Shown here: piece by piece, positions 1-62,795 of the stretch
Layout: each line of letters begins with the position of its first letter
Position numbering within the stretch: the stretch's first letter is position 1
DNA from: a virus
Length of the DNA: 62,795 nt
IMG/VR virus record: IMGVR_UViG_3300027754_000090
Location: 1 to 62,795 of that record
Direction: 5' to 3' (one strand)
Notes under the pieces: generated by a model
Told to the model about the DNA's origin: nothing
Database searches by the model: none
What the model saw: the letters and a program-made list of their open reading frames with translations, nothing else
Translations under genes and position numbers: made by a program

Positions 1-1
1 C

Positions 2-2626
2 ACAGGCAATGCCAATGTGGGAAATATTGGTGCTACAAATGCTAATGTAACAGCAATTACTGTCACAGGCAACGCCAATGTGGGTAATATCGGTGCCGGC
101 AATGCAGTGATCACAGGCAATGCCAATGTGGGAAATATTGGTGCTACAGCCGCGGTGATCACAGCCAATGCTACATTTGGTAATATTAACAGTGTCAGTG
201 GTATTTTAAGTGTCAGTGGCAATGCCAACGTGGGTAATTTAGGCGCAGGCAATGCTGTGATATCAGCCAGCACAGTCAGTACTAATACCACCAGCGGAGC
301 ATTAAAGGTTGCAGGTGGGGTGGGTATTACTGGAAATCTCAATGCTGGTACCAGTACCGCCAGTCACATCATAACTGGTAATGTCACCATCACTGGTAAC
401 ATCACAGTGTCGGGTGATCAGACCATTATAGGAACAACCAACACATTTTTTACCGACAATGTTATTGAACTTCACGATCTGGCCAATGGCACTGGTGCAT
501 GGGTCACTGATGACGGGCGCGATATTGGTATTCGTGTACACTACTACAAAGGTAGTGACCAACAAGCGTTCTTTGGCTGGGAAAATGCCAGCCAAAGCTT
601 GGCTTACTACTATCAGGCCACTGAAACCAGTGGTGTCATTAGTGGAAGCTATGGCACATTCAAGGGCAATATATTCAACAGTACAGCCACTGCTGGCACG
701 GCACCCTTTATAGTCAACAGCACCACTCAGGTGGCCAATCTCAACGCAGCATTTTCAGGCACAGTTACCAGTAACTCACAGCCCAATATTACATCAGTTG
801 GTACATTGGGCTCACTGAATGTTACTGGCAATGCCAATGTGGGTAATATCGGTGCAACCAGTATTGTGGGTACATTAACCACAGCAAGTCAAACCAATAT
901 TACATCAGTTGGTACACTGGGCTCACTTAGTGTTACTGGCAATGCTGCTGTGGGTAATATCAGTGCAACCAGTATTGTGGGTACATTAACCACAGCAAGT
1001 CAAACCAATATTACATCAGTTGGTACACTGGGCGCACTCAGTGTTACTGGCAACATCACTGGTGGAAACTTGATTGGAACACACGCTAGTGGCACCAGCA
1101 ACATCACCATCACGTCCAGTGGAAATGTCAGTATTACATCAGCTGGTAACGCCAATGTGCTGGTAGTCACTGGTACTGGTGCTAATATTGCTGGTACATT
1201 AACTGCCACAGGCAATGCCAATGTGGGAAATATTGGTGCAACCAGTATTGTGGGTACATTAACCACAGCAAGTCAAACCAATATTACATCAGTTGGTACA
1301 TTGGGCTCACTCAGTGTCACTGGCAATGCTGCTGTGGGTAATATTAGTACTATCTCGGGTGTTTTTAGTGGAAATGTGGGCATCGGGACGGCAATCCCTA
1401 CTAATTTATTGACAGTCGTTGGAAGTGGTCCCGCGATTAGGGTCACTGGAGCAAATGACACTAGTGCTGCATACACCCAATTCAACACTTCTAACCTTGG
1501 CGGACTTGGATATGTTGGAGTCGAGGGAAGCACGCCTGGTGCCACACTGACGGGTACGTTAGCGTATGCCACCTTCTTATCTGCTGGTTCCAATGGTTCC
1601 GCTTTGCAATTAGGAACTCCGGGCGGAATTAGAGCGACAATTCTAGCCAGCGGCAACGTTGGCATCGGAAATACGTCGCCGGTCAATACACTGAGTGTTA
1701 CTGGTAGCATGTATGTAAGTGGCAACGCCAATGTGGGAAATATTGGTGCAACCAGTATTGTGGGTACATTAACCACAGCAAGTCAACCCAATATTACATC
1801 AGTTGGTACACTGGGCTCACTGAATGTTACTGGCAATGCCAATGTGGGAAATATCGGTGCAACCAGTATTGTGGGTACATTAACCACAGCAAGTCAACCC
1901 AATATTACATCAGTTGGTACACTGGGCTCACTCAGTGTCACTGGCAATGCCAATGTGGGTAATATCGGTGCAACCAGTATTGTGGGTACATTAACCACAG
2001 CAAGTCAAACCAATATTACATCGGTTGGTACACTGGGCTCACTCAGTGTCACTGGCAACGCCAATGTGGGAAATATTGGTGCCGCTGCCGCAGTATTTAC
2101 CAGCACAGCCAGGGTGGGTAATACGCTCACAGTAAACACCGCCAACATAGCCACAGCTATTGCCAATGGAGGCACAGCTGGCACTGGCAACATCGGAGCA
2201 GTAGGCCAAGGGTTTGATACACTGTATGCACGCCAAGCATCCGCTAACTACGCCGATTTGGCTGAGATTTATTCCAGCGATGATGTGTATGAATACGGCA
2301 CCGTGGTGGTATTTGGTGGTGATCAGGAAATCACCATCAGCACTGTGAGCCATGACAGCCGAGTGGCCGGCGTAATCAGCCAACAGCCAGCGTTCCTGAT
2401 GAATGACACAGCCAGTGGACTGCCAGTGGCACTGACTGGCCGCGTGCCCTGCCGTGTGCTGGGACCAGTTACCAAAGGCGCGCTGCTGACCAGCAGCAAT
2501 ATTGCTGGTGTGGCCATGGTGATGACTGCTGATCAGTATGTACCAGGCTGTGTGCTTGGCAAGAGCTTGGAAAACAATCACAACGGCGGTACACTGATTA
2601 TCGAAGCTGTGATCGGCCGTATGTAA
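2..2626 (+). CDS. Tail fibre / virion repeat protein (5' end outside window)
   Basis: Open reading frame runs in from the left edge, so the true start is not in view. Most of the 870 residues are tandem copies of a Gly/Asn/Val/Thr-rich unit (VTGNANVGNIGATSIVGTL followed by TTASQTNITSVGTLGSL), as in T4-like tail fibres that form beta-structured trimers. A non-repeated block lies near residues 455-570. The last 150 residues (from about YADLAEIYSSDDVYEYGTVV) match the conserved C-terminal knob seen in many marine T4-like fibre proteins. Role inferred: host-surface binding. The repeat DNA is near-identical between units, so unit number may be collapsed or variable in assemblies. Confidence 0.85.
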   Translation, partial: TGNANVGNIGATNANVTAITVTGNANVGNIGAGNAVITGNANVGNIGATAAVITANATFGNINSVSGILSVSGNANVGNLGAGNAVISASTVSTNTTSGALKVAGGVGITGNLNAGTSTASHIITGNVTITGNITVSGDQTIIGTTNTFFTDNVIELHDLANGTGAWVTDDGRDIGIRVHYYKGSDQQAFFGWENASQSLAYYYQATETSGVISGSYGTFKGNIFNSTATAGTAPFIVNSTTQVANLNAAFSGTVTSNSQPNITSVGTLGSLNVTGNANVGNIGATSIVGTLTTASQTNITSVGTLGSLSVTGNAAVGNISATSIVGTLTTASQTNITSVGTLGALSVTGNITGGNLIGTHASGTSNITITSSGNVSITSAGNANVLVVTGTGANIAGTLTATGNANVGNIGATSIVGTLTTASQTNITSVGTLGSLSVTGNAAVGNISTISGVFSGNVGIGTAIPTNLLTVVGSGPAIRVTGANDTSAAYTQFNTSNLGGLGYVGVEGSTPGATLTGTLAYATFLSAGSNGSALQLGTPGGIRATILASGNVGIGNTSPVNTLSVTGSMYVSGNANVGNIGATSIVGTLTTASQPNITSVGTLGSLNVTGNANVGNIGATSIVGTLTTASQPNITSVGTLGSLSVTGNANVGNIGATSIVGTLTTASQTNITSVGTLGSLSVTGNANVGNIGAAAAVFTSTARVGNTLTVNTANIATAIANGGTAGTGNIGAVGQGFDTLYARQASANYADLAEIYSSDDVYEYGTVVVFGGDQEITISTVSHDSRVAGVISQQPAFLMNDTASGLPVALTGRVPCRVLGPVTKGALLTSSNIAGVAMVMTADQYVPGCVLGKSLENNHNGGTLIIEAVIGRM

Positions 2627-2640
2627 ATAATACTCAGCAG

Positions 2641-2696
2641 TGTGTCTCCAGGCTAACTAGTAGTGGGCTGCAACGCCCACTACACAAGGAGACACA
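2641..2696 (+). promoter_or_regulatory. Nested RNA hairpin covering the ribosome binding site
   Basis: A 9-bp outer stem (TGTGTCTCC at 2641-2649 with GGAGACACA at 2688-2696) encloses an 8-bp inner stem (TAGTGGGC at 2661-2668 with GCCCACTA at 2675-2682). The AAGGAG Shine-Dalgarno (2686-2691) of the gene at 2701 lies in the outer stem. The structure could end the fibre transcript or gate translation. No U-tract follows, so translational control is the better guess. Confidence 0.6.
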
Positions 2697-2700
2697 CCAA

Positions 2701-2928
2701 ATGAGTAAGACCCCCTACGAAATCAGACTAGAATTGCTGAAGTTGGCCACAGAAATTCTTACCAACCCAGTATACCAGAAAAGAGACCAGTTGCGTGATC
2801 AGTATAATGTATCACTGGCACTGGATAAAGAAAATCCCCCGGATTACCCAGAGCTGCCGGAATTTCCCACAACAGAAGCCATAATTACTGAAGCTAATAA
2901 ACTCAATAGCTTTGTCAGTAACGGGTAA
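2701..2928 (+). CDS. Small phage protein of unknown function
   Basis: 75 residues starting MSKTPYEIRLELLKLATEIL; helical N-terminus, then a short Pro/Glu-rich stretch and a helical tail. Similar short proteins occur beside replication genes of T4-like marine phages, but I recognise no function. It has a good AAGGAG site 9 nt upstream, which lies in the hairpin at 2641-2696. The promoter of the next gene overlaps its last codons. Confidence 0.7.
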   Translation: MSKTPYEIRLELLKLATEILTNPVYQKRDQLRDQYNVSLALDKENPPDYPELPEFPTTEAIITEANKLNSFVSNG

Positions 2929-2940
2929 TTATGCTATACT
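2912..2940 (+). promoter_or_regulatory. Early-type promoter for the primase gene
   Basis: TTGTCA (2912-2917), 17-bp spacer, TATACT (2935-2940) preceded by the TATGC extended -10 element. The GTG start codon lies exactly 6 nt after the -10, so the transcript is predicted to be leaderless. Confidence 0.75.
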
Positions 2941-2946
2941 AGTGTT

Positions 2947-3906
2947 GTGCATAGCATAATCATCCAAACTTTGTTGGATAACCTGCCAGCTCACCGACCC
3001 AGTGTCAGTGGCTGGCAGAGCTTCAATGCCCCTTGCTGTGATCATCGTGGTCACAATCATGATCGTCGCAAGCGCGGCGGAGTTAAGCTGACTCCCACTG
3101 GAGTGGTATACAATTGTTTCAATTGCCACTACACCACGGGTTACACTGTGGGCAGTGGCTTTGGAATTAAGTTTAGACGGCTGCTGATCTGGTTGGGAGT
3201 ATCAGCAACTGAAGTCAATGCACTGAAGATCCATGCGCTTAGAGAGCGTGAATTGTATGCAGAACCTGACACTGAGCCAGCGCCCATACTGGAAATTGTT
3301 CCTCGTGACTTACCAGATCACAGTGTGTTGCTGGATCAACATCAGCATCCAGAATACTGGAAATATTTGCAGAATCGTGGGCTAGACCCAGCTGGTTACA
3401 GTTACTTTGTCAGCACTGAATTAGCTCGCAGAGTGATTGTGCCATTTACTTTTCAGGATAACCTGGTGGGATACACTGCTCGTGGTATTGGCGCACAACG
3501 ACCCAAGTATCTACAGAGTCTGGCCATGCCCTATATATTCGGAGCTGATCTGCAACATCGTGACTGGACCTGGTGCCCAGTGATGGAGGGAGTATTTGAT
3601 GCACTCAGTGTGGGTGGGTGTGCTACCCTGGGTAATGAAGTCAGTGAAGCACAGGCCGAACAACTGGATGCACTGGATCGCACTGTGGTGATAGTTCCAG
3701 ACCAGGATCGTGCTGGCGATGAATTAGTGCAAGCAGCTATTGATTACGGCTGGAGTGTCAGCTGGTGTGATTGGCCAGCTGGAATCAAAGATGTTAATGA
3801 TGCAGTGGTGCATTACGGCGCGCTGTTTGTTACTCGGCATATCTGGGCCAGCCGGGTCACAGGTACCACACAGATTAAACTACGGCGTAAACTGAGGAAA
3901 CACTAA
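2947..3906 (+). CDS. DNA primase, gp61-like (DnaG-type, zinc ribbon plus Toprim)
   Basis: 319 residues. The N-terminal part has a Cys/His-rich zinc ribbon (CCDHRGHNH about residue 29, then CFNC about 57), as in DnaG primases. A Toprim region follows, with VMEGVFDALS near 211 (the conserved Glu) and VVIVPDQDRAG near 248 (the DxD-type metal site). It should synthesise RNA primers for lagging-strand synthesis together with the helicase encoded immediately downstream (3-nt gap). The GTG start is chosen because it falls exactly 6 nt after a good -10 box; no Shine-Dalgarno is present. T4 gp61 equivalent by family and context. Confidence 0.88.
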   Translation: MHSIIIQTLLDNLPAHRPSVSGWQSFNAPCCDHRGHNHDRRKRGGVKLTPTGVVYNCFNCHYTTGYTVGSGFGIKFRRLLIWLGVSATEVNALKIHALRERELYAEPDTEPAPILEIVPRDLPDHSVLLDQHQHPEYWKYLQNRGLDPAGYSYFVSTELARRVIVPFTFQDNLVGYTARGIGAQRPKYLQSLAMPYIFGADLQHRDWTWCPVMEGVFDALSVGGCATLGNEVSEAQAEQLDALDRTVVIVPDQDRAGDELVQAAIDYGWSVSWCDWPAGIKDVNDAVVHYGALFVTRHIWASRVTGTTQIKLRRKLRKH

Positions 3907-3909
3907 CTA

Positions 3910-5316
3910 ATGAGCATGGAATACACTGCTGACGTTCAGAAATTATTCCTGGAATTTATTCTACAGGATCCTGAGTTGTACACCAGAGTCAGCAACATCT
4001 ACAATGCTGAAAACTTTGATCGCAGTCTGAAAAAAGCCGCCAAGTTTATCAGTGAACATGCCGCTCAACACGGTACCCTGCCAGATCGTACACAGTTACA
4101 AGCTGTCAGCGGCACGGATCTCAAGTCCATTGACAGCATCAACTCTGGACATTGTGACTGGTTTCTACAAGAGTTCGAACAGTTTACTCGCAGACAGGAA
4201 CTGGAACGAGCTATTCTACAAGCCGCAGATCTGCTGGAAAAAGGTGACTATGATCCAGTGGAAAAGCTGATCAAGGATGCGGTGCAGATCAGCTTGACCA
4301 AGGACATGGGTACTGACTACTTTGCTGATCCCAGAGCTCGACTGCTGCGACTCAAGAACAATAACGGACAGATCAGCACTGGCTGGTTGAATCTGGATCG
4401 CAAACTGTATGGCGGATTTAATCGCGGTGAATTGCAGATTTTTTGCGGAGGTTCAGGCAGTGGGAAAAGTCTGTTCATGCAAAATCTGGGTTGTAACTGG
4501 TCTGCAATGCGGTTGCATGGTGTATATATTACGCTGGAACTCAGTGAAGATCTGTGTGCTATGCGTGTGGACAGTATGCTCACTGGCCGACCCACTAAAG
4601 AAATATATCACAATCTGGATGATGTGGAACTACAGGTGCGTGTGCTGGGTAAGAAAAGTGGCAGCTTCTTTATCAAATATCTACCAGCACAGAGCACAGT
4701 GAATGATATTCGCAGCTATGTGAAAGAATTACAGATTCGCTCAGGTGTACAGATTGATTTCCTGTGCGTGGATTATCTGGATTTGCTGATGCCAGTGAGT
4801 GCCAAGGTCAGTCCCAATGACTTGTTTGTCAAGGACAAATATGTCAGTGAAGAATTGAGAAATCTGGCCAAAGAACTCAATGTACTTTTCGTTACTGCTT
4901 CACAATTAAACAGGTCAGCAGTGGAAGAGGTCGAGTTTGACCACAGCCATATCAGTGGTGGTATCAGTAAGATAAATACAGCAGATAATGTATTTGGTAT
5001 TTTCACCAGCAGGGCCATGCGTGAACGCGGAAAGTATCAGTTGCAATTGATGAAGACTCGCAGCAGCAGCGGAGTGGGGCAGAAAGTGGATCTGGACTTT
5101 GATGTCAACAGTTTGAGAATTACTGACAGCGATGAACAGACCCCAGACGCACCTTATTCACCAGCTACCACAGGCATATTGAATCAGCTGAAGACCACCA
5201 GTACAGTGGTCTCCCGGGACTCAGTGGGTAATAACCTAAACTCAGTCAGGGCAGATGTACAGGGCAGCAAGATAAAAAGCATGTTGGCAGGGTTGAAAAG
5301 GAAAGCAGATGAGTAG
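3910..5316 (+). CDS. Replicative DNA helicase, DnaB/gp41-like
   Basis: 468 residues. The N-terminal third is the helical primase-interacting domain. The RecA-like motor domain carries Walker A GGSGSGKS near residue 180, preceded by the typical GWLNLDRKLYGGFNRGEL. The Walker B-like strand FLCVDYLDLL is near 285, and the MKTRSSSG segment near 380 matches the DNA-binding loop and arginine-finger region. It unwinds the fork 5'-3' and pairs with the upstream primase. An alternative in-frame ATG lies 6 nt inside. The gene overlaps the following endonuclease-like gene by 8 nt. No intein is seen. Confidence 0.92.
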   Translation: MSMEYTADVQKLFLEFILQDPELYTRVSNIYNAENFDRSLKKAAKFISEHAAQHGTLPDRTQLQAVSGTDLKSIDSINSGHCDWFLQEFEQFTRRQELERAILQAADLLEKGDYDPVEKLIKDAVQISLTKDMGTDYFADPRARLLRLKNNNGQISTGWLNLDRKLYGGFNRGELQIFCGGSGSGKSLFMQNLGCNWSAMRLHGVYITLELSEDLCAMRVDSMLTGRPTKEIYHNLDDVELQVRVLGKKSGSFFIKYLPAQSTVNDIRSYVKELQIRSGVQIDFLCVDYLDLLMPVSAKVSPNDLFVKDKYVSEELRNLAKELNVLFVTASQLNRSAVEEVEFDHSHISGGISKINTADNVFGIFTSRAMRERGKYQLQLMKTRSSSGVGQKVDLDFDVNSLRITDSDEQTPDAPYSPATTGILNQLKTTSTVVSRDSVGNNLNSVRADVQGSKIKSMLAGLKRKADE

Positions 5317-7048
5317 CATTGACGATCTGAAAACATTTATAATCACCCATGCATTAGACCCTGCTGGCGAGTGGGTACATCGTACCCATACTCAGTCGTG
5401 GTGGACTGAGCACGCTGCTGTGGATAAATTAGATCAGATATTCTTACTCACTGCATTTATTACTGGTAAAGCCATACGGCGCAGATGTTGGCATATACAG
5501 CATGAATGCTGGCAGGTCCCAGTGTGTGCTGAGTGCAGACTCAACTCAGTAAAGTGGCATTTATCCACTGGATCATACAGTGAATGCTGTAGCTCAGTGT
5601 GCGCCGCAAATCATTCATCACACAAACGACAGCAGACCTGCCAGGCACGCTATGGCGCAGATAACCCCAGCAAAGTGCAGCAGTTTGTTGACAAAATTGC
5701 TCATACCACACAACAACGTTATGGTGTGTCAAATTATTCCTTGACTGCAGAGTTTCAGCAAGGCCAACGAGACAAATGGGCTAACTATTCTCAGCAACAA
5801 CTTCAGGAAATCAGAGAAAAGACTCAGGACACCTGTGTATTGAAATACGGTGCAAATTCTCCGTTGGAATCTAGTGAGATTCGTCAGAAGATTCACCAGA
5901 CTATGCTGGATCGTCATGGAGTTAAATCACCATTGCAAAATCCAGATATTCTTCGCAAACAACAGGATACTATGCTGGCGAAATTTGGCCGAGTGAGTTT
6001 CCAGCAGCAACACCTCTCCCCAGAATTTATTACCAATCTGGCTGATCCTGCTTGGTTAGCTGAACAACTGCAATCACAAAGTCTCAGAGAAATAGCTGAT
6101 CATAACAATTTTTCATATTCCAACATTTGCAAAGTTGCGAAAAATCACGGGTTAACCGTTCCACAGGAGAGTGATTGGGAAAGGTCAGTGGTTAACTGGA
6201 TCAGAAGTTTGGGTATCGAGGTGGAAACCCACAAAAAAATCTCTGGGAAAAAAGAAGTTGACATATATTTGCCTCAGCATCAGATAGCGATTGAGTGTGA
6301 TGGAATATACTGGCACAGTGAGCATCGAGGCAGAAAAAACTCAGCCTATCATCTCAACAAAACTGTGGCCTGTGCTGATCAAGATATCAAACTGATACAC
6401 TTGTTTGATAGTGAGTGGTACAGCAAAAATCACATCGTGAAAAGTCGAATATCCACTATGGTGGGACAAGCATTGCACAGAGTTGCCGCAAGGAAAACTC
6501 GGGTAACTAGGTTAACTAGCCAGCAGTCCAGAGAATTTTTCGAAGCAAATCATATTCAAGGCAATGTGAATAGTAGCTATTGCTGGGGATTGGTTGACCA
6601 TACTGATAATGTGGTTGCAGCCATGTCCTGGGGCAAAGCCAGATATAATTCCAATTATCAATGGGAAATGTTGCGATTATGTAATTCACAGAATACCGTG
6701 GTGGTGGGTGGAGCCAGCCGCATGTTTGTGAGTTTCGTCAAAGAGATGAATCCAGTGTCAATAATCAGCTATGCAGATCGTCGCTGGAACAGTGGCAAAG
6801 TTTATGCCAAGCTGGGGTTTACCTTTGTGAAAAATACTCCGCCGGGCTACTTCTACACTCAGGATTATCAAACTTTGGAAAATCGTGTAAAATATCAGAA
6901 ACACAAATTAGTCACAGTGTTGGAACACTTTTCCGCAGATCGTACTGAATGGCAGAATATGCTGGCCGCTGGCTGGGATCGAATTTGGGATGTGGGACAA
7001 GCTGTTTGGGCTTGGAAAAGTATGCCAGTCCTAACCAAAACAGAATAA
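5309..7048 (+). CDS. Large homing-endonuclease-like protein (EDxHD/Vsr-type with NUMOD3-like repeats)
   Basis: 579 residues. After a Cys/His-rich N-terminus (about 55-95) there are repeated segments YGADNPS, YGVSNYS, YGANSPL, HGVKSPL (about 110-220) that resemble NUMOD3 DNA-binding motifs of phage homing endonucleases. A PD-(D/E)XK-like core follows (about 285-375): VDIYLPQHQIAIECDGIYWH, then KLIHLFDSEW. This fits the very-short-patch-repair-like EDxHD homing endonucleases first described from fractured phage genes. The C-terminal 200 residues (MSWGKARY, ISYADRRW) form a domain I cannot name. It overlaps the helicase gene by 8 nt, which suggests insertion next to a conserved replication gene, the usual target of such elements. 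Confidence 0.75.
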   Translation: MSSIDDLKTFIITHALDPAGEWVHRTHTQSWWTEHAAVDKLDQIFLLTAFITGKAIRRRCWHIQHECWQVPVCAECRLNSVKWHLSTGSYSECCSSVCAANHSSHKRQQTCQARYGADNPSKVQQFVDKIAHTTQQRYGVSNYSLTAEFQQGQRDKWANYSQQQLQEIREKTQDTCVLKYGANSPLESSEIRQKIHQTMLDRHGVKSPLQNPDILRKQQDTMLAKFGRVSFQQQHLSPEFITNLADPAWLAEQLQSQSLREIADHNNFSYSNICKVAKNHGLTVPQESDWERSVVNWIRSLGIEVETHKKISGKKEVDIYLPQHQIAIECDGIYWHSEHRGRKNSAYHLNKTVACADQDIKLIHLFDSEWYSKNHIVKSRISTMVGQALHRVAARKTRVTRLTSQQSREFFEANHIQGNVNSSYCWGLVDHTDNVVAAMSWGKARYNSNYQWEMLRLCNSQNTVVVGGASRMFVSFVKEMNPVSIISYADRRWNSGKVYAKLGFTFVKNTPPGYFYTQDYQTLENRVKYQKHKLVTVLEHFSADRTEWQNMLAAGWDRIWDVGQAVWAWKSMPVLTKTE

Positions 7049-7065
7049 TCATCGAGCGGCTGTGC

Positions 7066-7071
7066 TATAAT
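7066..7071 (+). promoter_or_regulatory. -10 element of early-type promoter (leaderless)
   Basis: TGTGCTATAAT with TATAAT at 7066-7071, then exactly 6 nt to the ATG at 7078. The -35 is poor (AATAAT region at about 7043), so this may rely on the extended TGTGC element. Confidence 0.6.
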
Positions 7072-7077
7072 AGCAGT

Positions 7078-7437
7078 ATGGATACCGCTGAGCCAGAAAC
7101 TGGACATCTGATGTTGATCATGTGGGATATGTATGGTGTAGAAGCAGTAATTGATGTCACAGCCCAACTGCAAAATCAGTTGTTTGACATGATTCGCGAA
7201 AGTGATCATTTTAATCAGTGGCTCAATCATACCATCAACTACCTGACACTCAGAGCTCGCGCCAACAGCCAGCGTAACTATGAAGTATTCAGCATCTGGG
7301 TTGATGAGAGTATTGATGCTGATACACTGCGGGCTGAGTTCACCTCCAGTCCACAGCTCATGGCTGATCTAGTGAGGAGTCGCGGTAATCGTATATTTGG
7401 ATCAGCCAATCCATCCCACCGTCAGGTCATCTCCTAG
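7078..7437 (+). CDS. Unknown protein
   Basis: 119 residues, start MDTAEPETGHLMLIMWDMYG. The ATG at 7078 is preferred because it is 6 nt from a TATAAT box. The segment RARANSQRNYEVFSIWV resembles SRNQQRNWEILVQLI in the protein at 9234-9788, so the two may be distant relatives. No catalytic motif is evident. Soluble, no signal peptide. Confidence 0.65.
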   Translation: MDTAEPETGHLMLIMWDMYGVEAVIDVTAQLQNQLFDMIRESDHFNQWLNHTINYLTLRARANSQRNYEVFSIWVDESIDADTLRAEFTSSPQLMADLVRSRGNRIFGSANPSHRQVIS

Positions 7438-7444
7438 ACCAGTT

Positions 7445-7481
7445 TCTGATATTTCGGCAGCGCGGCCATAAATATCAGAAA
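7445..7481 (+). other. Hairpin upstream of the next start codon
   Basis: 10-bp perfect stem TCTGATATTT / AAATATCAGA with a GC-rich 17-nt loop. It ends just before the AAAGGTG ribosome binding site of the gene at 7491. It may be a processing or attenuation structure. Confidence 0.5.
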
Positions 7482-7490
7482 GGTGAACAC

Positions 7491-7730
7491 TTGAAATCTG
7501 TTACCAGAACCATACTTGACGAGCTAACCAACGGGTTACCTGAGCATAACCGCAATCTGTTGGTGGAAAGTCGCGGTAATCATATCATCACAGGTGCTAT
7601 AAATCTGCTGGCCAGCATCAAAGAAAACTATGGTGATGCTGTGGCTGATGAAATGGAACGCAGATTGATCAACAGCATTCGTGGTCGTGACACTCAGAAA
7701 TTTGCTCGTGCTGCTAGGAGATTATCATGA
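7491..7730 (+). CDS. Small unknown protein
   Basis: 79 residues, highly helical and basic at the C-terminus (RGRDTQKFARAARRLS). Starts at TTG (7491) with AAAGGTG about 8 nt upstream; no better ATG is available in frame. It ends in an ATGA overlap with the next gene, so the two are translationally coupled. No family recognised. Confidence 0.6.
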   Translation: MKSVTRTILDELTNGLPEHNRNLLVESRGNHIITGAINLLASIKENYGDAVADEMERRLINSIRGRDTQKFARAARRLS

Positions 7731-8698
7731 GAAGTAGTGAATTTATAAATGAAGGATTTGTGGATGCGGTCAAAGGTGTAGTTAGGGCAGCCAAAGCCCC
7801 AGTGGGAATCGGAAGTAGACTAACGCAATGGGCTGGATCTAAATTACCCGGTGGCGCTGGGGCCAACGCCACCGGCCAGCGTGAAACATCTCAGTCAGTG
7901 AATAATGCTAAAAAAGCCGTGATGCAATTCGCTGGTAGAATAGGCAAGAAAATCACTGAACTTACTCCTGATGATGTTCGTAACAGCCAGTTGGTGGGTA
8001 CCAATAGTGACAAGACCTGGGACGAAGCAGTGAAAGCATTGAAGTTAGATCCCGCAATGCCTTTTGGATCACCACTAACAACAGCACCACCACCAGCACC
8101 ACCAGCACCACCAGCACCACCACTTCCTCCAGGAGACACGCCGGCCGATCCAGTGGAGTTGGCTGAAGACGATGCACCAGCACCACCAGCACCACCAGCA
8201 CCACCACCAAATCCTGGCAATGCAGACAAGCAGTTGAATGCCTTGTTGCTGAAGTACACTCAGTTGGTTCAGAAATATGCGGGCACTGATCACAATCAGA
8301 AAACTCCGGTTGATTTGCAGCATTTTGTAATTACTAGTACTAAAGAACAGGCTAAAGCACTAGTGGACTCCCTGACAAATAACACTGCACTGACCGATAA
8401 GGTCATGGCTGCGTATCTGCTGGAACTTAAAAAAATGCAACTGGTCAACGCGACGCAATATGAAACATATATCGCGGCGTTAAGAAAACAAGCAGGTTTA
8501 CCACTGGCCCGGCCGCCGGTTGCCCCTCGCAAACCCGACCCCACCCCGCCCGCCAATCGCCAGGGCCGTCGTGGCCGTCGTGGCCGTCGTGGCCGCACCG
8601 CCGCCGCCGCCCTCGCCGAATCCCGTTGGGGCGCCGCCCGCCGCCCAGTCGAAGAAAATCTCAGAGCAAAGTACACTGAATTTCTGCGTGAATCCTGA
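7727..8698 (+). CDS. Pro/Ala-rich phage protein with Arg-rich tail (putative virion-associated)
   Basis: 323 residues. The N-terminus MRSSEFINEGFVDAVKG has the SEFI(N)E signature common at the start of uncharacterised proteins of T4-like marine phages. Two low-complexity linkers (about 117-135 and 148-160, runs of APPAPP) separate helical segments. The C-terminal region has a 3x repeat RRGRRGRRG (about 279-289), a likely nucleic-acid-binding patch. Coupled to the upstream gene by ATGA. Function unknown; a DNA- or core-associated virion protein is possible. Confidence 0.65.
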   Translation: MRSSEFINEGFVDAVKGVVRAAKAPVGIGSRLTQWAGSKLPGGAGANATGQRETSQSVNNAKKAVMQFAGRIGKKITELTPDDVRNSQLVGTNSDKTWDEAVKALKLDPAMPFGSPLTTAPPPAPPAPPAPPLPPGDTPADPVELAEDDAPAPPAPPAPPPNPGNADKQLNALLLKYTQLVQKYAGTDHNQKTPVDLQHFVITSTKEQAKALVDSLTNNTALTDKVMAAYLLELKKMQLVNATQYETYIAALRKQAGLPLARPPVAPRKPDPTPPANRQGRRGRRGRRGRTAAAALAESRWGAARRPVEENLRAKYTEFLRES

Positions 8699-8764
8699 CC
8701 AAAGAAAAAACGTTCTGCGGTGCGCAGAAAGAAAAAGTAACTATGGTATTTTGACGTCAAATGC

Positions 8765-8770
8765 TAAATA
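8765..8770 (+). promoter_or_regulatory. Late promoter (TAAATA box)
   Basis: GCTAAATA upstream of the gene at 8804. Here the leader is about 30 nt and carries AAAGGAG, unlike the leaderless late genes elsewhere in the window. Confidence 0.65.
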
Positions 8771-8803
8771 ACAGTAAGCGTTAAGCTAAAGGAGATTAAT
8801 ATT

Positions 8804-9163
8804 ATGCCCGGATTTACAAGAGTAAACGGAAGCGCACAGCCAGGATCAGTATACGGACTGAGTCCTCGGTACCTCAAAATCGATACTGGTAATGTCGCAG
8901 TTGCCACTGGATATACCGCAACAAACAGCAACTTTGAAAAGGCAGTATTTGCTGTCGCTTCAGAAGCCAGCATTGTTACCCTGGGAACCCCCAGCGCCAA
9001 TATTTTTGTTGTGCAGATTGACAACAGCTATGGCGCAGCCGTAGGTACAAGTGGCGGTACCAGCGCCATGGCACTGAGCATCAAGACTGGCCTCAATGCA
9101 AATGTAGTGACCATCACTGAAAGCACTGGATTTGTTGGTGGTGCGATCAACACATTTGCGTAA
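8804..9163 (+). CDS. Small putative virion protein
   Basis: 119 residues, rich in Gly, Ala, Ser, Thr and Val with alternating beta pattern (FTRVNGSAQPGSVYGLSPRY), no charged clusters. It has a strong AAAGGAG site, a late promoter and its own intrinsic terminator, consistent with an abundant structural or decoration protein made late. No named family recognised. Confidence 0.7.
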   Translation: MPGFTRVNGSAQPGSVYGLSPRYLKIDTGNVAVATGYTATNSNFEKAVFAVASEASIVTLGTPSANIFVVQIDNSYGAAVGTSGGTSAMALSIKTGLNANVVTITESTGFVGGAINTFA

Positions 9164-9187
9164 ACAATCAGCAGTGAATTAAAAACA

Positions 9188-9217
9188 GGGCCCATCTTAA
9201 TGATGGGTCCTTTTTTT
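9188..9217 (+). terminator. Intrinsic terminator
   Basis: 9-bp stem GGGCCCATC / GATGGGTCC with loop TTAAT and a T7 tract at 9211-9217. Confidence 0.9.
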
Positions 9218-9222
9218 GCAGC

Positions 9223-9228
9223 TAAATA
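9223..9228 (+). promoter_or_regulatory. Late promoter (TAAATA), leaderless
   Basis: CTAAATA directly after the terminator. A GTG start codon at 9234 is exactly 5 nt downstream, as in eight other late genes of the window. Confidence 0.7.
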
Positions 9229-9233
9229 TCTCA

Positions 9234-9788
9234 GTGAAACAACAAGTGATAACCCTGAACCAACACAGTATGTTGGCTGAGTCAGAAGTGATCACAGTGT
9301 ATACACTGTTTGATATCACCCACACTGGAGTATTAAAGATGTATGACTCCAGAGTAACGGAATTTGTGGATCAAGCGGGTCAGATTGTGCGTGACCGTAT
9401 CCAATGGTGTCGCAGTAGAAATCAGCAGAGAAACTGGGAGATTTTGGTGCAGCTAATCAGTTTACGAACTCAACCCACCATGTTAGCCAATCCTGAACTT
9501 CTGATCAATGCTGATTTGTCCAGTCTGGGATTGGGCGCTGGCTTTGCCTCCCCTCAAACAGTATGGTGTGCCAGTTTTTCCACTGAACATGCCCAGGTAT
9601 ACAGTACCAGTGACGACTATCTGGGCCAACTACGCGCCGAATGTCGCTTGGTACCCATGATCACTGGATTAACTGAAACTGCACAGATGTCCGATAGTTA
9701 TATTGAAACCCAGGGCGAATTTATCAATACTAGTTTTATTGTGTCTCAACCAATAACCGCTCAGCCGGCAACACCAAGGAGACAGTGA
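9234..9788 (+). CDS. Conserved T4-like phage protein, unknown function
   Basis: 184 residues from GTG at 9234, chosen by the 5-nt rule; an internal ATG at 9270 is the alternative. Contains EVITVYTLFDITHTGV and the segment QQRNWEILVQLISLRTQPT, typical of an uncharacterised family in T4-like phages. Its stop overlaps the next start (TGATG). Possibly virion-related because it is late and sits among structural genes. Confidence 0.7.
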   Translation: MKQQVITLNQHSMLAESEVITVYTLFDITHTGVLKMYDSRVTEFVDQAGQIVRDRIQWCRSRNQQRNWEILVQLISLRTQPTMLANPELLINADLSSLGLGAGFASPQTVWCASFSTEHAQVYSTSDDYLGQLRAECRLVPMITGLTETAQMSDSYIETQGEFINTSFIVSQPITAQPATPRRQ

Positions 9789-10060
9789 TGGTAACCACGG
9801 AAATTGAAAAAAACAATCTAGAAGCTCATACTGAATTATGTGCTGAGCGATATGATAATCTCCAGATCCAGTTATCCGCGATAGACAATCGCATGGACAG
9901 TATGGAGATTGCCATTGGTGATCTCAAGCAGATATTATGGGATATCAAGGACGCTAATCACAATCAACTAGTAGGCTGGGGCATGGGGCTAATAGTCACA
10001 CTGCTGGGCGCAATAGGAGTGTTGGCATTCTACATCATAACCAACGGTAAAACCGGATAA
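9788..10060 (+). CDS. Small coiled-coil protein with C-terminal membrane anchor (holin/XhlA-like candidate)
   Basis: 90 residues. A heptad-patterned helix (about 20-55, SAIDNRMDSMEIAIGDL) is followed by WDIKDANHN and one membrane span (LIVTLLGAIGVLAFYIIT, about 66-85). Architecture resembles haemolysin XhlA-like phage membrane proteins, but similarity is by layout only. Start ATG 9788 has AGGAGA 6 nt upstream and overlaps the previous stop. Confidence 0.6.
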   Translation: MVTTEIEKNNLEAHTELCAERYDNLQIQLSAIDNRMDSMEIAIGDLKQILWDIKDANHNQLVGWGMGLIVTLLGAIGVLAFYIITNGKTG

Positions 10061-10076
10061 ATTTGTCACCAAAAGC

Positions 10077-10082
10077 TAAATA
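10077..10082 (+). promoter_or_regulatory. Late promoter (TAAATA)
   Basis: AAGCTAAATACC; the ATG of the next gene is at 10104 after a short leader with ACAGGA. Confidence 0.65.
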
Positions 10083-10103
10083 CCAACAACAGGACCCATA
10101 CAA

Positions 10104-10991
10104 ATGAAACTTGATGATCTACAGTCACCCATGAATTCAGTTCAGCTGGCACAACTCTTAAAGAAGCATCACGGAATTCAGTTGCCAGTTGCTCAGCTAA
10201 CACCAGCCCGGGCACAGGGTATGCTGGAATCAGTGCAAACTCAACTGAATCAGTATCGCAACAGCAAATCTGCTCACCTTGCTGAGCAGGACAGCAACTA
10301 CACTGCCATGATGTTGGTGGAGCAGACACTGCGTGCTCGTGTTACTGAATACACTGAACCTTTGACTAGAAAAATTTCCAGATGGGGTCAGTCCGTAGCC
10401 AGTGCCATCAGCCCCGGAACTGGTGAAGCTTGGAGAAATTACACTGATAGCGACAGCTCTGCGGCCAGCTTAGCAAAGCGGATGCTTAGCGGAGCTAACA
10501 CAGGTGTGGAAGCAGCAAATTGGGCAGCAAGAAAACTCAAGAAAAGACCTAAACCCACCAAGGTCATGGAAAGCGCCATGGGCGAAGCCGAAGTGATACT
10601 GGCAGCCAAGGACCTGGCTGATCGTGTGCAGGATATGGTGGAAACACTGGGCAAGATGATCAATGAAGAGCTGCCCGCACTGACTGAAACTATCCGTGAC
10701 ACCATGGAAGCAACTCAGGCTGACACCTACAACACCAGCGCACTGGAAAGCCTCAATGCCACACTGGAAGCAGTGCGTGGCAGCAAAGAGTCACTGGATG
10801 TGGCAGCACGTTCACTGGCTGGCGAAGAACCCGCAGCGCCGGTTGATGCTGGCACCGATGAGTTTAGTGGTGATGTTACTGAACCAGAGCTGGGTGCAGA
10901 AGACACTGGTGAAGTTGCTGACGAACTCATGAATACTCCCGCAGTGGCCAGTGGTGGTAAAAAACAACCCCTGGGCCGTGGCAAGAGATAG
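10104..10991 (+). CDS. Putative virion-associated helical protein
   Basis: 295 residues. The central part (about 150-250) is strongly helical with regular hydrophobic spacing (LADRVQDMVETLGKMINEEL), then an acidic tail. It has a late promoter, so a virion or head-core role is plausible. The segment YRNSKSAHLAEQDSNYTAMM is a conserved-looking N-terminal motif, but I cannot name the family. Confidence 0.65.
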   Translation: MKLDDLQSPMNSVQLAQLLKKHHGIQLPVAQLTPARAQGMLESVQTQLNQYRNSKSAHLAEQDSNYTAMMLVEQTLRARVTEYTEPLTRKISRWGQSVASAISPGTGEAWRNYTDSDSSAASLAKRMLSGANTGVEAANWAARKLKKRPKPTKVMESAMGEAEVILAAKDLADRVQDMVETLGKMINEELPALTETIRDTMEATQADTYNTSALESLNATLEAVRGSKESLDVAARSLAGEEPAAPVDAGTDEFSGDVTEPELGAEDTGEVADELMNTPAVASGGKKQPLGRGKR

Positions 10992-10998
10992 GTAACCA

Positions 10999-11562
10999 AT
11001 GCCGTCATTTAAACCTGATCCCAGAATTCAAAATCAAATTCTCACCCTACTGAGTCTGTGGGTTGACAAAGTGGAATCATCGGCTAATCTGGATGAAGAT
11101 CGCAGCAGATTACTCCAGCCCACCATGCCCACTAAAACATTTCTGCAAATGTTGAATAACGTGAGTGGAAACAGACTGAGTTATGAAACACTGGCTCAGT
11201 ATATACAGAATATACCGGCTATCAGTGCATTGGTGGATCCTGCCAACACCAATAAAAACACTATTGCTGTGCTGGATCCTAATGCAGAGCCCATGGCTGA
11301 CATGGGAACAGATCAACCAGCAGATGAACTAGCTGCTGAGCAGCCAGCACCTGATCTAGTTGCTGAACCACCAGCTGATGACATGGGCACCGAGCCCATG
11401 CCTGCGCCACCAGCAATGCCAGCACCTGCTGAGCCAGTCATGCCTGCACCTGCTGAGCCAGTCATGCCTGCACCTGCTGAGCCAGTCATGACTGCTGGGC
11501 CAGATCGTGCGAGTATTGTGGCACAGATGGCCAAGCGAGCACGTGACCGCGCACGCCGGTAG
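10999..11562 (+). CDS. Unknown protein with Pro/Ala/Met repeat linker
   Basis: 187 residues. The N-terminal helical domain (about 1-90) is followed by a low-complexity acidic Pro/Ala region with three tandem copies of MPAPAEPV (24-nt DNA repeats near 11410-11485). A short basic end (AKRARDRARR) closes it. Lies 7 nt after the previous gene. The repeat number may vary between isolates. Confidence 0.6.
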   Translation: MPSFKPDPRIQNQILTLLSLWVDKVESSANLDEDRSRLLQPTMPTKTFLQMLNNVSGNRLSYETLAQYIQNIPAISALVDPANTNKNTIAVLDPNAEPMADMGTDQPADELAAEQPAPDLVAEPPADDMGTEPMPAPPAMPAPAEPVMPAPAEPVMPAPAEPVMTAGPDRASIVAQMAKRARDRARR

Positions 11563-11604
11563 TAGTAAAATGTGCTATACTATATGTATAGTTAATATAT
11601 ATAC

Positions 11605-12282
11605 ATGATTACTCCCAGATTTCCCTATCAGAAACTCAGCCGCGAAACCTTGGAAGGCAGCAGAAAGTACGCTCTGCCTGATGGTCAGCGAGTCTCCAGT
11701 GTAACCACTATTCTGGAAGCCACCAAGAGTGCAGAAAGCAAACAAGCACTGGATAATTGGAGAAAAAGAGTGGGTGCTCAGCAAGCTCAGCAAATCACCA
11801 CAGAAGCAGCCAGTCGTGGAACCAGAATGCACAAGTGGCTGGAAAATTATATGTGTGATGACGCCATGGGCGAACCTGGCAGCAATCCCTATAGCCAGCA
11901 AAGCTATAAAATGGCATCAGGCATCGTTGAGAACTTTCTAACTCCCAATGTCACTGAAATCTACGGTACAGAAGTCAGCTTGTATTATCCAGGACTATAT
12001 GCTGGTACCACGGACTGTGTAGCTAACTGGCAAGGTGAAGTCAGCATACTGGATTTCAAGCAAACCAACAAGCCCAAAAAAACCGAGTGGGTTCAGGATT
12101 ACTTTCTGCAATTGTGTGCCTATGCACTAGCCCATAATGAGGTTTATGACACAAATATCAGTCAGGGAGTAATTCTAATGTGCAGTCAGGAGTATGAACT
12201 ACAGCACTGGGTGATTGCTGGGGCAGAATTTGAGGCACATACTCAAAAATGGATCCAGCGAGTCGACGATTTTTATCGCTAA
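11605..12282 (+). CDS. PD-(D/E)XK exonuclease (RecB/MGME1-like)
   Basis: 225 residues. Order of motifs fits the RecB-nuclease family: TRMHKWLE (about 74), YGTEVSLYYPGLYAGTTDCV (about 116, giving the G-x-x-D), ILDFKQTNKPK (about 151, the D-x-K catalytic pair) and YFLQLCAYALAH (about 169, the QxxxY motif). Such stand-alone nucleases are common in T4-like marine phages and are proposed to process DNA ends during replication or recombination. An AT-rich promoter region with TATACT (11577-11582) lies upstream; no Shine-Dalgarno. Confidence 0.85.
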   Translation: MITPRFPYQKLSRETLEGSRKYALPDGQRVSSVTTILEATKSAESKQALDNWRKRVGAQQAQQITTEAASRGTRMHKWLENYMCDDAMGEPGSNPYSQQSYKMASGIVENFLTPNVTEIYGTEVSLYYPGLYAGTTDCVANWQGEVSILDFKQTNKPKKTEWVQDYFLQLCAYALAHNEVYDTNISQGVILMCSQEYELQHWVIAGAEFEAHTQKWIQRVDDFYR

Positions 12283-12285
12283 ATA
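12280..12285 (+). promoter_or_regulatory. Late promoter (TAAATA)
   Basis: CGCTAAATACC overlaps the stop codon of the exonuclease gene; a short leader with ACAGGA precedes the ATG at 12306. Confidence 0.65.
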
Positions 12286-12305
12286 CCTGACAACAGGAAC
12301 TCATC

Positions 12306-12803
12306 ATGGCTATAACACAAATCAGTAAGATCACGGTACGCAAAGGGCGCAAAGAAAATTTACCACAACTAGCTGCTGGTGAGCTGGGCTGGGCGGTGGA
12401 CACTCAGCAATTGTATATCGGCAATGGCTCACTGAGTGATGGAGCACCAGCCGCAGGCAATACCGAAGTGCTCACTGAGCACAGTGCCACGCCATTGAAC
12501 AATGGCTATTCCAGTGCCACACTCGCAGCTAGTGTGTCAGTAGCCACACCTTTTTATCAGTTTGCCTGGGCTGACCACCCAGTGGGAGTACTGAAGTTCA
12601 GTGTGCGACGTGGTAGTGACTATCAGTTGAATGAGGTTATATTTGCTTATAATGGTGGCACGGTCAACATTACCACACGGCAAGTGGGACTCACCAGCAA
12701 CGTCACTGTTACCGCAGTAGTGAGCACAAATTTTATTGTGTTTAAATATGTTAACAGCGGCGCAGCAGCCACGATAAATTTCAAGAGAGAAGATTACCTC
12801 TAA
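12306..12803 (+). CDS. Fibre/baseplate-associated virion protein
   Basis: 165 residues. The N-terminus (KITVRKGRKENLPQLAAGEL, then GWAVDTQQLYIGNG) is the conserved fibre-attachment type motif with a GDG-like turn found in many phage tail proteins. The remainder is beta-rich (NEVIFAYNGGTVNITTRQVG). A late promoter lies upstream. Probably a small tail-fibre or appendage component. Confidence 0.75.
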   Translation: MAITQISKITVRKGRKENLPQLAAGELGWAVDTQQLYIGNGSLSDGAPAAGNTEVLTEHSATPLNNGYSSATLAASVSVATPFYQFAWADHPVGVLKFSVRRGSDYQLNEVIFAYNGGTVNITTRQVGLTSNVTVTAVVSTNFIVFKYVNSGAAATINFKREDYL

Positions 12804-12807
12804 CCTC

Positions 12808-13251
12808 ATGAATTGGTATCAACCACTGGACAAACGCATTCTGGAGTGGCGTCGCTGGAGATTACAATTACCTGAAGACATCCCAGCAGCCATGCTGGAA
12901 ATACAGGAGTTCTGGCACACCGCTCCTATCAAGAAAGTCACCAATCTCACAGACGATCAGGCCATGTGGCCCTCGCCCTGGGCGTTGTTTGACACCCATA
13001 GTTACTGTGGTCATCTCAGAGCACTGGGCATGTTTTACACCCTGTGCATGGTGCCCAGATTTCGTCAGTTAAATCCTGAAATCTGGATCTTATACAACAC
13101 TGTGGGCGAACGCATGGTTATAGCTGTGGCGGATCAGGGAAAATATGTGCTTAATTTCCATCCGCATCAGGTGGTAAATATCCAGTCAGTTACTGCTGAG
13201 CCTCAGCAGATCATCAAGTTTTACCCAGAAGATTTTAAAAAATTGGAATAA
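12808..13251 (+). CDS. Conserved phage protein of unknown function
   Basis: 147 residues, Trp-rich (MNWYQPLDKRILEWRRWRLQ; EIWILYNTVGERMVI). Soluble alpha/beta pattern. It sits 4 nt before nrdA and probably shares its transcript, but no nucleotide-metabolism motif is visible. Confidence 0.65.
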   Translation: MNWYQPLDKRILEWRRWRLQLPEDIPAAMLEIQEFWHTAPIKKVTNLTDDQAMWPSPWALFDTHSYCGHLRALGMFYTLCMVPRFRQLNPEIWILYNTVGERMVIAVADQGKYVLNFHPHQVVNIQSVTAEPQQIIKFYPEDFKKLE

Positions 13252-13254
13252 CAT

Positions 13255-14337
13255 ATGAGTCAAGTTACCGTTATCAAACGCAAGGGCGCAAAAGCGCCGT
13301 TGGATCTAGAGAAGTTGCATCGTGTGGTATTTTGGGCATGTGAAGGTATCACTGGCGTGAGCCCTAGTGAAGTGGAAATCCGCAGCAGCTTGCAATTTTA
13401 CGATGGCATCAAGACCACCAATATCCAGGAGACACTGATCAAAAGTGCTGCGGATTTAATCAGTGAAGATTCGCCCAACTATCAGTATGTGGCCGGCAGG
13501 TTGATCAGCTATCACCTCAGAAAAGAAGTCTATGGTGACTATAAACCCTGGCACATCAAGCGGTTGGTGGATCAGAATGTGGAACTGGGCCTGTATGATA
13601 CTGAAATTTCCACAGCCTACACTGATGCCGAATGGGATAAGATCAACAGCATGATCCGCCATGATCGTGACAGTGAACTGACTTATGTGGGCATGGAGCA
13701 GATGCGTGGCAAGTACCTGGTACAGAATCGTGTCACTGGCAGCATTTATGAGACACCACAAGTATGTTATATTCTCATAGCAGCCACCTTGTTTCAGAAG
13801 TATCCAGCTGAGACTCGCCTACACTGGGTCAAAGAATACTACGAAGCCATTAGCACTCACCTGATCAGCCTGCCCACGCCAGTGATGGCTGGAGTCAGAA
13901 CACCACAGCGACAGTTCAGCAGTTGCGTGTTGATCGAGACTGGTGACAGCCTGGACAGCATCAATGCCACCAGCAGTGCCATTGTGAAATACGTAAGTCA
14001 AAAAGCTGGCATTGGCATCGGTGGTGGTAGGATTCGTGCGTTGAACTCGCCTATTCGCCGTGGTGATGCGTATCATACTGGTGTGATTCCGTTCTACAAA
14101 TTGTTTCAGAGTGCGGTTAAAAGTTGTAGCCAAGGGGGAGTAAGATCTGGTTGTGTGCATATTGATTCATACGTGAACAAGTTAACAGGATTTGAATTTT
14201 GTGGTGAAGAATATCATAGCGGGGAAATTATAGAAAAAGATGGCAAGGAGATAAATATTGATGAAGTATTAGCTATACTAGCCTATCTAATAGATGACGA
14301 TGAACGAGAAACATACTTGCAAACTTTGCTCAAGTGA
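13255..14337 (+). CDS. nrdA: Ribonucleotide reductase large subunit, N-terminal part, fused to split-intein N fragment
   Basis: 360 residues. Residues 1-299 match class Ia NrdA: N-terminal ATP cone, then QFSSCVLIETGDSLDSINAT (first active-site Cys) and KSCSQGGVRSG. The chain then runs into a 61-residue foreign piece starting at Cys300 (codon 14152), CVHIDSYVNKLTGFEFCGEE, and stops at 14337. This piece has the Cys1 and KEINIDEV features of an intein N fragment. The rest of NrdA is encoded at 14800-16581, with SATLYYPIWH exactly continuing the reductase sequence. Protein trans-splicing would rebuild NrdA. The intein and nuclease region is visibly more AT-rich than the flanks. Confidence 0.9.
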   Translation: MSQVTVIKRKGAKAPLDLEKLHRVVFWACEGITGVSPSEVEIRSSLQFYDGIKTTNIQETLIKSAADLISEDSPNYQYVAGRLISYHLRKEVYGDYKPWHIKRLVDQNVELGLYDTEISTAYTDAEWDKINSMIRHDRDSELTYVGMEQMRGKYLVQNRVTGSIYETPQVCYILIAATLFQKYPAETRLHWVKEYYEAISTHLISLPTPVMAGVRTPQRQFSSCVLIETGDSLDSINATSSAIVKYVSQKAGIGIGGGRIRALNSPIRRGDAYHTGVIPFYKLFQSAVKSCSQGGVRSGCVHIDSYVNKLTGFEFCGEEYHSGEIIEKDGKEINIDEVLAILAYLIDDDERETYLQTLLK

Positions 14338-14825
14338 AATATCACAATTGCAAAGACATTTGACTATTAAACACCACGGCATACTGTTGGTGGAATATTT
14401 AGAAAAATTCAATTGCGGTGCAGAGTAGTCATAAAAATGGAAAGATTGTTCGTGAATTCAGTTATGACGATTTTAAATCGTATAGTTCTGCTGTGTTCAC
14501 TGCTACTAAGTTGGCAATATCATTGTATGGTGATGAAATTGATAGCCCGAATAGAGAAATTTTAGGAAAAGTACATGCTAGTCAGGGTTTCGCACTAAAT
14601 CATAAATATTCTAAATATGGCGGATTCGTGAACAAGGTGCATCCACTATTATTGGGATCAAAGCAGAACTTACAACTGATTTCCAAAGCAGACAACCAAA
14701 GAAAAGGTCAATATTGTTACATAACACTTGACGAATTAAGAACATACGGTACTATTCTCCATGATCAAAGCATATCAAAACAATTTAAGGACAGAGTAAG
14801 TGAAATTTTTATCGAAAAACGTTAA
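14294..14825 (+). pseudogene. HNH homing endonuclease gene nested between the split nrdA halves (frameshifted)
   Basis: Starts at ATG 14294 inside the intein-N coding end. The first frame gives a C2H2-like zinc finger, HTCKLCSSEISQLQRHLTIK, and stops at 14428. The +1 frame continues from about 14418 with QSSHKNGKIVREFSYDDFKS and an HNH-type core, LNHKYSKYGGFVNKVHPLLL then NLQLISKADNQRKG, ending at 14825. One extra or missing base near 14418-14426 separates the halves. This could be real decay, programmed frameshifting or an assembly error. It overlaps the intein-C start by 26 nt. The position between intein halves matches the fractured-gene arrangement known from marine phage metagenomes. Confidence 0.75.
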
Positions 14826-16581
14826 GATAAGTGAAGTAGACATCGGTGATTTCGTACTAGCATGTAACATCAAAACGCAAACTGACGTATATAGAAGTGT
14901 CCTAAACACCATGCGTCCTGTTGTGGAATCCCATGATCAAGTGGAAATTATTGCCGAAAACGGAGCTACGCTGGTTACGAGTACCACACATCCTACTGCG
15001 ATTAATGATGGTTCTGAAATCAAGTATGTTAAGGGTGGCGACATAACAACAGACGATTATGTAGTTTCTATCCAAAACAAAAAAATAAAAGTAAGGACTG
15101 TCAACAAACCAAATGTTAACACCCAGTATGCGGATTTTAGTATAGACGAACATGAAAATTACTATGCCGGTAGAGATCCAAACAACTTATTATTAGCACA
15201 TAATAGTGCTACACTGTATTACCCCATCTGGCACCTGGAAGTGGAAGACCTGCTGGTGCTGAAGAACAACAAGGGCACTGAAGATAATCGCATTCGTCAC
15301 ATGGATTATGGTGTGCAATTCAACAAACTGATGTATGAGCGGTTACTGGGTGGTGGCAATATCACATTGTTCAGTCCCAGTGATGTGCCAGGGCTGTATG
15401 ATGCTTTCTTTGCTGATACTGACCAGTTCACTAAATTGTATGAAGCTGCTGAGGCCAATCCAGCAATTCGCAAGAAGACCATCAAAGCCGCAGATCTGTT
15501 CAGCCAGTTTGCGCAGGAACGCAAGGATACTGGCCGCATCTATCTACAGAATGTGGATCATGCCAATAGCCATAGCCCGTTTAAGTCTGACATTGCTCCT
15601 ATTCGCCAAAGTAATTTGTGCGCCGAGATAGACCTCCCCACCAAACCACTGAACGAAGTCAATGATCCTGATGGTGAAATCGCACTGTGTACCCTGTCAG
15701 CCATCAACTGGGGCATGATACTGGACCCTGCTGACTTTGCCAAACCCTGTGAACTGGCAGTGCGTGGTCTGGATGCCCTGCTGACATACCAGCATTATCC
15801 AGTACCAGCGGCCAAAAACAGCACTGATTTATACCGCCCACTGGGTATTGGCATCATCAATTTCGCCTACTGGCTAGCCAAGAACGGGTATACTTATACC
15901 AACAGTACCTGTTTACCAGCCGTGGATGAATACATGGAAGCCATGAGTTATTATCTGATCAAAACCAGCATAACACTGGCCCAGGAATTTGGGCCCTGCG
16001 CTGGCTGGCAAAATCTTAAATATGCTGATGGTGTGTTGCCAGTGGATACTCGCAAATCCGATGTGGATGATCTGGTACCCTATACCGAGAGAATGCCCTG
16101 GGACCTGCTGAGGAATCAGGTGGTTAAAACTGGCATTCGCAATGCCACGCTGATGGCACTGATGCCCAGTGAAACCAGTAGTCAGGTCAGCAACAGCACC
16201 AATGGTATCGAACCAGTGCGCAGTCTGATCACTACTAAGCAGAGCAAGCATGGTGTGCTGAAGCAGGTGGTTCCAGAGTTCCGCAAGCTCAAGAACAAAT
16301 ACGAGTTACTGTGGAATCAACGCAGTCCCGAAGGATATTTGCGCATCTGTGCGGTGTTACAGAAATGGGTAGACCAGGGTATCAGCGTAAACACCAGTTA
16401 TAACCCGCGTTTTTATGCTGAGGAAAAGATCCCCATGAGTGAGATGTTGAAGCATATCCTAATGTTTTACAAGCTGGGTGGCAAACAACTCTACTACAAT
16501 CAAACAAATGATAACCAGGGCGAGATCAATATGGACAAGATAACTGATCCGGTTGACGCCTGTGACAGTTGTGTTTTATAA
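14800..16581 (+). CDS. nrdA: Split-intein C fragment fused to ribonucleotide reductase large subunit, C-terminal part
   Basis: 593 residues from GTG 14800. Residues 1-135 are the intein C fragment: ISEVDIGDFVLACNIKTQTD, TSTTHPTAI (block B His), GGDITTDDYVV, and the C-terminal LLLAHN before Ser+1 (codon 15205). Residues 136-593 are NrdA: LYYPIWHLEVEDLLVLKNNK, NLCAEI, the second active-site Cys in ALCTLSAINWG, PSETSSQ, and the C-terminal redox pair CDSC (…DACDSCVL). It reduces ribonucleotides with NrdB. The intein split lies very early (61 residues plus 135 residues), like atypically split phage inteins. Confidence 0.9.
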   Translation: MKFLSKNVKISEVDIGDFVLACNIKTQTDVYRSVLNTMRPVVESHDQVEIIAENGATLVTSTTHPTAINDGSEIKYVKGGDITTDDYVVSIQNKKIKVRTVNKPNVNTQYADFSIDEHENYYAGRDPNNLLLAHNSATLYYPIWHLEVEDLLVLKNNKGTEDNRIRHMDYGVQFNKLMYERLLGGGNITLFSPSDVPGLYDAFFADTDQFTKLYEAAEANPAIRKKTIKAADLFSQFAQERKDTGRIYLQNVDHANSHSPFKSDIAPIRQSNLCAEIDLPTKPLNEVNDPDGEIALCTLSAINWGMILDPADFAKPCELAVRGLDALLTYQHYPVPAAKNSTDLYRPLGIGIINFAYWLAKNGYTYTNSTCLPAVDEYMEAMSYYLIKTSITLAQEFGPCAGWQNLKYADGVLPVDTRKSDVDDLVPYTERMPWDLLRNQVVKTGIRNATLMALMPSETSSQVSNSTNGIEPVRSLITTKQSKHGVLKQVVPEFRKLKNKYELLWNQRSPEGYLRICAVLQKWVDQGISVNTSYNPRFYAEEKIPMSEMLKHILMFYKLGGKQLYYNQTNDNQGEINMDKITDPVDACDSCVL

Positions 16582-16598
16582 TAGTTAAGGGTAGGTAA

Positions 16599-17729
16599 AT
16601 GCAATCAGTTTTCAATCAACAGGTATCAGACCATCTGACCGCCAAGGCATTTCTAGATACATCTGGTAGTTTAGGTATGCAGCGTTATGACACGCTGAAA
16701 TACAAGCAATTTGATAAATTAACTGACAAACAGTTGGGATTTTTTTGGCGTCCCGACGAAGTAGATATTAACAAAGACAGCAAGGACTTTAAAGACCTTA
16801 CTGAACACGAGAAGCACATTTTCACCAGCAATCTCAAACGGCAGATACTGCTGGATAGTGTGCAAGGTCGCAGTCCCAGCTTGGCATTTCTACCCATCGT
16901 GACTCTGCCAGAGATCGAAGCTTGGATTCAGACCTGGAGCTTCAATGAGACCATTCATAGCCGCAGCTATACTCACATCATTCGCAATGTGTATCATGAC
17001 CCAAGTAAAGTATTTGATGAGATCATGAACATTGCTGAGATTGTGGATTGCGCCAATGAAATTACCAAGAACTACGATGATCTGCTGACACAGACTCAGT
17101 GGTATAATCTACTGGGTGCTGGGGTCCACACAGTCAATGGCAAGGAAATCACTGTGTCATTGTATGAGCTCAAGCGTCTGCTGTGGCTTAGTATGATGAG
17201 CGTGAATGTGCTGGAAGGGCTGCGATTCTATGTGAGCTTTGCTTGCAGCTGGGCGTTCGCCGAGGTCAAGAAGATGGAAGGCAACGCCAAGATCATCAAA
17301 CTGATCTGCCGTGATGAGAATGTGCATTTGGCTGGCACGCAGGCTCTGCTGAAACTATTGCCCAAAGACGACCCGGATTTTGAGACCATTCGCGCTGACA
17401 CGCAGGCTGAATGTATTCAGTTATTCAAAGACGCAGCAGCTCAGGAAAAGGCCTGGGCTCATTATCTGTTCAAAGATGGCAGCATGATTGGCCTCAACGA
17501 GTCTCTGCTGTGTGATTATGTAGATTATATCTGTGCCAAGCGTATGGCATCAGTAGGCTTGCAGTGTGATTGGCGCGTACCCAGCAGCAATCCCCTGCCC
17601 TGGACTAATAAATGGATTGCTGGCAGTGAAGTTCAGGTGGCTCCCCAGGAAACTGAAATTAGCTCCTACACTATTGGCGCAGTAAAGCAGGATTTAGACG
17701 ACAACTCATTTAAAGGATTTAGCTTATGA
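16599..17729 (+). CDS. nrdB: Ribonucleotide reductase small subunit, class Ia
   Basis: 376 residues. Di-iron ligand motifs are all present: FFWRPDEVD, ETIHSRSYTHII (Glu, His and the radical Tyr), NVLEGLRFY, and CRDENVHLAG. The C-terminal SFKGFSL is the tail that docks to NrdA. Length equals the E. coli protein. GGGTAGGT about 6 nt before ATG acts as the ribosome binding site. Overlaps the glutaredoxin gene by 4 nt, forming an nrdA-nrdB-grx operon. Confidence 0.95.
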   Translation: MQSVFNQQVSDHLTAKAFLDTSGSLGMQRYDTLKYKQFDKLTDKQLGFFWRPDEVDINKDSKDFKDLTEHEKHIFTSNLKRQILLDSVQGRSPSLAFLPIVTLPEIEAWIQTWSFNETIHSRSYTHIIRNVYHDPSKVFDEIMNIAEIVDCANEITKNYDDLLTQTQWYNLLGAGVHTVNGKEITVSLYELKRLLWLSMMSVNVLEGLRFYVSFACSWAFAEVKKMEGNAKIIKLICRDENVHLAGTQALLKLLPKDDPDFETIRADTQAECIQLFKDAAAQEKAWAHYLFKDGSMIGLNESLLCDYVDYICAKRMASVGLQCDWRVPSSNPLPWTNKWIAGSEVQVAPQETEISSYTIGAVKQDLDDNSFKGFSL

Positions 17730-17983
17730 AAACATTAACAGTATATTCCACACCCAATTGTACACACTGCCAGCAGGCAAAGCAGTATCTAACTGAATTG
17801 TCTGTGCCTTTCAACGAAATAAATCTGCACGATGATGTTGCCAGCTTGGAGTTCATTAAACAGCAAGGACATCGCAGTGTGCCTCAGATCTATATGGGCA
17901 GCACACAGTTTGTTTCGGGATGGACTGAGTTGCAGAATATGTCACTGCCACGAATCCAGGAACGCATGAGAATCCAGGGATAA
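17726..17983 (+). CDS. Glutaredoxin (reductant for ribonucleotide reductase)
   Basis: 85 residues, typical glutaredoxin length. Active site CTHC in STPNCTHCQQAKQYL (about 8-22), then the cis-Pro motif RSVPQIYMG (about 51) and the GG-like FVSGW. ATGA overlap with nrdB. Expected to recycle the NrdA C-terminal cysteines, as T4 NrdC does. Confidence 0.93.
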   Translation: MKTLTVYSTPNCTHCQQAKQYLTELSVPFNEINLHDDVASLEFIKQQGHRSVPQIYMGSTQFVSGWTELQNMSLPRIQERMRIQG

Positions 17984-17986
17984 ATA
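17981..17986 (+). promoter_or_regulatory. Late promoter (TAAATA), leaderless
   Basis: GATAAATA overlaps the glutaredoxin stop; ATG at 17992 lies exactly 5 nt downstream and there is no Shine-Dalgarno. Confidence 0.7.
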
Positions 17987-17991
17987 TCAAT

Positions 17992-18294
17992 ATGCCTTAT
18001 CAATCAAATGACATTGTTACACTCAAGCTGGTCAGCGGCGAAGAAATTGTAACCCGATTTCTATCAGAAACCGCTGATGAATATGCAGTATACAAACCAC
18101 TGTCACTGATGCAAGGCCCTCAGGGCATGGCACTGATGCAGAGTTTAATGAGTGGTCGGCCAGATCGCGAAATCATTATTCGTAAATCCGCTGTGGCTAT
18201 GCACGCGGCGTCTCGTGAAGAGATAGTCAGTGCATGGATTGAAGGCACATCAGGACTGAAAACTCCGGGCAAAAGCTCATTGTTGATGGGATAA
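17992..18294 (+). CDS. Sm-like conserved phage protein
   Basis: 100 residues. The start NDIVTLKLVSGEEIVTRFLS fits the Sm/Lsm-like beta-barrel proteins of unknown role common in T4-like phages, which share the pattern VxLKLxSGEEIV and a KPLSL strand. The C-terminus is helical (KSAVAMHAASREEIVSAWIE). Predicted leaderless late gene. Confidence 0.7.
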   Translation: MPYQSNDIVTLKLVSGEEIVTRFLSETADEYAVYKPLSLMQGPQGMALMQSLMSGRPDREIIIRKSAVAMHAASREEIVSAWIEGTSGLKTPGKSSLLMG

Positions 18295-18315
18295 TTCAGC
18301 CCACAAGGCGAAAAT

Positions 18316-18846
18316 ATGAACTTTAAATATATAGTAAACGGTTGGATTTTCGCGGCACTGACACTGATATTGGCTCTGACCACAGTCAGTGACGCTCAAG
18401 GACTAATCCCGTACTGGGTACTTAAAGCAACGCCAACAGACAATCTGGCCAGTCAGGTTAACATGGTAGATTATCGGCAGATACAGTGCGTGAGCACTGC
18501 GATCTACTATGAGAGCCATGGCGAACCCCTGATGGGCCAGATTGCTGTGGCCAGAGTGATTCAGAATCGTGTGAGGCAACACTTCGCTGCCACAGCATGT
18601 GAAGTGGTTACTCAGCGAGCTAATGGTGTCTGCCAGTTCAGCTGGGCTTGTGGATCATATCATCAGGTTACTGCCAAAGAATGCCGCCAGTGCTGGCAGA
18701 TTGCAGTGCAGGTATTTGCACAGCATCAGTATCAGGCATTTATGCCCACTGCGGCTTATTTTCATTCGGTCACGGTTAATCCAGAATGGCACGGTCTGAG
18801 GCGGTCGCTCACTATTGGTCAGCAGCAATTCTACAGCCGCAGATAA
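18316..18846 (+). CDS. SleB-type cell wall hydrolase (endolysin candidate) with N-terminal membrane anchor
   Basis: 176 residues. Membrane or signal-anchor segment at about 9-28 (WIFAALTLILALTTVSDA). The hydrolase_2/SleB domain spans about 55-175: AIYYESHGEPLMGQIAVARV (catalytic Glu in the YYES/GE motif), NGVCQFSW, AAYFHSVTVNPEW. Cuts peptidoglycan, so it is a likely lysis or particle-release enzyme (signal-anchor-release type endolysin is possible). Confidence 0.85.
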   Translation: MNFKYIVNGWIFAALTLILALTTVSDAQGLIPYWVLKATPTDNLASQVNMVDYRQIQCVSTAIYYESHGEPLMGQIAVARVIQNRVRQHFAATACEVVTQRANGVCQFSWACGSYHQVTAKECRQCWQIAVQVFAQHQYQAFMPTAAYFHSVTVNPEWHGLRRSLTIGQQQFYSRR

Positions 18847-18851
18847 CAGTG

Positions 18852-18859
18852 TATAAATA
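18852..18859 (+). promoter_or_regulatory. Late promoter (TATAAATA)
   Basis: A perfect match to the T4 late consensus TATAAATA, with AGAGGA before the ATG at 18874. Confidence 0.75.
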
Positions 18860-18873
18860 CCCAGAGGAACAAT

Positions 18874-19029
18874 ATGCCTGCTTACAGACAGTTTAGAGCC
18901 AATTTTACTATTCCAGGTCAGGTGCTACAACAGATTGTGGTCCAGGCTACTGATGTCAACGCAGCTCGTAAGATCGTGCAGAGTATGTTTCCTCGTGCTG
19001 TGGTTGGTTTGATCGAAGAAGTACGGTGA
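18874..19029 (+). CDS. Small conserved-type protein (51 aa)
   Basis: 51 residues beginning MPAYRQFRANFTIPGQVLQQ, with a helix ATDVNAARKIVQSMFP. Good AGAGGAA site 9 nt upstream and a perfect late promoter. Fold looks like a short beta-alpha unit. Function not recognised. Confidence 0.65.
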   Translation: MPAYRQFRANFTIPGQVLQQIVVQATDVNAARKIVQSMFPRAVVGLIEEVR

Positions 19030-19038
19030 CACTGTAAG

Positions 19039-19124
19039 GCCAAGGTCCCATAGTGGTCGATTGGACCAGTTTTGTAAACTGGCAGCGAAAGCTCACGCGG
19101 GTTCGACTCCCGCCCTTGGCTCCA
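19039..19124 (+). tRNA. tRNA, anticodon TGT (Thr), class-II-like long variable arm
   Basis: Acceptor GCCAAGG/CCTTGGC pairs fully; encoded CCA. Anticodon stem CCAGT/ACTGG with loop TTTGTAA gives TGT. The variable region is 14 nt with an AGC-GAAA-GCT stem, and the D arm (TCCCATAGTGGT) is almost the same as in the tRNA-Ser at 46373, unusual for a Thr tRNA. The discriminator is T, not the Ser-type G. Confidence 0.85.
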
Positions 19125-19164
19125 TAACATCATAATGTCCTGACCATTAAGTATCATATGATGG

Positions 19165-19193
19165 TTGACACTGACAATCCTGTTTGCTATACT
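19165..19193 (+). promoter_or_regulatory. Early-type promoter
   Basis: TTGACA (19165-19170), 17-bp spacer, TATACT (19188-19193) with TTTGC before it. ATG at 19202 is 8 nt downstream, so the leader is very short or absent. Confidence 0.85.
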
Positions 19194-19201
19194 CGTTAAG
19201 T

Positions 19202-19831
19202 ATGAAGATCGCCGCCCGCAAGTGCCCATTCACCGGAAAAATTTTCGAAACTGACCCGCAGTATACTCGGCATCTTGCTGGTGTCCGTGATCAGCAGCGC
19301 CAGCGTCGTGCATGGAAGCATATCGGTGCAGACGGTGACGCTGCTATACTGTGGGCCACACACCATGTCACCAGTGCTGATGAGTTTGATGCCTGGTTCC
19401 GTCAGAGCTGGCCCGCACTGGTTGGTCGTGGATACCGCACCAGATCCCGCGAGGATATTACTTGCAAACAGAAGCAGGATATTGTGGTGCCAAAATTGCT
19501 CAGCTCTGAGCTCAGTATTGGATCATACGGATTTCAGTCCAATAGCCACTGTTGTCCCAGCGGAGGTGTCACAAACTTCCGGGGTGATCCAGCCCTGCCC
19601 CGAGGGTACATGGGATGGGTTGGTCGTGTTAACTATAACTTTGATGACAGCACTGCTGACCACAGGGCCTGTGGCTATGGCATATTTAACAACAGTGCGA
19701 TTCACACTGGCAGTGGCGGCGGGGCCGGATGCAGATACGGATTCGACTTCAAACTCTGGGCTGACGAATGGCCAGCATGGAAGCTGGTTGCAGAGCAGCG
19801 CAGGGTGTGGGATATCATCAGCACGCCATAA
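19202..19831 (+). CDS. Unknown early protein with N-terminal Cys/His motif
   Basis: 209 residues. The N-terminus CPFTGKIFETDPQYTRHL looks like a C2H2-style zinc knuckle. The middle and C-terminus are rich in Gly and aromatic residues (PRGYMGWVGRVNYNF; GSGGGAGCRYGFDFKLW). The start is chosen from the promoter position. No known family; strong early promoter suggests a host-takeover role. Confidence 0.65.
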   Translation: MKIAARKCPFTGKIFETDPQYTRHLAGVRDQQRQRRAWKHIGADGDAAILWATHHVTSADEFDAWFRQSWPALVGRGYRTRSREDITCKQKQDIVVPKLLSSELSIGSYGFQSNSHCCPSGGVTNFRGDPALPRGYMGWVGRVNYNFDDSTADHRACGYGIFNNSAIHTGSGGGAGCRYGFDFKLWADEWPAWKLVAEQRRVWDIISTP

Positions 19832-19839
19832 GGAACCCA

Positions 19840-20139
19840 ATGAAAACAAGTATACAGTTACGGAGAGAAATCGCCGAGTTACAGAAACAACTGGCTCTGG
19901 CTGAGCAAGCCGAACAGCAGATAGATGCTGGTGATCCTGAAGCCATCGCCACCGCCCTTCACCAGATACAGTGTCGTCACAACCATATTGATCAGTGTGA
20001 CTGGGAGTCGGGCAGCTGGCAGAAACCCACCTATGCTCACACTGACTACCTGAAAAAGGCTCAGCGGTTGATAGACTCTGCCGCAGACGCAGGTATTCCG
20101 CCCAGTACCGCCCTGTTTTTTCTGATAACCCTGCGCTAA
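19840..20139 (+). CDS. Small coiled-coil protein, unknown
   Basis: 99 residues. N-terminal coiled coil (IQLRREIAELQKQLALAEQA), then a Cys/His-containing middle (CRHNHIDQCDW). AAGGA ribosome site 6 nt upstream, 8 nt after the previous gene, so likely co-transcribed from the promoter at 19165. Confidence 0.6.
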   Translation: MKTSIQLRREIAELQKQLALAEQAEQQIDAGDPEAIATALHQIQCRHNHIDQCDWESGSWQKPTYAHTDYLKKAQRLIDSAADAGIPPSTALFFLITLR

Positions 20140-20168
20140 GTTGTTGAAAACACTGGACAATCTTTTGG

Positions 20169-20197
20169 TTGACTCTGATCACACCGTTTGCTATAAT
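20169..20197 (+). promoter_or_regulatory. Early-type promoter with conserved upstream block
   Basis: TTGACT, 17-bp spacer, TATAAT (20192-20197), followed by AGTTGAGTAGGGGAAAACACACA. Preceded at 20141-20160 by TTGTTGAAAACACTGGACAA, a block repeated before several promoters at 38-42 kb. Confidence 0.9.
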
Positions 20198-20220
20198 AGT
20201 TGAGTAGGGGAAAACACACA

Positions 20221-20454
20221 ATGTCAACTCAGCGTCCAGACTATCACACTCAGATCTCACGGGAGGCTCGCAAGGCTTATCGCGCACATGAAGCCGAGGC
20301 CTGTGTGTACTATGCAGAGTGCCTGGGCTATAGTGCCTGCGTCAGCTGGGAGACTTTTCGGGGCAGTTGGGCTTACGATGCATGGCGCTGTGATCACCAA
20401 ATTCAGATTGCTGCTCAGCAGGCTGAGTTTCAACGATTCAGTTTCATGGCTTGA
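20221..20454 (+). CDS. Small unknown early protein
   Basis: 77 residues, rich in Tyr, Trp, Ala and Cys (AYRAHEAEACVYYAECLGYS). Transcribed from the strong promoter at 20169 with GTAGGGGAA as the possible ribosome site. No family recognised. The next promoter overlaps its last codons. Confidence 0.6.
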   Translation: MSTQRPDYHTQISREARKAYRAHEAEACVYYAECLGYSACVSWETFRGSWAYDAWRCDHQIQIAAQQAEFQRFSFMA

Positions 20455-20479
20455 CTCTGCTTCGTCAGTTTGCTATACT
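20451..20479 (+). promoter_or_regulatory. Early-type promoter, leaderless
   Basis: TTGACT (20451-20456), 17-bp spacer, TATACT (20474-20479); ATG exactly 6 nt downstream at 20486. Confidence 0.85.
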
Positions 20480-20485
20480 AATAAT

Positions 20486-20554
20486 ATGAAGCGATGCACA
20501 ATCATCACCGCGTTATTGTTATTGCTCACAGCATCTCAAGGCTATGAGCTATGA
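20486..20554 (+). CDS. 22-residue hydrophobic peptide
   Basis: MKRCTIITALLLLLTASQGYEL: a basic start and Leu-rich core, like a bare signal peptide or small membrane peptide. Start is fixed by the 6-nt promoter spacing; ends in ATGA overlap with the next gene. Confidence 0.5.
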   Translation: MKRCTIITALLLLLTASQGYEL

Positions 20555-20646
20555 GCCAAGAGCTGGGATCAATTCTGACGGCAGTTGTGGTGGCGGGTGG
20601 GATCACATGGTGGCTGTCGACATTAACATTCAGGAAAAATAAATGA
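20551..20646 (+). CDS. 31-residue membrane peptide
   Basis: One membrane span (ILTAVVVAGGITWWLSTLT) with a basic end (FRKNK). ATGA overlaps at both ends link it to the genes on either side; likely translationally coupled. Function unknown. Confidence 0.5.
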   Translation: MSQELGSILTAVVVAGGITWWLSTLTFRKNK

Positions 20647-20930
20647 ACCGGTTTAAGTTTATCGGGTGGTGCAACTCTGATGGTCACGACAAAGTTTGGG
20701 CAGTGCTGGAATTACAACCCCACCACCGTTATGCAACCATATGGGGTCGACGCGGTAAGACTCTACAGAGCAAGATAATGGACACCAGTTGGCATGAGGT
20801 TCGGAAGCTGATTGGCGGTAAACTACGCAAGGATTATATGACCTACGACCTCACTAACCTAGCTCGGGTTTATCCCGAGTTTGAAGCAGATCTGGAAAAG
20901 ACAGCGTTTTGGGCGATACTCAAAGGATAA
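20643..20930 (+). CDS. WGR-domain protein
   Basis: 95 residues. A WGR domain is recognisable: FKFIGWCNSDGHDKVWAVLE, then YATIWGRRGKTLQS near residue 37. WGR domains bind nucleic acids and occur next to DNA repair and ligase proteins. It sits 2 nt before the ATP-dependent ligase, which fits a DNA-repair partnership. Confidence 0.75.
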   Translation: MNRFKFIGWCNSDGHDKVWAVLELQPHHRYATIWGRRGKTLQSKIMDTSWHEVRKLIGGKLRKDYMTYDLTNLARVYPEFEADLEKTAFWAILKG

Positions 20931-20932
20931 CG

Positions 20933-22246
20933 ATGAAACCCTGGCAAATCATACAGCAACTGGAGAGCGATACCAGCCGGCTCTTCAAAGAAGACATAGT
21001 ACAGGTGCAAGCTGCGGCTGGCAATACTGAATTTTTCACCGGCGTCAGGTATGCCCTGGACAGCCTGGTGACATTTGGAGTTAAACAAGTGCCGGAACAC
21101 ACTGGCGCTGAAGGAGCAGGACTTGACTGGACATCGTTTCAAACTGTTGTTGATCAACTTGTGGCTCGCTGTGTTACGGGCAATGCCGCTCGTGAACAAA
21201 TATCTATTCTGATGGCCACAGCCACTGCTGAGCAGTGGAATGATTGGTATCGCAGAATCTTGATTCAAGACCTACGCTGTGGTGTTACTGAAAAAACCAT
21301 CAACACTGCGGTCAAGCGGGCTCAGAAGCCACAGTATGCCGTACCAGTGTTTACTTGCCAGCTGGCTCATGACAGTGCCAATCATCAGGGCAAGCTGGTT
21401 GGCCAGCGGCAGATGGAGAACAAACTGGATGGTATTAGGGTACTAACCATTGTGTACCCAGGTGGTCGTGTGGAACAGTTCAGCCGCAATGGCAAGACAC
21501 TGGAAAATTTTCCGCTGGTTCGCCAGCAGTTTGCTGCTGCGGCCACTGTATGGGAATTCAGTGAACCCTGGGTATTTGATGGTGAAATCATGAGTGCCAG
21601 TTTCCAGGATCTCATGCGCCAGGTTCATCGCAAGAGCAATGTACAGAGTTCAGATGCAGTGTTGTATGTGTTTGATTGCTTAACGCTGAGTGAATTCAGA
21701 TCTGGCCGCAGTGCTACGCCACAGCATCAGCGCACTCAGCTGGTAAATAAATTTTACTCTGCTATTGAGTCTATTTCTCCCAATATTCGCACACTGCAAT
21801 ATGAGACGGTGGATCTGGATACTGATGATGGTCAGCAGAGGTTCCGTGAACTCAATGTGGCGGCTATTGCTGGCGGCTATGAAGGCCTGATGCTGAAGGA
21901 TGTTGATGCGGCATATGAATGCAAACGCAGCACTGCATGGCTCAAGATTAAGCCATATATTGAAGTTAGCCTCACCGTGGTACGGACTGAAGAAGGCACT
22001 GGTAAGAATGCTGGTCGTATGGGTGCTCTGGTATGTGAAGGCATTGACGATGGCAAGCTGATTCAGGTCAATGTGGGCTCTGGGTTCACTGATCAACAGC
22101 GCATGGATTTTTGGACCTGCCAGGTGGATGGGCACATTGTGGAAGTGCGTGCTGATGCGGTCACACAGAACCAGGATGGCAGCTATAGCCTGAGGTTCCC
22201 CAGATTTGAACGGTTTCGTGGATTCGAAGTTACGGAGAAGCTATGA
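20933..22246 (+). CDS. ATP-dependent DNA ligase (gp30-like)
   Basis: 437 residues. Adenylation motif KLDG in QMENKLDGIRVL (about 163-167), then VFDGEI (motif III), YEGLMLKD (motif IV) and AWLKIKPY (motif V), followed by an OB-fold end. Seals nicks in replication and repair. ATG 20933 follows directly after the WGR gene. Length is near T4 gp30 (487) but somewhat shorter. Confidence 0.93.
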   Translation: MKPWQIIQQLESDTSRLFKEDIVQVQAAAGNTEFFTGVRYALDSLVTFGVKQVPEHTGAEGAGLDWTSFQTVVDQLVARCVTGNAAREQISILMATATAEQWNDWYRRILIQDLRCGVTEKTINTAVKRAQKPQYAVPVFTCQLAHDSANHQGKLVGQRQMENKLDGIRVLTIVYPGGRVEQFSRNGKTLENFPLVRQQFAAAATVWEFSEPWVFDGEIMSASFQDLMRQVHRKSNVQSSDAVLYVFDCLTLSEFRSGRSATPQHQRTQLVNKFYSAIESISPNIRTLQYETVDLDTDDGQQRFRELNVAAIAGGYEGLMLKDVDAAYECKRSTAWLKIKPYIEVSLTVVRTEEGTGKNAGRMGALVCEGIDDGKLIQVNVGSGFTDQQRMDFWTCQVDGHIVEVRADAVTQNQDGSYSLRFPRFERFRGFEVTEKL

Positions 22247-22404
22247 AACAGGAAGATTTGATCAAAGTGCTGGCTGCACTGAGTGAAAGCATCGTTGATG
22301 TAGAAAATCGCGGATGGGGACCTGCATACTCACTCGCACATGAACGTCGTGCCACTGCAATACAGATTTTGAGAACAGAAATTAAGCGACTACAGGGACT
22401 ATGA
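22243..22404 (+). CDS. Small helical protein (53 aa)
   Basis: MKQEDLIKVLAALSESIVDV start; ATGA overlap with the ligase gene and at its own end. Helical, soluble. No function recognised. Confidence 0.6.
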   Translation: MKQEDLIKVLAALSESIVDVENRGWGPAYSLAHERRATAIQILRTEIKRLQGL

Positions 22405-22460
22405 TGCATCAGTTAGGTCAACCTCTGATACTGGGAGTTTTTTTCGGAAAGGAGAATTAC

Positions 22461-22589
22461 ATGGGAGACACACTAATCGTATTGGGTTTTGGCTTGCTGG
22501 CCGTATTATGTGGTTGGGCAGCTTATTATCTGATTTCTCGGAACACCAACCAAGACTCATCTTCAAATAACAGCATCCTCAGGGACTAA
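22461..22589 (+). CDS. Small single-span membrane protein
   Basis: 42 residues from ATG 22461, chosen because GAAAGGAG lies 8 nt upstream. An upstream in-frame ATG at 22401 overlaps the previous stop but has no ribosome site. Membrane span LIVLGFGLLAVLCGWAAYYL, then a polar tail. Lysis or membrane role possible. Confidence 0.55.
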   Translation: MGDTLIVLGFGLLAVLCGWAAYYLISRNTNQDSSSNNSILRD

Positions 22590-22592
22590 ATA
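22587..22592 (+). promoter_or_regulatory. Late promoter (TAAATA), leaderless
   Basis: ACTAAATA overlaps the preceding stop; ATG at 22598 is exactly 5 nt downstream, no ribosome site. Confidence 0.7.
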
Positions 22593-22597
22593 CCAAC

Positions 22598-22798
22598 ATG
22601 GAACACACAAATCGGCTGCCATCAGAAGTCAGAGCAGCAATAGACAATTATGGTACAAGCGTTCGACTGGATCGGTTCTTGGACGAGTGGCGGGCTGATC
22701 TTGAAGGTCGCAACTTTCTCAATACCTGGACTCTGAGCACGCAGGATCAGGCATTCGTGGAATTTCACAATAACTATCGCCGCCAACGCGAAATCTAA
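22598..22798 (+). CDS. Small unknown late protein
   Basis: 66 residues, charged and helical (LPSEVRAAIDNYGTSVRLDR). Start fixed by the late promoter spacing. No family recognised. Confidence 0.6.
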   Translation: MEHTNRLPSEVRAAIDNYGTSVRLDRFLDEWRADLEGRNFLNTWTLSTQDQAFVEFHNNYRRQREI

Positions 22799-22832
22799 CC
22801 AAATCAAGTATAAGTCATCTACTACTTTAGGC

Positions 22833-22838
22833 TAAATA
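22833..22838 (+). promoter_or_regulatory. Late promoter (TAAATA)
   Basis: GGCTAAATAATG with AAGAGGA leader; drives the virion gene at 22856. Confidence 0.7.
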
Positions 22839-22855
22839 ATGATAAGAGGAATCAG

Positions 22856-23791
22856 ATGGCTTACAATATTAATCGAACCAATGGCAACACTCTCGTCTCC
22901 ATCAACGATGGCGAGGTAAACAGCCAAACCTGTAGTGTAGCATTGATTGGGCGCAATGTCAGCACCTATGGCGAGCTCATCAATGAAAACTTTGTCAGGT
23001 TGCTGGAGAATGCGGCAAATACCACAGCTCCCACGACACCAATAGTTGGTCAGCTGTGGTATGATACCACCACCAAACAAATGAAGTACCGGAACACCAC
23101 CAACAATTGGGTGGGGGTAGCTTCATACACCAAGGACACCACAGCGCCATCTGGTATCAGTGATGGTGATACCTGGTATGATACCACCAATAAAAAATTA
23201 AAAATTTACATTGATGGCACTAACTCAGTGGTTGGTCCACTGGGCAACGTCACCTTGAGCGGTGACCTCAGTGGCACCGCAGCATATTCTGGATCAGCCA
23301 ACATCACGATAGCCGCCAGCTTGGTTGTGGATCGTGTGAAAAAAACTGGCGATACACTCACTGGTCAGCTCAACGCTGCCGCTGGATTCACTGCTGGATC
23401 TGGCAGCACAGCCAACCTGATATTTGCCACTGGCACTGCTGTGGGTATTCGCAACAACGATCCCCAAGTGGCATTGGATGTGGTGGGTGCTATTCGTATG
23501 GTGCCAGTAACTGACACCTACAGCGGCAATATTACTATTGATGCTACTCATGGTAATCATCAAATCACACTCACTGGCAATACCACATTTACCATCAGCA
23601 ACTTTAGCAATGCTGGGCAGACCCTGAGACTAGTGATCACGGGCTCCAACCACACCATGACCTGGCCAGGTAGCATTAACTGGCCCAACGGCGCCGCGCC
23701 AAATTTAGCAAATGGTCCAGCGAAGATCGCGGTGGTTACCCTGATTAAACCTGCCAGTGGCAATTTGCTGGCCACATATGTGAGCTACTAA
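22856..23791 (+). CDS. Tail fibre / virion structural protein
   Basis: 311 residues. The N-terminal 95 residues (ENFVRLLENAANTTAPTTPI, GQLWYDTTTKQMKYRN, DGDTWYDTTNKKLKIY) are the repeated WYDTTxxxLK motif of T4-like marine tail-fibre or baseplate appendages. A beta-rich trunk (AATGxx and GNITIDATHGNH) and a C-terminal sandwich follow. Forms a late block with the large adhesin downstream (1-nt gap). Confidence 0.85.
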   Translation: MAYNINRTNGNTLVSINDGEVNSQTCSVALIGRNVSTYGELINENFVRLLENAANTTAPTTPIVGQLWYDTTTKQMKYRNTTNNWVGVASYTKDTTAPSGISDGDTWYDTTNKKLKIYIDGTNSVVGPLGNVTLSGDLSGTAAYSGSANITIAASLVVDRVKKTGDTLTGQLNAAAGFTAGSGSTANLIFATGTAVGIRNNDPQVALDVVGAIRMVPVTDTYSGNITIDATHGNHQITLTGNTTFTISNFSNAGQTLRLVITGSNHTMTWPGSINWPNGAAPNLANGPAKIAVVTLIKPASGNLLATYVSY

Positions 23792-23792
23792 T

Positions 23793-26759
23793 ATGGCTCT
23801 GCAACTAAGTATCTCTGGTAATCCTAACTTTTATGTTGGTTCATTTGGTACTGTGACCATCTCTAACGGACCAGCTAACGCCACTGTTTATGTGACTTTA
23901 TATAGTCAGAAGGGTACTTCCACTCAATCTTATCCCCTCAACAGCAACGGCTATTTACAGTTCAGTGGCCCAGCCTGGACTGACTCCGATGCTGGTACTT
24001 ATACAGTACAGGCTTGCGTTGGGACTGATTGTGCTAGTTATACCTTTACAGTTAGTTCTAGACCCGTGGTAACGGCAACGCCGACGATAACGACATCTGG
24101 CGTAACATCACCTTCGCTAAATACAACACCAATTACGGTGACAACAGCTCTGTACACTACCAGCGTGAGTTTAAGTGCTCCCGGCGGCAACTATCTGGGC
24201 AGTTCCTTTACTGTGACGGTGCGTGGAAAACCCAATGCCCGCGTCACCGCTGGTATCACCAGTAGTCCTAGAAATGCATACAATGGAGCTGCCATATTTC
24301 AAGGTACAACCAACAATTCCGGTGTATTGTATGTGACTGGCAGTTGGCCGAATGATCCCGGATGGGTGGGGTCATGGAGTGAACCCTGGTATGTAGAAGG
24401 TTCAACGCAGGCTACATTAACATTTAGTATAGAGTATCCGCCACAGCCAACTCCAACTCCGCCTCCACCTCCGAGCTACACCACCAGAGTGCGTTTTTTA
24501 ACCAGTGACTTTTATGTAGGCAGCTCATATACAGTGGAGGTTACTGGCCGACCGAATTCAGACGTCACTGCTGTCATCGCCAGTAGTCCTAACAACGCAT
24601 TCAATGCGGCTGCTGTAAAGATGGGTACAACCAACAATCAGGGTGTATTTAATATTTCTGGCTCTTGGCCGAATGATAACACCTGGCTAGGATATTGGAG
24701 TGAAAACTGGTCTGTAGCGGGGTCAACGACTGCACAATTAAACTTCACTTTAACTACTAAGCCCGTGATACTGGAGCCCACATACAACACCAATGTGGGA
24801 TTTTCACCCACCCCAGACTTTTATGTAGGCAGCTCATATACTGTGCGGGTTACTGGCAAACCTAATTCCGCCGTCACTGCTAACATCGCCAGTAGTCCTA
24901 ACAGCGCATTCAATGCGGGTGCTTTACTGATGGGTACAACCGACAATCGGGGGGTATTTACTAAACCTGGCTCTTGGCCGAATGCTAACACCTGGATAGG
25001 GAATTGGAGTGAATACTGGTCTGTAACAGGGTCAACGACTGCACAATTAAACTTCACTTTAGCTGCTAAGCCCATCGTGCTTCCGCCCGATCCGCCCATA
25101 CCAGCACCAGTGTCTGGTAACATTCAGCTTACCCTGAATCAGAATCAGCAGGCTGTGGCGTTTACATATCCTGGCACCGTGGTCAGTCCAGGAACTATAA
25201 CTGGAGTGCAACGAAATAACGGACCATCGCATGGTAATATTGCTCAGGTCAGTGGAATAAATTATACTTATACTCCCTTCACTGATTATTCTGGAACTGA
25301 TCAGATAGCATTCAGGTTGGTTGGTGCTGGTGGCGTAAGTGATAAAACGGGCTATGTGAACATCCAGGTGGATGCACTGCCTATAGTAGTCAGACCCAAC
25401 TCTTTTACGTTCAGTAATTATTCCAATCAGATCAGCAATACCGCAGTCACTGGTAGCTCAGTGACGCTGAGCTCAGCTTTTCCAAATACCTACACTTTGG
25501 AATTAAATTGTGTTGCTGACTCGGACGGTAGCAGCAGCACCACAGCGTTGAATGCCAGTTATGTCACAGGCTGGACACGCAATCGTGGTGGCAACATCCA
25601 GAATTTAAGCAACAGCATCACGGTACTAGCTGGTGATATTGTGACGCCAGTGGTGCGGTCAGCACCAGGATCGCCGATAGCTGTGCGAACACTGACATTC
25701 ACAGTAAAACTCACTGGCAGCAATGTTGATGCAGGTTATATTTACAGCACCAACTTCACAGTGAGTACAGAAGTGGTTGATTTGGTGCCTGATGTCTTGG
25801 TACTGTATGGTGCAACCAATCTGGAACTCAGTTCAGCCTTCACCACCAACACCGTGACTGTTGGTGGATTAACTTCTGGGTTTCCAGTGCCCATAGCAGT
25901 CAGTCCCACAGCCAACTTAATCATTGGGGGTATTGATGCTGGTGATTCCAGTACCATCAGCAATGGACAGACCCTGGCTGTTCGTGCTAATAGTTCGGCT
26001 GACTTCAGCACTGGTAAACAATACACGGTTACTGTGACCGGAACCAACAGCAGCAACAATGCCGTGCTGAATCGGAATTACTTCACACTAACCACCAGAA
26101 ATCCCCATGTGGGACCCAGTGCTCCGTGGTATTTTGGTAACCAAGTGGGATTGAATCCCAGCACAATGTACGACACTGGTTCCGTGACATTCAGTGGCAT
26201 GGAAGAGTCTGCGATTTTCAGTATCAACAACGGTGGGTTAGTGGTAGTCAATAACAACACTGGCGCCGCCGCTGCCAGTGCCACCATCAATAATGGTGAC
26301 ACAGTGTATTTCCGAGCCAGTTCGGCCAGCACGTTCAGCACACAGGCAATATACACCGTAACTCTCAGCGCACTGAATGTACTTAATCAGACCGACAGCT
26401 TCAGCTATACCACCAGAGACAGCGTCAATACACCCACATTTAGTGGTGTATTCGCCACATTAACTCAGGCTGAACTCAGCAGCGTGGTGGTCAGCAATAC
26501 CATCACTGCCACTCAATTTGACGGCACGCAAACCATCACATTGAGCAGCAATTTGGCCAATCCTCAGCTAGTGATCAATGGCGTACCAAGTGGTACTAGC
26601 GCCAGCATTTCTAGTGGAAAATTTTTGGCCATCAGTGGAACAACCCCAGCTGATTATTATCAGCAGGCCAGCGCCACAGTGACGGTGAGTGCTGCCACAC
26701 TAAACTGGGCAGTAGTAACCAAAAGCAACGATGATCTACAGATACTAAATGCGTATTAA
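23793..26759 (+). CDS. Large multi-domain adhesin-like virion protein (Ig-like repeats)
   Basis: 988 residues, beta-rich. Three homologous units of about 105 residues near 125-440 share FYVGSSYTVxVTGxPNS, ASSPNxAFNA, GSWPNDxTW and WSVxGSTTAQLNF. A cadherin-like segment (TYTPFTDYSGTDQIAFRLV, about 490) and further Ig-like Ser/Thr/Asn-rich units complete it. No signal peptide. By context (fibre gene directly upstream, late promoter) it is a virion surface protein that probably binds host glycans. Confidence 0.8.
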   Translation: MALQLSISGNPNFYVGSFGTVTISNGPANATVYVTLYSQKGTSTQSYPLNSNGYLQFSGPAWTDSDAGTYTVQACVGTDCASYTFTVSSRPVVTATPTITTSGVTSPSLNTTPITVTTALYTTSVSLSAPGGNYLGSSFTVTVRGKPNARVTAGITSSPRNAYNGAAIFQGTTNNSGVLYVTGSWPNDPGWVGSWSEPWYVEGSTQATLTFSIEYPPQPTPTPPPPPSYTTRVRFLTSDFYVGSSYTVEVTGRPNSDVTAVIASSPNNAFNAAAVKMGTTNNQGVFNISGSWPNDNTWLGYWSENWSVAGSTTAQLNFTLTTKPVILEPTYNTNVGFSPTPDFYVGSSYTVRVTGKPNSAVTANIASSPNSAFNAGALLMGTTDNRGVFTKPGSWPNANTWIGNWSEYWSVTGSTTAQLNFTLAAKPIVLPPDPPIPAPVSGNIQLTLNQNQQAVAFTYPGTVVSPGTITGVQRNNGPSHGNIAQVSGINYTYTPFTDYSGTDQIAFRLVGAGGVSDKTGYVNIQVDALPIVVRPNSFTFSNYSNQISNTAVTGSSVTLSSAFPNTYTLELNCVADSDGSSSTTALNASYVTGWTRNRGGNIQNLSNSITVLAGDIVTPVVRSAPGSPIAVRTLTFTVKLTGSNVDAGYIYSTNFTVSTEVVDLVPDVLVLYGATNLELSSAFTTNTVTVGGLTSGFPVPIAVSPTANLIIGGIDAGDSSTISNGQTLAVRANSSADFSTGKQYTVTVTGTNSSNNAVLNRNYFTLTTRNPHVGPSAPWYFGNQVGLNPSTMYDTGSVTFSGMEESAIFSINNGGLVVVNNNTGAAAASATINNGDTVYFRASSASTFSTQAIYTVTLSALNVLNQTDSFSYTTRDSVNTPTFSGVFATLTQAELSSVVVSNTITATQFDGTQTITLSSNLANPQLVINGVPSGTSASISSGKFLAISGTTPADYYQQASATVTVSAATLNWAVVTKSNDDLQILNAY

Positions 26760-26771
26760 AGGAGATCCAAC

Positions 26772-27818
26772 ATGTTGGATTATGCGGCTTTACTGATCGC
26801 TCTGGTGATCAGCTCAGTTAGTGCTTTCTACAGCATATCAGGGCTAACTGCCATATTTGCAGCAGCTCGCTGGCCCATTATTATCATGGCTGGCAGCCTG
26901 GAAGCTGGTAAAGTAATTACCACATTATGGCTTCGTAAAAACTGGAGAATACTGGGCCTGGCTATGAAAGCATATCTGGCAGCCAGTGTGGTGGTGCTGA
27001 TGTTGTTGACCAGCATGGGTATTTTTGGGTATCTCAGCAAAGCTCACCTGGATCAGGGAGTTCCCATCGCGGATATACAAGCTGAAGTCAGCCTGATTGA
27101 TGATCGGATTCAGTCACAACGCGACAATATAGCTGCCAACAAAGCCGTGATAACACAGATGGACGCCAGTATAAATGAGGTACTGGCTCGCAGCAAGGAT
27201 CAAATGGGAGCTGAGCGGGCGATGCAGCTTCGCCGGTCACAATCATCTGAGCGCGCCAAATTACAGAAAGAAAACGAAGCAGCTCAGAAAATTATTCAGC
27301 AGATGCAAGTTCAGCGGTCACCCATAGCAGCCCAGGTGCGCAAAGTCAATGCCGAAGTGGGTCCCATCAAGTACATTGCCGCATTGATGTATGGTGACAA
27401 CCCCAGCACTGACCTGCTGGAGCGAGCTGTGCGCTGGGTGATTATTGTGCTGGTGGCAGTGTTTGACCCACTGGCATTGGTGTTGATGCTGGCAGTGAAT
27501 CACAAGCTGGAACTAACTGAAAACTCAGCAGTGCCCAACACACAACCAGTTACTGTACCAGAACTCAATCCAGGATCTGTACCAGAACTCAATCCAGGAT
27601 CTGTACCAGAACTCAATCCAGGATCTGTACCAGAACTTAATCCAGGCTCTGTACCAGAACTCAATCCAGGCTCTGTACCAGAATCTGTTGCAGTCATCTT
27701 GCCTGACCCCGACACATCAGACCCAGAACCACCTCAGGAGGCTACCCCAGCTGGGGATGCACACCCTACTCGGACCAGTTGGAACCAGGTATTGCAGAAG
27801 TTAATCAGACTGCTGTAA
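26772..27818 (+). CDS. Membrane protein with coiled coil and PELNPGSV repeats
   Basis: 348 residues. Membrane spans near 5-25, 33-50 and 67-90, a central coiled coil (about 100-195, rich in Gln/Lys/Glu), and a fourth span near 218-240 (WVIIVLVAVFDPLALVLMLA). The tail holds five tandem VPELNPGS units (24-nt DNA repeat, 27557-27680). Proteins with this layout are common near tail genes in T4-like marine phages; function unknown. AAGGAG precedes the start. Confidence 0.75.
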   Translation: MLDYAALLIALVISSVSAFYSISGLTAIFAAARWPIIIMAGSLEAGKVITTLWLRKNWRILGLAMKAYLAASVVVLMLLTSMGIFGYLSKAHLDQGVPIADIQAEVSLIDDRIQSQRDNIAANKAVITQMDASINEVLARSKDQMGAERAMQLRRSQSSERAKLQKENEAAQKIIQQMQVQRSPIAAQVRKVNAEVGPIKYIAALMYGDNPSTDLLERAVRWVIIVLVAVFDPLALVLMLAVNHKLELTENSAVPNTQPVTVPELNPGSVPELNPGSVPELNPGSVPELNPGSVPELNPGSVPESVAVILPDPDTSDPEPPQEATPAGDAHPTRTSWNQVLQKLIRLL

Positions 27819-28153
27819 CCAATTCCAGACTGGCGCGGGAACCGGCTGATGATCAGCCGCTGACTATTGGCATACAGGACGCAGAGATACCCAGCACTAC
27901 TCATGTGAACTTCGGATCCAGATTTCCCATGAGCCCGCATGTGGGTGAAATGTTTATGCGTACTGACAGCCATCCCAATGCAACTTACAGATACAATGGT
28001 GACAAATGGGTCAAAATACACATTGAGCCGCGTGACCCTAAATACCTAGTACCCAAACTCATGGACGGTGATTTAATCATGTCTGACCTCAGCACTGCTG
28101 AACAGTTAGCTGTGCGCGAATTGCTGGCAGACAGTGAGTATCTGGACCGATAA
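27779..28153 (+). CDS. Conserved phage domain, possibly the frameshifted C-terminus of the upstream membrane protein
   Basis: About 124 residues from TTG 27779 in another frame, overlapping the upstream gene by 40 nt. The core FGSRFPMSPHVGEMFMRTDS then ATYRYNGDKWVKI is a conserved motif. In related phages I recall this segment as the C-terminal part of the membrane protein. Either translational frameshifting near 27780-27818 fuses the two, or they have become separate genes. No ribosome site is seen at the TTG. Confidence 0.6.
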   Translation: MEPGIAEVNQTAVTNSRLAREPADDQPLTIGIQDAEIPSTTHVNFGSRFPMSPHVGEMFMRTDSHPNATYRYNGDKWVKIHIEPRDPKYLVPKLMDGDLIMSDLSTAEQLAVRELLADSEYLDR

Positions 28154-28180
28154 ATATTTTATCTTTATTGAGAAATTTGT

Positions 28181-28186
28181 TAAATA
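28181..28186 (+). promoter_or_regulatory. Late promoter (TAAATA), leaderless, for clpX
   Basis: GTTAAATA; ATG 28192 is exactly 5 nt downstream. A second TAAATA lies at 28151-28156. Confidence 0.65.
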
Positions 28187-28191
28187 TAGGT

Positions 28192-29439
28192 ATGCGCAAA
28201 GAGCCACCATCAGTTCCCGACCACTGTAGTTTTTGCGACAAGAGTCGCGACGAAGCCATGAAACTAATCGTGAGTGGCAGTCATGCCATATGCGATGAAT
28301 GTGTGTTGTTGTGTGGTAACTTATTGACCGAACAACACAATGTGTCTGTGAAAAAAAACCGGCGAACTCAGCGGCACATCAATCCCATGAAGATTAAGCA
28401 GTTCCTGGATGAGCGAGTCATTGGCCAGGAACTGGCCAAGATGACACTGAGTGTGGGAGTAGCTAACCATTTCAAGAGATTGTTTTTCAAGAGTCAGGTC
28501 AGGGTGGAAAAAAGCAATGTGTTACTGCTGGGGCCCACTGGCAGTGGAAAAACGCTCTTGGCCAAGAGCATTGCAGAGTATCTCAATATACCCATTGTGA
28601 TTGCTGATGTCACTGGATTAACCGAAGCTGGCTATGTGGGGGATGACGTGGAAAGCATCATCTCACGGTTATTGTTTGAAGCTGACGGTGATGTGGAATT
28701 GGCACAGCAGGGTATTATTTTCCTGGACGAGATTGACAAGATTGGCAGAAAAAACGAAGGTAATTCCAATCGTGACATTGGTGGCGAAGGTGTGCAGCAG
28801 GGTCTGCTGAAACTGGTGGAAGGTACCATACTGAGCGTGCAAGCCGATGGCCCCAAGAAACATCCTGGAACCACCGTGGTAGACATTGATACCACCAATA
28901 TCCTATTTGTGGCCAGCGGTGCATTCACAGGTATGCAGGAGATTGTGGCACGCCGCCACAAGGCCAGCGCCATTGGATTTAGCTTAACCGACACCGTAAA
29001 CCGTGGACTAGGAGCAACGTCTGATGATTTGATCAAATTTGGCATGATATCAGAGTTTGTGGGTCGTTTTCCAGTCACGGTGACCACACTGGCACTGACT
29101 GAAGCTGAACTAGTGCAGGTGCTGACTCAACCACAGCACAATCTGATTCAGCAGTACCAATTCTACTTTGAAGTAGATGGCGTGGCAGTGGAGTTTACAC
29201 CTGACGCATTAACTGCCATTGCCCGCGGTGCCATAGCACTGAAAACCGGAGCTCGCGCACTGCGTGGTATACTGGAACAGAAACTTATGCCACACTTGTT
29301 TGCCTTGCCTAAATACAAGCAGGACAAAGTCAGCAAGATTCTGTTCACAGCTGATGTGTTCAGTGCTGATGCCGAGCCCGTTATCACTTACGGGCGAACC
29401 AGTAGTTCAAACTCAAAAAAGGTAATAAAATCAAAATGA
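28192..29439 (+). CDS. clpX: ATP-dependent Clp protease ATP-binding subunit ClpX
   Basis: 415 residues, near normal ClpX length (424 in E. coli). C4 zinc finger CSFCDKSRDE and CDECVLLC (about 12-44), Walker A GPTGSGKT (about 117), Walker B IIFLDEIDKI (about 180), RxGR region (GRFPVTV), and sensor 2 GARALRG near 355. Unfolds substrates and feeds ClpP, whose phage copy is at 36671. The start ATG follows the leaderless late-promoter rule. Phage-borne ClpX is rare and suggests redirected proteolysis. Confidence 0.95.
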   Translation: MRKEPPSVPDHCSFCDKSRDEAMKLIVSGSHAICDECVLLCGNLLTEQHNVSVKKNRRTQRHINPMKIKQFLDERVIGQELAKMTLSVGVANHFKRLFFKSQVRVEKSNVLLLGPTGSGKTLLAKSIAEYLNIPIVIADVTGLTEAGYVGDDVESIISRLLFEADGDVELAQQGIIFLDEIDKIGRKNEGNSNRDIGGEGVQQGLLKLVEGTILSVQADGPKKHPGTTVVDIDTTNILFVASGAFTGMQEIVARRHKASAIGFSLTDTVNRGLGATSDDLIKFGMISEFVGRFPVTVTTLALTEAELVQVLTQPQHNLIQQYQFYFEVDGVAVEFTPDALTAIARGAIALKTGARALRGILEQKLMPHLFALPKYKQDKVSKILFTADVFSADAEPVITYGRTSSSNSKKVIKSK

Positions 29440-29693
29440 GAGAAAAGACGCCCATGGGGCAAGGAATCGTTGTGGAAGTAATCAACGGAGACATCGAACG
29501 AGCATTGCGCAAATTTAAAAAGCGTGTGCAGAATTCTGGTATCTTCCAGGAGCTGAAGAATCGTGAATGTTTCGTGAAGCCCAGTGAACTGCGGCGTCGT
29601 GAGAAAGCTCAGGCACTGAGCCGTGCTCGCAAGCGTAGCTTTTTGGAAGAAAATACCAGCAAAGATTCCAAATTAGATCGCTACGAGAGTTGA
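29436..29693 (+). CDS. rpsU: Ribosomal protein bS21 homologue
   Basis: 85 residues. The core VVEVINGDIERALRKFKKRV, ELKNRECFVKPSELRR and basic REKAQALSRARKRS match bS21 (about 70 residues in E. coli) along its whole length. bS21 sits near the anti-Shine-Dalgarno on the 30S subunit and exchanges readily. Phage copies are known in some aquatic phages and are proposed to bias initiation toward phage mRNAs. ATGA overlap with clpX; an alternative ATG is at 29454. Confidence 0.88.
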   Translation: MREKTPMGQGIVVEVINGDIERALRKFKKRVQNSGIFQELKNRECFVKPSELRRREKAQALSRARKRSFLEENTSKDSKLDRYES

Positions 29694-29716
29694 TTTTAGG
29701 CTCAGCGGTGTGTTAT

Positions 29717-29724
29717 TATAAATA
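29717..29724 (+). promoter_or_regulatory. Late promoter (TATAAATA)
   Basis: Perfect TATAAATA upstream of the hsp20 gene, with a 65-nt leader that contains AAAAGGAG. Confidence 0.75.
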
Positions 29725-29789
29725 AAGTTGGTAGGTACTCAATGAGGCCTGCCAACTAAACCTAACTTACTTAAAAGGAGTTAATTGAA

Positions 29790-30245
29790 ATGAGTAATAT
29801 TACACTTACAAGTACTTTGAGCCCTGAGCTGGGCCGTTGGATGATCGGATTTGATCGTCTATTTGATACCCTGAACCATGTGGAAAGCTGGAACAACACC
29901 AACGCATCCCGTGGATCATACCCTCCCTACAACATCATTCTTCGCAGTGATGACCATTATGCAATTGAATTAGCAGTATCTGGATTTGGTGAGGAAGATC
30001 TGGAAGTCGCTGTGAGCAACGGTGTACTAACAGTCACAGGTGATATCAAACAGCAGCCTGAGCAGGAGGAAACCTACTTGCATCGAGGACTCAGCCGCCG
30101 TAAGTTCCAGCGTGAATGGAGGCTGGTTGAGTATGTAGAGGTGGTCAGCGCCACAGTAGTCAATGGCATCATGACCATTGAACTGGAACGCCAGCTGCCG
30201 GATTCGCTGAAACCCAGAGCAGTATCCATCAACTTTGCTCGCTAA
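29790..30245 (+). CDS. Small heat shock protein Hsp20 / IbpA-like
   Basis: 151 residues. Alpha-crystallin domain about 40-135: YNIILRSDDHYAIELAVSGF, VSNGVLTVTGD, HRGLSRRKFQREWRL, VVNGIMTIEL. The C-terminal IxI-like anchor is replaced by RAVSINF. A holdase that would keep virion or replication proteins soluble. Strong AAAAGGAG site and a perfect late promoter; a hairpin follows. Confidence 0.93.
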   Translation: MSNITLTSTLSPELGRWMIGFDRLFDTLNHVESWNNTNASRGSYPPYNIILRSDDHYAIELAVSGFGEEDLEVAVSNGVLTVTGDIKQQPEQEETYLHRGLSRRKFQREWRLVEYVEVVSATVVNGIMTIELERQLPDSLKPRAVSINFAR

Positions 30246-30248
30246 AAC

Positions 30249-30276
30249 ACCGGGGGCTGGGTAACCAGCCCCCACT
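30249..30276 (+). terminator. GC-rich hairpin after hsp20
   Basis: 9-bp perfect stem GGGGGCTGG / CCAGCCCCC with loop GTAA; no T-tract follows, so it may be a processing or weak termination structure. Confidence 0.55.
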
Positions 30277-30287
30277 AACGAAAAATT

Positions 30288-30599
30288 ATGCCACAGCCCA
30301 ACACAGTCGAACGCACTAGAATTGAAATCAAGACTGATTTAACTCAGCCCACCGAATACAGTGTGATCTATGTAAATGATGAGATGACCACTGTTGATTT
30401 TGTGATATCATCACTGATGGAGGTATTTAGTTACAGTATCACCGATGCTGTCGACATGACTCAGACTATTCACGACCAGGGTCACGCCAGGGTAGCAGTG
30501 CTACCATACGAACTGGCTGAACAGAAAACACTGGAGGTATTGACCCTAGCGAAGCTGTCAGGGTACCCCCTGGTGGTCAAAGTAGAACCCGTGATCTAA
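30288..30599 (+). CDS. clpS: ClpS-like adaptor protein
   Basis: 103 residues, normal ClpS length. Conserved features: YSVIYVNDEMTTVDFVISSL (the NDE/NDD substrate-pocket region), QTIHDQGHARVAVLPYELAE (pocket His), and LAKLSGYPLVVKVEP. ClpS normally gives N-degron substrates to ClpA; here it lies in a cluster with clpX, bS21 and hsp20. Whether it can work with ClpX is unknown, since no phage ClpA is in view. Confidence 0.85.
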   Translation: MPQPNTVERTRIEIKTDLTQPTEYSVIYVNDEMTTVDFVISSLMEVFSYSITDAVDMTQTIHDQGHARVAVLPYELAEQKTLEVLTLAKLSGYPLVVKVEPVI

Positions 30600-31327
30600 A
30601 TTTCCACTCTCAGAGGAAAGTATTCAAACCCCAAGCTGTCTTTGGGGTTTCCTCTGGGATTACTGACATATTTACAGTGATCCATCTGATAGTTCACACA
30701 TCTGGGCCAATGACCAAAGCACCAGTGGCTGATCTTGTGTCTGGTGTCTTCCATTTCCACATAATCACTGGCATCCACTGCCAGGTGATCAGTGGACACT
30801 GATGCGTTGATTAGTTCGGAATTGGGCACCGTGTGGCTGATCACCACGATCTTAGCCACATCTGCTCTGCTCTGCAGCCGATGAGTGGCATGCCGCAGAA
30901 ACTCCAGATCAGCATGATGTAGTGACAACAAGCGCATATCAGTGGTCCACTGATCATCTGAAATAGCTCCAAATCCAGTGGGGGCTTGCCATAGATTGGC
31001 CGCCACAAAGGCAACATCGTTGATGATCACCACCTGCTCAAACATGTAATTGATATTGGTGTGTTGTAGCTTCTTAAGCAGATAATTACGAGTGCTGTCC
31101 ACCGTGCTGAGACTCTGATGTTCCAGGTCACCATCTATATACAGCACCTGGCGATAGTTTTCAGCAATGCGACGTAGTTCATACACCGTGCGATCCAGAT
31201 CTGCACTGAGATCACCCGCAACCACACCAATCAGACTGGTAGGCAAGCCAGTCCACTGAATGTGGTTAGGCCAGTGATCCAGATACAGGTCTGACATAAG
31301 ATCGAATGCAAAGTTATCTTTAAACAT
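30596..31327 (-). CDS. Metallophosphoesterase-like protein with altered metal motifs
   Basis: 243 residues, minus strand. The order of motifs follows calcineurin-like phosphoesterases: FDLMSDLYLDHW, GVVAGDLSADL, LYIDGDLEH (usually GNHE), VVISHTVPN, and HWCFGHWPR (usually GHTH). Several metal ligands deviate from the norm, so activity is uncertain. On the minus strand TAAATA (31338-31333) lies 5 nt before its ATG, so it is a leaderless late gene, divergent from the cyclase. Its end overlaps the clpS stop. Confidence 0.7.
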   Translation of the reverse strand: MFKDNFAFDLMSDLYLDHWPNHIQWTGLPTSLIGVVAGDLSADLDRTVYELRRIAENYRQVLYIDGDLEHQSLSTVDSTRNYLLKKLQHTNINYMFEQVVIINDVAFVAANLWQAPTGFGAISDDQWTTDMRLLSLHHADLEFLRHATHRLQSRADVAKIVVISHTVPNSELINASVSTDHLAVDASDYVEMEDTRHKISHWCFGHWPRCVNYQMDHCKYVSNPRGNPKDSLGFEYFPLRVEI

Positions 31328-31332
31328 ATCAG

Positions 31333-31338
31333 TATTTA
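31333..31338 (-). promoter_or_regulatory. Late promoter (TAAATA), minus strand, leaderless
   Basis: On the minus strand AGTAAATA then CTGAT then ATG at 31327; exactly 5-nt spacing. Confidence 0.65.
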
Positions 31339-31358
31339 CTCTTGATGCGTAAATATGT

Positions 31359-31364
31359 TACACT
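31359..31364 (+). promoter_or_regulatory. -10 element TACACT, leaderless
   Basis: TACACT, then exactly 6 nt (TAAAGT) to ATG 31371; -35 candidate TTACTC 17 nt upstream is weak. A plus-strand TAAATA also lies at 31350-31355. Confidence 0.55.
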
Positions 31365-31370
31365 TAAAGT

Positions 31371-33356
31371 ATGAGAGTTCACAAGATATCCACTAGTAGT
31401 CTGCTGCAAGTATGGTATCGTATAAGATTTGCTGTGTTCGTCACATTGCTCAGCATGGTATTGATCTATTTGCGTTATGGCACCACTGACTTCACTCAGT
31501 ATCTGGCGCTGAGAGGCAACGATCTGATGCAGCTGATGGCTCCCACAGTGACTGCCAAGAATGTGGTGCTGATGGAAATCACTGATGCCGACACTGATGG
31601 GCAGGGACAGTGGCCCTGGCCCAGAAAAAATCTGGGCACACTGGTGCAGAGATTGAGAAATGCTGGCGCGGGAGTGATTGTGTTTGTGGATGTATTTTCT
31701 GAGCCGGATCTGGCTCGCACTGACGCTGATTTTGGTCGAGCCATTGCTGAAAACGGTGTGGTGCTGGCTCGCAGTGTGCAGGCTGGTCAGGTCAAAGATC
31801 CAGTGAGTGACCTCTCGGGCTCAGCGTCAGCAGTGGGCTTTGCTGATGTGGCTGTGGATTCAGATGGAGTGGTGCGCCGCATGGACCTGATCGCACTGAA
31901 AGATGACCGTGTATATTACAGTCTGGGCGTGGAATCATTGCGAGCTTTGACTGGCGACCTTCGTCCCAGTATGCATTCAGGCACTGACTCAGTCAGTGTG
32001 GGCTTGACTGGTGTGGAGCCCTGGGTCATCAATAACCAGAATCGTTGGCGGATCAAATACAATCGTGACATACCCACACTGAAATTCAGTGATGCTGACC
32101 TGAGTCTGGTTAAAAATCGTGTGGTGATTGTGGGTGTGGCCACCCATGCTGTCAACAACTGGGTCAGAACACCCGTGGGTGGCCGGCGTATACAGTGGGT
32201 GCAGGCTCAGTATTTACAGAGCTTGTTTGATCGCAACAATCTCATCACTCCGCCCTGGGCTGACCTGCTGGAAGTATTGATCAGCACACTGATCATCACC
32301 AGCATTCTCAAAGCGGCGAAAAACAACACGCCCTATGCCTGTATTCCAGTGTATCTCAGTGGCATTGTAGTAACCACACTGGGCAGCTGGATGTTGTTCA
32401 ACGCTGGCAGCATGGTAGTGGATTGGGCTTGGCCAGTGCTCAGCAGCACCAGTGTGTTTGCTCTGACCTTTTATTATCATCTGGCACGCAAACGCAGTGC
32501 GGAGCGCACTGTATTTAAACAGTTTGGTGGCAGTGTTAGCAACACAGTATTGAAGACCCTGCAACAGAACCCCAGCATGGTGAAAACCACAGGCGAACTC
32601 AAAGAACTCAGTGTGTTGTATGCTGATCTCAGAGGATTTGCTGGACTGGCACAGAGCTACAGTGGTAATGCTGAAGGCCTGGTGCAGCTGGTACATGGTT
32701 ATATGGATCAGATCTTGCCCACGATCACCAGCAACACTGGCACAGTGGACAAGCTGACCGGAGATGGCTTCATGGCATTCTGGAACGCTCCGTTGGACGT
32801 AACCAATCATGCGGCGCAGGCTGTAAAAACTGCTACAGAAATTTTAGCTCAGATTCACAATATCAATCAGCTGCTAACTCCAGAAGAGTCACCACTGTGC
32901 CTGGACATTGGCATCAATACTGGCGCAGCAGTGGTGGGCAACACTGGTAGTCAGAGAAAATTCAACTATACTTGTATGGGCGAATCTGCTCGCACGGCTG
33001 ACAATCTGGAACTGATGTGTAAGCAATATGGTGTCAACTTGCTGCTGGGCGAGCAAACCGCGGCTCAGGTCAGAGATCAATATGCAGTGGTGGAACTAGA
33101 TACAGTGTTCGCTGAGAGTGGGGCAGCCATGCGGGTGTTCACTGTGGTCATTGCTGGTCAGCTGGAGCAAATTCAGGATCAGCACGGTCGTATGTTGGAA
33201 AACTACTATGCCAGCCGATATGACGGTGCTCTGAAACAGTGCCGTGAGCTTAAGAATACCGGAGTGCTCACTGAATATTATACTCTAATGCTGGCCAAGG
33301 TGCGTGGTCTCAGGGCAGCACAGCGTGATGCTGAGTTGGTGGATTCCACCAACTAG
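31371..33356 (+). CDS. CHASE2-domain class III adenylate/guanylate cyclase
   Basis: 661 residues. Membrane span about 20-37, extracytoplasmic CHASE2 sensor about 40-290 (QWPWPRKNLGTLVQRLRNAG typical), three spans about 300-390, then a cyclase domain about 410-600: LSVLYADLRGFAG and KLTGDGFMAFW (metal-binding Asp residues and base-contacting Lys), IGINTGAAVVGN. The YT before CMGESARTADNLE suggests ATP use. In the usual GDxVNxAxRLE motif, Asn and Arg appear as Arg and Asn. A receptor-type cyclase is very unusual in a phage; it may alter host cAMP signalling. Confidence 0.88.
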   Translation: MRVHKISTSSLLQVWYRIRFAVFVTLLSMVLIYLRYGTTDFTQYLALRGNDLMQLMAPTVTAKNVVLMEITDADTDGQGQWPWPRKNLGTLVQRLRNAGAGVIVFVDVFSEPDLARTDADFGRAIAENGVVLARSVQAGQVKDPVSDLSGSASAVGFADVAVDSDGVVRRMDLIALKDDRVYYSLGVESLRALTGDLRPSMHSGTDSVSVGLTGVEPWVINNQNRWRIKYNRDIPTLKFSDADLSLVKNRVVIVGVATHAVNNWVRTPVGGRRIQWVQAQYLQSLFDRNNLITPPWADLLEVLISTLIITSILKAAKNNTPYACIPVYLSGIVVTTLGSWMLFNAGSMVVDWAWPVLSSTSVFALTFYYHLARKRSAERTVFKQFGGSVSNTVLKTLQQNPSMVKTTGELKELSVLYADLRGFAGLAQSYSGNAEGLVQLVHGYMDQILPTITSNTGTVDKLTGDGFMAFWNAPLDVTNHAAQAVKTATEILAQIHNINQLLTPEESPLCLDIGINTGAAVVGNTGSQRKFNYTCMGESARTADNLELMCKQYGVNLLLGEQTAAQVRDQYAVVELDTVFAESGAAMRVFTVVIAGQLEQIQDQHGRMLENYYASRYDGALKQCRELKNTGVLTEYYTLMLAKVRGLRAAQRDAELVDSTN

Positions 33357-33372
33357 CCATAAATATCTGGTG

Positions 33373-34005
33373 ATGCAGAAACCTATTGCCAGCGCCGAGT
33401 ATTTCAGCAGGCTCCGGGCGAGTCTGGGGCACCATGTACTGACTGAACAATGCGTTCGTAGATATGAATGCGTGGTCAGCAACATTCAGGGAACAGATGT
33501 GGCCCAGACTCAGAGCTGCTGGTTGAGCTATCCTGTGCTGAATCTGAGTCAACGCTATCACACAGTATTGGCCACAGATGAATATTTCAGCTATGCTGGC
33601 AGTGTGGATGCTCAGCAGGCGCTGATTCAGCAGGTGGTGCGCACTGTGGAACATCGCTTAATCATCACTGTGCGAGATTTTAAAAACTCCAATCGCAGTG
33701 AGATGGATCGTACCTTTAGCCTGAATTCAGCCAGTGGTCGCAGCACACTTGCTGAATTCACCACACCAGTCAGCACTGATCGCCAGTGCTGGCAACATCA
33801 TACCTACATTATTAACCAACCAGCTGACGCTGCTGTGAGTTTGACCACTGTGGGCACAGTGCAACGCAGAGCTGTGTATTTCAAACAATTGGCCAAATTT
33901 TGTTTTGATGCTGGCTGCCGAAATTTTCAGGTGATGCCCAATGCGTTTTACCGTCCCATGTTTCAGCGTCACGCTGAGCACATCATCTTGGTAGACTTCG
34001 CCTAG
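33373..34005 (+). CDS. Unknown phage protein
   Basis: 210 residues from ATG 33373 (GTG 33370 also possible). A TAAATA late box (33360-33365) sits 7 nt upstream. Mixed alpha/beta with IITVRDFKNSNRSEMDRTFS and a C-terminal KQLAKFCFDAGCRNFQVMP. No motif that I can assign. Confidence 0.6.
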   Translation: MQKPIASAEYFSRLRASLGHHVLTEQCVRRYECVVSNIQGTDVAQTQSCWLSYPVLNLSQRYHTVLATDEYFSYAGSVDAQQALIQQVVRTVEHRLIITVRDFKNSNRSEMDRTFSLNSASGRSTLAEFTTPVSTDRQCWQHHTYIINQPADAAVSLTTVGTVQRRAVYFKQLAKFCFDAGCRNFQVMPNAFYRPMFQRHAEHIILVDFA

Positions 34006-34009
34006 TGTC

Positions 34010-34038
34010 TTGACAGCATCGCTGTCGTCTGCTACAAT
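34010..34038 (+). promoter_or_regulatory. Early-type promoter, leaderless
   Basis: TTGACA (34010-34015), 17-bp spacer, TACAAT (34033-34038), 6 nt, ATG 34045. Confidence 0.8.
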
Positions 34039-34044
34039 CAAGGT

Positions 34045-34284
34045 ATGACTGCGCGACTCATGGGCGTTGACTGGGAGGTTACTCAACATTCGCATGGTAT
34101 GATACTCACTCATCCACAGCCCATGGTCTCCACATTTATCACTGTGAAAAAACTAAGCCAGCATCTCAGGTTTAATAAACTGGGGAAACTACTGAGCTTT
34201 CGATCAGTAATGGTATACGGTGGGCTGGGTAACCTGGCATGGTTGCAGTTGACTCTGCCAGCAGAGGACTCTCTATGCACTTGA
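34045..34284 (+). CDS. Small unknown early protein
   Basis: 79 residues, first of a run of overlapping small genes. Basic, beta-prone (KLLSFRSVMVYGGLGNLAWL). Start fixed by the promoter spacing. No family recognised. Confidence 0.6.
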   Translation: MTARLMGVDWEVTQHSHGMILTHPQPMVSTFITVKKLSQHLRFNKLGKLLSFRSVMVYGGLGNLAWLQLTLPAEDSLCT

Positions 34285-34505
34285 CTGGCGATGAGATTCG
34301 TGTGATAGACCCCGTGGTGAGCAGGATGTTCAAAGCATGGGATTATTGGCAACTGAATCGTGATGGAATACCAGATTACGGTTTTCAGGAGTGGATGCGC
34401 AACGAGTATGGATTCACATACACTGGCCATCAGCGGGGCCCGTATGCTCTCAGAGTCACAGTGACGGATCCCGCTAAGTTTGCATGGTTCCTACTGAAAT
34501 GGTAG
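34275..34505 (+). CDS. Small unknown early protein, related to the next gene
   Basis: 76 residues from ATG 34275, overlapping the previous gene by 10 nt. The C-terminus VTVTDPAKFAWFLLKW resembles IWFSDPAMASWFILRW in the next protein, so the two look like diverged tandem duplicates. No function recognised. Confidence 0.6.
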   Translation: MHLTGDEIRVIDPVVSRMFKAWDYWQLNRDGIPDYGFQEWMRNEYGFTYTGHQRGPYALRVTVTDPAKFAWFLLKW

Positions 34506-34762
34506 GACGAGATAAGGCCAGACCAGTACCACCACAACCTGAGTTGACTCGCGGAGCAGTGGTCAATATACCATGGCCGTCAGAAGCGGTGTCACGAGAA
34601 TATGTGCAGTGGTTGAATCTCACTGTGGGTGAGCAGTGGGCAACCTGGCAGTGGAGATATCTCGGCCGGTCCCAGGGTTGTATTTGGTTTTCTGACCCAG
34701 CCATGGCCAGCTGGTTTATACTTAGGTGGGGGATTGACAACGTCGCAGTGTGTTTGCTATAA
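34499..34762 (+). CDS. Small unknown early protein, related to the previous gene
   Basis: 87 residues from ATG 34499 (34484 also possible), overlapping the previous stop. Trp-rich (GEQWATWQWRYLGRSQGCIW). The next promoter's -35 lies within its coding end. Likely paralogue of the 34275 product. Confidence 0.58.
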   Translation: MVGRDKARPVPPQPELTRGAVVNIPWPSEAVSREYVQWLNLTVGEQWATWQWRYLGRSQGCIWFSDPAMASWFILRWGIDNVAVCLL

Positions 34763-34763
34763 T
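34734..34763 (+). promoter_or_regulatory. Early-type promoter, leaderless
   Basis: TTGACA (34734-34739), 18-bp spacer, TATAAT (34758-34763) preceded by TTTGC. A GTG start codon is exactly 6 nt downstream (34770). Confidence 0.82.
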
Positions 34764-34769
34764 TACTGA

Positions 34770-35099
34770 GTGAAGATTCCCAGCTGGTACTGGTACCAAG
34801 AATTCTTGAGGTTAAGTAGACCTACACAGAACTGGGGTTGGGCCAAACGATGGAATATAATTGGGCTCGTGGCCATCCATCTGATGGTGATAAATATGTT
34901 GATATACTTCACGATGTTGGGTTTATTGGCGTGTGCCCCGCTACCGAACCGGTTGGTGATGGCCACGGCCGCGATCACGATGACGAGTACCATAATAGCC
35001 GTGACAGTGGGTATGTTCGCAACGCACCTGCGTAACCTCGCTGACAAGAAGCAAGATAAATTTATGCGTATTCTCACAGGCAATTATTATGACTTCTAA
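34770..35099 (+). CDS. Two-span membrane protein, unknown
   Basis: 109 residues from GTG 34770. Amphipathic Trp-rich start (MKIPSWYWYQEFLRL), spans about 30-50 and 60-85, and a basic end. Overlaps the UV endonuclease gene by 11 nt. Confidence 0.62.
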   Translation: MKIPSWYWYQEFLRLSRPTQNWGWAKRWNIIGLVAIHLMVINMLIYFTMLGLLACAPLPNRLVMATAAITMTSTIIAVTVGMFATHLRNLADKKQDKFMRILTGNYYDF

Positions 35100-36114
35100 A
35101 CTGGGGTTCTGCTGTAAATTCCTCTCCACTGAGCCAGCTGCCAACGGGCAGATGTTGGTAACCACTGACTCTGAGCTCAATGGTCGCAGCACCACAGTGG
35201 CCTGGCTGAATCGTCAGACCACTGCGGTGGCTGAGCGACGGCTCTGGGATATCATGCAGCACAATATCGATGCCATTAGCAATATGGTTGAAGCTGTGGC
35301 TCAGTTACCACCCGTGCAGCATATGGTGCGCATTGGTTCAGAAACACTGCCCATGTACACTCAACCAGATTGGAAATATTTCTGGGCACAGTCTGATGTG
35401 CGTACCTATTGTGCCCAACATTTTGCTATCGTGGGCGCTCGTGCTCGAGAACTGGGTATCAGACTCAGCTTTCATCCTGGTCAGTTCTGTTGCATTGCAT
35501 CTGAAAATCCTGAAGTGGTACGCCGCAGCCTGGAAGAGTTTGAGTATCATACTGACATAGCACGCTGGATGGGTTATGGCACTGATTGGCATGATCATGG
35601 CTTCAAGATCAATATACACATGAGTGGTCGTCGTGGTGCTGTGGGTTTCCGTGAAAGTCTAGGTCAGCTCAGCCCTGAAGCTCGCAACCTGATCACTGTG
35701 GAAAATGACGAGAATAGTCACGGACTGGAAGATGTACTACAGGTCAGTGATGTGTGTGCTGTGGTGATGGATGTCCATCATCATTGGATTCGTGCTGGTG
35801 AATATATTCAGCCTGACGATGCTCGTGTACGGCAGGTAATTGACAGCTGGCGCGGAGTGAATCCTGTGATGCATTTCAGTCAGAGTCGTGAAGATCTGCT
35901 AGTGGGGCATGATCCCAATGTGCTGCCTGATATGAGTTCACTACTAGCACAGGGCTATGGCAAACAGAAGCTCCGCGCACACAGTGATTTTCTCTGGAAC
36001 AACGCAGCAAATCAGTGGGCTCGGAGCTTTTTTGATACCTTTAGCATTCAAACTGAAGCCAAAGCCAAGAACTTGGCTAGTGCTCAGTTGGCTGCCGTTA
36101 TCGCTTCTTCTTAG
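35089..36114 (+). CDS. uvsE: UV DNA damage endonuclease (UvdE/UVDE family)
   Basis: 341 residues, TIM-barrel fold. Family signatures: GFCCKFL at the start, MVRIGSETLPMY, LSFHPGQFCCIASE (metal His), INIHMSGRRG, LITVENDEN (metal Glu), VVMDVHHHWI (metal Asp and His), HFSQSR. Nicks DNA 5' of UV photoproducts and starts repair. Suits a phage exposed to sunlight in surface water. Overlaps the convergent minus-strand gene by 17 nt. Confidence 0.9.
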   Translation: MTSKLGFCCKFLSTEPAANGQMLVTTDSELNGRSTTVAWLNRQTTAVAERRLWDIMQHNIDAISNMVEAVAQLPPVQHMVRIGSETLPMYTQPDWKYFWAQSDVRTYCAQHFAIVGARARELGIRLSFHPGQFCCIASENPEVVRRSLEEFEYHTDIARWMGYGTDWHDHGFKINIHMSGRRGAVGFRESLGQLSPEARNLITVENDENSHGLEDVLQVSDVCAVVMDVHHHWIRAGEYIQPDDARVRQVIDSWRGVNPVMHFSQSREDLLVGHDPNVLPDMSSLLAQGYGKQKLRAHSDFLWNNAANQWARSFFDTFSIQTEAKAKNLASAQLAAVIASS

Positions 36115-36574
36115 GCTTACCGATAATAGTGATGGTGGGCTTGGTCTTGGGCTTAGTTTCTTTTTTTACCACAGCCTTGGGCTCTTTAGCAGCCTTGGCC
36201 TTGGGCTCTTTAGCAGCCTTGGCCTTGGGCTCTTTAGCAGCCTTGGTCTTTGTAGTTTTGGCAACTTGGGCCTTGACTGGTGCAGCCACCACCGTGGCGA
36301 TGACTTCAGCAATAACTTCAGCGATACCACACCCCGCTACCGTCTCAACCACAGGTTCTACTACTGCCACAGGTTCTACTACTGCCACAGGTTCTGCGAC
36401 TGCTTCAACCACAGGTTCTACTACTGCCACAGGTTCTGCGACTGCTTCAACCACAGGTTCTACTACTGCTGGCAGTTCACAAACGTTGGCAGGCAGCACG
36501 CAAACTGCTGGAGTTGGCTCGGGTTGGACGGCATCATCCTTGATGCCAAACAAATTTTTGATCCATGTAAACAT
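36098..36574 (-). CDS. Lys/Ala/Pro-rich cationic protein (H1-like tail)
   Basis: 158 residues, minus strand. Short head MFTWIKNLFGIKDDAV, then VVEPVVEAVAEPVAV repeats (about 38-85), and a histone-H1-like tail with repeated AAKEPKAK and a final KPKKKR. Coding strand is supported by AAAGGAG 9 nt before the ATG and a TTAAATAA late box on the minus strand. Plus-strand open frames across it are shadows. Possibly a DNA-packing or nucleoid-binding protein. Confidence 0.7.
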   Translation of the reverse strand: MFTWIKNLFGIKDDAVQPEPTPAVCVLPANVCELPAVVEPVVEAVAEPVAVVEPVVEAVAEPVAVVEPVAVVEPVVETVAGCGIAEVIAEVIATVVAAPVKAQVAKTTKTKAAKEPKAKAAKEPKAKAAKEPKAVVKKETKPKTKPTITIIGKPKKKR

Positions 36575-36632
36575 TTTATCTTCTCCTTTGAAGTATTATT
36601 ATTTAATCAGATCAGATGCTGCCCGGAAATAT

Positions 36633-36662
36633 TTGACAACGATACCACCGTCTTGCTATAAT
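36633..36662 (+). promoter_or_regulatory. Early-type promoter for clpP
   Basis: TTGACA (36633-36638), 18-bp spacer, TATAAT (36657-36662) after CTTGC; ATG 36671 is 8 nt downstream, so little or no leader. Confidence 0.82.
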
Positions 36663-36670
36663 AGCGATAT

Positions 36671-37249
36671 ATGCTTGTTCCAATTGTTGTAGAAAAAACA
36701 TCCAGCGGCGAACGAAGTTATGATATCTTCTCCAGGCTGCTCAAAGACCGTATCGTGTTGCTGAATGATGATGTTAACAATCACACTGCTGGCTTGATTG
36801 TGGCTCAGATGTTGTTCTTGGAAAGTGAAGACCGGACCCAGGACATTCTGTTTTACATCAACAGCCCAGGCGGGTCAGTAACTGATGGCTTGGCCATCTT
36901 GGATACTATTTCCTGTATCAAATGTGACGTCAGTACCATCGTAATGGGTCAGGCATGTAGTATGGGCAGTTTGCTGGCCAGTGCTGGTACTCGAGGTAAG
37001 CGGCTGATGTTGCCCAATAGTCGGCATTTGATTCACCAGCCTCTGGGCGGCGCCCAGGGGCAGGCATCGGATATTGAGATTCAGGCACGGGAAATTGTTC
37101 GCATGAAGCGACAGCTAACTGATATCTATGTGCGCAACACTGGCCAGACCTATGAAACACTAGAACGTGATATGGATCGTGACAACATCATGGATGCTGA
37201 ACAGAGTATTGCCTATGGCTTGGCAGATAAGATCATTCAGCCCAAGTAA
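36671..37249 (+). CDS. clpP: ATP-dependent Clp protease proteolytic subunit ClpP
   Basis: 192 residues. Catalytic Ser97 ([10 protein letters not shown]), His122 (RHLIHQP) and Asp171 ([11 protein letters not shown]) are all in place, with [16 protein letters not shown] as the oxyanion and strand motif. Has an early-type promoter while clpX is late-type, so phage ClpP may first join host ClpX. A strong bidirectional terminator follows. Confidence 0.96.
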
Positions 37250-37267
37250 TATTATTTTCAGTCAAAG

Positions 37268-37300
37268 AAAAAGGACGGGAATTGATCCCCGTCCTTTTTT
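37268..37300 (+). terminator. Bidirectional intrinsic terminator
   Basis: Stem AAAAAGGACGGG / CCCGTCCTTTTTT with a short loop serves clpP on the plus strand and the convergent minus-strand gene. Confidence 0.9.
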
Positions 37301-37317
37301 CTGGCTGTACCGCTTCG

Positions 37318-37512
37318 TTACTTCTTTGCAGCAGGAGCAGCCGTGGCAGGCGTTGCCATAATCGGAGCAGCCACAGGCTCTGCGGTGATCACAACGGCGA
37401 CAGCCTTGGCCTTCTTGACCTTCTTGACCTTCTTGACCTTGACAGGAGCGGCCACAGGAGCCTGAGCGAACATCAACCCAGTTGCTACCATCAATGCGAT
37501 TGCGATTTTCAT
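37318..37512 (-). CDS. Small secreted cationic protein
   Basis: 64 residues, minus strand. Signal peptide MKIAIALMVATGLMFAQA, then VKVKKVKKVKKAKAV and an Ala/Pro/Lys tail. GGAGGT about 13 nt upstream and a TTAAATAA late box on the minus strand support it. Paralogue-like to the next minus-strand gene (shared AQAPV after the signal). Confidence 0.68.
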   Translation of the reverse strand: MKIAIALMVATGLMFAQAPVAAPVKVKKVKKVKKAKAVAVVITAEPVAAPIMATPATAAPAAKK

Positions 37513-37581
37513 AAACTTTTACTACCTCCAGATGTTATTTAATGCAGCTAACAGCCACGCGGAAATTTTCAATGCAGTGTA

Positions 37582-37815
37582 TTACTTCTTGGCTTTATTG
37601 GCTGGTTTCTTTTTCTTCGCAGCCTTCTGTGTCTGCCGTTCAGTATCAGCTTGGACCACAGCAGCTGGTGGTGGTGCTACTGCCTTGGCCTTGGGCATGG
37701 GCTTGGTGGCTTTCTTGGCAGTAGTTTTGGTCACAGGCTTGTTCGTAGTTTTGGTTACAACAGGTGCCTGAGCCCACAATGCAACGGTGGCGGTTAGTAG
37801 AATCAGAATCTTCAT
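37582..37815 (-). CDS. Small secreted cationic protein
   Basis: 77 residues, minus strand, from ATG 37815 (AGGAG upstream). Signal peptide MKILILLTATVALWAQAP, then Thr/Lys-rich TKTTNKPVTKTTAKKATKPM and a basic tail KKKKPANKAKK. Minus-strand TTAAATAA precedes it. Together with 37318 and 36098 it forms a late, cationic family. Periplasmic or envelope action during lysis is one possibility. Confidence 0.68.
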   Translation of the reverse strand: MKILILLTATVALWAQAPVVTKTTNKPVTKTTAKKATKPMPKAKAVAPPPAAVVQADTERQTQKAAKKKKPANKAKK

Positions 37816-37854
37816 TGGCAAATCTCCTGTGTGTATTTATTTAATCATATAGTA

Positions 37855-37883
37855 TTGACAAGACACGTCTTCTGCGCTATAAT
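37855..37883 (+). promoter_or_regulatory. Early-type promoter
   Basis: TTGACA, 17-bp spacer, TATAAT (37878-37883); leader of about 50 nt with AAGGACA. Confidence 0.87.
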
Positions 37884-37936
37884 AATACTATAGCTGGTAT
37901 TACTACCGGCAAATTAAAACAAGGACATAATCAACA

Positions 37937-38164
37937 ATGGCATTTACTAACATTCAGACCTCACAGCGAGACTTCCTGATCGGATATTTGCAAGGCACTG
38001 GCCGTGAACTGAGCCAGGCTCAGGCAGGTAATCTTTTCAATATCAAGAATCTCCGTGCTCGTATGAGCGAAATTCGCAAGGATGGGTATCGTGTTCGCAC
38101 CAGCATCAACACCGCAGGCCGTACTGCTTACGCAGTTAGCCGTCGCATGGTTGGACAGAAGTAA
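37937..38164 (+). CDS. Small helix-turn-helix-type DNA-binding protein
   Basis: 75 residues, basic. GRELSQAQAGNLFNIKNLRA then RMSEIRKDGYRVRTSINTAG fits a winged helix-turn-helix, with the wing at the C-terminus. Strong promoter, ribosome site and own terminator imply high early expression; likely a transcription regulator. Similar small proteins occur in other large phages. Confidence 0.72.
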   Translation: MAFTNIQTSQRDFLIGYLQGTGRELSQAQAGNLFNIKNLRARMSEIRKDGYRVRTSINTAGRTAYAVSRRMVGQK

Positions 38165-38181
38165 TTCTAGTTAGGTAACCG

Positions 38182-38208
38182 GGCTGGCGGGTGACCGCCA
38201 GCCTTTTT
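38182..38208 (+). terminator. Intrinsic terminator
   Basis: 9-bp stem GGCTGGCGG / CCGCCAGCC, loop GTGA, then TTTTT. Confidence 0.92.
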
Positions 38209-38235
38209 CTTTGGCTTCGTCTACTATCATTGTCA

Positions 38236-38574
38236 ATGACTATCAACACAGATACTTATCTCAGAGGTGCTGATCTCAGAGGTGCTCTCCTCATATGTGC
38301 AGACCTCAGTGGTGCAGACCTCAGTGGTGCAGACCTCAGATTTGCAGACCTCAGTGGCACTGACCTCACTGGTGCAGACCTCACTGGTGCAGACCTCACT
38401 GGTGCAGACCTCAGTGGTGCTGACCTCAGGGAAACCAAGTTCTCCGCAGATCAGGTGATGTGGATGACTTTATCTGGGCAGATCACACCCGATCAAGCTA
38501 GCCAGTGTAAAGTGCAGGAAACACAAGACAATCTCAGGGTTGACACTGCTCAGATCATTTGCTATACTAGCTGA
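38236..38574 (+). CDS. Pentapeptide-repeat protein
   Basis: 112 residues. About 15 A(D)LSG/A(D)LTG pentapeptides form a predicted right-handed beta-helix, followed by a tail MWMTLSGQITPDQASQCKVQ shared with the protein at 39865. Pentapeptide proteins can mimic DNA (gyrase inhibitors), but the function here is unknown. The DNA shows a 15-bp repeat near GGTGCAGACCTCA. Its last codons overlap the next promoter. Confidence 0.75.
   Translation: MTINTDTYLRGADLRGALLICADLSGADLSGADLRFADLSGTDLTGADLTGADLTGADLSGADLRETKFSADQVMWMTLSGQITPDQASQCKVQETQDNLRVDTAQIICYTS
38540..38568 (+). promoter_or_regulatory. Early-type promoter inside gene end
   Basis: TTGACA (38540-38545), 17-bp spacer, TATACT (38563-38568), then AGCTGAGTAG. 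It overlaps the last codons of the pentapeptide gene. Confidence 0.87.
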
Positions 38575-38607
38575 GTAGCAGAAATACACACAGGAGAAAA
38601 AATCATT

Positions 38608-38859
38608 ATGAATTTTATTTTGGTGCCGTTCAAGAAACTTCGAAATGACTTTCGTCGCCAGATACGGTGGCGTCGGCTGAGTGAACGGGATCGCAACATC
38701 CTCGTGGCCGAATCAGAAATGATCAGGCTTCATGCCCGCTGGCAGAGTTTGTTGGCTGCTAAGAAAGCTGACGAAATATCTCGTGCTGAGTGCCGCGTTA
38801 TGGTGCAGAAAGAATATATACGGTTGAATTTTAACACCACTCTGGGCGGTAATGAATAA
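38608..38859 (+). CDS. Small basic protein, unknown
   Basis: 83 residues, Arg/Lys-rich helical (KLRNDFRRQIRWRRLSERDR). ACAGGAG site upstream; overlaps the next start by 8 nt. No family recognised. Confidence 0.6.
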   Translation: MNFILVPFKKLRNDFRRQIRWRRLSERDRNILVAESEMIRLHARWQSLLAAKKADEISRAECRVMVQKEYIRLNFNTTLGGNE

Positions 38860-39034
38860 CTATCATTTGCACGAGAGGTCGCTCAGACAGCAGAAACATC
38901 CCGCGCAGGATGTCCGGTATCTGGAGCAGTATCGCACCAGTCTGCGATTACAACGCAGGCTGATCAAGCCAGTAACACTGATGGATCGTGTCCGGGTGTG
39001 GGTCAGTAAAGTGTTGCAAACAAAGATCAAATAA
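38852..39034 (+). CDS. Small basic protein, unknown
   Basis: 60 residues, strongly basic (YRTSLRLQRRLIKPVTLMDR), helical. Starts inside the end of the preceding gene. Could bind nucleic acid. Confidence 0.55.
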   Translation: MNNYHLHERSLRQQKHPAQDVRYLEQYRTSLRLQRRLIKPVTLMDRVRVWVSKVLQTKIK

Positions 39035-39039
39035 ATGGT

Positions 39040-39068
39040 TTGACACTGACCAGATCATTTGCTATCAT
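39040..39068 (+). promoter_or_regulatory. Early-type promoter
   Basis: TTGACA (39040-39045), 17-bp spacer, TATCAT (39063-39068). Confidence 0.82.
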
Positions 39069-39087
39069 AGGTAAGTGGGGGGAATAC

Positions 39088-39630
39088 ATGAGCATGATAA
39101 CCGAGTTTGCGGATGTATTACAGTTTGCAGCGAAGCAACATCAGCGGGTGGGCCAGCAGTATCAGCACCACCCCTACAGTTTTCATCTACAACAGGTGGT
39201 CAATGTGTTGCAGGCGGCACAGAATTTAACTGGTTCAGAAATTTCCGAAGTGATTGTCCAGGCTGCCATCTGCCATGATGTGCTGGAAGATACTGGCTTG
39301 ACTTACAACGACCTCAGCAGAGTGGTGGGAGTTGTGGTGGCAGATGTGGTTTATGATGTCACCAACGAGCTGGGCAAGAACCGTGCTGACCGTGCTGAGC
39401 GAACCTATCCCAAGATCGCAGCCAACCCAGCAGCCATTGTGGTCAAGCTGGCTGACCGCATTGCCAACACTGAGTTCAGCCGTGACTCTGACAGCAGCAT
39501 GTGGCGGAAATATGTGGCTGAGTATCCCCGGTTTCGTCACTGTTTGTACCAGTTTTGGCAGTTTGAGTCTTATCCTGAAATGTCAGTGCTGTGGGCCAGA
39601 CTGGATCAGGCCAGCCAGGAGGCTGTGTGA
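39088..39630 (+). CDS. HD-domain hydrolase, MESH1/SpoT-like (putative ppGpp hydrolase)
   Basis: 180 residues, the usual size of single-domain small alarmone hydrolases. HD motifs: YSFHLQQVVNVL (first His), AAICHDVLEDTG (HD), and VVKLADRIANTEF (last Asp). Would cleave the 3'-pyrophosphate of (p)ppGpp and so dampen the host stringent response. GTGGGGGGA acts as ribosome site; early promoter at 39040. Confidence 0.8.
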   Translation: MSMITEFADVLQFAAKQHQRVGQQYQHHPYSFHLQQVVNVLQAAQNLTGSEISEVIVQAAICHDVLEDTGLTYNDLSRVVGVVVADVVYDVTNELGKNRADRAERTYPKIAANPAAIVVKLADRIANTEFSRDSDSSMWRKYVAEYPRFRHCLYQFWQFESYPEMSVLWARLDQASQEAV

Positions 39631-39860
39631 AAGATCTGTTGAACCAACCGCTGGATGTGGGTGATTCTGTGATCAACGTCATCCAACCCACGAGGTGGGA
39701 AGGTGTGAATATTGGCACTGTGCTCAAGTTCACTTTTGACCACAAAGTCCAAGTGGGCTGGCCATTGGGCTGGCCCAGTGATGGGCTCTGTCTGCCCAGC
39801 AGTTTGCTGAAGTTGATGCCCGAACAACTGACGTGGTACTTTATCACGAAAACACCATAA
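39627..39860 (+). CDS. Small unknown protein
   Basis: 77 residues from GTG 39627, which overlaps the preceding TGA; AGGAGG lies about 5 nt upstream. Beta-rich (VGDSVINVIQPTRWEGVNIG), perhaps an SH3-like barrel. Confidence 0.58.
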   Translation: MKDLLNQPLDVGDSVINVIQPTRWEGVNIGTVLKFTFDHKVQVGWPLGWPSDGLCLPSSLLKLMPEQLTWYFITKTP

Positions 39861-39864
39861 TTAT

Positions 39865-40272
39865 ATGATCATAAACGGGTACACTATCGCACCAGGTAAC
39901 GATCTCAGAGATGCTGACCTCAGAAATTCTAGCCTCAGGCGTGTTGACCTCAAGGGTGCAGACCTCAAGGGTGCAGACCTCAGGGGTGCAGACCTCAGGG
40001 GTGCAGACCTCAGGGGTGCAGACCTCAGGGGTGCAGACCTCAGTGGTACAAACCTCAGGGGTGCAGACCTCATGGGTGCAGACCTCATGGGTGCAGACCT
40101 CAGTGCTGCAGACCTCAGTGGTGCAGACCTCAGAATTGCTTGGTTCTGGGAAACCAAGGTCACAGCAGACCAGTTGATGTGGTTGACTTTATCTGGGCAG
40201 ATCACACCCGATCAAGCTAGCCGTTGTAAAGTGTTGAAAACCAAGGACAAACAAATGGTTGACGCGGCATAG
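39865..40272 (+). CDS. Pentapeptide-repeat protein
   Basis: 135 residues. Start MIINGYTIAPGNDLRDADLR, then about 17 ADLRG/ADLSG units, then the tail QLMWLTLSGQITPDQASRCK as in the 38236 product. Perfect 15-bp DNA tandem repeats (GGGGTGCAGACCTCA) near 39990-40060 show recent unit expansion. Its end again overlaps a promoter. Confidence 0.78.
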   Translation: MIINGYTIAPGNDLRDADLRNSSLRRVDLKGADLKGADLRGADLRGADLRGADLRGADLSGTNLRGADLMGADLMGADLSAADLSGADLRIAWFWETKVTADQLMWLTLSGQITPDQASRCKVLKTKDKQMVDAA

Positions 40273-40287
40273 ACCGTTTGCTATCAT
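40259..40287 (+). promoter_or_regulatory. Early-type promoter
   Basis: TTGACG, 17-bp spacer, TATCAT (40282-40287), then AGTTGAGTAAGG. Confidence 0.83.
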
Positions 40288-40310
40288 AGTTGAGTAAGGA
40301 GAAAATACAC

Positions 40311-40664
40311 ATGATGATCAAAGTGATGACACCCGGACGCAAACGAGGTGGCGTGGAATATCCGCCCACATCCACTGAATACACTGTGGACATTGTGGTG
40401 GGCCGCAGCATTGAGATTTATTGCCAGCGCAAAGATCTCAGCATGGTAGCCGGTTCTGCGTTTGAGATTGGCGACACTGCGGAATACGACAGTTACAATC
40501 TCAGCTACACTGGCGAGATCACCAAGATCACTGACAAGGCTGTAACCATTAAGAAATATGGCACTTCACACCGCCTAAATTTGAATGAATTCTGTTGGCG
40601 TAATCACAACTTCAATGCAGCCGAAACCGCTGCCCGCAATGCCGAAACATCTATGTATATCTAA
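40311..40664 (+). CDS. Unknown early protein
   Basis: 117 residues (ATG 40311, or 40314). TAAGGAG ribosome site. Beta-rich central part (EIGDTAEYDSYNLSYTGEIT) like an SH3/OB-type barrel, then a helical Ala/Asn-rich end. No family recognised. Confidence 0.6.
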   Translation: MMIKVMTPGRKRGGVEYPPTSTEYTVDIVVGRSIEIYCQRKDLSMVAGSAFEIGDTAEYDSYNLSYTGEITKITDKAVTIKKYGTSHRLNLNEFCWRNHNFNAAETAARNAETSMYI

Positions 40665-40685
40665 ACACACGAGGACAACATACCA

Positions 40686-40784
40686 ATGGAAAACACAGAG
40701 ATCTTTAACGACTACCGTCACGAATATGACAGCTGGGATGACTTTCCAGAATGTACCGAGGTTGAGGAAGAGGAAGAGGAATAG
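40686..40784 (+). CDS. Very acidic 32-residue peptide
   Basis: MENTEIFNDYRHEYDSWDDF then a Glu-rich end (TEVEEEEEE). Net charge is strongly negative; possible DNA mimic or inhibitor, but only its composition suggests this. GAGGACA upstream. Confidence 0.5.
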   Translation: MENTEIFNDYRHEYDSWDDFPECTEVEEEEEE

Positions 40785-40785
40785 C

Positions 40786-41001
40786 GTGCAGGACTTTCTC
40801 AGGCAGGAAGTGGTGATCGGAGACTATTTAGTATTTGGTCATGGTCCCAGGACCCTGTATCTTGGCGTTGTCAAGAATGTGGGCAAGAAAATGTTTTCAA
40901 TTCAGTTGCAGACTAGCTCAGGAAAAAGGATCAACAAGTACCCCGAGGGTGTGTTGAAAATAACCCCTGAGCAGGCATTTTGGCGTGTTCTCACTAGCTA
41001 G
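40786..41001 (+). CDS. Small unknown protein
   Basis: 71 residues from GTG 40786, 2 nt after the previous stop, whose GAGGAAGAGG coding end can serve as ribosome site. Beta-barrel-like (VIGDYLVFGHGPRTLYLGVV), similar in style to other small barrels here. Confidence 0.55.
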   Translation: MQDFLRQEVVIGDYLVFGHGPRTLYLGVVKNVGKKMFSIQLQTSSGKRINKYPEGVLKITPEQAFWRVLTS

Positions 41002-41004
41002 ATA

Positions 41005-41104
41005 CCAGCTCTGTGACAGCGTCAGAAACGCTCAGGAACGCATTCAGCGCCGAGTTGGGGTGTCAGACACCCATCCCGGGGTTTTCAACACGCGACAGAG
41101 CTGG
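41005..41104 (+). ncRNA. Candidate structured small RNA (100 nt)
   Basis: A 10-bp closing stem (CCAGCTCTGT at 41005-41014 with ACAGAGCTGG at 41095-41104) encloses hairpins AGCG-TCAGAAA-CGCT and GGGTGT-CAG-ACACCC. TTTT follows the closing stem. No reading frame covers it. No known family recognised; it could be a small RNA or a complex terminator. Confidence 0.6.
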
Positions 41105-41190
41105 TTTTCGCTAAGTTGTTGATTCCATTGATGTTGCTAACCTGTTGAAAACACAGGACTTAGTTGATCTAAACTTTTTCTGGAATTTGG

Positions 41191-41219
41191 TTGACTACGC
41201 GATAGCCGTTTGCTATACT
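41191..41219 (+). promoter_or_regulatory. Early-type promoter, leaderless
   Basis: TTGACT, 17-bp spacer, TATACT (41214-41219), 6 nt, ATG 41226. The repeated block CTGTTGAAAACACAGGACTT lies at 41142-41161. Confidence 0.85.
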
Positions 41220-41225
41220 TATGAT

Positions 41226-41435
41226 ATGGCACAGTACATAGTAAAGGATGAACACACTCTAGGGGTTATCGTGAGTGATATGTGTATGCAAATACTTGCT
41301 GGGAAGCCTCAGCTCGGTGGCCATTGCTGGAGGGATGGCACTGCTGCCTTTCTCCCGGACCAGAGTGACATTCGCCCGGCGACTATAGCAGACTTCGAGT
41401 ATTTTCGAGTGATGGTTCCTCCCAACTTTGCATAA
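41226..41435 (+). CDS. Small unknown early protein
   Basis: 69 residues, MAQYIVKDEHTLGVIVSDMC. Start fixed by promoter spacing. C-terminus contains RPATIADFEYFRVMVPPNFA. No function recognised. Confidence 0.6.
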   Translation: MAQYIVKDEHTLGVIVSDMCMQILAGKPQLGGHCWRDGTAAFLPDQSDIRPATIADFEYFRVMVPPNFA

Positions 41436-41440
41436 AGTTG

Positions 41441-41469
41441 TTGACAACTTCCCAACCAAATGTTATACT
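41441..41469 (+). promoter_or_regulatory. Early-type promoter, leaderless
   Basis: TTGACA (41441-41446), 17-bp spacer, TATACT (41464-41469), 6 nt, ATG 41476. The 6-nt segment TATGAT is the same as in the promoter at 41191. Confidence 0.87.
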
Positions 41470-41475
41470 TATGAT

Positions 41476-41766
41476 ATGGACAACACAGTGACCCCAACCA
41501 AGACCGGAAACTTCCCGCACGATGTGCGGGCTGGATACTACACCGCAGTCCGTAACGCTCACTACAATATGAGAGATCAGCCATTGTTTAAGGCCCAGCT
41601 CCCAGTGAATACGTTCGATGCTGACTTCCAGCAGTATCTGCTGGACAATGGCGTTCCGTCCCAGTATGTCAGCAAGGTTGCTTATGCAGCCTATGAGCGT
41701 GGCCACAGTGGTGGAGATTCTGAGATTGTCAACTGTGCAGGTGATCTGATCGAGATCTTCAATTAG
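41476..41766 (+). CDS. Small unknown early protein
   Basis: 96 residues, MDNTVTPTKTGNFPHDVRAG; helical C-terminal part (YVSKVAYAAYERGHSGGDSE). Start fixed by promoter spacing. Confidence 0.6.
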   Translation: MDNTVTPTKTGNFPHDVRAGYYTAVRNAHYNMRDQPLFKAQLPVNTFDADFQQYLLDNGVPSQYVSKVAYAAYERGHSGGDSEIVNCAGDLIEIFN

Positions 41767-41789
41767 TTGTTGAAAACAAAGGACTTATC

Positions 41790-41984
41790 ATGAACCCACA
41801 GTGTTTGAGTGTATGTGGCCCCTGCGCCACAGTGTGTAATGACTGTATCCAATCCCATAATCGTTCATTGCAGTGGCATACGGCCGAATGCTATCTGGAT
41901 GCTGTGCGGCTCGTGCGGCTGTTGACCCGGCTGGGATGGAAGTTAACGGCGCCAGAAAGTGTATCTGACGTCCGTCCTGGGTAA
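41790..41984 (+). CDS. Cys-rich small protein
   Basis: 64 residues with CLSVCGPCATVCNDC (CxxxCxxCxxxCxxC) near the start, likely a zinc-binding knuckle, then a helical tail. AAAGGAC upstream. Preceded by another copy of the GTTGAAAACA block. Confidence 0.58.
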   Translation: MNPQCLSVCGPCATVCNDCIQSHNRSLQWHTAECYLDAVRLVRLLTRLGWKLTAPESVSDVRPG

Positions 41985-42013
41985 CCTGTTGAAAACACTG
42001 GCAAAACATTTGG

Positions 42014-42042
42014 TTGACACTGACCAGACCATTTGCTATACT
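42014..42042 (+). promoter_or_regulatory. Early-type promoter (best consensus copy)
   Basis: TTGACA, 17-bp spacer CTGACCAGACCATTTGC-like, TATACT (42037-42042), then AGTTGAGTAGGGGAAAACAC as at 20169. Confidence 0.9.
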
Positions 42043-42071
42043 AGTTGAGTAGGGGAAAACACACAAACAAC

Positions 42072-42806
42072 ATGTATAAACGATACAGCAATCAATACAC
42101 TCCCAACCAGTTTACGCCCCAGCCCAGCTGGCAGGCCACCCGAGCACGTCGCGCCAATCCTGTGGCATTGAAGACCTGGACTGCTGATCAGGTATGGGCA
42201 GCCGCAGTGGTCGCACAGGATACCAACGACGCGTATGTAAAGTTCCCCACATACGGCGTCCTGGGCGAATTGTCCACCAAGCCCAATAAAAGCCTGATGC
42301 GAGAATTGCTGGACAAGGGTGTGTTTACTGCTGAGCAGATCACGGCCGGCAAATCAGTGCGTGAGCATTTTCATGGTCTGGTGTTTGAGCAGATGGCCGA
42401 CACCATTAACGATTTTTCCGCCAATGCATTGCGTATCTCTCATAAGACAGAATTCGTCAACACTGACTTCCTGGACTTGGCCATTGTGGCCAGCTTGCCC
42501 AGTTGTGCGCGGCGTGATATCCAGCGCAGGGTAGTGGCTGACCAGCGTACTGAAGCCGCTGCCACTAGCCAGCTGGTGGGGCAGATAGGCGAACGCATAA
42601 CCGGTGAGTTCACTGTGGTACAGTGCAGGTACAGCCAGAAATGGGGCCTGTACACTGCCAACGCCACCCAAGATGGCAACCTGTTCTTTATGTTCCTCAA
42701 ACAGGAACTGGCTGCTGGCAGCCAGGTAAAGTTGTCAGGCACAATCAAAGCTCACAGGGATGGCAACACCACTCAGCTGAATCGTGTCAAAGTGTTAGCA
42801 TCTTAG
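42072..42806 (+). CDS. Unknown protein with OB-fold-like C-terminus
   Basis: 244 residues. N-terminal helical half; C-terminal half (about 170-240: GERITGEFTVVQCRYSQKWG, SQVKLSGTIKAHRD) reads like an OB-fold with the LSGTIKxH strand. Could bind single-stranded nucleic acid. Strong early promoter; poor ribosome site. Confidence 0.62.
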   Translation: MYKRYSNQYTPNQFTPQPSWQATRARRANPVALKTWTADQVWAAAVVAQDTNDAYVKFPTYGVLGELSTKPNKSLMRELLDKGVFTAEQITAGKSVREHFHGLVFEQMADTINDFSANALRISHKTEFVNTDFLDLAIVASLPSCARRDIQRRVVADQRTEAAATSQLVGQIGERITGEFTVVQCRYSQKWGLYTANATQDGNLFFMFLKQELAAGSQVKLSGTIKAHRDGNTTQLNRVKVLAS

Positions 42807-42816
42807 TTAAAAGTGG

Positions 42817-42845
42817 TTGACACTGTTCATCAACCATGTTATACT
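42817..42845 (+). promoter_or_regulatory. Early-type promoter
   Basis: TTGACA (42817-42822), 17-bp spacer, TATACT (42840-42845); about 60-nt leader with hairpin GGGA-CACAGA-TCCC and AAAGGA. Confidence 0.87.
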
Positions 42846-42912
42846 TAATGAGTAACAGAAACACAAACTAGGGACACAGATCCCAAACACAAATAAAAGG
42901 ATAACTATTACA

Positions 42913-43539
42913 ATGTCAACGAAAAATCTCAAGAATCTTACCATGGCGTTTGCAGTTGCTACGGCGACTGAGCCGCCGCAGACCACGACTGCCAGTGCTA
43001 CCGCACCCAAAGTTAATAAGGCCCCCAAGCCGCTGGTTATGCACAATGCCACTTCGGCTAAGCCAACGCAGAGTGTGCCGCCCACGGTTGCTGCCGCAGG
43101 CAAGGTTACCAAGCCGCTGGTTACTCGCAATGCGACCAGCCCGCGACTGACGACCACGCCCAAGGCTCCCGCTACGGTCAAGTCCGTGACTACCCCAGCC
43201 AGCACTGGCCGTGATGCCAACAGCTTGCTCAGCAACAACTTCCGGTTGTTTGCTGTGGTGGGTACCACCACTTTCAAAGGCAGCACAAAGATCTGGTTTG
43301 CCAACGAGATTGCAACCAAGGTCAAGAACATGGAGAAGCAGGGTCATGTGGACATCGAGTTTATCTCGCTGCCCAACTCCATGACCAAGGCCGATGCCCT
43401 GAAGTATCTGGCCGCCAACCCTGGCCAGCTGAGTGTGGACAAGAGTTTGGCCACTGAGCTGGTGATTCAGAAGACCCAGAAGCTGACCAGTGCGTTTAAG
43501 CGCCAGGCTCATGCTGAGGTCGCTGACAGCGCCGTGTAG
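42913..43539 (+). CDS. Unknown protein, Ala/Thr/Pro-rich linker plus small globular domain
   Basis: 208 residues. Residues 1-95 are low complexity with a repeated KPLVxxNATS (VMHNATSAKPT, VTRNATSPRLT). The folded part (about 100-190) contains LFAVVGTTTFKGSTKIWFAN. Codon choice is more C-rich than in its neighbours, suggesting high expression. The long leader and a strong terminator-like palindrome make this a single-gene unit. Confidence 0.65.
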   Translation: MSTKNLKNLTMAFAVATATEPPQTTTASATAPKVNKAPKPLVMHNATSAKPTQSVPPTVAAAGKVTKPLVTRNATSPRLTTTPKAPATVKSVTTPASTGRDANSLLSNNFRLFAVVGTTTFKGSTKIWFANEIATKVKNMEKQGHVDIEFISLPNSMTKADALKYLAANPGQLSVDKSLATELVIQKTQKLTSAFKRQAHAEVADSAV

Positions 43540-43559
43540 GCTGGGTTGGTAGCACACCG

Positions 43560-43585
43560 TGGCGGGGGACATGTCCCCCGCCAGA
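43560..43585 (+). terminator. Strong palindrome after the 42913 gene
   Basis: Near-perfect palindrome GGCGGGGG-ACATGT-CCCCCGCC; no T-tract, so likely an RNA-stabilising or processing hairpin or weak terminator. Confidence 0.55.
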
Positions 43586-43610
43586 TGACCGAGATTTAGG
43601 AGAATACTGT

Positions 43611-44627
43611 ATGCTGGAACTTAAAGGGCCTGCTGGTGACTTGGGAGTAATTGTGGGACGTTTTCAGACGCCCTATATCACCGACGGTCATCGTGAACTC
43701 ATTGACACTGTCAAAGCCCGTCATCCCAAGTTTGTGGTTGTGCTGGGTGTGGCTCGAGTGATTCCCACCAAAAGAAATCCGCTGGACTTCGCCACACGGC
43801 AACAGATGATCCAGGAAGCATATCCTGGTGCTGAGGTGCTGAGCAAGTGTGATGAGCGGCAGGACTCTGTATGGAGCCAGAACCTGGACCGCCTGCTGCG
43901 AGCCAATCATCCTTACGAAAAGATTGTACTGTATGGCAGCCGTGACAGCTTCATTGGTCGTTACTCTGGTCAGTTTGCCACAGTAGAACTGGATGAAGTT
44001 ATCAATCAGAATGGTTCTCAGGCCCGTCAGGCAGCATTTCACACCATTCGCAATACTGAAGACTTCCGTGCTGGTGTTTGTTATGCACAGGCCAACCAGT
44101 ATCCCAGAAAAAATCCCACTGTGGATGTAGCTGTGGAGCGTGGTGGCGAAGTATTGCTGGCTCGCAAAGCCGAAGACGGCGTCAATCAGTGGCGGTTCAT
44201 CGGCGGGTTCATTGATGCTGGTGAAACGGCAGTGCAGGCTGGACGCCGTGAGGTACTAGAGGAAACCGGTGCTGAGGTGTGGAAAATGGAATACATCATC
44301 AGCACACCCATTGATGATTGGCGCTATCAGGGAACCAACCAGAGCATTTTCACCACTATGTTCGCGGCTCCCTATGTGGGTGGGCCCTGTGTTGGTGCTG
44401 ACGATGTACAGGAAGTTCGGTGGTTTGATGTGCGCAACCTTGCCGAACGTATGATGGTTCCTGAACACCATGTGTTGCTGGATGCTTACCTGCGGTATCG
44501 CGGAATCCGTGGTGAAACACAAGTGCCAGGATCCAACTACTGTGTGGACACTGTGAAGTATACTCACATCAACGGCGAGAAAGTGGTGGTCACTCCAGTG
44601 GCTTATGATCGTGTGGTAACTGAATAA
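43611..44627 (+). CDS. Bifunctional NMN adenylyltransferase / Nudix hydrolase
   Basis: 338 residues. N-terminal nucleotidyltransferase (about 10-170): GVIVGRFQTPYITDGH (HxGH-type site) and LYGSRDSFIGRYSG. C-terminal Nudix domain (about 180-330) with a full Nudix box GGFIDAGETAVQAGRREVLE plus ETGAE. Converts NMN to NAD and likely hydrolyses ADP-ribose, like NadM-Nudix proteins of phage KVP40. TTAGGAG ribosome site; 8 nt before the NAMPT gene. Confidence 0.92.
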   Translation: MLELKGPAGDLGVIVGRFQTPYITDGHRELIDTVKARHPKFVVVLGVARVIPTKRNPLDFATRQQMIQEAYPGAEVLSKCDERQDSVWSQNLDRLLRANHPYEKIVLYGSRDSFIGRYSGQFATVELDEVINQNGSQARQAAFHTIRNTEDFRAGVCYAQANQYPRKNPTVDVAVERGGEVLLARKAEDGVNQWRFIGGFIDAGETAVQAGRREVLEETGAEVWKMEYIISTPIDDWRYQGTNQSIFTTMFAAPYVGGPCVGADDVQEVRWFDVRNLAERMMVPEHHVLLDAYLRYRGIRGETQVPGSNYCVDTVKYTHINGEKVVVTPVAYDRVVTE

Positions 44628-44635
44628 GGAACTAT

Positions 44636-46066
44636 ATGGAACAGCCTAATCTTCGGACCTTTGACTTCAATGAGTTGCTGAATGATGTTATTGATTCTGA
44701 TTCCTACAAAGTATCACACCACAAACAGTACCCACCCGGTACTGAGTATGTATACAGCTATCTGGAAAGCCGTGGTGGAGAGTTTGACAGCCAGATAATG
44801 TTTGGCTTGCAATACATTCTGCAACGCTATCTCACTGGTGTGGTGGTGACCGATGAGGCCATTGACCTGGCCCGCACCATGATTGTGCCACACATGGGCG
44901 GCAATCCTGACCTGTTCAATGAAGCTGGTTGGCGTTATATTGTGCGTCAGCATGGTGGCCGATTGCCACTGAAAATCTGTGCTATCCCTGAAGGCACACC
45001 AATTTCACCGCACAATGCCCTGGTCACTGTGGTCAATACTGACCCTGAATGTTACTGGCTGGTGAACTACATGGAGACCGCGCTGATGCGGGTATGGTAC
45101 CCCATCACCGTGGCCAGCCTGAGCCACAACATTCGCAGCATCATCCAGAAGTATCTAATGCTCACTGGCACACCTGAAGCCATTGACTTCAAGTTGCAGG
45201 ACTTTGGCAGCCGTGGCAGCACCAGCCGTGAGAGTGCCGCAATTGGTGGCGCAGCCCACCTGGTAAACTTTCAGGGATCTGACACCATGGCTGCCATTCC
45301 GCTGCTGTATAAGTATTATGGTGCTACGGCCATGCCCAGTTACAGTGTGCCAGCATCCGAGCACAGCACCATCACCAGCTGGGGTCGAACCCGCGAGGCA
45401 GATGCTTACCGGAATCTGCTGACTCAATACCCCACTGGTATTGTCAGTATTGTAAGCGACAGCTATGATATCTTTGCCGCTTGTGACCAGATTTATGGTG
45501 TAGAGCTGAAACAGCTGATTGAAAATCGCAATGGTGTACTGGTGATCAGGCCCGACTCGGGTGACATCATTCCCACTGTGTTGCGAGTTCTGCAGATCCT
45601 GGAATCCCGTTTTGGTACCACAGTCAATAGCCTGGGCTATCGTGTGCTGCCTGAATATGTCAGAGTGTTGCAGGGCGATGGTATGAACATTAATACTATT
45701 GAACAGTTGTGTGCAGCACTGGCAGCTGATGGCTGGAGCATCGACAACGTTGCCTGCTTTGGTATGGGTGGCAAACTGTTGCAGGGCGTGGATCGTGACA
45801 CGCTGAAGTTTGCTTTCAAATGCAGCGCCATCAGAATTGCTGGTGAATGGCTTCCAGTGTACAAGGATCCGGTTACTGATCCCGGTAAGGCCAGCAAACA
45901 GGGCATCCTCACAGTGCAACAGGCCCAGACAGGGTTTGTGACCACTGGCTGTCTGGATCCCAGGGTGCAGCCAGGTGACCAACTAGTTACAGTGTTTGAG
46001 AATGGTGATATGGTGACTGAATATACGCTGGCGGAAATCCGCCAGCGTGCATTGGAGCAGAAATAA
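44636..46066 (+). CDS. nadV: Nicotinamide phosphoribosyltransferase (NAMPT)
   Basis: 476 residues, normal NAMPT length. Family signatures: DSYKVSHHKQYPPGTEYVYS, ESRGG, FGSRGSTSRESAAIGG, SVPASEHSTITSWGR, SDSYDIF, VIRPDSGD and GMGGKLLQGVDRDT. Makes NMN from nicotinamide; with the upstream enzyme it forms a two-step NAD salvage pathway found in several large T4-like phages. Such phages counter NAD depletion by host defences or feed replication (known for the pathway, inferred here). Confidence 0.96.
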   Translation: MEQPNLRTFDFNELLNDVIDSDSYKVSHHKQYPPGTEYVYSYLESRGGEFDSQIMFGLQYILQRYLTGVVVTDEAIDLARTMIVPHMGGNPDLFNEAGWRYIVRQHGGRLPLKICAIPEGTPISPHNALVTVVNTDPECYWLVNYMETALMRVWYPITVASLSHNIRSIIQKYLMLTGTPEAIDFKLQDFGSRGSTSRESAAIGGAAHLVNFQGSDTMAAIPLLYKYYGATAMPSYSVPASEHSTITSWGRTREADAYRNLLTQYPTGIVSIVSDSYDIFAACDQIYGVELKQLIENRNGVLVIRPDSGDIIPTVLRVLQILESRFGTTVNSLGYRVLPEYVRVLQGDGMNINTIEQLCAALAADGWSIDNVACFGMGGKLLQGVDRDTLKFAFKCSAIRIAGEWLPVYKDPVTDPGKASKQGILTVQQAQTGFVTTGCLDPRVQPGDQLVTVFENGDMVTEYTLAEIRQRALEQK

Positions 46067-46419
46067 TGAAAACTTGGAAACGATGGGTCGCAGTTAAGTT
46101 GTGGGTGTCAGTGGCGTTGTTGACCACCGCTTGTGGTGGAGCTGCGTTGGATGGTGTATGGTATGACAGCTTTGGTTTAGCAAATGACACTACCAAACAA
46201 AAGCCTGGTGTGGTGTATGAGATTAGTGCATCCAGTGTGGTGTGGGCAGTGTTGCTGGTTGAGACTGTAGTGGTGCCGGTTTATATTGTGGGTTGGGATC
46301 TGTATACCCCAATTCGGATACTCCACAGAAAACCTCAGCTATACCAACGAACTAGCATAAATAAAAGCATACAGCGGGTTCCCATAGTGGTATTGGAGCG
46401 GTTTGCTAAACCGTCGTAG
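46066..46419 (+). CDS. Putative lipoprotein, overlapping tRNA-Ser
   Basis: 117 residues. Signal MKTWKRWVAVKLWVSVALLT then lipobox TAC-G, one hydrophobic segment (VVWAVLLVETVVVPVYIV), basic end. Starts at the previous stop. The last 47 nt overlap the tRNA-Ser gene at 46373, so the true C-terminus or expression is uncertain. Confidence 0.55.
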   Translation: MKTWKRWVAVKLWVSVALLTTACGGAALDGVWYDSFGLANDTTKQKPGVVYEISASSVVWAVLLVETVVVPVYIVGWDLYTPIRILHRKPQLYQRTSINKSIQRVPIVVLERFAKPS

Positions 46420-46463
46420 GGCTAATACCCCTACCGTGAGTTCGAATCTCACACCCGCTGCCA
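46373..46463 (+). tRNA. tRNA-Ser (GCT)
   Basis: Class II tRNA; acceptor AGCGGGT/ACCCGCT, anticodon loop TTGCTAA, long variable arm, discriminator G and encoded CCA, all normal for Ser. Confidence 0.93.
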
Positions 46464-46474
46464 TAGTTTTCCCC

Positions 46475-46564
46475 CGAGGGGTGCCAGAGTCCGGTTTATT
46501 GGAACAGTCTTGAAAACTGTCGGCGTGAGAGCGTCCGTGGGTTCAAATCCCACTTCCTCGGCCA
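46475..46564 (+). tRNA. tRNA-Ser (TGA)
   Basis: Acceptor CGAGGGG/TTCCTCG (two G-T pairs), anticodon stem ACAGT/ACTGT, loop CTTGAAA, long variable arm, discriminator G, CCA encoded. Confidence 0.93.
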
Positions 46565-46638
46565 GTAACTTTTCGCCCAGCATGATTGTTTGTTGGGCGA
46601 AAATGTGTTATACTAAATATAGTAACAAAGTAATACAA

Positions 46639-46709
46639 GCGGGACTCGTATAATGGTAATACCTCAGTTTTCCAAACTGAAGACAGGAGTCCGATTCTCC
46701 TGTCCCGCT
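46639..46709 (+). tRNA. tRNA-Gly (TCC)
   Basis: Acceptor GCGGGAC/GTCCCGC, anticodon loop TTTCCAA, short variable loop; CCA not encoded. A TAAATA-like box (AACTAAATA) lies just upstream at about 46610. Confidence 0.92.
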
Positions 46710-46741
46710 CAACTCCCAGAGAGGTAGTAAGTTTTAACTCA

Positions 46742-46813
46742 GCGAACATAGCTCAACGGTAGAGCTTCTCGTTGCCAACGAGAAGGTTGTGGGTTCAAAT
46801 CCCATTGTTCGCT
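46742..46813 (+). tRNA. tRNA-Gly (GCC)
   Basis: Acceptor GCGAACA/TGTTCGC, anticodon stem TCTCG/CGAGA, loop TTGCCAA; CCA not encoded. Confidence 0.92.
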
Positions 46814-46830
46814 CAACTGACGGTGAAAAC

Positions 46831-47046
46831 ATGGCAATCAACCGATCCGAGTGGCCGCAGTATCAGGGCCGATTGACTGAGTTCTACAAATGTCTAACCA
46901 AAGTGCCGTATCAGAGCCGGCTGGTTGCCACCAAGCAAGCGTATGCGCTGGAAACCATCCGACCAGGCAGAATCTACAGTGTGTACACCTGCCCACATTG
47001 CGGATATTATCATGTGGGACGCCGATCTCAGCGTAATCCAGAATGA
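46831..47046 (+). CDS. Small protein with CxxC zinc motif
   Basis: 71 residues from ATG 46831. Basic, helical N-terminus; C-terminal VYTCPHCGYYHVGRR is a zinc-ribbon knuckle. Follows tRNA-Gly by 17 nt, probably the same transcript. TGA overlaps the next start. Confidence 0.62.
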   Translation: MAINRSEWPQYQGRLTEFYKCLTKVPYQSRLVATKQAYALETIRPGRIYSVYTCPHCGYYHVGRRSQRNPE

Positions 47047-47207
47047 CTTCCATGCCCATAAATCATTATCAGTGTACAGAGTGTAAAGCACTGGTGGCTG
47101 ATCTTAGGCACCAGGATCCTGACCCCAACAAATGTCCCAAATGTGGGTCAGCCAGAAGTTTAACCAAGAAAATCAAAGTTAATTCTAACCAGGGTAAATC
47201 ATCATGA
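47043..47207 (+). CDS. Small zinc-ribbon protein
   Basis: 54 residues. Two CxxC pairs, YQCTECKALV and NKCPKCGSA, form a classic zinc ribbon, with a basic tail. ATGA overlaps on both sides. Confidence 0.65.
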   Translation: MTSMPINHYQCTECKALVADLRHQDPDPNKCPKCGSARSLTKKIKVNSNQGKSS

Positions 47208-47626
47208 GCTGTGTAATCATTGGTGACAGTATTGGTGTGGGAGTTGCCCGGCACCGAACTGAATGTATTTCTCAGGCACATGTGAGTCAGAACACCGCTC
47301 ACACTGTTAACTTGTTGAGTCGGATGCCTGGCGATCCTGACCAAGTACTGATCAGTGTGGGCAGTAATGATGTGATGGGACATTCTGATGTGTCCCACTG
47401 GGTTGCTGAGTATCACAAATTACGATCTAGCATCAACTCAGGGTGTGTGGTGTGGTTGTTGCCCAACAACAAGGAGACAGCCAGAGCTGCCATCACTATC
47501 GTGGCGCATCAACACGGTGATGCCGTGCTGGATACCAGACCTGTCACAAGTGCCGATCTAGTGCATCCCACATCATCTGGATATCAGCGTCTGGCTCGGC
47601 TCAGCCGACTAAGTACCTGCAACTAA
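47204..47626 (+). CDS. Minimal SGNH-hydrolase-like protein
   Basis: 140 residues. The block order is that of SGNH/GDSL hydrolases: IIGDSIGVGVA (Ser), ISVGSNDVMG (Gly and Asn), and DLVHPTSSGY (Asp and His dyad). Possible esterase acting on glycan acetyl groups. Much shorter than typical family members (about 200), yet all blocks are kept. The substrate is unknown. Confidence 0.75.
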   Translation: MSCVIIGDSIGVGVARHRTECISQAHVSQNTAHTVNLLSRMPGDPDQVLISVGSNDVMGHSDVSHWVAEYHKLRSSINSGCVVWLLPNNKETARAAITIVAHQHGDAVLDTRPVTSADLVHPTSSGYQRLARLSRLSTCN

Positions 47627-47627
47627 T

Positions 47628-47942
47628 ATGCCCACTGTTAAACAAGCCCGTGAATTTCTCGAAGCACCGCTGAAGTTTGGTGATCCAAATCAGATCGCTG
47701 CCTTGGCCACGCTGCGTGCGATGTATGATCTACAAGACCTGGTAGCTGAGTATCCTGATACTACATGGAGATGTGAGCAGTGTCATGGCACTGGTGTTGA
47801 TAAATTTGCTGACATTAAATGTGCTGATTGCGATGGCAAGGGCTCATTTATTCCCAGATCAGACGCAGACTACGAGGTGTTGACTCGTGGAGACATGCTG
47901 ATTATCATCAACATAGCTCAACAGATTGTGGGCGGATACTGA
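47628..47942 (+). CDS. DnaJ-type zinc-finger protein
   Basis: 104 residues. CEQCHGTGVDKFADIKCADC then DGKG gives the CxxCxGxG repeat of DnaJ zinc domains (about 50-72), without any J domain. Helical flanks. Possibly a chaperone-like or protein-binding accessory. Confidence 0.7.
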   Translation: MPTVKQAREFLEAPLKFGDPNQIAALATLRAMYDLQDLVAEYPDTTWRCEQCHGTGVDKFADIKCADCDGKGSFIPRSDADYEVLTRGDMLIIINIAQQIVGGY

Positions 47943-47948
47943 TCAGCC

Positions 47949-48155
47949 ATGAAACTGCATACTGGGCCACAGGTGAACTTCGCGATCTGGTTTTTGGTCA
48001 GTGTAATATTGACGTTGATGCTGATGCCAGTACATATGATCATCAGTATAGCACTGTTGTTTCCCATTGGGCCAACCGCAAAGATTTATTATTGGGGATG
48101 GAATCTGGAAACCCGGGCACGAGGAATCAGACGGCGGATCACTGGCCTGTGGTAG
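47949..48155 (+). CDS. Small two-span membrane protein
   Basis: 68 residues; hydrophobic span(s) about 10-45 (FAIWFLVSVILTLMLMPVHM), then basic end (ETRARGIRRR). Unknown role. Confidence 0.55.
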   Translation: MKLHTGPQVNFAIWFLVSVILTLMLMPVHMIISIALLFPIGPTAKIYYWGWNLETRARGIRRRITGLW

Positions 48156-48183
48156 TTTTCTATGTAAATTGGAGTAAAAACGT

Positions 48184-48492
48184 ATGCGTAAAATATTCTT
48201 AATGTTGTTCACCAGCGTGTCAATCTTGGCTTCCACGCCTCGTTTTATTAGTGATCGGTATACGATCATGGTACGGCCATCACCGCAATATTACAAATAT
48301 AGTTATGGCAGTGCAGTGGCAGTGGGTATACTGGGATATGAGCTGGGCCGAATTTCGCGACCACGACCTGTAATCATCCAGAGTGTGCAACCCTCACCAG
48401 ATAGTTGCCGAACTGTGCTTATCCATCATGACCAGCTTGTGATTTGCAGGAATGCAATTGGCAATTGGCTGATTGTTAAACCAGTGCAATAG
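48184..48492 (+). CDS. Putative secreted small protein
   Basis: 102 residues. Signal peptide MRKIFLMLFTSVSILASTPR; a Gly-rich short hydrophobic stretch (AVAVGILGYELG) and a beta-rich end with two Cys (DSCRTV and VICRN). Possibly envelope-located. Stop overlaps the next start (TAGTG). Confidence 0.6.
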   Translation: MRKIFLMLFTSVSILASTPRFISDRYTIMVRPSPQYYKYSYGSAVAVGILGYELGRISRPRPVIIQSVQPSPDSCRTVLIHHDQLVICRNAIGNWLIVKPVQ

Positions 48493-48716
48493 TGGACCAG
48501 CCCACGCTTTTTGATATCATTTCAGATCGAATACGCTGGCAGTGTGATTATTGCAGCTGGTGTGACGGTGGGTTGTTGCTGGAACCAAAAGACGACGCTG
48601 ATGAAATCGTGATGCGGGTGTACAATGGTAGCCATGGAGATATCTGTATGATCGGCTACCACAAGAGTTGTTTGGTTAATCAAGAAACTATCTGGAATAA
48701 TGCATTTAAGGTTTGA
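48492..48716 (+). CDS. Small Cys-rich protein
   Basis: 74 residues from GTG 48492. CDYCSWCDGG (about 18-27) and CMIGYHKSC (about 52-60) make a likely zinc site. No family recognised. Followed by an early promoter. Confidence 0.58.
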   Translation: MDQPTLFDIISDRIRWQCDYCSWCDGGLLLEPKDDADEIVMRVYNGSHGDICMIGYHKSCLVNQETIWNNAFKV

Positions 48717-48742
48717 CATCAGACACTGAAGTTTGCTATAAT
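48713..48742 (+). promoter_or_regulatory. Early-type promoter for tRNA-Gln and following gene
   Basis: TTGACA (48713-48718), 18-bp spacer, TATAAT (48737-48742) with TTTGC; followed by AGTTGAGTAGG. Confidence 0.86.
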
Positions 48743-48767
48743 AGTTGAGTAGGCAGTTTACACACAC

Positions 48768-48849
48768 AGGCGAGTAGGAAAACGGTAACCCCTTCGGACT
48801 TTGAATCCGACGCTGAAAAGCACTGAGCGTTCGAGTCGCTCCTCGTCTG
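48768..48849 (+). tRNA. tRNA-Gln (TTG) with long variable region
   Basis: Acceptor AGGCGAG/CTCGTCT, anticodon stem TCGGA/TCCGA, loop CTTTGAA, T arm GAGCG-TTCGAGT-CGCTC. The variable region is about 14 nt with a GCT-GAAA-AGC stem, unusual for Gln. CCA not encoded. Confidence 0.85.
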
Positions 48850-48863
48850 CTAAACACACACAT

Positions 48864-49250
48864 ATGAATGATAACAAAAGATATCGTCTGTACGTTTTGA
48901 CCAACTACTACCTCAGCAGCTTGCAGAAAGGTCTTCAGACTGCTCATGTGGTAAGCGAGCTGAGCCTGACTCGCAAGAAAGTTTATACTGATTGGGCTGA
49001 GCAAGATCGGACCATCATCATTCTCAACGGCGGTAACTGTGCTAACTTAACTGAATTCAGCACCTGGCTTGCTGACAACGTCAGCAAATGGCCCTGGGCG
49101 GCGTTTCATGAAGATGAGGACAGTCTCAATGGTGCTATCACCGCAGTGGGCATCATCTTGCCAGCATCAGTATATACTGGACCAGCAGGTGCTAACAGTA
49201 CTGATTATGCCTTGTTCACCAAGTTACGGCAACTGGCATTGGCCGTATGA
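48864..49250 (+). CDS. PTH2-like protein (peptidyl-tRNA hydrolase 2 fold)
   Basis: 128 residues. RLYVLTNYYLSSLQKGLQTA (a strand then a helix with the Gln-rich hinge), TIIILNGGN, and PWAAFHEDEDSLNGAITAVG resemble phage-encoded PTH2-related proteins. The usual Lys-rich catalytic start is not clear, so function is uncertain. It follows tRNA-Gln on one transcript, which fits a tRNA-linked role. Confidence 0.6.
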   Translation: MNDNKRYRLYVLTNYYLSSLQKGLQTAHVVSELSLTRKKVYTDWAEQDRTIIILNGGNCANLTEFSTWLADNVSKWPWAAFHEDEDSLNGAITAVGIILPASVYTGPAGANSTDYALFTKLRQLALAV

Positions 49251-49459
49251 TACGCCCAGCACAGGTGATTGTGGATCTGGATACCTGGAATCAGGAATGG
49301 AAATCTGCGTTGGGTGTAATTCGGCTTGCGCTCACTGACCAGCTCAGTGACCTTGGCAAGGATATCATTATACAGAGAATGGCACGGTTGCAGGGACGAC
49401 TGGATGGTACATACAATGGACCACTCAGCAGCAATCGCTGGGATTATCCAGATAAATAG
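49247..49459 (+). CDS. Small unknown protein
   Basis: 70 residues, MIRPAQVIVDLDTWNQEWKS, helical; ATGA overlap with the gene upstream. Ends over the late promoter of the next gene. Confidence 0.58.
   Translation: MIRPAQVIVDLDTWNQEWKSALGVIRLALTDQLSDLGKDIIIQRMARLQGRLDGTYNGPLSSNRWDYPDK
49453..49458 (+). promoter_or_regulatory. Late promoter (TAAATA), leaderless
   Basis: GATAAATA overlaps the previous stop; ATG 49464 is exactly 5 nt downstream. Confidence 0.7.
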
Positions 49460-49463
49460 TCAC

Positions 49464-50090
49464 ATGCCCCACACCAGCCGAGCCGATTTCAATCAAACCT
49501 GGTTGACCGAGATGCCCGAAGGATTAGGCGACATTGAGGTATGGGATATGATGTTGTATAATATCCAGGATCAGATCCGTCATGGCGCCCAGATAATCAC
49601 AGTAAATGCTAACCTGAAAAAAATCACTGGGTCGCAGACTGTGTATTATTGGTGGGAAGTAGCTGGAGAAATAGTATTGGCTGCTGAGTTCTCAGTCCGG
49701 CCTCAGGCATATACTGTGAATGCTGTGGCTAAGTCGCCACAGTGGAGACGTAAGCCACCCTATATGACTGATCTGTATCAGGCAGTGTTGGCTGACACTG
49801 GCCAGAGTATCCGATTGTTCAGTGATACTCAGCTCAGTAATGGTGGCATGGCTGTATGGCGTAAACTACTGGCCGCTGGTTGCAAGATCAGTGTGTATGA
49901 CCGGCATAATCCTGGTGGTTCATTCGTCACCATCAGTGACGCTGATCAACTGGAACAATACTTCCAGGACGATGATACTGATTACCGCCGATATCAGTAT
50001 GTGCTGAGTGAAGCCCGGAGTCATTTAGACACTCTGAGCTACTTTGGCACACGCAGAATCAGAGAACTCAGCGGACAAAGTCTCGACTGA
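49464..50090 (+). CDS. Conserved T4-like phage protein, GNAT-like, unknown function
   Basis: 208 residues from ATG 49464. VYYWWEVAGEIVLAAEFSVR followed by SNGGMAVWRKLLAAGCKISV and DRHNPGGSF recalls a widespread phage family of unknown role with an acetyltransferase-like layout. Late gene, so virion or assembly role possible. Confidence 0.65.
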   Translation: MPHTSRADFNQTWLTEMPEGLGDIEVWDMMLYNIQDQIRHGAQIITVNANLKKITGSQTVYYWWEVAGEIVLAAEFSVRPQAYTVNAVAKSPQWRRKPPYMTDLYQAVLADTGQSIRLFSDTQLSNGGMAVWRKLLAAGCKISVYDRHNPGGSFVTISDADQLEQYFQDDDTDYRRYQYVLSEARSHLDTLSYFGTRRIRELSGQSLD

Positions 50091-50115
50091 GTTAGAAAAC
50101 ACAAGGGTTAACGAT

Positions 50116-50661
50116 ATGGATATTATGATAGATATTGAATCACTTGCGACACAGCCAGATGCTGTGATTTTAAGTATTGCCGCAGTGAAGTTTGATCCAT
50201 TTGACGATTACACCGAGCGTGGCGTTGAAGTGGCAGAATTGCCACAACTGAATCTGTTGTTGGAAATCGACAGCCAGCCAGATCGTCATGTGGATCCCAA
50301 TACTGTGGATTGGTGGGGCAAGCAGGACCCGGTGGTACAGGACAGCATCTTTGGTGATCATGTTCGGGTGAGTTTTACCGAGGCACTGGACCAGTTACAC
50401 CGGTTCATCTGGAACTCAGGTGGCCGAGTATGGGCTCAGGGAACTCAGTTTGATATTGCTGTGCTGGAACATGCCTATCGCAGTGTGAATCGTGCTTATC
50501 CCTGGCAGTATTGGCAGGCACGAGACAGCCGCACTTTGCTGGACCTTGTGCGAGTGGAACTGCCAGTGGCTACTCATGACGCAGTGGCTGACTGCTTCCG
50601 GCAGATTGTGGGTGTGCAGAAGGCGCTGGGTGTGCTGGGTGTAACCAAGTTCGTTCGTTGA
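50116..50661 (+). CDS. 3'-5' exonuclease, RNase H-like fold (DEDD family)
   Basis: 181 residues. MDIMIDIESLATQPDAVILS carries the DxE of ExoI; VWAQGTQFDIAVLEHAYRSV the ExoII Asp; THDAVADCFRQI the ExoIII HxxxxxD. Fits the Rv2179c/RNase T-like 3'-5' exonucleases seen in large phages. May act on tRNA ends or degrade RNA or DNA. Confidence 0.85.
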   Translation: MDIMIDIESLATQPDAVILSIAAVKFDPFDDYTERGVEVAELPQLNLLLEIDSQPDRHVDPNTVDWWGKQDPVVQDSIFGDHVRVSFTEALDQLHRFIWNSGGRVWAQGTQFDIAVLEHAYRSVNRAYPWQYWQARDSRTLLDLVRVELPVATHDAVADCFRQIVGVQKALGVLGVTKFVR

Positions 50662-50687
50662 CATTCAATTACTGAATACGTTATAAT
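50658..50687 (+). promoter_or_regulatory. Early-type promoter, leaderless
   Basis: TTGACA (50658-50663), 18-bp spacer, TATAAT (50682-50687), 6 nt (AAACAT), ATG 50694. Confidence 0.85.
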
Positions 50688-50693
50688 AAACAT

Positions 50694-50879
50694 ATGGCAG
50701 CAGAAAATCGTAAAATTCATGGTGTGTATATCTGTAGATTGTGCGGTCACGAGATCAACGATGCCGGAGCATGTAATTTTGGTTGTGTTCAGGATTTTGT
50801 GTATCCAAAAAATCGACCCAGTGGCACAGTGACACTGAAAACTTATGAACTGATTCTGCTTACCGAGGAAAATCTATGA
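50694..50879 (+). CDS. Small Cys-rich protein
   Basis: 61 residues. CRLCGHEINDAGACNFGC gives four Cys for a zinc site, then a beta-rich end. Early leaderless start; ATGA overlap with the deaminase gene. Confidence 0.62.
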   Translation: MAAENRKIHGVYICRLCGHEINDAGACNFGCVQDFVYPKNRPSGTVTLKTYELILLTEENL

Positions 50880-51340
50880 TTCCCACCTGGGACAGGTATT
50901 TTTTAGACATGGTGCGTACCATCAGTACCCGCAGCAAAGACCCTGACACTCAGCTGGGCTGTGTGATTGTGGGACCAGACAGAGAAATCCGCAGCACTGG
51001 TTACAATAGTTTTGTGCGCGGATTAAATGATCAGGTGCCTGAACGCCAGCTGCGACCAGAAAAATATTGGTGGATTGAACACGCTGAACGCAATGCCATC
51101 TACAATGCGGCCAGAACCGGCACCAGTTTGCTGGGTTGTAGCCTGTATCTTCCCTGCCTGCCCTGTGTGGATTGCGCCAGAGCCATAGTCAGTGTGGGTA
51201 TCAAAGAAGTGGTGAACAGTGCTCAGCAAGTATCCGCATGGTCCAGCAAACAGCAGTGGCGTCCACACTTTGACCGTATTGTTCCCATGTTTGCTGAATG
51301 CGGAATAATCATGCGCAGCGTGGATTATGATGCTTTTTGA
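50876..51340 (+). CDS. dCMP deaminase
   Basis: 154 residues. Zinc-dependent deaminase motifs: EHAERNAIYNAA (HAE) and CLPCVDCARAIV (PCxxC), with TRSKDPDTQLGCVIVG at the N-terminus as in dCMP deaminases. Supplies dUMP for dTTP synthesis and works with the ribonucleotide reductase encoded at 13-18 kb. Confidence 0.93.
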   Translation: MIPTWDRYFLDMVRTISTRSKDPDTQLGCVIVGPDREIRSTGYNSFVRGLNDQVPERQLRPEKYWWIEHAERNAIYNAARTGTSLLGCSLYLPCLPCVDCARAIVSVGIKEVVNSAQQVSAWSSKQQWRPHFDRIVPMFAECGIIMRSVDYDAF

Positions 51341-51635
51341 TACACTCGCACAGAATCGCAATTGGATGGTGCGACGGTGGCAGCAGGATCAGAACTTTTA
51401 CCTGGAGGTCTTCCCGATAGATAAAGCTAAGTATGCTTTTTCTGAAGACATGGCATTCATAACGCACAATGTGCGACGGTATTATCCCAGTAGCCAGCTG
51501 GTTCGGGAATATTGGTATCCTGAATATCAGCAGGGATCAGGAGATCTACCACGGTTGGTGTATGATCTGGGCACTGTGTTTGATCAGATTCGTGACGCGG
51601 CAGTTACGGCAGATCGAGAACGGGAAATCAGATGA
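51327..51635 (+). CDS. Small unknown protein (paralogue of the broken gene at 51912)
   Basis: 102 residues. N-terminal NRNWMVRRWQQDQNFYLEVF and C-terminal LVYDLGTVFDQIRDAAVTAD. Overlaps the deaminase gene by 14 nt. The same two segments reappear in the frameshifted locus at 51912-52254. Confidence 0.62.
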   Translation: MMLFDTLAQNRNWMVRRWQQDQNFYLEVFPIDKAKYAFSEDMAFITHNVRRYYPSSQLVREYWYPEYQQGSGDLPRLVYDLGTVFDQIRDAAVTADREREIR

Positions 51636-51922
51636 TTGACCTGGTCTTTGCACTCAGCACCACACACGATGTGGTTCAGCCACGCGACTATGTACAGTGG
51701 CATCGTCAGCTGACCCAGCATAAGCACGCAGAGATGCAGGTCAGTCACCAGGGCAATGATCTGCTGGCTCTGAGGTTCAGCTTTGCGCCCAGTGGCAGAG
51801 ATCACGCAGGGTTAATGTTGGAATTCAGTGTGCTGCGATATTGTGCTAGTATCACCATATATGACCATCGTCACTGGGACTATGATCACACTCAATGGAG
51901 GGCCACAGCCGATGACATTTAA
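51632..51922 (+). CDS. Small unknown protein
   Basis: 96 residues, His-rich (HRQLTQHKHAEMQVSHQGND), ATGA overlap with the previous gene and an 11-nt overlap with the next. No function recognised. Confidence 0.58.
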   Translation: MIDLVFALSTTHDVVQPRDYVQWHRQLTQHKHAEMQVSHQGNDLLALRFSFAPSGRDHAGLMLEFSVLRYCASITIYDHRHWDYDHTQWRATADDI

Positions 51923-52254
51923 TGAAGTCGCACTGAGACGAGGCTGGCTGACTCGGTATTGGCAGTCACATGATAATCAAGTCTGTGTGGATGTGGTCTG
52001 GAACAAAAAAATCTGGAAATGGTAACCCAGAAATAAGGGATCAGATAGATCTGATCACCATGGCCGAGTGGTATCACCCGGCTGTCCGGGTGATTGAAAT
52101 TGGTGATTGGCATGTGATTCTAGATCTGGGCACAGTGTTTGATCAGATTCGTGATGTGGCGCAACCACCCACTCCCAAACGATCTATCCGTGGCGGTTTG
52201 ATCCAGCCCCAGATCTCACAGTGCTGCACAGCGATGATGTTGATTCAGAAATAA
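51912..52254 (+). pseudogene. Frameshifted paralogue of the 51327 gene
   Basis: Frame one (51912-52025) gives MTFNEVALRRGWLTRYWQSH and ends KKIWKW; a second frame carries on with NPEIRDQIDLITMAEWYHPA and VILDLGTVFDQIRDVA, matching the 51327 product. The shift lies at the A7 run near 52004-52010. Losing one A rebuilds a single frame, so it is an indel, a programmed slip or a sequence error. Confidence 0.65.
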
Positions 52255-52266
52255 GCAATCTGATCA

Positions 52267-52312
52267 CAGCAGAAATAAATTCAGAAATAATACGAAAAAT
52301 TTCCAAATAGCC
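52267..52312 (+). repeat. 46-bp direct repeat, copy 1
   Basis: Begins CAGCAGAAATAAATTC and ends CCAAATAGCC; same as 53425-53470 apart from one mismatch. Lies just upstream of the gene at 52330. Confidence 0.9.
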
Positions 52313-52318
52313 GCAGCA

Positions 52319-52324
52319 TAAATA
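52319..52324 (+). promoter_or_regulatory. Late promoter (TAAATA), leaderless
   Basis: GCATAAATA; ATG 52330 is exactly 5 nt downstream. Confidence 0.7.
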
Positions 52325-52329
52325 ACCAC

Positions 52330-53448
52330 ATGCGCTATTACGAACTAATAACTGAAGACTACAAATCAGTCACTAAGAAATTCATTGATGCTGGAGCTGA
52401 CTCAGCCGAGGTCAAAAAGTATATTGACCAGTTTAAGGCATTGGGTACTAAATTAAACAATATTACAGACCCAGCTGATAAAAACATTGATGTCTGGGGT
52501 AAGCGATCATTTGCTGACTTCAAGAAATTTGTCACTGATATCGGCACTCAGGTTACCCCGAGCAGCCAGAAGAAAGATGCTGGCACCAGTATTGATATCA
52601 CAACACCAAAACAAAAAGCAGCTGGGTGGAATATAATTATTCCCACTGACGAGTCTGCCAGTTGTTATCACGGCACTGGTACCGATTGGTGTGTGAGTAA
52701 ACGCAATCAAGGCCATTTTGAGGACTATTTTCTAGACAACAACGTCACACTGGTATTCTGTCTGAATGATCAGCAAGAAAAATGGGCTATTGCCAGTCAT
52801 GTCGACCTAGGCGATAAATCTGAGTTCTTTACCGCCAAAGATAAATCACTAACCCAGGAGAAATTCGACTCTGCTACTGGATTAAATTCTGCAGAGATAA
52901 TTAAATCTGCTCTGAGTCATGCTGGCGTGGAGCCAGCTCGTGCTGAGGCCAAACTGGCCAGTATTCCACATCTGATCCGCAAAGCCCTGACCCCAGACCC
53001 AGCCCTGGAGAAAAAAATTCTAGCTACCAAGAATGCCAAGTGGATGTATCAGTATACCCTGAATGTGCTGAAAGCACCATGGCCAGCTGCTGAGCCAGTG
53101 ATTGCTCAGAACGCTGGGTGGGCATTCTGGTATGCCTGTTTTGTGCTGAAAGCGCCATTTCCAGCTGGTGAACCAGCGATTGCTCAGAACGCTGATTGGG
53201 CATACTCATATGCCAAGGCTGTGCTGAAAGCACCATGGCCAGCTGCTGAGCCAGTGATTGCTCAGAATGCAGAGCGGGCATATTATTATGCCCTGGATGT
53301 GCTGAAAGCGCCATTTCCAGCTGGTGAACCAGCGATTGCTCAGAACGCTCAGTTGGCATACAAATATGCCCAGTATATGCTGAAAGATCCCAAACCCAAC
53401 ACCTGGCGTAAACGGTACTTGGCTCAGCAGAAAAAAATTCAGAAATAA
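52330..53448 (+). CDS. Phage protein with helical repeats (about 35 aa), unknown function
   Basis: 372 residues. The N-terminal part has MRYYELITEDYKSV (typical of T4-like unknown proteins) and a domain with ASCYHGTGTDWCVSKRNQGH and TLVFCLNDQQEKWAIAS, seen in other phage proteins. From about 230, four or five units of WAYxYAxxVLKAPWPAAEPV / IAQNA form an alpha-solenoid like DUF4116-type repeats. The stop codon lies in a 46-bp direct repeat that also occurs upstream of the gene. Confidence 0.7.
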   Translation: MRYYELITEDYKSVTKKFIDAGADSAEVKKYIDQFKALGTKLNNITDPADKNIDVWGKRSFADFKKFVTDIGTQVTPSSQKKDAGTSIDITTPKQKAAGWNIIIPTDESASCYHGTGTDWCVSKRNQGHFEDYFLDNNVTLVFCLNDQQEKWAIASHVDLGDKSEFFTAKDKSLTQEKFDSATGLNSAEIIKSALSHAGVEPARAEAKLASIPHLIRKALTPDPALEKKILATKNAKWMYQYTLNVLKAPWPAAEPVIAQNAGWAFWYACFVLKAPFPAGEPAIAQNADWAYSYAKAVLKAPWPAAEPVIAQNAERAYYYALDVLKAPFPAGEPAIAQNAQLAYKYAQYMLKDPKPNTWRKRYLAQQKKIQK

Positions 53449-53470
53449 TACGAAAAATTTCCAAATAGCC
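53425..53470 (+). repeat. 46-bp direct repeat, copy 2
   Basis: Second copy, including the end of the 52330 gene and its stop codon; again followed shortly by GCATAAATA. Confidence 0.9.
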
Positions 53471-53482
53471 ATCACCACGGCA

Positions 53483-53488
53483 TAAATA
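53483..53488 (+). promoter_or_regulatory. Late promoter (TAAATA)
   Basis: GGCATAAATAAATG, downstream of repeat copy 2 as in copy 1; may drive the 27-residue frame at 53514. Confidence 0.55.
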
Positions 53489-53513
53489 AATGCATACAAC
53501 GGAACTGAATACT

Positions 53514-53597
53514 ATGTCATCAATCATTATCATCGCTGAACATAAAGCCAATCCCAACCAGGATCCGGCCAACTGGTATCCAGGTGCCACTGAATGA
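53514..53597 (+). CDS. 27-residue peptide, doubtful
   Basis: MSSIIIIAEHKANPNQDPAN then WYPGATE. Weak ACGGAA upstream; a late box sits 25 nt before. It may be a remnant. Confidence 0.35.
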   Translation: MSSIIIIAEHKANPNQDPANWYPGATE

Positions 53598-53638
53598 CGC
53601 GGTAAGCAGGACCTGTCATCAGAATAGCAAGTACACAG

Positions 53639-53661
53639 CCTGCAGATAATGCAGGTTTTTT
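53639..53661 (+). terminator. Intrinsic terminator
   Basis: Stem CCTGCA / TGCAGG, loop GATAA, then TTTTTT. Separates the preceding genes from the tRNA cluster. Confidence 0.85.
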
Positions 53662-53674
53662 GTTGGCCAACTAG

Positions 53675-53703
53675 TTGACAGCAGCGGTACCCAGTGTTAT
53701 ACT
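53675..53703 (+). promoter_or_regulatory. Early-type promoter of the tRNA cluster
   Basis: TTGACA (53675-53680), 17-bp spacer, TATACT (53698-53703), then AGTTAAGTGG. Confidence 0.87.
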
Positions 53704-53728
53704 AGTTAAGTGGCAGGAAGTAGAAAAT

Positions 53729-53804
53729 GGGCTTGTAGCTCAATTGGGAGAGCGCCTGATTTGCATTCAGGAGGTAGCCGGATCGTAGCCGGCCAGGTCC
53801 ACCA
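53729..53804 (+). tRNA. tRNA-Ala (TGC)
   Basis: Acceptor GGGCTTG/CAGGTCC with wobble pairs, anticodon stem CCTGA/TCAGG, loop TTTGCAT, CCA encoded. T loop ATCGTAG deviates from TTCRANY. Confidence 0.88.
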
Positions 53805-53813
53805 TGAAGTTTT

Positions 53814-53903
53814 GGTAGTGTGGGTGAGTGGTTAAAACCATCAGACTGTAAATCTGACGCTCCTCGTAGAGCTTCGTTGGTTCAAATCCAACCGCTACCA
53901 CCA
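53814..53903 (+). tRNA. tRNA-Tyr (GTA)
   Basis: Class II with long variable arm as expected; acceptor GGTAGTG/CGCTACC, loop CTGTAAA, CCA encoded. Confidence 0.93.
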
Positions 53904-53913
53904 AGTTTTTAAA

Positions 53914-54008
53914 GGTTCGTGAGGTCGTTTAGTAATGGTAAGACCAGGGCATATATCAAATGCCAGTTTAAAGCTAACTGATGCGGATTCCGTCCTCACA
54001 ACGAAGCA
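53914..54008 (+). tRNA. tRNA-like sequence, identity unresolved
   Basis: D-arm-like GGTCGTTTAGTAATGGTAAG, anticodon-arm-like GGCAT-ATATCAA-ATGCC, a long variable-arm-like AGTT-TAAAG-CTAACT, and outer pairing GTGAGG/CCTCAC. T arm and acceptor do not fit cleanly, so this may be a degenerate or odd class-II tRNA. Confidence 0.4.
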
Positions 54009-54066
54009 ACTTAACGGTGGTAATATGTTTAAACCGGCAGCGTGGTGCAAGGCCACAACAGTTTAT

Positions 54067-54142
54067 CGCGGTGTAGAGCAGTAGTAGCTCGCTTGGCTCA
54101 TAACCAAGAGGTCGATGTGTGCAAATCCATCCACCGCAACCA
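54067..54142 (+). tRNA. Initiator tRNA-fMet (CAT)
   Basis: CGCGGTG paired to CACCGCA leaves a C1-A72 mismatch, the hallmark of bacterial initiator tRNA, and the body (GTAGAGCAG, GTAGCTCG) tracks E. coli fMet. The anticodon stem is CTTGG/CCAAG, so only two of the three usual G-C pairs are present. CCA encoded. Confidence 0.88.
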
Positions 54143-54147
54143 ATTTT

Positions 54148-54229
54148 CAGCAATTGATTACTAACCTGGGTATGTGCCAGCCAGGGAAACCCACTAAATT
54201 AGGTGGATGAGTGCTGGTGCCAATTGCTG
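54148..54229 (+). ncRNA. Candidate structured RNA within tRNA cluster
   Basis: 82 nt closed by a 9-bp perfect stem CAGCAATTG/CAATTGCTG. Inside, CCTGG/CCAGG and CCAC/GTGG hairpins. Size is tRNA-like but the arms do not make a tRNA and no anticodon is evident. Confidence 0.45.
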
Positions 54230-54240
54230 GATTAAGTTAT

Positions 54241-54315
54241 GAGGTGTTAGTGGAGTGGTTATCACGCTGCCCTTTCAAGGCGGAATCAGGGGTTCAAATC
54301 CCCTACACCTTACCA
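54241..54315 (+). tRNA. tRNA-Glu (TTC)
   Basis: Acceptor GAGGTGT/ACACCTT, anticodon loop CTTTCAA, T arm AGGGG-TTCAAAT-CCCCT, CCA encoded. Confidence 0.92.
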
Positions 54316-54325
54316 AAGTTTTATG

Positions 54326-54401
54326 TGGGCCTTACTCGAGTGGTTTCAGAGGACTGACTGTGACTCAGTTTACAGGGGTTCAAATCCCCTAGGTCCAACC
54401 A
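54326..54401 (+). tRNA. tRNA-His (GTG)
   Basis: Acceptor TGGGCCT/AGGTCCA, anticodon loop CTGTGAC, CCA encoded. Discriminator is A rather than the usual C opposite G-1. Confidence 0.9.
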
Positions 54402-54413
54402 AAGATTAATTTT

Positions 54414-54485
54414 TCTTGAGTAGCTCAATGGCAGAGCGTTCGGCTGTTAACCGAAATGTTGTAGGTTCGAATCCTACCTCAGGAG
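54414..54485 (+). tRNA. tRNA-Asn (GTT)
   Basis: Acceptor TCTTGAG/CTCAGGA, anticodon loop CTGTTAA, standard T arm; CCA not encoded. Confidence 0.92.
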
Positions 54486-54489
54486 CAAC

Positions 54490-54526
54490 GAGGGGCGAAG
54501 TACTTGGTATTCCAAACTTCGCCCTC
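54490..54526 (+). other. Hairpin between tRNAs
   Basis: About 10-bp stem GGGGCGAAGT / ACTTCGCCCT with a 14-nt loop; possible processing signal between tRNA-Asn and tRNA-Gln. The following 45 nt hold nothing recognised. Confidence 0.45.
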
Positions 54527-54570
54527 TTATAAAGTTCATGTGGGTAATCGGTAAATGCATTAAAGTTTTT

Positions 54571-54646
54571 AGCCGGATAGCTCAATTGGCGGAGCGTCTG
54601 ACTCTGACTCAGAAGGTTCTTGGTTCGACTCCAAGTCCGGCTGCCA
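54571..54646 (+). tRNA. tRNA-Gln (CTG)
   Basis: Acceptor AGCCGGA/TCCGGCT, anticodon stem TCTGA/TCAGA, loop CTCTGAC, discriminator G, CCA encoded. Confidence 0.92.
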
Positions 54647-54653
54647 AAGTTTT

Positions 54654-54727
54654 ATCAGCGTAGTGTAACGGTAGCACGACAGTCTCCAAAACTGTTTGTC
54701 CGGGTTCAAATCCTGGCGCTGGTGCCA
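54654..54727 (+). tRNA. tRNA-Trp (CCA)
   Basis: Acceptor ATCAGCG/CGCTGGT, anticodon loop CTCCAAA, discriminator G, 3' CCA encoded. Confidence 0.92.
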
Positions 54728-54736
54728 AAGTTTTTC

Positions 54737-54812
54737 GGCCGGTTAGCTCAGCGGTTAGAGCATCTCGTTTACACCGAGAGGGTCCGGGGTTCAAATCCCT
54801 GACCGGTCACCA
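54737..54812 (+). tRNA. tRNA-Val (TAC)
   Basis: Acceptor GGCCGGT/ACCGGTC, anticodon stem TCTCG/CGAGA, loop TTTACAC, 3' CCA encoded. Confidence 0.93.
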
Positions 54813-54821
54813 TAAGTTTAT

Positions 54822-54898
54822 CGGGATGTGGGCTAAAGGTTAGCCGCCTGTTTTGGGAACAGGACATCGAGTGAGTTCGATTCTCACCATCCCGACCA
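54822..54898 (+). tRNA. tRNA-Pro (TGG)
   Basis: Acceptor CGGGATG/CATCCCG, anticodon loop TTTGGGA, 3' CCA encoded. Confidence 0.93.
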
Positions 54899-55025
54899 CA
54901 GTTCGGAGCAGATAGACAGAAGGTCGTAGCTTGGTGAAGCCCAGGATACGGACGCTGGAACACAGATGCCACGCCCAACGTATACAGGGACAGCAGTGAA
55001 ATCCTTAACTCCAAGGCCTTTTTTT
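54899..55025 (+). other. Non-coding spacer within the tRNA cluster, unassigned
   Basis: 127 nt between tRNA-Pro and tRNA-Met with no reading frame. It contains GGAG near 54905 and CTCC near 55009, ATACG/CGTAT pairing, and ends in a T7 run. It may be a decayed tRNA or small RNA, but no known fold is clear. Confidence 0.35.
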
Positions 55026-55102
55026 AGGTGTGTAGCTTAGTTGGCCAAAGTGTCTGTTTCATACGCAGAAGATCGTGGGTTCGACTCCCATCACACCTAC
55101 CA
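55026..55102 (+). tRNA. tRNA-Met (CAT), elongator, or Ile2
   Basis: Acceptor AGGTGTG/CACACCT fully paired, anticodon loop TTCATAC, CCA encoded. Full pairing at 1-72 excludes an initiator. CAT could be Met or, if the C is lysidine-modified, Ile. Confidence 0.88.
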
Positions 55103-55111
55103 GTACATTTT

Positions 55112-55185
55112 GGTTCCGTAAGTTAATGGTAAACTAGCTCACTGTCTATGAGCATTCGAGGGTTCGATTCCCTTCGGGACCGCCA
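55112..55185 (+). tRNA. tRNA-Asp (GTC)
   Basis: Acceptor GGTTCCG/CGGGACC, anticodon stem GCTCA/TGAGC, loop CTGTCTA, CCA encoded. Confidence 0.92.
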
Positions 55186-55193
55186 TATTTTTA

Positions 55194-55269
55194 GGCTGTT
55201 AAGCTAACCTGGTGGAAGCGCCTGTTTGAAGCACAGGAAGGCGGGGTTCGATTCCCCGAGCAGCCACCA
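55194..55269 (+). tRNA. tRNA-Phe (GAA)
   Basis: Acceptor GGCTGTT/AGCAGCC, anticodon stem CCTGT/ACAGG, loop TTGAAGC, CCA encoded. Confidence 0.92.
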
Positions 55270-55270
55270 T

Positions 55271-55347
55271 GCCCTGATAGCTCATTTTGGTAGAGCGCTT
55301 GATTAGTAATCATGAGGTGATCGGTTCGAACCCGATTCGGGGCTCCA
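55271..55347 (+). tRNA. tRNA-Thr (AGT)
   Basis: Acceptor GCCCTGA/TCGGGGC, Thr-like body, discriminator T, CCA encoded. Loop TTAGTAA gives A at wobble position 34, rare in bacteria; one T-T mismatch in the anticodon stem. Confidence 0.82.
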
Positions 55348-55354
55348 AACTTAT

Positions 55355-55430
55355 TGACCTGTAACTCAGTTGGCAGAGTGCTGTGCTGATAACGCAGAAG
55401 TCGTTGGTTCAACTCCAACCAGGTCAACCA
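55355..55430 (+). tRNA. tRNA-Ile (GAT)
   Basis: Acceptor TGACCTG/CAGGTCA, anticodon stem CTGTG/CGCAG, loop CTGATAA, CCA encoded. Confidence 0.92.
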
Positions 55431-55472
55431 AGTATGCTGAAATAGTGAAGTTCTTGAAGGCACCACAAGTTT

Positions 55473-55547
55473 GATCTCGTAACTCAGCGGTAGAGTATCG
55501 ATCTTTTAAATCGAGAGCCGTGGGTTCAAATCCCGCCGGGGTCACCA
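55473..55547 (+). tRNA. tRNA-Lys (TTT)
   Basis: Acceptor GATCTCG/CGGGGTC with wobble pairs, anticodon loop CTTTTAA, CCA encoded. Last tRNA of the cluster. Confidence 0.92.
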
Positions 55548-55574
55548 AAGTTTCATACTGAGTACGGTCTGCGG

Positions 55575-55580
55575 TAAATA
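55575..55580 (+). promoter_or_regulatory. Late promoter (TAAATA), leaderless
   Basis: GGTAAATA; ATG 55586 is exactly 5 nt downstream. Confidence 0.65.
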
Positions 55581-55585
55581 TCCGT

Positions 55586-55981
55586 ATGACCCTACGCAGT
55601 TGTCCAGTATGTAACACGGTATTAACCAACAAACAAAAAAACAATGTAACCTGTGGCCATAGTTGTGCCAACACTTTTTTTCGCAGTGGGGTCAACAGCG
55701 GCCAATATCGCCAGGGCACTGACAACTATCGTACCATATGTTTCATTTATCATCCACGCGAATGTGTGGTTTGCGGTGAAACCAATGTATTAGATGTTCA
55801 TCACTGGGACCACATTCACAGCAATAATGAGCCGTCCAATCTGATACCACTGTGTCCTAATCACCACAGGTATATGCACACCCGACATCGTGCGCTGATA
55901 GCTGATCAAGTCAATAGTTATCGTGAACAGTTTTTAGAAAATCAGTGTCAGGACATCCTAGACCAACCAGATTATGACTGA
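55586..55981 (+). CDS. HNH endonuclease (homing-type) next to tRNA cluster
   Basis: 131 residues. N-terminal zinc knuckle CPVCNTVL and CGHSC, then HNH core CVVCGETNVLDVHHWDHIHS, NLIPLCPNHHRYMHTRH with paired CxxC. Free-standing HNH genes of this type move between phage genomes and often lie beside tRNA genes. Late leaderless promoter. Confidence 0.87.
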   Translation: MTLRSCPVCNTVLTNKQKNNVTCGHSCANTFFRSGVNSGQYRQGTDNYRTICFIYHPRECVVCGETNVLDVHHWDHIHSNNEPSNLIPLCPNHHRYMHTRHRALIADQVNSYREQFLENQCQDILDQPDYD

Positions 55982-56055
55982 ATATCACTGGTTAAGTGAA
56001 TCTAGTGACATCGTCAGCAACGTGGCCAGTATAACTGGTCTGATATCCACCAGCA

Positions 56056-56499
56056 TTACAGTACCCAGGGCCTGCCCAGTATTAGGCCACCAGTATTGGA
56101 GTTATCCACAATAGTGTTGCCTGAATATTGTGTGGGTAACTTTGTAATATCTAAAACATTCCGGGCGCGGTAATAGGGTGCAGCAGTGTTGCCACCAGCC
56201 TGGCGTCGAATCCGTGCCAGGGTAAGTTTGGCAGTCTGACGCTGTTGCCGAGTGGATAGACGAGCAATGCAGTTGTTGGTACGCAGCACTGACCCATTGA
56301 CCACAGCAGATGCAGTCAGTGTGTCAGTTCCCACTAGATGAGTTATGCCCAGGTTCAGTGTGAACCAGCTGGCATCAATACCCACAGCAGTGGCAATGTT
56401 ACTAGCCAGTGTGTTCACTGTGATGCCGTTGTCTACGGTATAACTGTTAAAAGTTGCTGAGTTTAGTATGCTCTGCACTGTGATGGTGATATTGGCCAT
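56056..56499 (-). CDS. Conserved phage protein, minus strand
   Basis: 147 residues, minus strand. ITITVQSILNSATFNSYTVD start and C-terminal AAPYYRARNVLDITKLPTQY then SGNTIVDN, the latter a recurring motif in T4-like marine phages. AAAGGAT upstream. Function unknown; perhaps virion-related. Confidence 0.68.
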   Translation of the reverse strand: MANITITVQSILNSATFNSYTVDNGITVNTLASNIATAVGIDASWFTLNLGITHLVGTDTLTASAVVNGSVLRTNNCIARLSTRQQRQTAKLTLARIRRQAGGNTAAPYYRARNVLDITKLPTQYSGNTIVDNSNTGGLILGRPWVL

Positions 56500-56502
56500 G
56501 AA

Positions 56503-56626
56503 TTATCCTTTGCCAGCTTCAAATTTTGATAACAAACTCATACTGTTGCCACGCAGGTCAGCTGGTGGGTTGATCCATCTGGTCTATGGTGTCCAGCAGA
56601 CCCCGTATAATATCAGTTGCTCGCAT
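56503..56626 (-). pseudogene. Short frameshifted phage gene, minus strand
   Basis: From ATG 56626: MRATDIIRGLLDTIDQMD, then stop at 56558. In the neighbouring frame NPPADLRGNSMSLLSKFEAG follows to a stop at 56503. The two pieces look like the two ends of a longer protein family in T4-like marine phages (start MxATDIIRG, end NPADIR…). The minus-strand TAAATA box lies 5 nt before the ATG. Confidence 0.5.
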
Positions 56627-56631
56627 CAATG

Positions 56632-56637
56632 TATTTA
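56632..56637 (-). promoter_or_regulatory. Late promoter (TAAATA), minus strand, leaderless
   Basis: GCATAAATA on the minus strand, 5 nt, then ATG at 56626. Confidence 0.62.
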
Positions 56638-56663
56638 TGCCAGCATCTCAATATGGCCACGGC

Positions 56664-56669
56664 TAAATA
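56664..56669 (+). promoter_or_regulatory. Late promoter (TAAATA)
   Basis: GGCTAAATAATC, followed by TGAGGAG before ATG 56700. Confidence 0.68.
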
Positions 56670-56699
56670 ATCAACAGATGTATTGAGGAGTGATCCAGT

Positions 56700-58064
56700 A
56701 TGAGTTATCCCAGAAATGTATTTTCCAATCGTGCAATGGATCGGCGAACTTTGCTGCGTGGAGTGGGAGCAGCCATGGCCATACCCTTACTGGATTCCAT
56801 GTCACCAGTGATAGCTGCTCAGCCAGCTGATACACGTCCAGTGAGACTGGCGTTCTGTTATGTGCCCAATGGTATCATCCCTGGCGACTGGCTGCCCAGC
56901 ACCACTGGTCAGAACTTTGACTTCCGCCCCACCATGCGCCCACTAAAAGCACATCGTGATGATATGTTGGTACTCAGCAACTTAGCTCAGCTAAATGGTC
57001 GCGCACTGGGTGACGGTGCTGGTGATCATGCGCGTGCGGGTGCCACATGGCTAACTGGAGTACATCCCAAGAAAACCGAAGGTGCAGATATTCTGGCTGG
57101 GATCTCAGCAGATCAGATTGCAGCCAGACATCACGAAAAACAAACTCAGTTCGGTTCACTGGAACTGGGCTTGGAAGAACCTTTTCTGGCTGGTGGTTGT
57201 GATTCTGGATACAGTTGTGCCTACACCAATACACTGTCCTGGCGTGGACCCACTATGCCCAATCCAGTACAGGTGAATCCTCGTGAAATCTTTGAACGGT
57301 TATTTGGTGACAGTGACACCACTGACCCCACTGCGAGACTGCATCGCATGGCACAGGACCGCAGTGTGCTGGACTTTGTTCGTGCTGATGCTTATAAATT
57401 GCGTACTGGTCTGGGAATACGTGATCAGCAAAAGCTGGAAGAATATCTGGCATCTGTGCGTGATATTGAGCGTCGTATTCAGAAAGCCGAACATCAAGCA
57501 GCCACCATAGCGATGCCCAGCATAGTTCGCCCAGTGGGCATTCCTGACAGCTTTGAAGATCACGCCAAAATCATGGCAGATCTCATGGTCATTGCCTTCC
57601 AGACCGACATGACCCGCGTCATCACTTTCATGATGGCTCGTGAAGGCAGCAACCGCAGCTACCGCGAAATAGGTATCAGCGATGGTCACCACTCAGTTAC
57701 TCACCACCAGAACGATCCTGAAAAGATTGCCAAGACCCAGAAGATCAACGAGCACCACGTCAAGAGCTTCGCTTATCTGGTGCAGCGCATGAAGGAAACG
57801 CAGGACGGCGATGCCAGCTTGCTGGACCGCACATTGTTGCTATATGGCAGCAGTATCCGCGAAGGCAACGTCCACGACCACCACGATCTTCCCCTGGTGC
57901 TGGTGGGCGGCAAGGCCACTGGCATACAGGGTGGACGACATATCCGATACAAGGATGAGACTCCCATGAACAACCTGCTGATCACTATGCTGGCTAAGTC
58001 AGGTGTTGCGGTGGAATCACTGGGTGACGCCAATGGTCATATTGATCAGCTGAGCGGAGTGTGA
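56700..58064 (+). CDS. DUF1552 family protein with Tat-type signal
   Basis: 454 residues, full family length. Twin-arginine-like signal DRRTLLRGVGAAMAIPLLDS (about 14-33). Then LAFCYVPNGIIPGDWLP, GDHARAGATWLTGVHPKKTE, SRSYREIG-like NRSYREIGISDGHHSVTHH, LLYGSSIREGNVHDHHDLPL, VLVGGKATGIQGGRHIR. DUF1552 belongs to an alkaline-phosphatase-like/DUF1501-related group, common in Planctomycetes, Verrucomicrobia and relatives beside DUF1592/DUF1588 genes. Host-derived by inference; its role in a phage is unknown. Late promoter and GAGGAG site. Confidence 0.88.
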   Translation: MSYPRNVFSNRAMDRRTLLRGVGAAMAIPLLDSMSPVIAAQPADTRPVRLAFCYVPNGIIPGDWLPSTTGQNFDFRPTMRPLKAHRDDMLVLSNLAQLNGRALGDGAGDHARAGATWLTGVHPKKTEGADILAGISADQIAARHHEKQTQFGSLELGLEEPFLAGGCDSGYSCAYTNTLSWRGPTMPNPVQVNPREIFERLFGDSDTTDPTARLHRMAQDRSVLDFVRADAYKLRTGLGIRDQQKLEEYLASVRDIERRIQKAEHQAATIAMPSIVRPVGIPDSFEDHAKIMADLMVIAFQTDMTRVITFMMAREGSNRSYREIGISDGHHSVTHHQNDPEKIAKTQKINEHHVKSFAYLVQRMKETQDGDASLLDRTLLLYGSSIREGNVHDHHDLPLVLVGGKATGIQGGRHIRYKDETPMNNLLITMLAKSGVAVESLGDANGHIDQLSGV

Positions 58065-58068
58065 TCAC

Positions 58069-58422
58069 ATGAGCAAGCTGTCAGATCTGATTTATCGCAC
58101 AGAAACTCGTGAGCTGACCCAGTGGGTGGCTGATATTCACATGGACACCACCGACGGCGAACATTATGTGCTCACGGCTGGCCCCAGGCTCAATGCTGGT
58201 CTTGCCCAGGTGGTCAGCAGCTCAGACATTGCTGAAATTTATATTACACTCAGCACGGAGTACTTGGTCACCAATCAGGGTAAAATATTACCCAGATCCC
58301 AAATTACTCAGACACAAGTGTTGAACCGTGCTGCGTTGACCAGCTGGAGTCGGCGTGTTTGGTTTAATTGGTACCCCAGTCGCTGGCGCAGAAATATTGA
58401 CAAGCCCAGTGATGTTTGCTAG
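58069..58422 (+). CDS. Unknown protein
   Basis: 117 residues, 4 nt after the DUF1552 gene. ETRELTQWVADIHMDTTDGE; C-terminus basic and Trp-rich (SWSRRVWFNWYPSRWRRN). No family recognised. The promoter of the following RNA overlaps its end. Confidence 0.58.
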   Translation: MSKLSDLIYRTETRELTQWVADIHMDTTDGEHYVLTAGPRLNAGLAQVVSSSDIAEIYITLSTEYLVTNQGKILPRSQITQTQVLNRAALTSWSRRVWFNWYPSRWRRNIDKPSDVC

Positions 58423-58425
58423 ACT
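58397..58425 (+). promoter_or_regulatory. Early-type promoter of the 396-nt RNA
   Basis: TTGACA (58397-58402), 17-bp spacer, TAGACT (58420-58425) preceded by TTTGC. The position 6 nt beyond the -10 is 58432, the first base of the RNA's closing stem. Confidence 0.82.
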
Positions 58426-58431
58426 AGTAAA

Positions 58432-58827
58432 GTGACAGGGTGGAGGTGGGCCTATAAGCAGCCATCCTTTAAAGAGTAGATGTTGGACTGTGATCAGCGT
58501 GTTGAGTAAGCTTGCCTTGTGGCTACAACGAAACCAGTGTTAATTCACTGGTGAATACAGCAGGGTCGGATAATGTTGTGTAACCCTTAATATTGGGCCC
58601 CCTGTAACCAATCAGACCCAAGAATAATCTGGGTTGACGCGGACATAATGAATTCGCGTTCCCCTGAGGGCACTGATAACAGATCATGGAGACGACCCGG
58701 CAGAAATACAGAATTAGCATCAAGACTGCGAACCGGAGAACCTAATTTTGATTTGATCTGACGACGAATCGTAGTTCATAGATAATTCTACCAGCATCTT
58801 TAAGCGTAACAGCACACACCCTGTCAC
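58432..58827 (+). ncRNA. Candidate large structured phage RNA (396 nt)
   Basis: An 11-bp closing stem pairs GTGACAGGGTG (58432-58442) with CACCCTGTCAC (58817-58827). Internal hairpins visible: CCAGTG-TTAATT-CACTGG, ACCCA-loop-TGGGT (near 58616), CGCG-loop-CGCG (near 58637), GATT-loop-AATC nested inside GAAC-loop-GTTC (near 58740-58785). No long reading frame; only a 15-codon GTG frame at the 5' end. It starts at the predicted promoter +1 and ends 7 nt before the phosphoesterase gene, so it could be a stand-alone RNA or a very long structured leader. I see no RNase P, tmRNA, group I intron, GOLLD or ROOL signature. Confidence 0.7.
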
Positions 58828-58834
58828 CTACAAA

Positions 58835-59380
58835 ATGAAACACTTTATTATATCGGATACTCACTTCAACCACACGAATATCATCAGATATTGTGATCGG
58901 CCGTTCAGCTCAGTATCTGCAATGAACGAGATGCTGATATACAACTGGAATGCCACAGTGGCACCAGATGACAATGTATGGCATCTGGGAGATATGGGAT
59001 TTGGTGATCTAACTGAATTTCGTCACCGGCTCAATGGCCACATACATTTGATCCAGGGCAATCATGACAACCATCGTACCTGGGGGACCTTTGAATTTGC
59101 CAGCAGACAGCCACATCAGTTACTGGACGCGGGCGGACTCAGAGTACTGTTGATTCATCATCCTATTCATCAGCCAGAGTATAAGTGTGTTGCACCCAAC
59201 CTGGATTATGATGTTTGTCTGTATGGTCATATTCATCAACGAGATCCAGGCTGGACCAGTGTGGGTGATCGTTGGTACCGTAATTGCAGTGTGGAGGTCA
59301 TGGATTATCGGCCACAACTGATCCAGGATGTACTGCAACCCAGACCCCTAAGTGACGACTCTGTCATTGTGATCAGCTGA
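58835..59380 (+). CDS. Metallophosphoesterase (calcineurin-like)
   Basis: 181 residues with all canonical motifs: IISDTHFNHTN (DxH), NVWHLGDMGFG (GD), IQGNHDNH (GNHD), LLIHHPIH (H) and LYGHIHQRD (GHxH). Phosphodiesterase or phosphatase, substrate unknown. It follows the 396-nt RNA by 7 nt and lacks a clear ribosome site, so expression may depend on the RNA. It has intact metal sites, unlike the 30596 protein. Confidence 0.9.
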   Translation: MKHFIISDTHFNHTNIIRYCDRPFSSVSAMNEMLIYNWNATVAPDDNVWHLGDMGFGDLTEFRHRLNGHIHLIQGNHDNHRTWGTFEFASRQPHQLLDAGGLRVLLIHHPIHQPEYKCVAPNLDYDVCLYGHIHQRDPGWTSVGDRWYRNCSVEVMDYRPQLIQDVLQPRPLSDDSVIVIS

Positions 59381-59420
59381 ATAAGTTGACCATACAGTGA
59401 CGCCCAGCACAAATCCAGTG

Positions 59421-59426
59421 TATACT
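59421..59426 (+). promoter_or_regulatory. -10 element TATACT, leaderless
   Basis: GTGTATACT, 6 nt (AGTGAA), ATG 59433; -35 region (GTGACG, 18-bp spacer) is weak. Confidence 0.62.
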
Positions 59427-59432
59427 AGTGAA

Positions 59433-60014
59433 ATGAAGACAATTACCTTACGCAGGGCGGCACAGTTACAGGGCGAACTGTCCAGAGAGAACACCGAATC
59501 AGACTTGACCGCCGTCGCAGTGATCAAAGTTAATGCAGCAGCTAATCCTGAGTCTGTGCTGACTGGCGCAGTAAAGGACTTTGAAGTCAAGTTTCAGCAA
59601 GCTCTGAATCTCATCAAGATTCAGTATGCCGTTCGTGAATCGGTGGCCAATGCCAATACCGCCACAGGCGTAGCTGGACTGCTTTCGCGGGATGCTGGGA
59701 TCAAAGCACAGATGACACTGATTGCCAAGATTTTATCTCAGCGTGATGATTGTCCCAACACCGCAGAATGGGTCAGCACTTATGACATCACAGTGGAACG
59801 CATGAAGAAAGCCGACAGCTTGTATGGTCATACTGACCAGATCAATGTTAGTGTGCTTAGCACTGATGATCGTGAGCGATTGACCAAGACCATGGCTAAT
59901 TTACGCCGTGAACGAAATATCATCAGTGATCAGTTGTTGGCCATTAATACCAACACCTATATCGATATCAATGACACAGATTGGACTGTGCTCCAGAATC
60001 TGGGGCTGGTCTAA
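59433..60014 (+). CDS. Unknown early protein
   Basis: 193 residues. Helical throughout (LRRAAQLQGELSRENTESDL; KDFEVKFQQALNLIKIQYAV), with a conserved-looking C-terminus RRERNIISDQLLAINTNTYI. Start chosen by the 6-nt rule. No family recognised. Confidence 0.62.
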   Translation: MKTITLRRAAQLQGELSRENTESDLTAVAVIKVNAAANPESVLTGAVKDFEVKFQQALNLIKIQYAVRESVANANTATGVAGLLSRDAGIKAQMTLIAKILSQRDDCPNTAEWVSTYDITVERMKKADSLYGHTDQINVSVLSTDDRERLTKTMANLRRERNIISDQLLAINTNTYIDINDTDWTVLQNLGLV

Positions 60015-60021
60015 TACATGC

Positions 60022-60199
60022 CACAGGGCAAACGCTGAGTGAAGATCTTTACTTACATGGTTAATAATAACCCAGGACTAAATGGCAGCAAAACTTTTTG
60101 CAGATTGGCTGGCCAGATCTCCCTGAGTTACTTATTGTTGCTGATTGTATATTGTTGGTTGTAGATTGTTTTGATCTTTCACACGGTGTTTGCCCTGTG
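60022..60199. ncRNA. Candidate structured RNA between convergent genes (178 nt)
   Basis: A 12-bp perfect closing stem CACAGGGCAAAC (60022-60033) / GTTTGCCCTGTG (60188-60199), extended by GTGAAGATC / GATCTTTCAC with one bulge, and an inner hairpin GCAAAA-CT-TTTTGC. No reading frame. Strand unknown since it lies between convergent genes. Confidence 0.55.
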
Positions 60200-60206
60200 C
60201 GTATGT

Positions 60207-60491
60207 TTATTCAGTATCTGAAAATTGATCAGGTTTAGATGATTTTCGGTTGTGTAGCTCTCGCATCATCAATACTGTCTTGAGTTTCATATTGAGCCGC
60301 AGCAGATCATTATCCAACATTCTGATACGGTCAATTAATCCAATGGTAACTTTGTTGGCCGCAGTGAGTGCAGGCTCAATGTCTTCAGTAGCCCAACGCC
60401 ATACATGGAAAATCATGTAGCCTACGCCCATGGCCGCAATGATAGGAAATCCATATTTGCCAACTAATTCCGAAATATCTTGAATATCCAT
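60207..60491 (-). CDS. Small membrane protein, holin-like (paralogue pair)
   Basis: 94 residues, minus strand. Membrane span about 13-33 (GFPIIAAMGVGYMIFHVWRW), then a coiled coil (IGLIDRIRMLDNDLLRLNMK). Same layout and similar N-terminus as the protein at 60524, so they are tandem paralogues. Holin or spanin-like role is a guess. Confidence 0.65.
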   Translation of the reverse strand: MDIQDISELVGKYGFPIIAAMGVGYMIFHVWRWATEDIEPALTAANKVTIGLIDRIRMLDNDLLRLNMKLKTVLMMRELHNRKSSKPDQFSDTE

Positions 60492-60523
60492 AGTGTACCC
60501 CCGTCAATCTGATTCAGTAAAAT

Positions 60524-60805
60524 CTAGTCTTTCCTGGCATCGGATTTTCCGTCAGAACGGGCAATACGATCCAGATCAGGTGTTACCCCCAGAGCACTGC
60601 TCATTAGGGTGTCGATTTTTATTACGTCATGGTTGATGGTTTTTACACGATTGTCCAGCGCGGTGATTAATCCGCTGAGCCCTCGAACACTGCTTTTGAC
60701 TCCTGCTAGGATAAATTTTAGTGTGAGGAATACAAAATATCCAGCAGCCAAGGCGGCAGCGATGGGAAAACCCACTTCGCCGATCAGCTTGAATATTTCT
60801 TCCAT
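60524..60805 (-). CDS. Small membrane protein, holin-like (paralogue pair)
   Basis: 93 residues, minus strand. Span about 12-33 (GFPIAAALAAGYFVFLTLKF), then a helical coiled coil (LITALDNRVKTINHDVIKID). GAGGA upstream and a TAAATA late box on the minus strand (about 60829-60824). First gene of a two-gene late unit with 60207. Confidence 0.67.
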   Translation of the reverse strand: MEEIFKLIGEVGFPIAAALAAGYFVFLTLKFILAGVKSSVRGLSGLITALDNRVKTINHDVIKIDTLMSSALGVTPDLDRIARSDGKSDARKD

Positions 60806-60887
60806 TTAGATATCCTCGGTAATATTTATCTTACGACCATACTAATAATAAGCACATGTTAACCCCAGCGATAAGTATGCGTACTGC

Positions 60888-62129
60888 ATGATCAACTTGA
60901 AATTCAGCATCATCACTCCCACCCACATTCGTAATAGTTTCTTATCTGAGCTGTATCTCAGTATACTGGCGCAGACTTATACCAATTGGCATTGGGTTAT
61001 CCTCCTCAACGGTGGTGCGGTCATTGACCAAGTACCTGCTGAAATCAGAGCTGATGCCAGAACAGAGATTCACATCACCACTGACACCAACAGCAATGTG
61101 GGACACATCAAGCGAGCAGCATTTCAGCTGGGCACTGGTGATGTACTGGTGGAAATGGATCACGATGATCTGCTGACACCAGATTGCTTGGCTGAGCTGA
61201 ATACGGCATTTCAGGATCCTGATGTAGGCTTTGTGTACAGTGATAATGCCAAGTATCACACTCAGGCTGAGTTTGAACCCTATGGAGCTTACTGGGGGTG
61301 GACACATCACAAACATCAGTGGCAGGACCATAGCCTGTATGTAATGGACAGCTTTGTGGCCAGCAGCCACAGTGTGGGGCAGATCTATTACGCACCAGAT
61401 CATGTCAGAGCCTGGAGAACCACAGTGTATCAGCAAGTGGGTGGGCATAATCCCGAGCTCAGCGTGTGTGATGATCAGGATCTGATAATCCGCACCTACT
61501 TACAAACCAGATTTGTTTATATTCCACAAGTACTGTACATCTATCGCATCACTGGCGACAACACCTGGCTGGCTCGCAATGAACAGATACAAACACTGAG
61601 TCAAGCAATATTTCGTCAGTATGCATGGCAACTGGCTGTGAGAGATGCTGAGCTGCGTGAGCTTATGATAGTGGATCTGGGTGGTGGCATTGACGCCAAG
61701 GCTGGCTGTGTGACTATTGACACCGCAGATGCTGATATCATTGCTGATCTCAATGCTGGTATTCCACTTCCGGATAACAGTGTGGGCGTGATCAATGCCA
61801 GTCATGTGCTGGAACATCTGCGAGATCCACTGTTTAGTATGCGAGAAATTCATCGTGTACTGGCTGATGGCGGCTGGGCTTTCATTGAAGTGCCCAGCAC
61901 TGATGGTCGTGGTGCGTGGCAGGATCCCACACATGTCAGCTACTGGAATCAGAACAGCTTTGGCTATTATACTCGCACAGACCGTGCCAGATATATTCGT
62001 AACACTGACATTCGTTTTCAAGAATTCAGACTGGAGACTCGGTGGTGGGAGGAAAATGTCGCGGTGGTGGATGCTTGGCTGGTGGCAGTGAAGTCGGATC
62101 AGCGTCGTCCTCACAAATTGACCATCTAG
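60888..62129 (+). CDS. Glycosyltransferase family 2 fused to SAM-dependent methyltransferase
   Basis: 413 residues. N-terminal GT2 domain (about 5-235): FSIITPTHIRNSFLSELYLS, LVEMDHDDLLTPDCL (the DxD), CDDQDLIIRTYL (catalytic Asp region). C-terminal Rossmann methyltransferase (about 260-405): MIVDLGGGIDAKAGCVTIDT, GVINASHVLEHLRDPLFSMR, GGWAFIEVPSTDGRG. May decorate phage DNA or a virion/host glycan. No promoter or clear ribosome site was identified. Confidence 0.87.
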   Translation: MINLKFSIITPTHIRNSFLSELYLSILAQTYTNWHWVILLNGGAVIDQVPAEIRADARTEIHITTDTNSNVGHIKRAAFQLGTGDVLVEMDHDDLLTPDCLAELNTAFQDPDVGFVYSDNAKYHTQAEFEPYGAYWGWTHHKHQWQDHSLYVMDSFVASSHSVGQIYYAPDHVRAWRTTVYQQVGGHNPELSVCDDQDLIIRTYLQTRFVYIPQVLYIYRITGDNTWLARNEQIQTLSQAIFRQYAWQLAVRDAELRELMIVDLGGGIDAKAGCVTIDTADADIIADLNAGIPLPDNSVGVINASHVLEHLRDPLFSMREIHRVLADGGWAFIEVPSTDGRGAWQDPTHVSYWNQNSFGYYTRTDRARYIRNTDIRFQEFRLETRWWEENVAVVDAWLVAVKSDQRRPHKLTI

Positions 62130-62138
62130 CGAGGGTGG

Positions 62139-62167
62139 TTGACATTATGATATCAGCGTGTTATCAT
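62139..62167 (+). promoter_or_regulatory. Early-type promoter
   Basis: TTGACA (62139-62144), 17-bp spacer, TATCAT (62162-62167); ATG 62175 is 7 nt downstream. Confidence 0.8.
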
Positions 62168-62174
62168 AAGTATT

Positions 62175-62324
62175 ATGATGAAGAAACCCATGTCTTTCAC
62201 GATCCCAGCCACAGATCACAGTAAAGTCCGCAGCGGAGTTCGTGCCACTCGTGTGATCGATCATCAGAAAACCCGTGAATCTCTGCCACGTAAAGCTAAA
62301 CACAAGAAACGTGAGGACTACTAG
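62175..62324 (+). CDS. Small basic protein (49 aa)
   Basis: MMKKPMSFTIPATDHSKVRS then Lys/Arg-rich LPRKAKHKKREDY. Basic and disordered-looking; early near-leaderless start. Confidence 0.58.
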   Translation: MMKKPMSFTIPATDHSKVRSGVRATRVIDHQKTRESLPRKAKHKKREDY

Positions 62325-62325
62325 T

Positions 62326-62484
62326 TTGGACAGTCTTACTGTTGAAGTGGTATATGATATGAACAGAGTCATGCACAGCATGATTCGCAAGAATTGTGAT
62401 CAAATCGAAGTCATGCGCCAGCAGATACTGGCACTGGAAAAACAAGTGGCGCAGTTGAATTCACAACTGACAGACACTGATTAG
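62326..62484 (+). CDS. Small coiled-coil protein
   Basis: 52 residues from TTG 62326 (ATG 62359 possible). Heptads in IEVMRQQILALEKQVAQLNS. End overlaps the next promoter. Confidence 0.52.
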   Translation: MDSLTVEVVYDMNRVMHSMIRKNCDQIEVMRQQILALEKQVAQLNSQLTDTD

Positions 62485-62499
62485 ACCATTTGCTATACT
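62471..62499 (+). promoter_or_regulatory. Early-type promoter for the last gene
   Basis: GACACTGATTAGACCATTTGC then TATACT (62494-62499), like the consensus copies; -35 is weak (CAGACA with 17-bp spacing). Confidence 0.68.
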
Positions 62500-62522
62500 G
62501 ATCAAGTGAGGTATTTAATAAG

Positions 62523-62795
62523 ATGATCGTCCGCGGATACACTATCGCAGCAGGTGCTCTCCTCATATGTGCAGACCTCAGGGGTGCAGACCTCAGGGGT
62601 GCAGACCTCAGGGGTGCAGACCTCAGGGGTGCAGACCTCAGTGGCACTGACCTCACTGGTGCAGAACTCACTGGTGCAGACCTCAGGGGTGCAGACCTCA
62701 GTGGCACTGACCTCACTGGTGCAGACCTCACTGGTGCAGAACTCAGGGGTGCAGAACTCGGTGTTGCAGACCTCAGGGGTGCAGACCTCAGGGGT
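62523..62795 (+). CDS. Pentapeptide-repeat protein (3' end outside window)
   Basis: At least 91 residues. Start MIVRGYTIAAGALLICADLR resembles the 39865 product and then runs in ADLRG/ADLSG/TDLTG units off the right edge. DNA shows the same 15-bp repeat; third family member in the window. Confidence 0.75.
   Translation, partial: MIVRGYTIAAGALLICADLRGADLRGADLRGADLRGADLSGTDLTGAELTGADLRGADLSGTDLTGADLTGAELRGAELGVADLRGADLRG

Follow-up and report, generated by a model that had tools for sequence, protein, structure and literature searches.

The cI gene of phage lambda is a single leaderless gene of a temperate phage, translated from a 5'-terminal AUG, whereas the cases described below comprise many genes of many kinds. 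Mycobacterial leaderless mRNAs carry ATG or GTG at +1, do not need a Shine-Dalgarno (SD) motif, and occur beside leadered genes in the same genome (PMC4633059, excerpts); the system predicted here is alike in these respects but belongs to a jumbo phage and involves two promoter classes, one of the T4 gp55 type. In Cluster O mycobacteriophages, sigA-like promoters are likewise predicted to begin transcription on the initial base of the start codon (PMC4351075, excerpts), but they number three and the host is one in which leaderless mRNA is well known, compared with about 20 starts per 63 kb here, divided between an early-type and a T4-type late class. Our late class resembles the late promoters of T4 (gp55; PMC2988020, excerpts) in that a TATA-type box lies about one helical turn before the start site. 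Leaders of 26-491 nt are given for phage AR9 in excerpts of PMC5312081, which also state, on the basis of an E. coli ribosome study, that phage transcripts often have no leader.

The earlier note held that leaderless use on this scale is not a known T4-like trait. This agrees with the literature searched, a set with most subscription journals outside it, where no description of a T4-type or jumbo phage with leaderless transcription was found. The word "leaderless" occurs only in the reference lists of PMC9004378, PMC11845039, PMC10070969, and PMC9693318, and is absent from a 2026 jumbo-phage review (PMC13282480) and from excerpts of PMC9723584. Leaderless mRNA as such is already known, and has been predicted in mycobacteriophages.

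Promoter-to-start spacing in the window

The window analyzed here (62,795 nt of IMGVR_UViG_3300027754_000090) comes from an uncultured giant phage related to T4 and encodes a gp41-type helicase and a gp61-like primase, both of them T4 superfamily features. With a probability of roughly 0.85, we read it as a jumbo phage fragment of this superfamily in which many transcripts from two promoter classes, one early-type and one late-type, begin at the start codon itself. The early class would be a sigma70-type promoter (TTGAC-17-TGnTATAAT), and the late class a T4 gp55-type promoter (TAAATA); "early" and "late" are motif-based labels only. A gp55-type late sigma factor was not found in the window or in the relative G001, both of which are fragments; the T4 gp55 query retrieved homologs in the relatives G018, G003, and G019, a likeness to the T4 gp55 system. 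PHROG 194, tried as a gp55 proxy, gave 0/7 and was dropped as a wrong choice. A cyanophage origin, prompted by TAAATA and the tRNAs, was rejected: 7.3 kb of the window had no DNA match in phages, and Syn9 has no spacing peak. As host clues, the MAG bins with primase relatives were mixed (Rickettsiales, Verrucomicrobia, Pelagibacter, and Neomarinimicrobiota; 5 loci).

Predicted early-type units (-10 box or -35/-10 pair, distance to start, start codon):
2935 to 3906, plus strand: leaderless unit, DNA primase (T4 gp61-like); TATACT (2935-2940), 6 nt, GTG 2947
7066 to 7437, plus strand: leaderless unit; TATAAT, 6 nt, ATG 7078; -35 not clear
19188 to 19831, plus strand: early-type promoter; TTGACA-17-TATACT, 8 nt, ATG 19202
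20474 to 20554, plus strand: early-type promoter, weak case; TATACT, 6 nt, ATG 20486; 22-codon ORF
31359 to 33356, plus strand: CHASE2 and class III nucleotide cyclase; TACACT, 6 nt, ATG 31371
34033 to 34284, plus strand: leaderless unit; TTGACA-17-TACAAT, 6 nt, ATG 34045
34758 to 35099, plus strand: leaderless unit; TTGACA-18-TATAAT, 6 nt, GTG 34770
36657 to 37249, plus strand: early-type promoter, ClpP; TTGACA-18-TATAAT, 8 nt, ATG 36671
41214 to 41435, plus strand: leaderless unit; TTGACT-17-TATACT, 6 nt, ATG 41226
41464 to 41766, plus strand: leaderless unit; TTGACA-17-TATACT, 6 nt, ATG 41476
50682 to 50879, plus strand: leaderless unit; TTGACA-18-TATAAT, 6 nt, ATG 50694
59421 to 60014, plus strand: early-type; TATACT, 6 nt, ATG 59433; -35 weak
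62162 to 62324, plus strand: early-type promoter; TTGACA-17-TATCAT, 7 nt, ATG 62175

Predicted late-type leaderless units (each with TAAATA, 5 nt before the start):
9223 to 9788, plus strand: GTG 9234
17981 to 18294, plus strand: PHROG 527; ATG 17992
22587 to 22798, plus strand: ATG 22598
28181 to 29439, plus strand: ClpX-like; ATG 28192; overlaps the bS21 gene
30596 to 31338, minus strand: metallophosphoesterase; TAAATA at 31338-31333; ATG 31327
49453 to 50090, plus strand: ATG 49464
52319 to 53448, plus strand: ATG 52330
55575 to 55981, plus strand: zinc-finger/HNH-like by eye only; ATG 55586
56558 to 56637, minus strand: late-type, weak case; ATG 56626; 22-codon ORF

On rechecking, all boxes and distances listed earlier were correct: ten early starts 6 nt past a sigma70-like -10 (two of them, 2947 and 34770, being GTG), three more at 7-8 nt (19202, 36671, and 62175), and nine late starts on both strands. 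The accompanying claim that such spacing is unlikely by chance was also supported: scans without preselection, comparison with permuted motifs and with other phages, and primase orthologs all point to a non-random peak, and the proposed count of box-to-start distances against permuted motifs was peaked at 5/6 nt rather than flat. In the unselected window scan (ATG/GTG starts, ORFs of at least 40 codons), 8 of 55 TAAATA sites had a start at 5 nt, the remaining distances of 0-13 nt accounting for 0-2 each and single larger distances for up to 4. For the extended -10 (TGN-TA[TC][AC][AC]T), the peak was at 6 nt (9/63 sites), and no other distance within 0-30 nt exceeded 5; two of the nine, 39063 and 53698, are probably chance matches, since downstream of them come an ATG gene that has a separate leader and a cluster of tRNAs. 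Binomial tests on ORFs of at least 50 codons gave p of about 1e-6 for the late class (8/55 at 5 nt, against other distances), 2e-6 for the extended -10 (8/54), and 5e-4 for the strict -35/-10 set (4/29). The starts 7078, 31371, and 59433 have no good -35 and fell outside the strict promoter list. At 5 nt, TAAATA reached 14.5%, compared with a mean of 1.4% for fourteen permuted hexamers.

The seventh base after the -10, which is the first start-codon base in the ten 6-nt cases, is G in all 11 hand-picked leadered or tRNA promoters, in support of its assignment as +1. Among the 17 of 22 listed starts that were scored for SD motifs, 15 had none, and 17992 and 22598 had a weak AGGG 12-13 nt ahead of the start; a motif was found at 42 of 60 other starts.

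The geometry of both classes supports the proposal that these mRNAs begin at the start codon, the 5' ends themselves being deduced from promoter geometry. In one group of genes, ATG or GTG would stand no more than about 2 nt from transcript +1, or exactly on it, giving a leaderless mRNA. As with the leaderless mRNAs already known, the ribosome would then have to recognize the 5'-terminal start codon directly. In the other group, the same kinds of promoter would produce a leader of roughly 9-33 nt, mostly with an SD-like motif. Exact 5' ends, early or late timing, and initiation by 70S ribosomes are predictions; the advantage may lie in a compact promoter-gene fusion and in translation independent of SD pairing.

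Relatives, control phages, and orthologs

The late peak was present in all four large relatives scanned, and the early peak in three. At peak spacing, G001 had 24/484 late and 8/234 early sites, G003 15/144 and 10/201, and G018 9/189 and 11/216; G019 had 9/205 late sites but lacked an early peak (p 0.06-0.1). In G018 and G003, late-class distances spread broadly over 4-7 nt, and the extended -10 taken alone gave no peak in G018 and G019 and only p 0.035 in G003. Pooled with the window, these relatives exceeded T4, Syn9, 121Q, and Atu_ph07 in both the early (37/923 vs 4/842, p 2e-7) and late (65/1077 vs 9/878, p 1e-9) classes. None of the four control phages had a clear spacing peak, with T4 (1.8% vs 1.4%) and Atu_ph07 (1.3% vs 0.7%) slightly exceeding the permuted maxima. 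In T4, TAAATA stands at 5 nt in 4/225 cases (p 0.03 by base rate, 0.19 vs other distances), and its 32 TATAAATA sites differ from ours: none is within 12 nt of a scored start, and their distances peak at 28 nt. In G001, ATAAATA precedes the genes for the tail sheath, the head-tail adaptor, and a virion structural protein, so that 3 of the 8 predicted leaderless late genes tested there are of the virion type.

The primase is the best single case. Of 65 distinct sequences upstream of the gene in relatives, 57 have a -10 with at most one mismatch at 5-7 nt from the start, 46 of them at exactly 6 nt; 41 boxes carry the TG extension and none of the 57 sequences has an SD motif. At 75% identity, the sequences form 26 clusters. 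The -35 boxes are mostly TTGA-like, with at least two mismatches in 48/57. The relatives sharing this arrangement have about 37-50% protein identity, and the adjacent gp41 helicase gene, used as an internal control, has a -10 at 5-7 nt in only 3/72. In PAC2, a PA5oct-like Pseudomonas jumbo phage, the primase promoter is TTGACA-TGCTATAAT, 6 nt, GTG, and annotation puts the primase start 34 codons further downstream; PAC2 shares the primase arrangement but lacks a genome-wide peak (early 1/139, late 5/613).

For the other listed genes, our leaderless criteria were applied gene by gene to distinct upstream sequences. The metallophosphoesterase (31327) has TAAATA, 6 nt, and ATG in 11/23 distinct relatives. 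Leaderless orthologs numbered 3/24 for 9234 (two further sigma70-like matches were taken for chance), 1/47 for ClpX (many of these ClpX belong to other phage groups, and one extra TTG match, 12 codons off, was taken for chance), 1/9 for ClpP (that one 8 codons off), 0/9 for PHROG 527, 0/3 for 7078, and 0/1 each for 41476, 50694, 59433, 19202, 22598, and 49464; two hits for 52330 are left out of these counts. No homologs were found for 20486, 34045, 34770, 41226, 62175, 55586, and 56626. With so few leaderless orthologs, either leaderless placement is gained and lost among relatives or chance accounts for some of the window cases. The cyclase query returned no relative confirmed by pattern among viral contigs, although distant ones are present in loci that were retrieved; TAAATA stands 4 nt ahead of the cyclase start in four distinct relatives.

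Leadered genes, alternative readings, and translation factors

About 10 late and 6 early promoters of leadered genes were missing from the earlier list; in the window they roughly equal the leaderless ones in number, which points to dual use of the promoters. Three examples are as follows:
20192 to 20454, plus strand: early-type with leader; TATAAT, AGTTGAGTAGGGG..., ATG at 23 nt
22833 to 23791, plus strand: late-type TAAATA with SD leader; ATG at 17 nt
40282 to 40664, plus strand: early-type with SD leader; AGTTGAGTAAGGAG..., ATG at 23 nt

The description of leaderless use as "systematic" is too strong, because both classes also drive leadered mRNAs and the orthologs of most listed genes, the primase excepted, are not leaderless. 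For each of the two classes, predicted leaderless use is nevertheless supported by the unselected peaks, primase conservation, the missing SD motifs, and controls without a clear peak. The scans, permuted motifs, other phages, and primase orthologs largely refute a chance origin combined with selective listing, whereby AT-rich boxes fall near starts and the 5/6-nt cases were picked. Weak cases were indeed listed (the 22-codon ORFs at 20486 and 56626, and 7078, 31371, and 59433 without a good -35), and one permuted hexamer, TTAAAA, reached 8% in the window; individual weak cases may be chance, but as a general account this is hardly credible. We also consider it unlikely that the promoters are real and their transcripts minor, with SD-led or coupled readthrough mRNAs from upstream doing most of the translation and the +1 start incidental. 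Tight packing of the genes, most of which share a strand, makes readthrough likely, and orthologs of several are leadered or lie close behind another gene. However, 15 of the 17 scored starts have no SD motif that a readthrough mRNA could use, and the primase promoter, its spacing, and the SD absence are kept across 26 upstream clusters.

Direct recognition of 5'-terminal starts, the main reading, could be combined with a role for the phage-encoded ribosomal protein bS21 (29436 to 29693, plus strand; match at 29472-29627, Pfam PF01165, 59.2 bits vs a curated cut-off of 27), which would replace the host protein and help ribosomes accept such starts, so that leaderless use would be partly phage-controlled. 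We regard this addition as doubtful. The gene shares a 4-nt overlap with the leaderless ClpX gene, and bS21 is present in the window and in 10/14 records searched, with no hit in T4 or 121Q; yet Atu_ph07 and PAC2 have bS21 and lack a general leaderless peak, G019 has the late peak with no bS21 found there, leadered genes are retained, and early leaderless genes would be translated before phage bS21 exists. The bS21 of G018, G003, and G005 has a C-terminal tail, presumably of the type known from Burkholderiales, which the window protein lacks; the G018 bS21 was matched to its end by a minority of 398 genomes of the phylum of the Rickettsiales bin. Excerpts of PMC9723584 tie phage bS21 to late-stage translation and describe similarly large phages with bS21, but these are predicted Bacteroidetes phages with bS21 amid capsid genes.

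Searches of the 14 records found S1 in none and IF3 in two (121Q and Atu_ph07). A phage initiator tRNA as the enabling factor was rejected: tRNAs with the C1-A72 pattern, judged by eye and taken by us as an initiator tRNA feature, occur in G003, Atu_ph07, and PAC2 but are absent from the window, and a leaderless peak is lacking in Atu_ph07. Quite improbable, in our estimate, is a two-state 5'-end translation code, in which fixed-register promoters of both classes, in a clade of jumbo phages, would yield leaderless mRNAs with ATG/GTG and leadered ones with GTA/ATA and an SD leader, with bS21 tuning ribosome pools. The triplet rule is not clean, and its strict form (GTA leadered, GTG leaderless) was dropped: GTG stands at +1 in 4/11 leadered early promoters of the window. 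Many leadered early promoters here carry GTA, whereas RTA at starts is rare (2.4%) in M. tuberculosis (PMC4633059, excerpts).

If the main reading is right, the promoter-to-start rule could be used by phage gene finders and would correct start-codon annotation, as for the PAC2 primase, which looks 34 codons short. The choice of ribosomes between leaderless and leadered mRNAs within one infected cell would become testable, and a group of uncultured T4-related giant phages would express replication and virion genes from a type of mRNA that T4 apparently lacks.

Promoter-to-start spacing in the window and in other genomes

The earlier note had described 22 start codons at fixed distances from a promoter: 13 behind a sigma70-like -10 box (early-type; ten at 6 nt and three at 7-8 nt) and nine 5 nt behind a TAAATA box (late-type, resembling the T4 gp55 class), both classes being named by motif only. 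The boxes and distances were borne out at all 22 starts, and the spacing distribution across the window was not flat, with peaks at 5 nt for TAAATA and 6 nt for the extended -10. In an unselected scan of the window, which took every box on both strands and its distance to an ATG or GTG opening an ORF, these peaks comprised 8 of 55 TAAATA sites and 9 of 63 extended -10 sites; two of the latter (39063 and 53698) are probably chance matches. When only ORFs of 50 codons or more were counted, p for the late peak relative to other distances was about 1e-6; the strict early pattern occurred at 6 nt in 4/29 cases (p 5e-4), and the extended -10 in 8/54 (p 2e-6). The rate at 5 nt was 14.5% for TAAATA versus an average of 1.4% for permuted hexamers, one of which reached 8%. 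Sigma70 transcription starts about 7 nt past the -10 box, so that a codon 6 nt past it would be at +1. The T4 late box is placed about one helical turn upstream of the transcription start (PMC2988020); hence, a codon 5 nt past TAAATA would also lie at about +1.

In whole-record scans, three large relatives (G001, G003, and G018) show both peaks, the late one being spread broadly over 4-7 nt in G018 and G003; a fourth (G019) shows the late one. Homologs of gp55 are present in G018, G003, and G019, and the eight leaderless late proteins tested in G001 included three of virion type and one transposase. No clear peak was detected in T4, Syn9, 121Q, or Atu_ph07 (400 of 490 kb scanned for the latter), and the distance from T4 TATAAATA sites to the start peaks at 28 nt. 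Summed over the window and its four relatives (the clade), the early spacing was found at 37 of 923 sites versus 4 of 842 in these four control phages, and the late spacing at 65 of 1077 versus 9 of 878. These sums leave out PAC2, a PA5oct-like Pseudomonas jumbo phage, in which a clear genome-wide peak is absent (early 1/139, late 5/613). TAAATA at 5 nt slightly exceeds permuted hexamers in T4 (1.8%) and Atu_ph07 (1.3%), compared with 4-15% in the clade.

Predicted leaderless and leadered starts within each promoter class

The Shine-Dalgarno (SD) motif was absent at 15 of the 17 leaderless starts scored among the 22 and present at 42 of 60 other starts, a contrast that is inflated because the latter were chosen partly by SD energy. 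TAAATA sites precede nine leaderless starts and about ten genes that begin 14-33 nt away and have SD leaders. The 27 strict early promoters include seven with a start at 6 nt, three with one at 7-8 nt, six with a leadered gene at 16-39 nt, two with a tRNA cluster, two without a nearby start, and seven that look like chance. The seventh base after the -10 is G in all 11 hand-picked leadered or tRNA promoters, which supports the +1 register. The triplet beginning there is GTA or GTG in 10 of the 11; given that four leadered promoters carry GTG, the triplet alone is not decisive for leaderless versus leadered. Among the relatives, the triplet here is often GTA in G001 and often ATA in G018.

Start arrangement at primase and other genes in relatives

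The window is an entire virus record of 62,795 bases. Its genes include those for a helicase and a primase of T4 type, ligase, NAMPT, 21 predicted tRNAs, the small subunit of ribonucleotide reductase, and its large subunit:
13255-16581, plus strand: ribonucleotide reductase large subunit, two ORFs that match neighboring segments of a single family profile (61-355 and 356-794)
Among 50,697 phage records, the nearest to the window primase is Agrobacterium phage Atu_ph07 (34% identity), followed by PA5oct-like Pseudomonas phages (30%); relatives at about 37-50% identity are uncultured, several on 110-344 kb contigs. Given these affinities and contig sizes, we regard the window as derived from a T4-superfamily jumbo phage; it is probably a fragment of a genome whose size is inferred to exceed 200 kb. 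An HXXSHH (DUF1552) protein (56700-58064, plus strand; 349 bits) is a possible host clue. Gene 52330-53448 has a direct repeat of 25 bases at its two ends, with copies at 52283 and 53441 (52283-53465, plus strand), and a large gene (17-2626) contains a repeated unit (868-1984, minus-strand matches) with six occurrences in the promoter scan.

A survey covered 74 primase loci (the best 80 of 94 less six truncated at their edges; one of them, L067, matches the window exactly). In 72, a start codon close to the expected N-terminus is preceded at 5-8 nt by a TA...T box (56 at 6 nt, 15 at 5, and one at 7); L082 and L131 have no such box at 5-8 nt. Because this survey picked the best start per locus, it was repeated with a stricter box and distinct upstream sequences, excluding the window's own copies and using the gp41 helicase, encoded by the gene after primase, as a control. 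The box was found in 57 of 65 primase upstreams (46 at 6 nt, nine at 5, and two at 7) and in 3 of 72 for gp41; six of the eight primase misses have a similarly placed box with two mismatches. The SD motif occurred in none of the 57 box-bearing primase upstreams and at 41 of 72 gp41 starts. Among five primase loci from bacterial MAG bins, the box is 6 nt before the ATG in L281, L284, and L285 and about 10 nt before it in L282 and L283. In 121Q and Atu_ph07, a leader of roughly 30 nt separates the -10 box from the primase start. The PAC2 sequence has TGCTATAAT followed 6 nt later by a GTG, and similarity reaches the codon following this GTG; this primase (L214, 1498-1600) likely starts there, 34 codons before its annotated start.

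The leaderless state appears to turn over at the level of individual genes. The following two genes are divergent:
31371-33356, plus strand: CHASE2 and class III adenylate/guanylate cyclase protein
30596-31327, minus strand: metallophosphoesterase
Of 23 distinct relatives, 11 have TAAATA 6 nt before the metallophosphoesterase ATG. For the cyclase, TAAATA precedes the ATG by 4 nt in 4/4 relatives, so that at this gene the promoter class differs and the start stays near +1. Leaderless orthologs were found for ClpX (1/47) and gene 9234 (3/24, several others having TAAATA 7-10 nt away); none were found for PHROG 527 (0/9) or among the one to three orthologs each of 7078, 41476, 50694, 59433, 19202, 22598, and 49464, and none of nine ClpP orthologs was trusted as leaderless.

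Translation of the predicted leaderless messages

Leaderless mRNA is an established kind of message. Searches of an open-access library gave no report of it in T4-type or jumbo phages; for Cluster O mycobacteriophages, leaderless promoters have been predicted (PMC4351075). By analogy with known leaderless mRNAs, 70S ribosomes carrying initiator tRNA would read the 5'-terminal start codons. Mycobacteria required the ATG or GTG to be at +1, and placement at +2 to +5 seemed weaker (PMC4633059), so starts 7-8 nt from the box may have lower efficiency. A candidate modifier of translation is encoded in the window:
29436-29693, plus strand: phage-encoded ribosomal protein bS21, whose gene overlaps the last bases of a ClpX-like gene
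A search of 14 records turned up bS21 in 10, among them G001, G003, G018, Atu_ph07, and PAC2, and did not find it in G019.

Confidence in two readings is lowered by the four leadered promoters with GTG and by the slight excess in T4 and Atu_ph07. That 5' ends form a two-state code (leaderless ATG/GTG versus leadered GTA/ATA with SD), with bS21 tuning ribosomes between the pools, appears very improbable. Promoter geometry, primase conservation, and the missing SD motif argue, with a probability of roughly 85%, that the clade places the start codon at +1 of many early-type and late-type transcripts.

Follow-up and report, generated by a model that had tools for sequence, protein, structure and literature searches.

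The GTPase-associated centre (GAC) of 23S rRNA (H42–H43–H44, E. coli 1051–1108) is the site of elongation-factor action and of thiostrepton binding, and the stringent response depends on L11 at this site. A 58-nt RNA of the E. coli GAC suffices to bind full-length L11 (PMC10161774), L11 is essential for the activation of RelA by starved ribosomes (PMC7058999), and A1067 is a determinant of resistance to thiostrepton, with thiopeptides that target the GAC being known (PMC5829649). Mimicry of rRNA has been described in the leaders of ribosomal-protein operons (uL1, uS8 and bL20), where sites in the mRNA imitate the rRNA site of the protein (PMC10931766), and the OLE RNA has been proposed to sequester the ribosomal protein bS21 (RpsU) by resembling its ribosomal pocket (PMC12286853). 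ROOL and GOLLD are large structured phage RNAs that have no known function and often lie near tRNA islands; they form RNA nanocages, and no rRNA mimicry is described for them in that source (PMC12286853).

The phage RNA reported here is like ROOL and GOLLD in its size class, origin and setting, but they are longer, their Rfam models do not match it and no sequence is common to them and this RNA. In contrast to the OLE RNA it is viral rather than bacterial, concerns another protein and is unrelated in sequence, and, unlike the operon leaders, which are cis-regulatory and belong to the operon of the protein itself, it is a separate RNA that lies in tRNA arrays and imitates the GAC/uL11 site. It was found in a 62,795-base IMG/VR record of a tailed phage, the whole of which was analysed and is called the window below. 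An Rfam search of the window gave no match at 58432–58827, be it to ROOL, GOLLD, OLE or another family, which agrees with the original prediction that the RNA belongs to none of the large phage RNA classes; in its relatives, the Rfam matches were confined to tRNA, tmRNA, chance matches of low score and, below threshold, LSU rRNA. No description of such an RNA was found in the literature searched, which left out preprints and most subscription journals. The RNA may be an unrecognised class, for which priority is not certain, and its recurrence among the tRNA genes of many unrelated phages makes it look like an unrecognised means by which viruses exploit or disable host protein synthesis.

The RNA locus and its promoter

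The window contains 21 tRNA genes as found by ARAGORN, 15 of which form an array at 53729–55547. Further along, 412 bases without an open frame separate ORF 58069–58422 from a phosphoesterase gene, and within them the RNA occupies 58432–58827, exactly 396 nt (Table 1). As had been predicted, this region holds no reading frame: stops occur in every frame, and the longest ORF, on the minus strand, has 66 aa.

Table 1. Positions in the window of the promoter, the proposed RNA elements and the neighbouring gene, with E. coli 23S rRNA numbering where it applies.
Feature	Position	Strand	Remarks
Promoter	-35 TTGACA 58397–58402; -10 TAGACT 58420–58425	+	17-nt spacer; +1 expected at 58432
P1 5' strand (GTGACAGGGTG), H42 equivalent	58432–58442	+	58442 = G1055; same geometry as 23S H42
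H43 mimic (AGGUGGGCCUAUAAGCAGCCAUCCU)	58444–58468	+	1057–1081; 58447 = U1060, 58454 = A1067
GAC linker (UUUAAAGAGU)	58468–58477	+	1081–1090; A1088 = 58475; pair U1082–A1086 = 58469/58473
Inserted arm, 326 nt	58478–58803	+	Between U1090 and G1091
P2 5' strand (AGAUGUUGG)	58478–58486	+	Closes the arm
P2 3' strand (CCAGCAUCU)	58791–58799	+	Followed by linker UUAA, 58800–58803
H44 mimic (GCGUAACAGC)	58804–58813	+	1091–1100; 58807 = U1094, 58808 = A1095
ACAC	58814–58817	+	1101–1104; P1 3' begins with the C at 58817
P1 3' strand (CACCCTGTCAC)	58817–58827	+	Pairs with 58432–58442
Calcineurin-like phosphoesterase gene (Metallophos_2)	58835–59380	+	Neighbour outside the RNA; begins 7 nt past it

The closing stem P1 is perfect over 11 bp, and its first base, the seventh after the -10 box, is the expected +1; the stem with its 396-nt span and the placing of the expected start are borne out. 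None of 3000 dinucleotide shuffles of the region produced an 11-bp pair spanning over 300 nt; the whole window, however, holds 18 such repeats within 400 nt where about 6 are expected, and the closing stem by itself is therefore weak evidence. The folding energy of the 396 nt (-122.8 kcal/mol versus -103.3 kcal/mol in shuffles, z = -3.2) is likewise unremarkable taken alone, since 8 of 158 other 396-nt windows score better, although the minimum-energy fold of the RNA alone shows P1, H43, P2 and H44 as in the architecture of Table 1. Judged from sequence, it is homology, more than stem or energy, that makes the RNA real.

The promoter fits, with one mismatch, the phage's own motif TTGACA-N12-TTTGCTATACTAGT, which has 11 sites in the window against 0 expected, the other copies lying before protein genes and the tRNA array; the TAG of its -10 box doubles as the stop codon of ORF 58069–58422. 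Sites of this family include 19165, 20169, 38540, 42014, 53675 and 58397, often with AGTTGAGTA coming next, and two copies share a flank of about 80 bp (20142–20221 and 41987–42066, 89%). No terminator was found after P1 in the window; formation of the 3' end would thus call for processing, unless the RNA is coupled to the phosphoesterase mRNA. A promoter-like site also stands ahead of the related unit in phage XacN1, its end about 11 nt from P1, and this unit is followed directly by a GC-rich hairpin and a T-run.

Correspondence with the GTPase-associated centre

With the RNA as a blastn query no match was obtained at E up to 1e-5; at E up to 10, the segment 58428–58477 matched 23S rRNA (81% over 42 nt) and also intergenic DNA of the Pseudomonas phages UNO-G1W1, Astolliot and pf16. 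With its two ends, the RNA almost certainly rebuilds the GAC, a link to 23S rRNA that the original prediction missed. P1 (as H42), H43, the linker and H44 follow in the same order and with the same spacing as in 23S, and the 3' end of each phage unit consists of H44 (GCGUAAYAGC) and then a strand that pairs with the bases before H43, like H42 in 23S. In 23S, H44 comes directly after UUUAAAGAGU, whereas the phage RNAs have an arm at precisely that point, which breaks the 5' strand of H44.

The elements of the GAC fold are present: H43 with its conserved loop and the 1058–1080 pair, the H44 hairpin, and the tertiary signature, which we take to comprise the U1060–A1088 tertiary pair and the 1082–1086 pair. 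U1060, A1088, U1094 and A1095 are kept, and the covarying pairs are those of the 23S secondary structure. The phage RNA differs from the rRNA in being free-standing, in the P2-closed arm (27 to about 370 nt) that separates 1090 from 1091, in an H42 cut to a stem of varied sequence, in an A1067 that is not strictly kept, and at 1101–1104, where the UCAC of 23S is ACAC in nearly all phage copies, so that U1090 can pair with A1101. The window RNA is not part of a 23S rRNA, being intergenic in a phage and having 326 nt between H43 and H44. Six named genomes or MAGs were compared for host 23S; in one the match was not 23S, and in the other 5 of 5 the phage copy differed from the host GAC.

Profiles of H43 and H44 built with the window left out both pick out this RNA. 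The H43 profile scored 51.5 bits at it, while no other site in the window exceeded -17 and no shuffle -8.5, and the H44 profile, with the adjoining ACAC counted in, gave 26.0 bits at the top site in the window, with shuffles at 16.9 or less. Rfam LSU_rRNA models match further members at the GAC positions (for example, bacterial model 1084–1153, E 6.5e-6), below threshold.

Distribution and covariation

A scan of viral contigs with a 22-nt H43 seed gave 75 contigs, in none of whose matches H44 follows H43 directly as in 23S. The resulting set had 56 distinct sequences, isolates and the window included, and yielded 54 distinct units, of which CBB and the first copy in Astolliot were excluded from pair counts because they deviate in the H43–linker part. 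One entry of the phage collection, Pd_22F (Salmonella), is true 23S contamination, since it has no insert. Because this seed fixed part of H43, a second scan used the H44 side only (seed TTTRGCGTARYAGCACAC); among the matches listed, 95 of 99 new viral loci had an H43 mimic 36–370 nt upstream, and in three of the remaining four the fetched DNA stops less than 210 nt upstream. The architecture occurs in at least about 170 IMG/VR contigs, near-identical contigs being included in the contig and unit counts. The H44 pattern was also found in 29 contigs of bacterial and archaeal genomes, about 20 of which are units by the same test, on bacterial or MAG contigs.

Complete units occur in 12 isolated phages (pf16, UNO-G1W1, Astolliot, Milchi, 4_4572, XacN1, GAP32, CBB, BF, Kaldavass, SNUABM_12 and XbC2), with hosts in Pseudomonas, Aeromonas, Xanthomonas, Cronobacter, Pectobacterium, Erwinia and Serratia; another five SNUABM records from Erwinia, together with Vibrio 2.275.O and XaC1, gave H43 matches and are candidate members. 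Astolliot has two GAC mimics in tandem, which differ in arm type (L179, 2660–2977 and 2992–3172), and Milchi matches this whole tandem stretch at 89%. Two exact matches to the closing stem in viral contigs were chance, one lying inside a coding gene and the other being unrelated.

Covariation was assessed in a gap-free alignment of 49 distinct cores (78 columns, arms cut to the P2 ends). Pairing held in 94.9% of cells, with 304 double changes against 96.6 in shuffles and a covariation score of 0.631 against 0.159; sliding the partners by 1–3 columns lowered pairing to 35–59%. The covariation check that had been proposed for the closing stem came out in its favour, with double changes in all nine counted P1 pairs, as well as in 4 of 4 P2 pairs, and the 1058–1080 pair in H43 covaries as G-C, U-A and A-U. 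As P1 complementarity was one criterion for choosing H44 in this first set, its P1 pairing is partly selected; nearly all the H44 sites so chosen also have the ACAC tail.

Residues were counted in 67 distinct gap-free units from the H44-seeded set, among the matches listed, for which the H43 seed was unused, H44 was fixed by the seed, and the H43 site was picked by profile score with a smaller weight on P1 pairing. U1060 is present in all 67 and A1088 in 66; 1058–1080 is paired in 67 of 67 with four Watson–Crick types, and 1082–1086 in 63 (UA 27, CG 23, AU 13), while 1064–1074 alternates between C-G and A-U and 1057–1081 between A-U and C-G. P2 has at least 3 bp in 59 of the 67, compared with about 22% with shuffled partners; in 50 of 52 units of the first set it directly adjoins U1090 at its 5' end and is separated from G1091 by four bases (UUUR, or UUAA in the window). 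A1067 is A in 52 and G in 11, being replaced in 15 of 67, so not all surfaces of the GAC are kept.

The compensatory changes together with the fixed tertiary residues indicate selection for the GAC fold, not drift. That the units are captured rRNA fragments drifting without function, or assembly chimeras, is scarcely credible: one mimic, in L296, still has a 23S-like H42, but the compensatory changes in P1, P2 and 1082–1086 contradict this explanation, compensation is also seen between related jumbo phages (UUUAAAG with an A-U pair in P1 in GAP32 versus AUAAUG with a G-C pair in BF), and true 23S contamination, as in Pd_22F, is recognisable. The L296 mimic, which lies on the minus strand from 6763 with P1 strands GACAGCCAGG...CACTGGCCGAG, is perhaps a recent capture from rRNA. 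What sequence and covariation together establish is the architecture with its preserved GAC tertiary signature, its occurrence across phages and in tRNA arrays, and the promoter sequences directly ahead of P1 in the window and XacN1.

tRNA arrays, arms and possible roles

The units lie mostly inside tRNA arrays. The fetched DNA of 106 of 147 units contains a tRNA. The nearest one always shares the strand of the unit (106 of 106), and its median distance is 15 nt, as against 516 nt for random points; the units of UNO-G1W1, Astolliot and pf16 are inside or beside arrays on the same strand. In two contigs, the RNA array with the GAC mimic also holds a phage tmRNA gene (L190, 2083–2433; L197, 4045–4349). 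Downstream of the homologues come tRNAs, often less than 100 nt away, hypothetical genes or a terminator, with no conserved downstream gene and no phosphoesterase in the annotated relatives. The phage core is conserved in relatives of the window reached through the phosphoesterase, ORF 117, the DnaB-like helicase and the glycosyltransferase; the region 58432–58827 and its RNA are absent from the fetched relatives of these four synteny genes.

The original prediction had offered a new RNA class or a long leader of the phosphoesterase gene; the structured RNA stands, perhaps as a new class, while the leader has become unlikely. A cis-acting leader that controls that gene in response to uL11 or some other ligand of the GAC would suit the 7 nt that separate P1 from the gene, which has no visible Shine–Dalgarno sequence, and ribosomal-protein operons do use rRNA mimicry in cis (uL1, uS8 and bL20; PMC10931766), but the tRNAs, terminator or unrelated genes that come after the relatives make it very improbable. 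From the tRNA-array setting and the promoters of its own, the RNA is probably made in the arrays and processed out or, as in the window, made from its own promoter, and does not fit a leader of one gene.

Arm length ranges from 27 to about 370 nt. Most arms show no relationship from one phage to another, but certain types recur. About 30 of 136 are of the pf16 type, with a GNRA-like hairpin and then GGUAAGG near the 3' end of the arm, and about 10 of 136 are of the AGACCC-GAG type (XacN1 and GAP32). The pf16-type hairpin, CC[CA]-GNRA-[TC]GG then UAAGG, has a covarying stem, lies 22 nt before the arm end and is a second conserved RNA motif. The window arm is an orphan, with no relative among the 136, so that its internal folding is a prediction from energy. 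Other parts of 23S were considered as a source of the arms and rejected, the best match of the 136 to 23S (E 0.007) being unconvincing; nor did this comparison bring up the sarcin–ricin loop, which forms the other half of the factor site.

The constant GAC platform with exchangeable arms, and the two arm types in the tandem copies of Astolliot, would suit a scaffold, in which the uL11-binding part is a handle tethering the arm, as the working part, to uL11 or to ribosomes. Against this, arms are nearly absent in L203 (27 nt) and L307 (36 nt), so that an arm is not always needed, and no partner of the arm is known; the scaffold is thus a possible reading, though hardly the expected one.

A GAC decoy might also be aimed at another ligand, namely a translational GTPase, a stringent factor, a GAC-binding antibiotic such as thiostrepton, or an antiphage defence of the host in the form of a nuclease or modification enzyme directed at the GAC; thiopeptides target the GAC, with A1067 as their key determinant (PMC5829649). 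The reproduction of the entire GAC, H43 and H44 loops included, would suit such a decoy. The mimics also sit in phage tRNA arrays, which are commonly thought to counter RNA-cleaving defences. The replacement of A1067 in 15 of 67 units and the lack of the sarcin–ricin loop in the arms (nothing below E 0.007 versus 23S) speak against it, as does the fact that we know of no defence aimed at the GAC, and we regard it as rather unlikely. With A1067 often replaced and the folding residues fixed, recognition of the fold, as by uL11, is favoured over recognition of the factor and antibiotic loop, and a decoy or anchor for uL11 is therefore proposed.

The RNA is probably a phage-encoded, trans-acting imitation of the 23S GAC, with a uL11 decoy or anchor as its most likely, though uncertain, purpose, and there is a good chance that it binds host uL11. 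P1 would act as H42, followed by copies of H43, the UUUAAAGAGU linker and H44, with the P2-closed arm in the 5' side of H44. Folding like the 58-nt GAC, the RNA would therefore capture host uL11 and serve as its decoy or anchor during infection. If uL11 were thereby kept off new 50S subunits, relC-like ribosomes unable to activate RelA might result, and phage translation would then continue without a stringent response; relaxation of this response is the most concrete consequence of the proposal, but as the purpose of the RNA it is a tentative and rather unlikely suggestion. The phage-specific arm may have a second function, for example in stabilising the RNA or in binding another partner. On balance, we lean slightly towards a modular viral GAC copy with an exchangeable arm that captures uL11 or a GAC-binding factor in trans and so alters host translation or the stringent response. 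uL11 is abundant, and its titration may need many copies of the RNA, which counts against a uL11 decoy, as do the break that the arm makes in H44, which uL11 may not tolerate, the variation at A1067 and the lack of a terminator after P1 in the window. Nor did the surroundings of the RNA reveal any gene, of the phage or for defence, with a link to L11 or RelA.

A widespread viral copy of the GAC would, if confirmed, be a new class of viral RNA in which a virus imitates a functional centre of the ribosome in RNA, would offer phages a direct way of acting on translation or (p)ppGpp signalling in the host, and would contribute to an explanation of what the RNA part of phage tRNA arrays does. The signature H43, P2, UUUR-GCGUARYAGCACAC, P1 would allow the class to be annotated in existing phage genomes, including that of the cultured Pseudomonas phage pf16.

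Several other features of the window were noted. Between the array tRNAs lie stretches that look structured and are not tRNAs by ARAGORN (53915–54060, 54150–54235, 54487–54530 and 54899–55025), examples among them being CAGCAATTG...CAATTGCTG and GAGGGGCGAAG...CTTCGCCCTC; a tRNA at 54067–54139 was found by Rfam and missed by ARAGORN. At 60022–60199, a perfect 12-bp inverted repeat (CACAGGGCAAAC/GTTTGCCCTGTG) encloses a 178-nt stretch between two convergent genes, which is not a GAC mimic. About 1 kb of the nrdA-like gene (14152–15198) is missing in relatives L003–L005, whose matches skip from 14151 to 15199, and the extra ORFs there point to an intein or homing element. Positions 56700–58064 encode a DUF1552 (HXXSHH) protein of full length (E 4e-104). 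The homologue of the glycosyltransferase–methyltransferase gene (60888–62129) adjoins the equivalent of 19.0 kb of the window in relatives L098–L101, and the gene has therefore moved. Repeat-rich stretches lie at 1–2626, 24192–25073, 38257–38590, 39858–40311, 53064–53386 and 62411–62795, with one repeat family common to those at 38.3, 39.9 and 62.5 kb and pentapeptide-like ORFs at 38191 and 39865.
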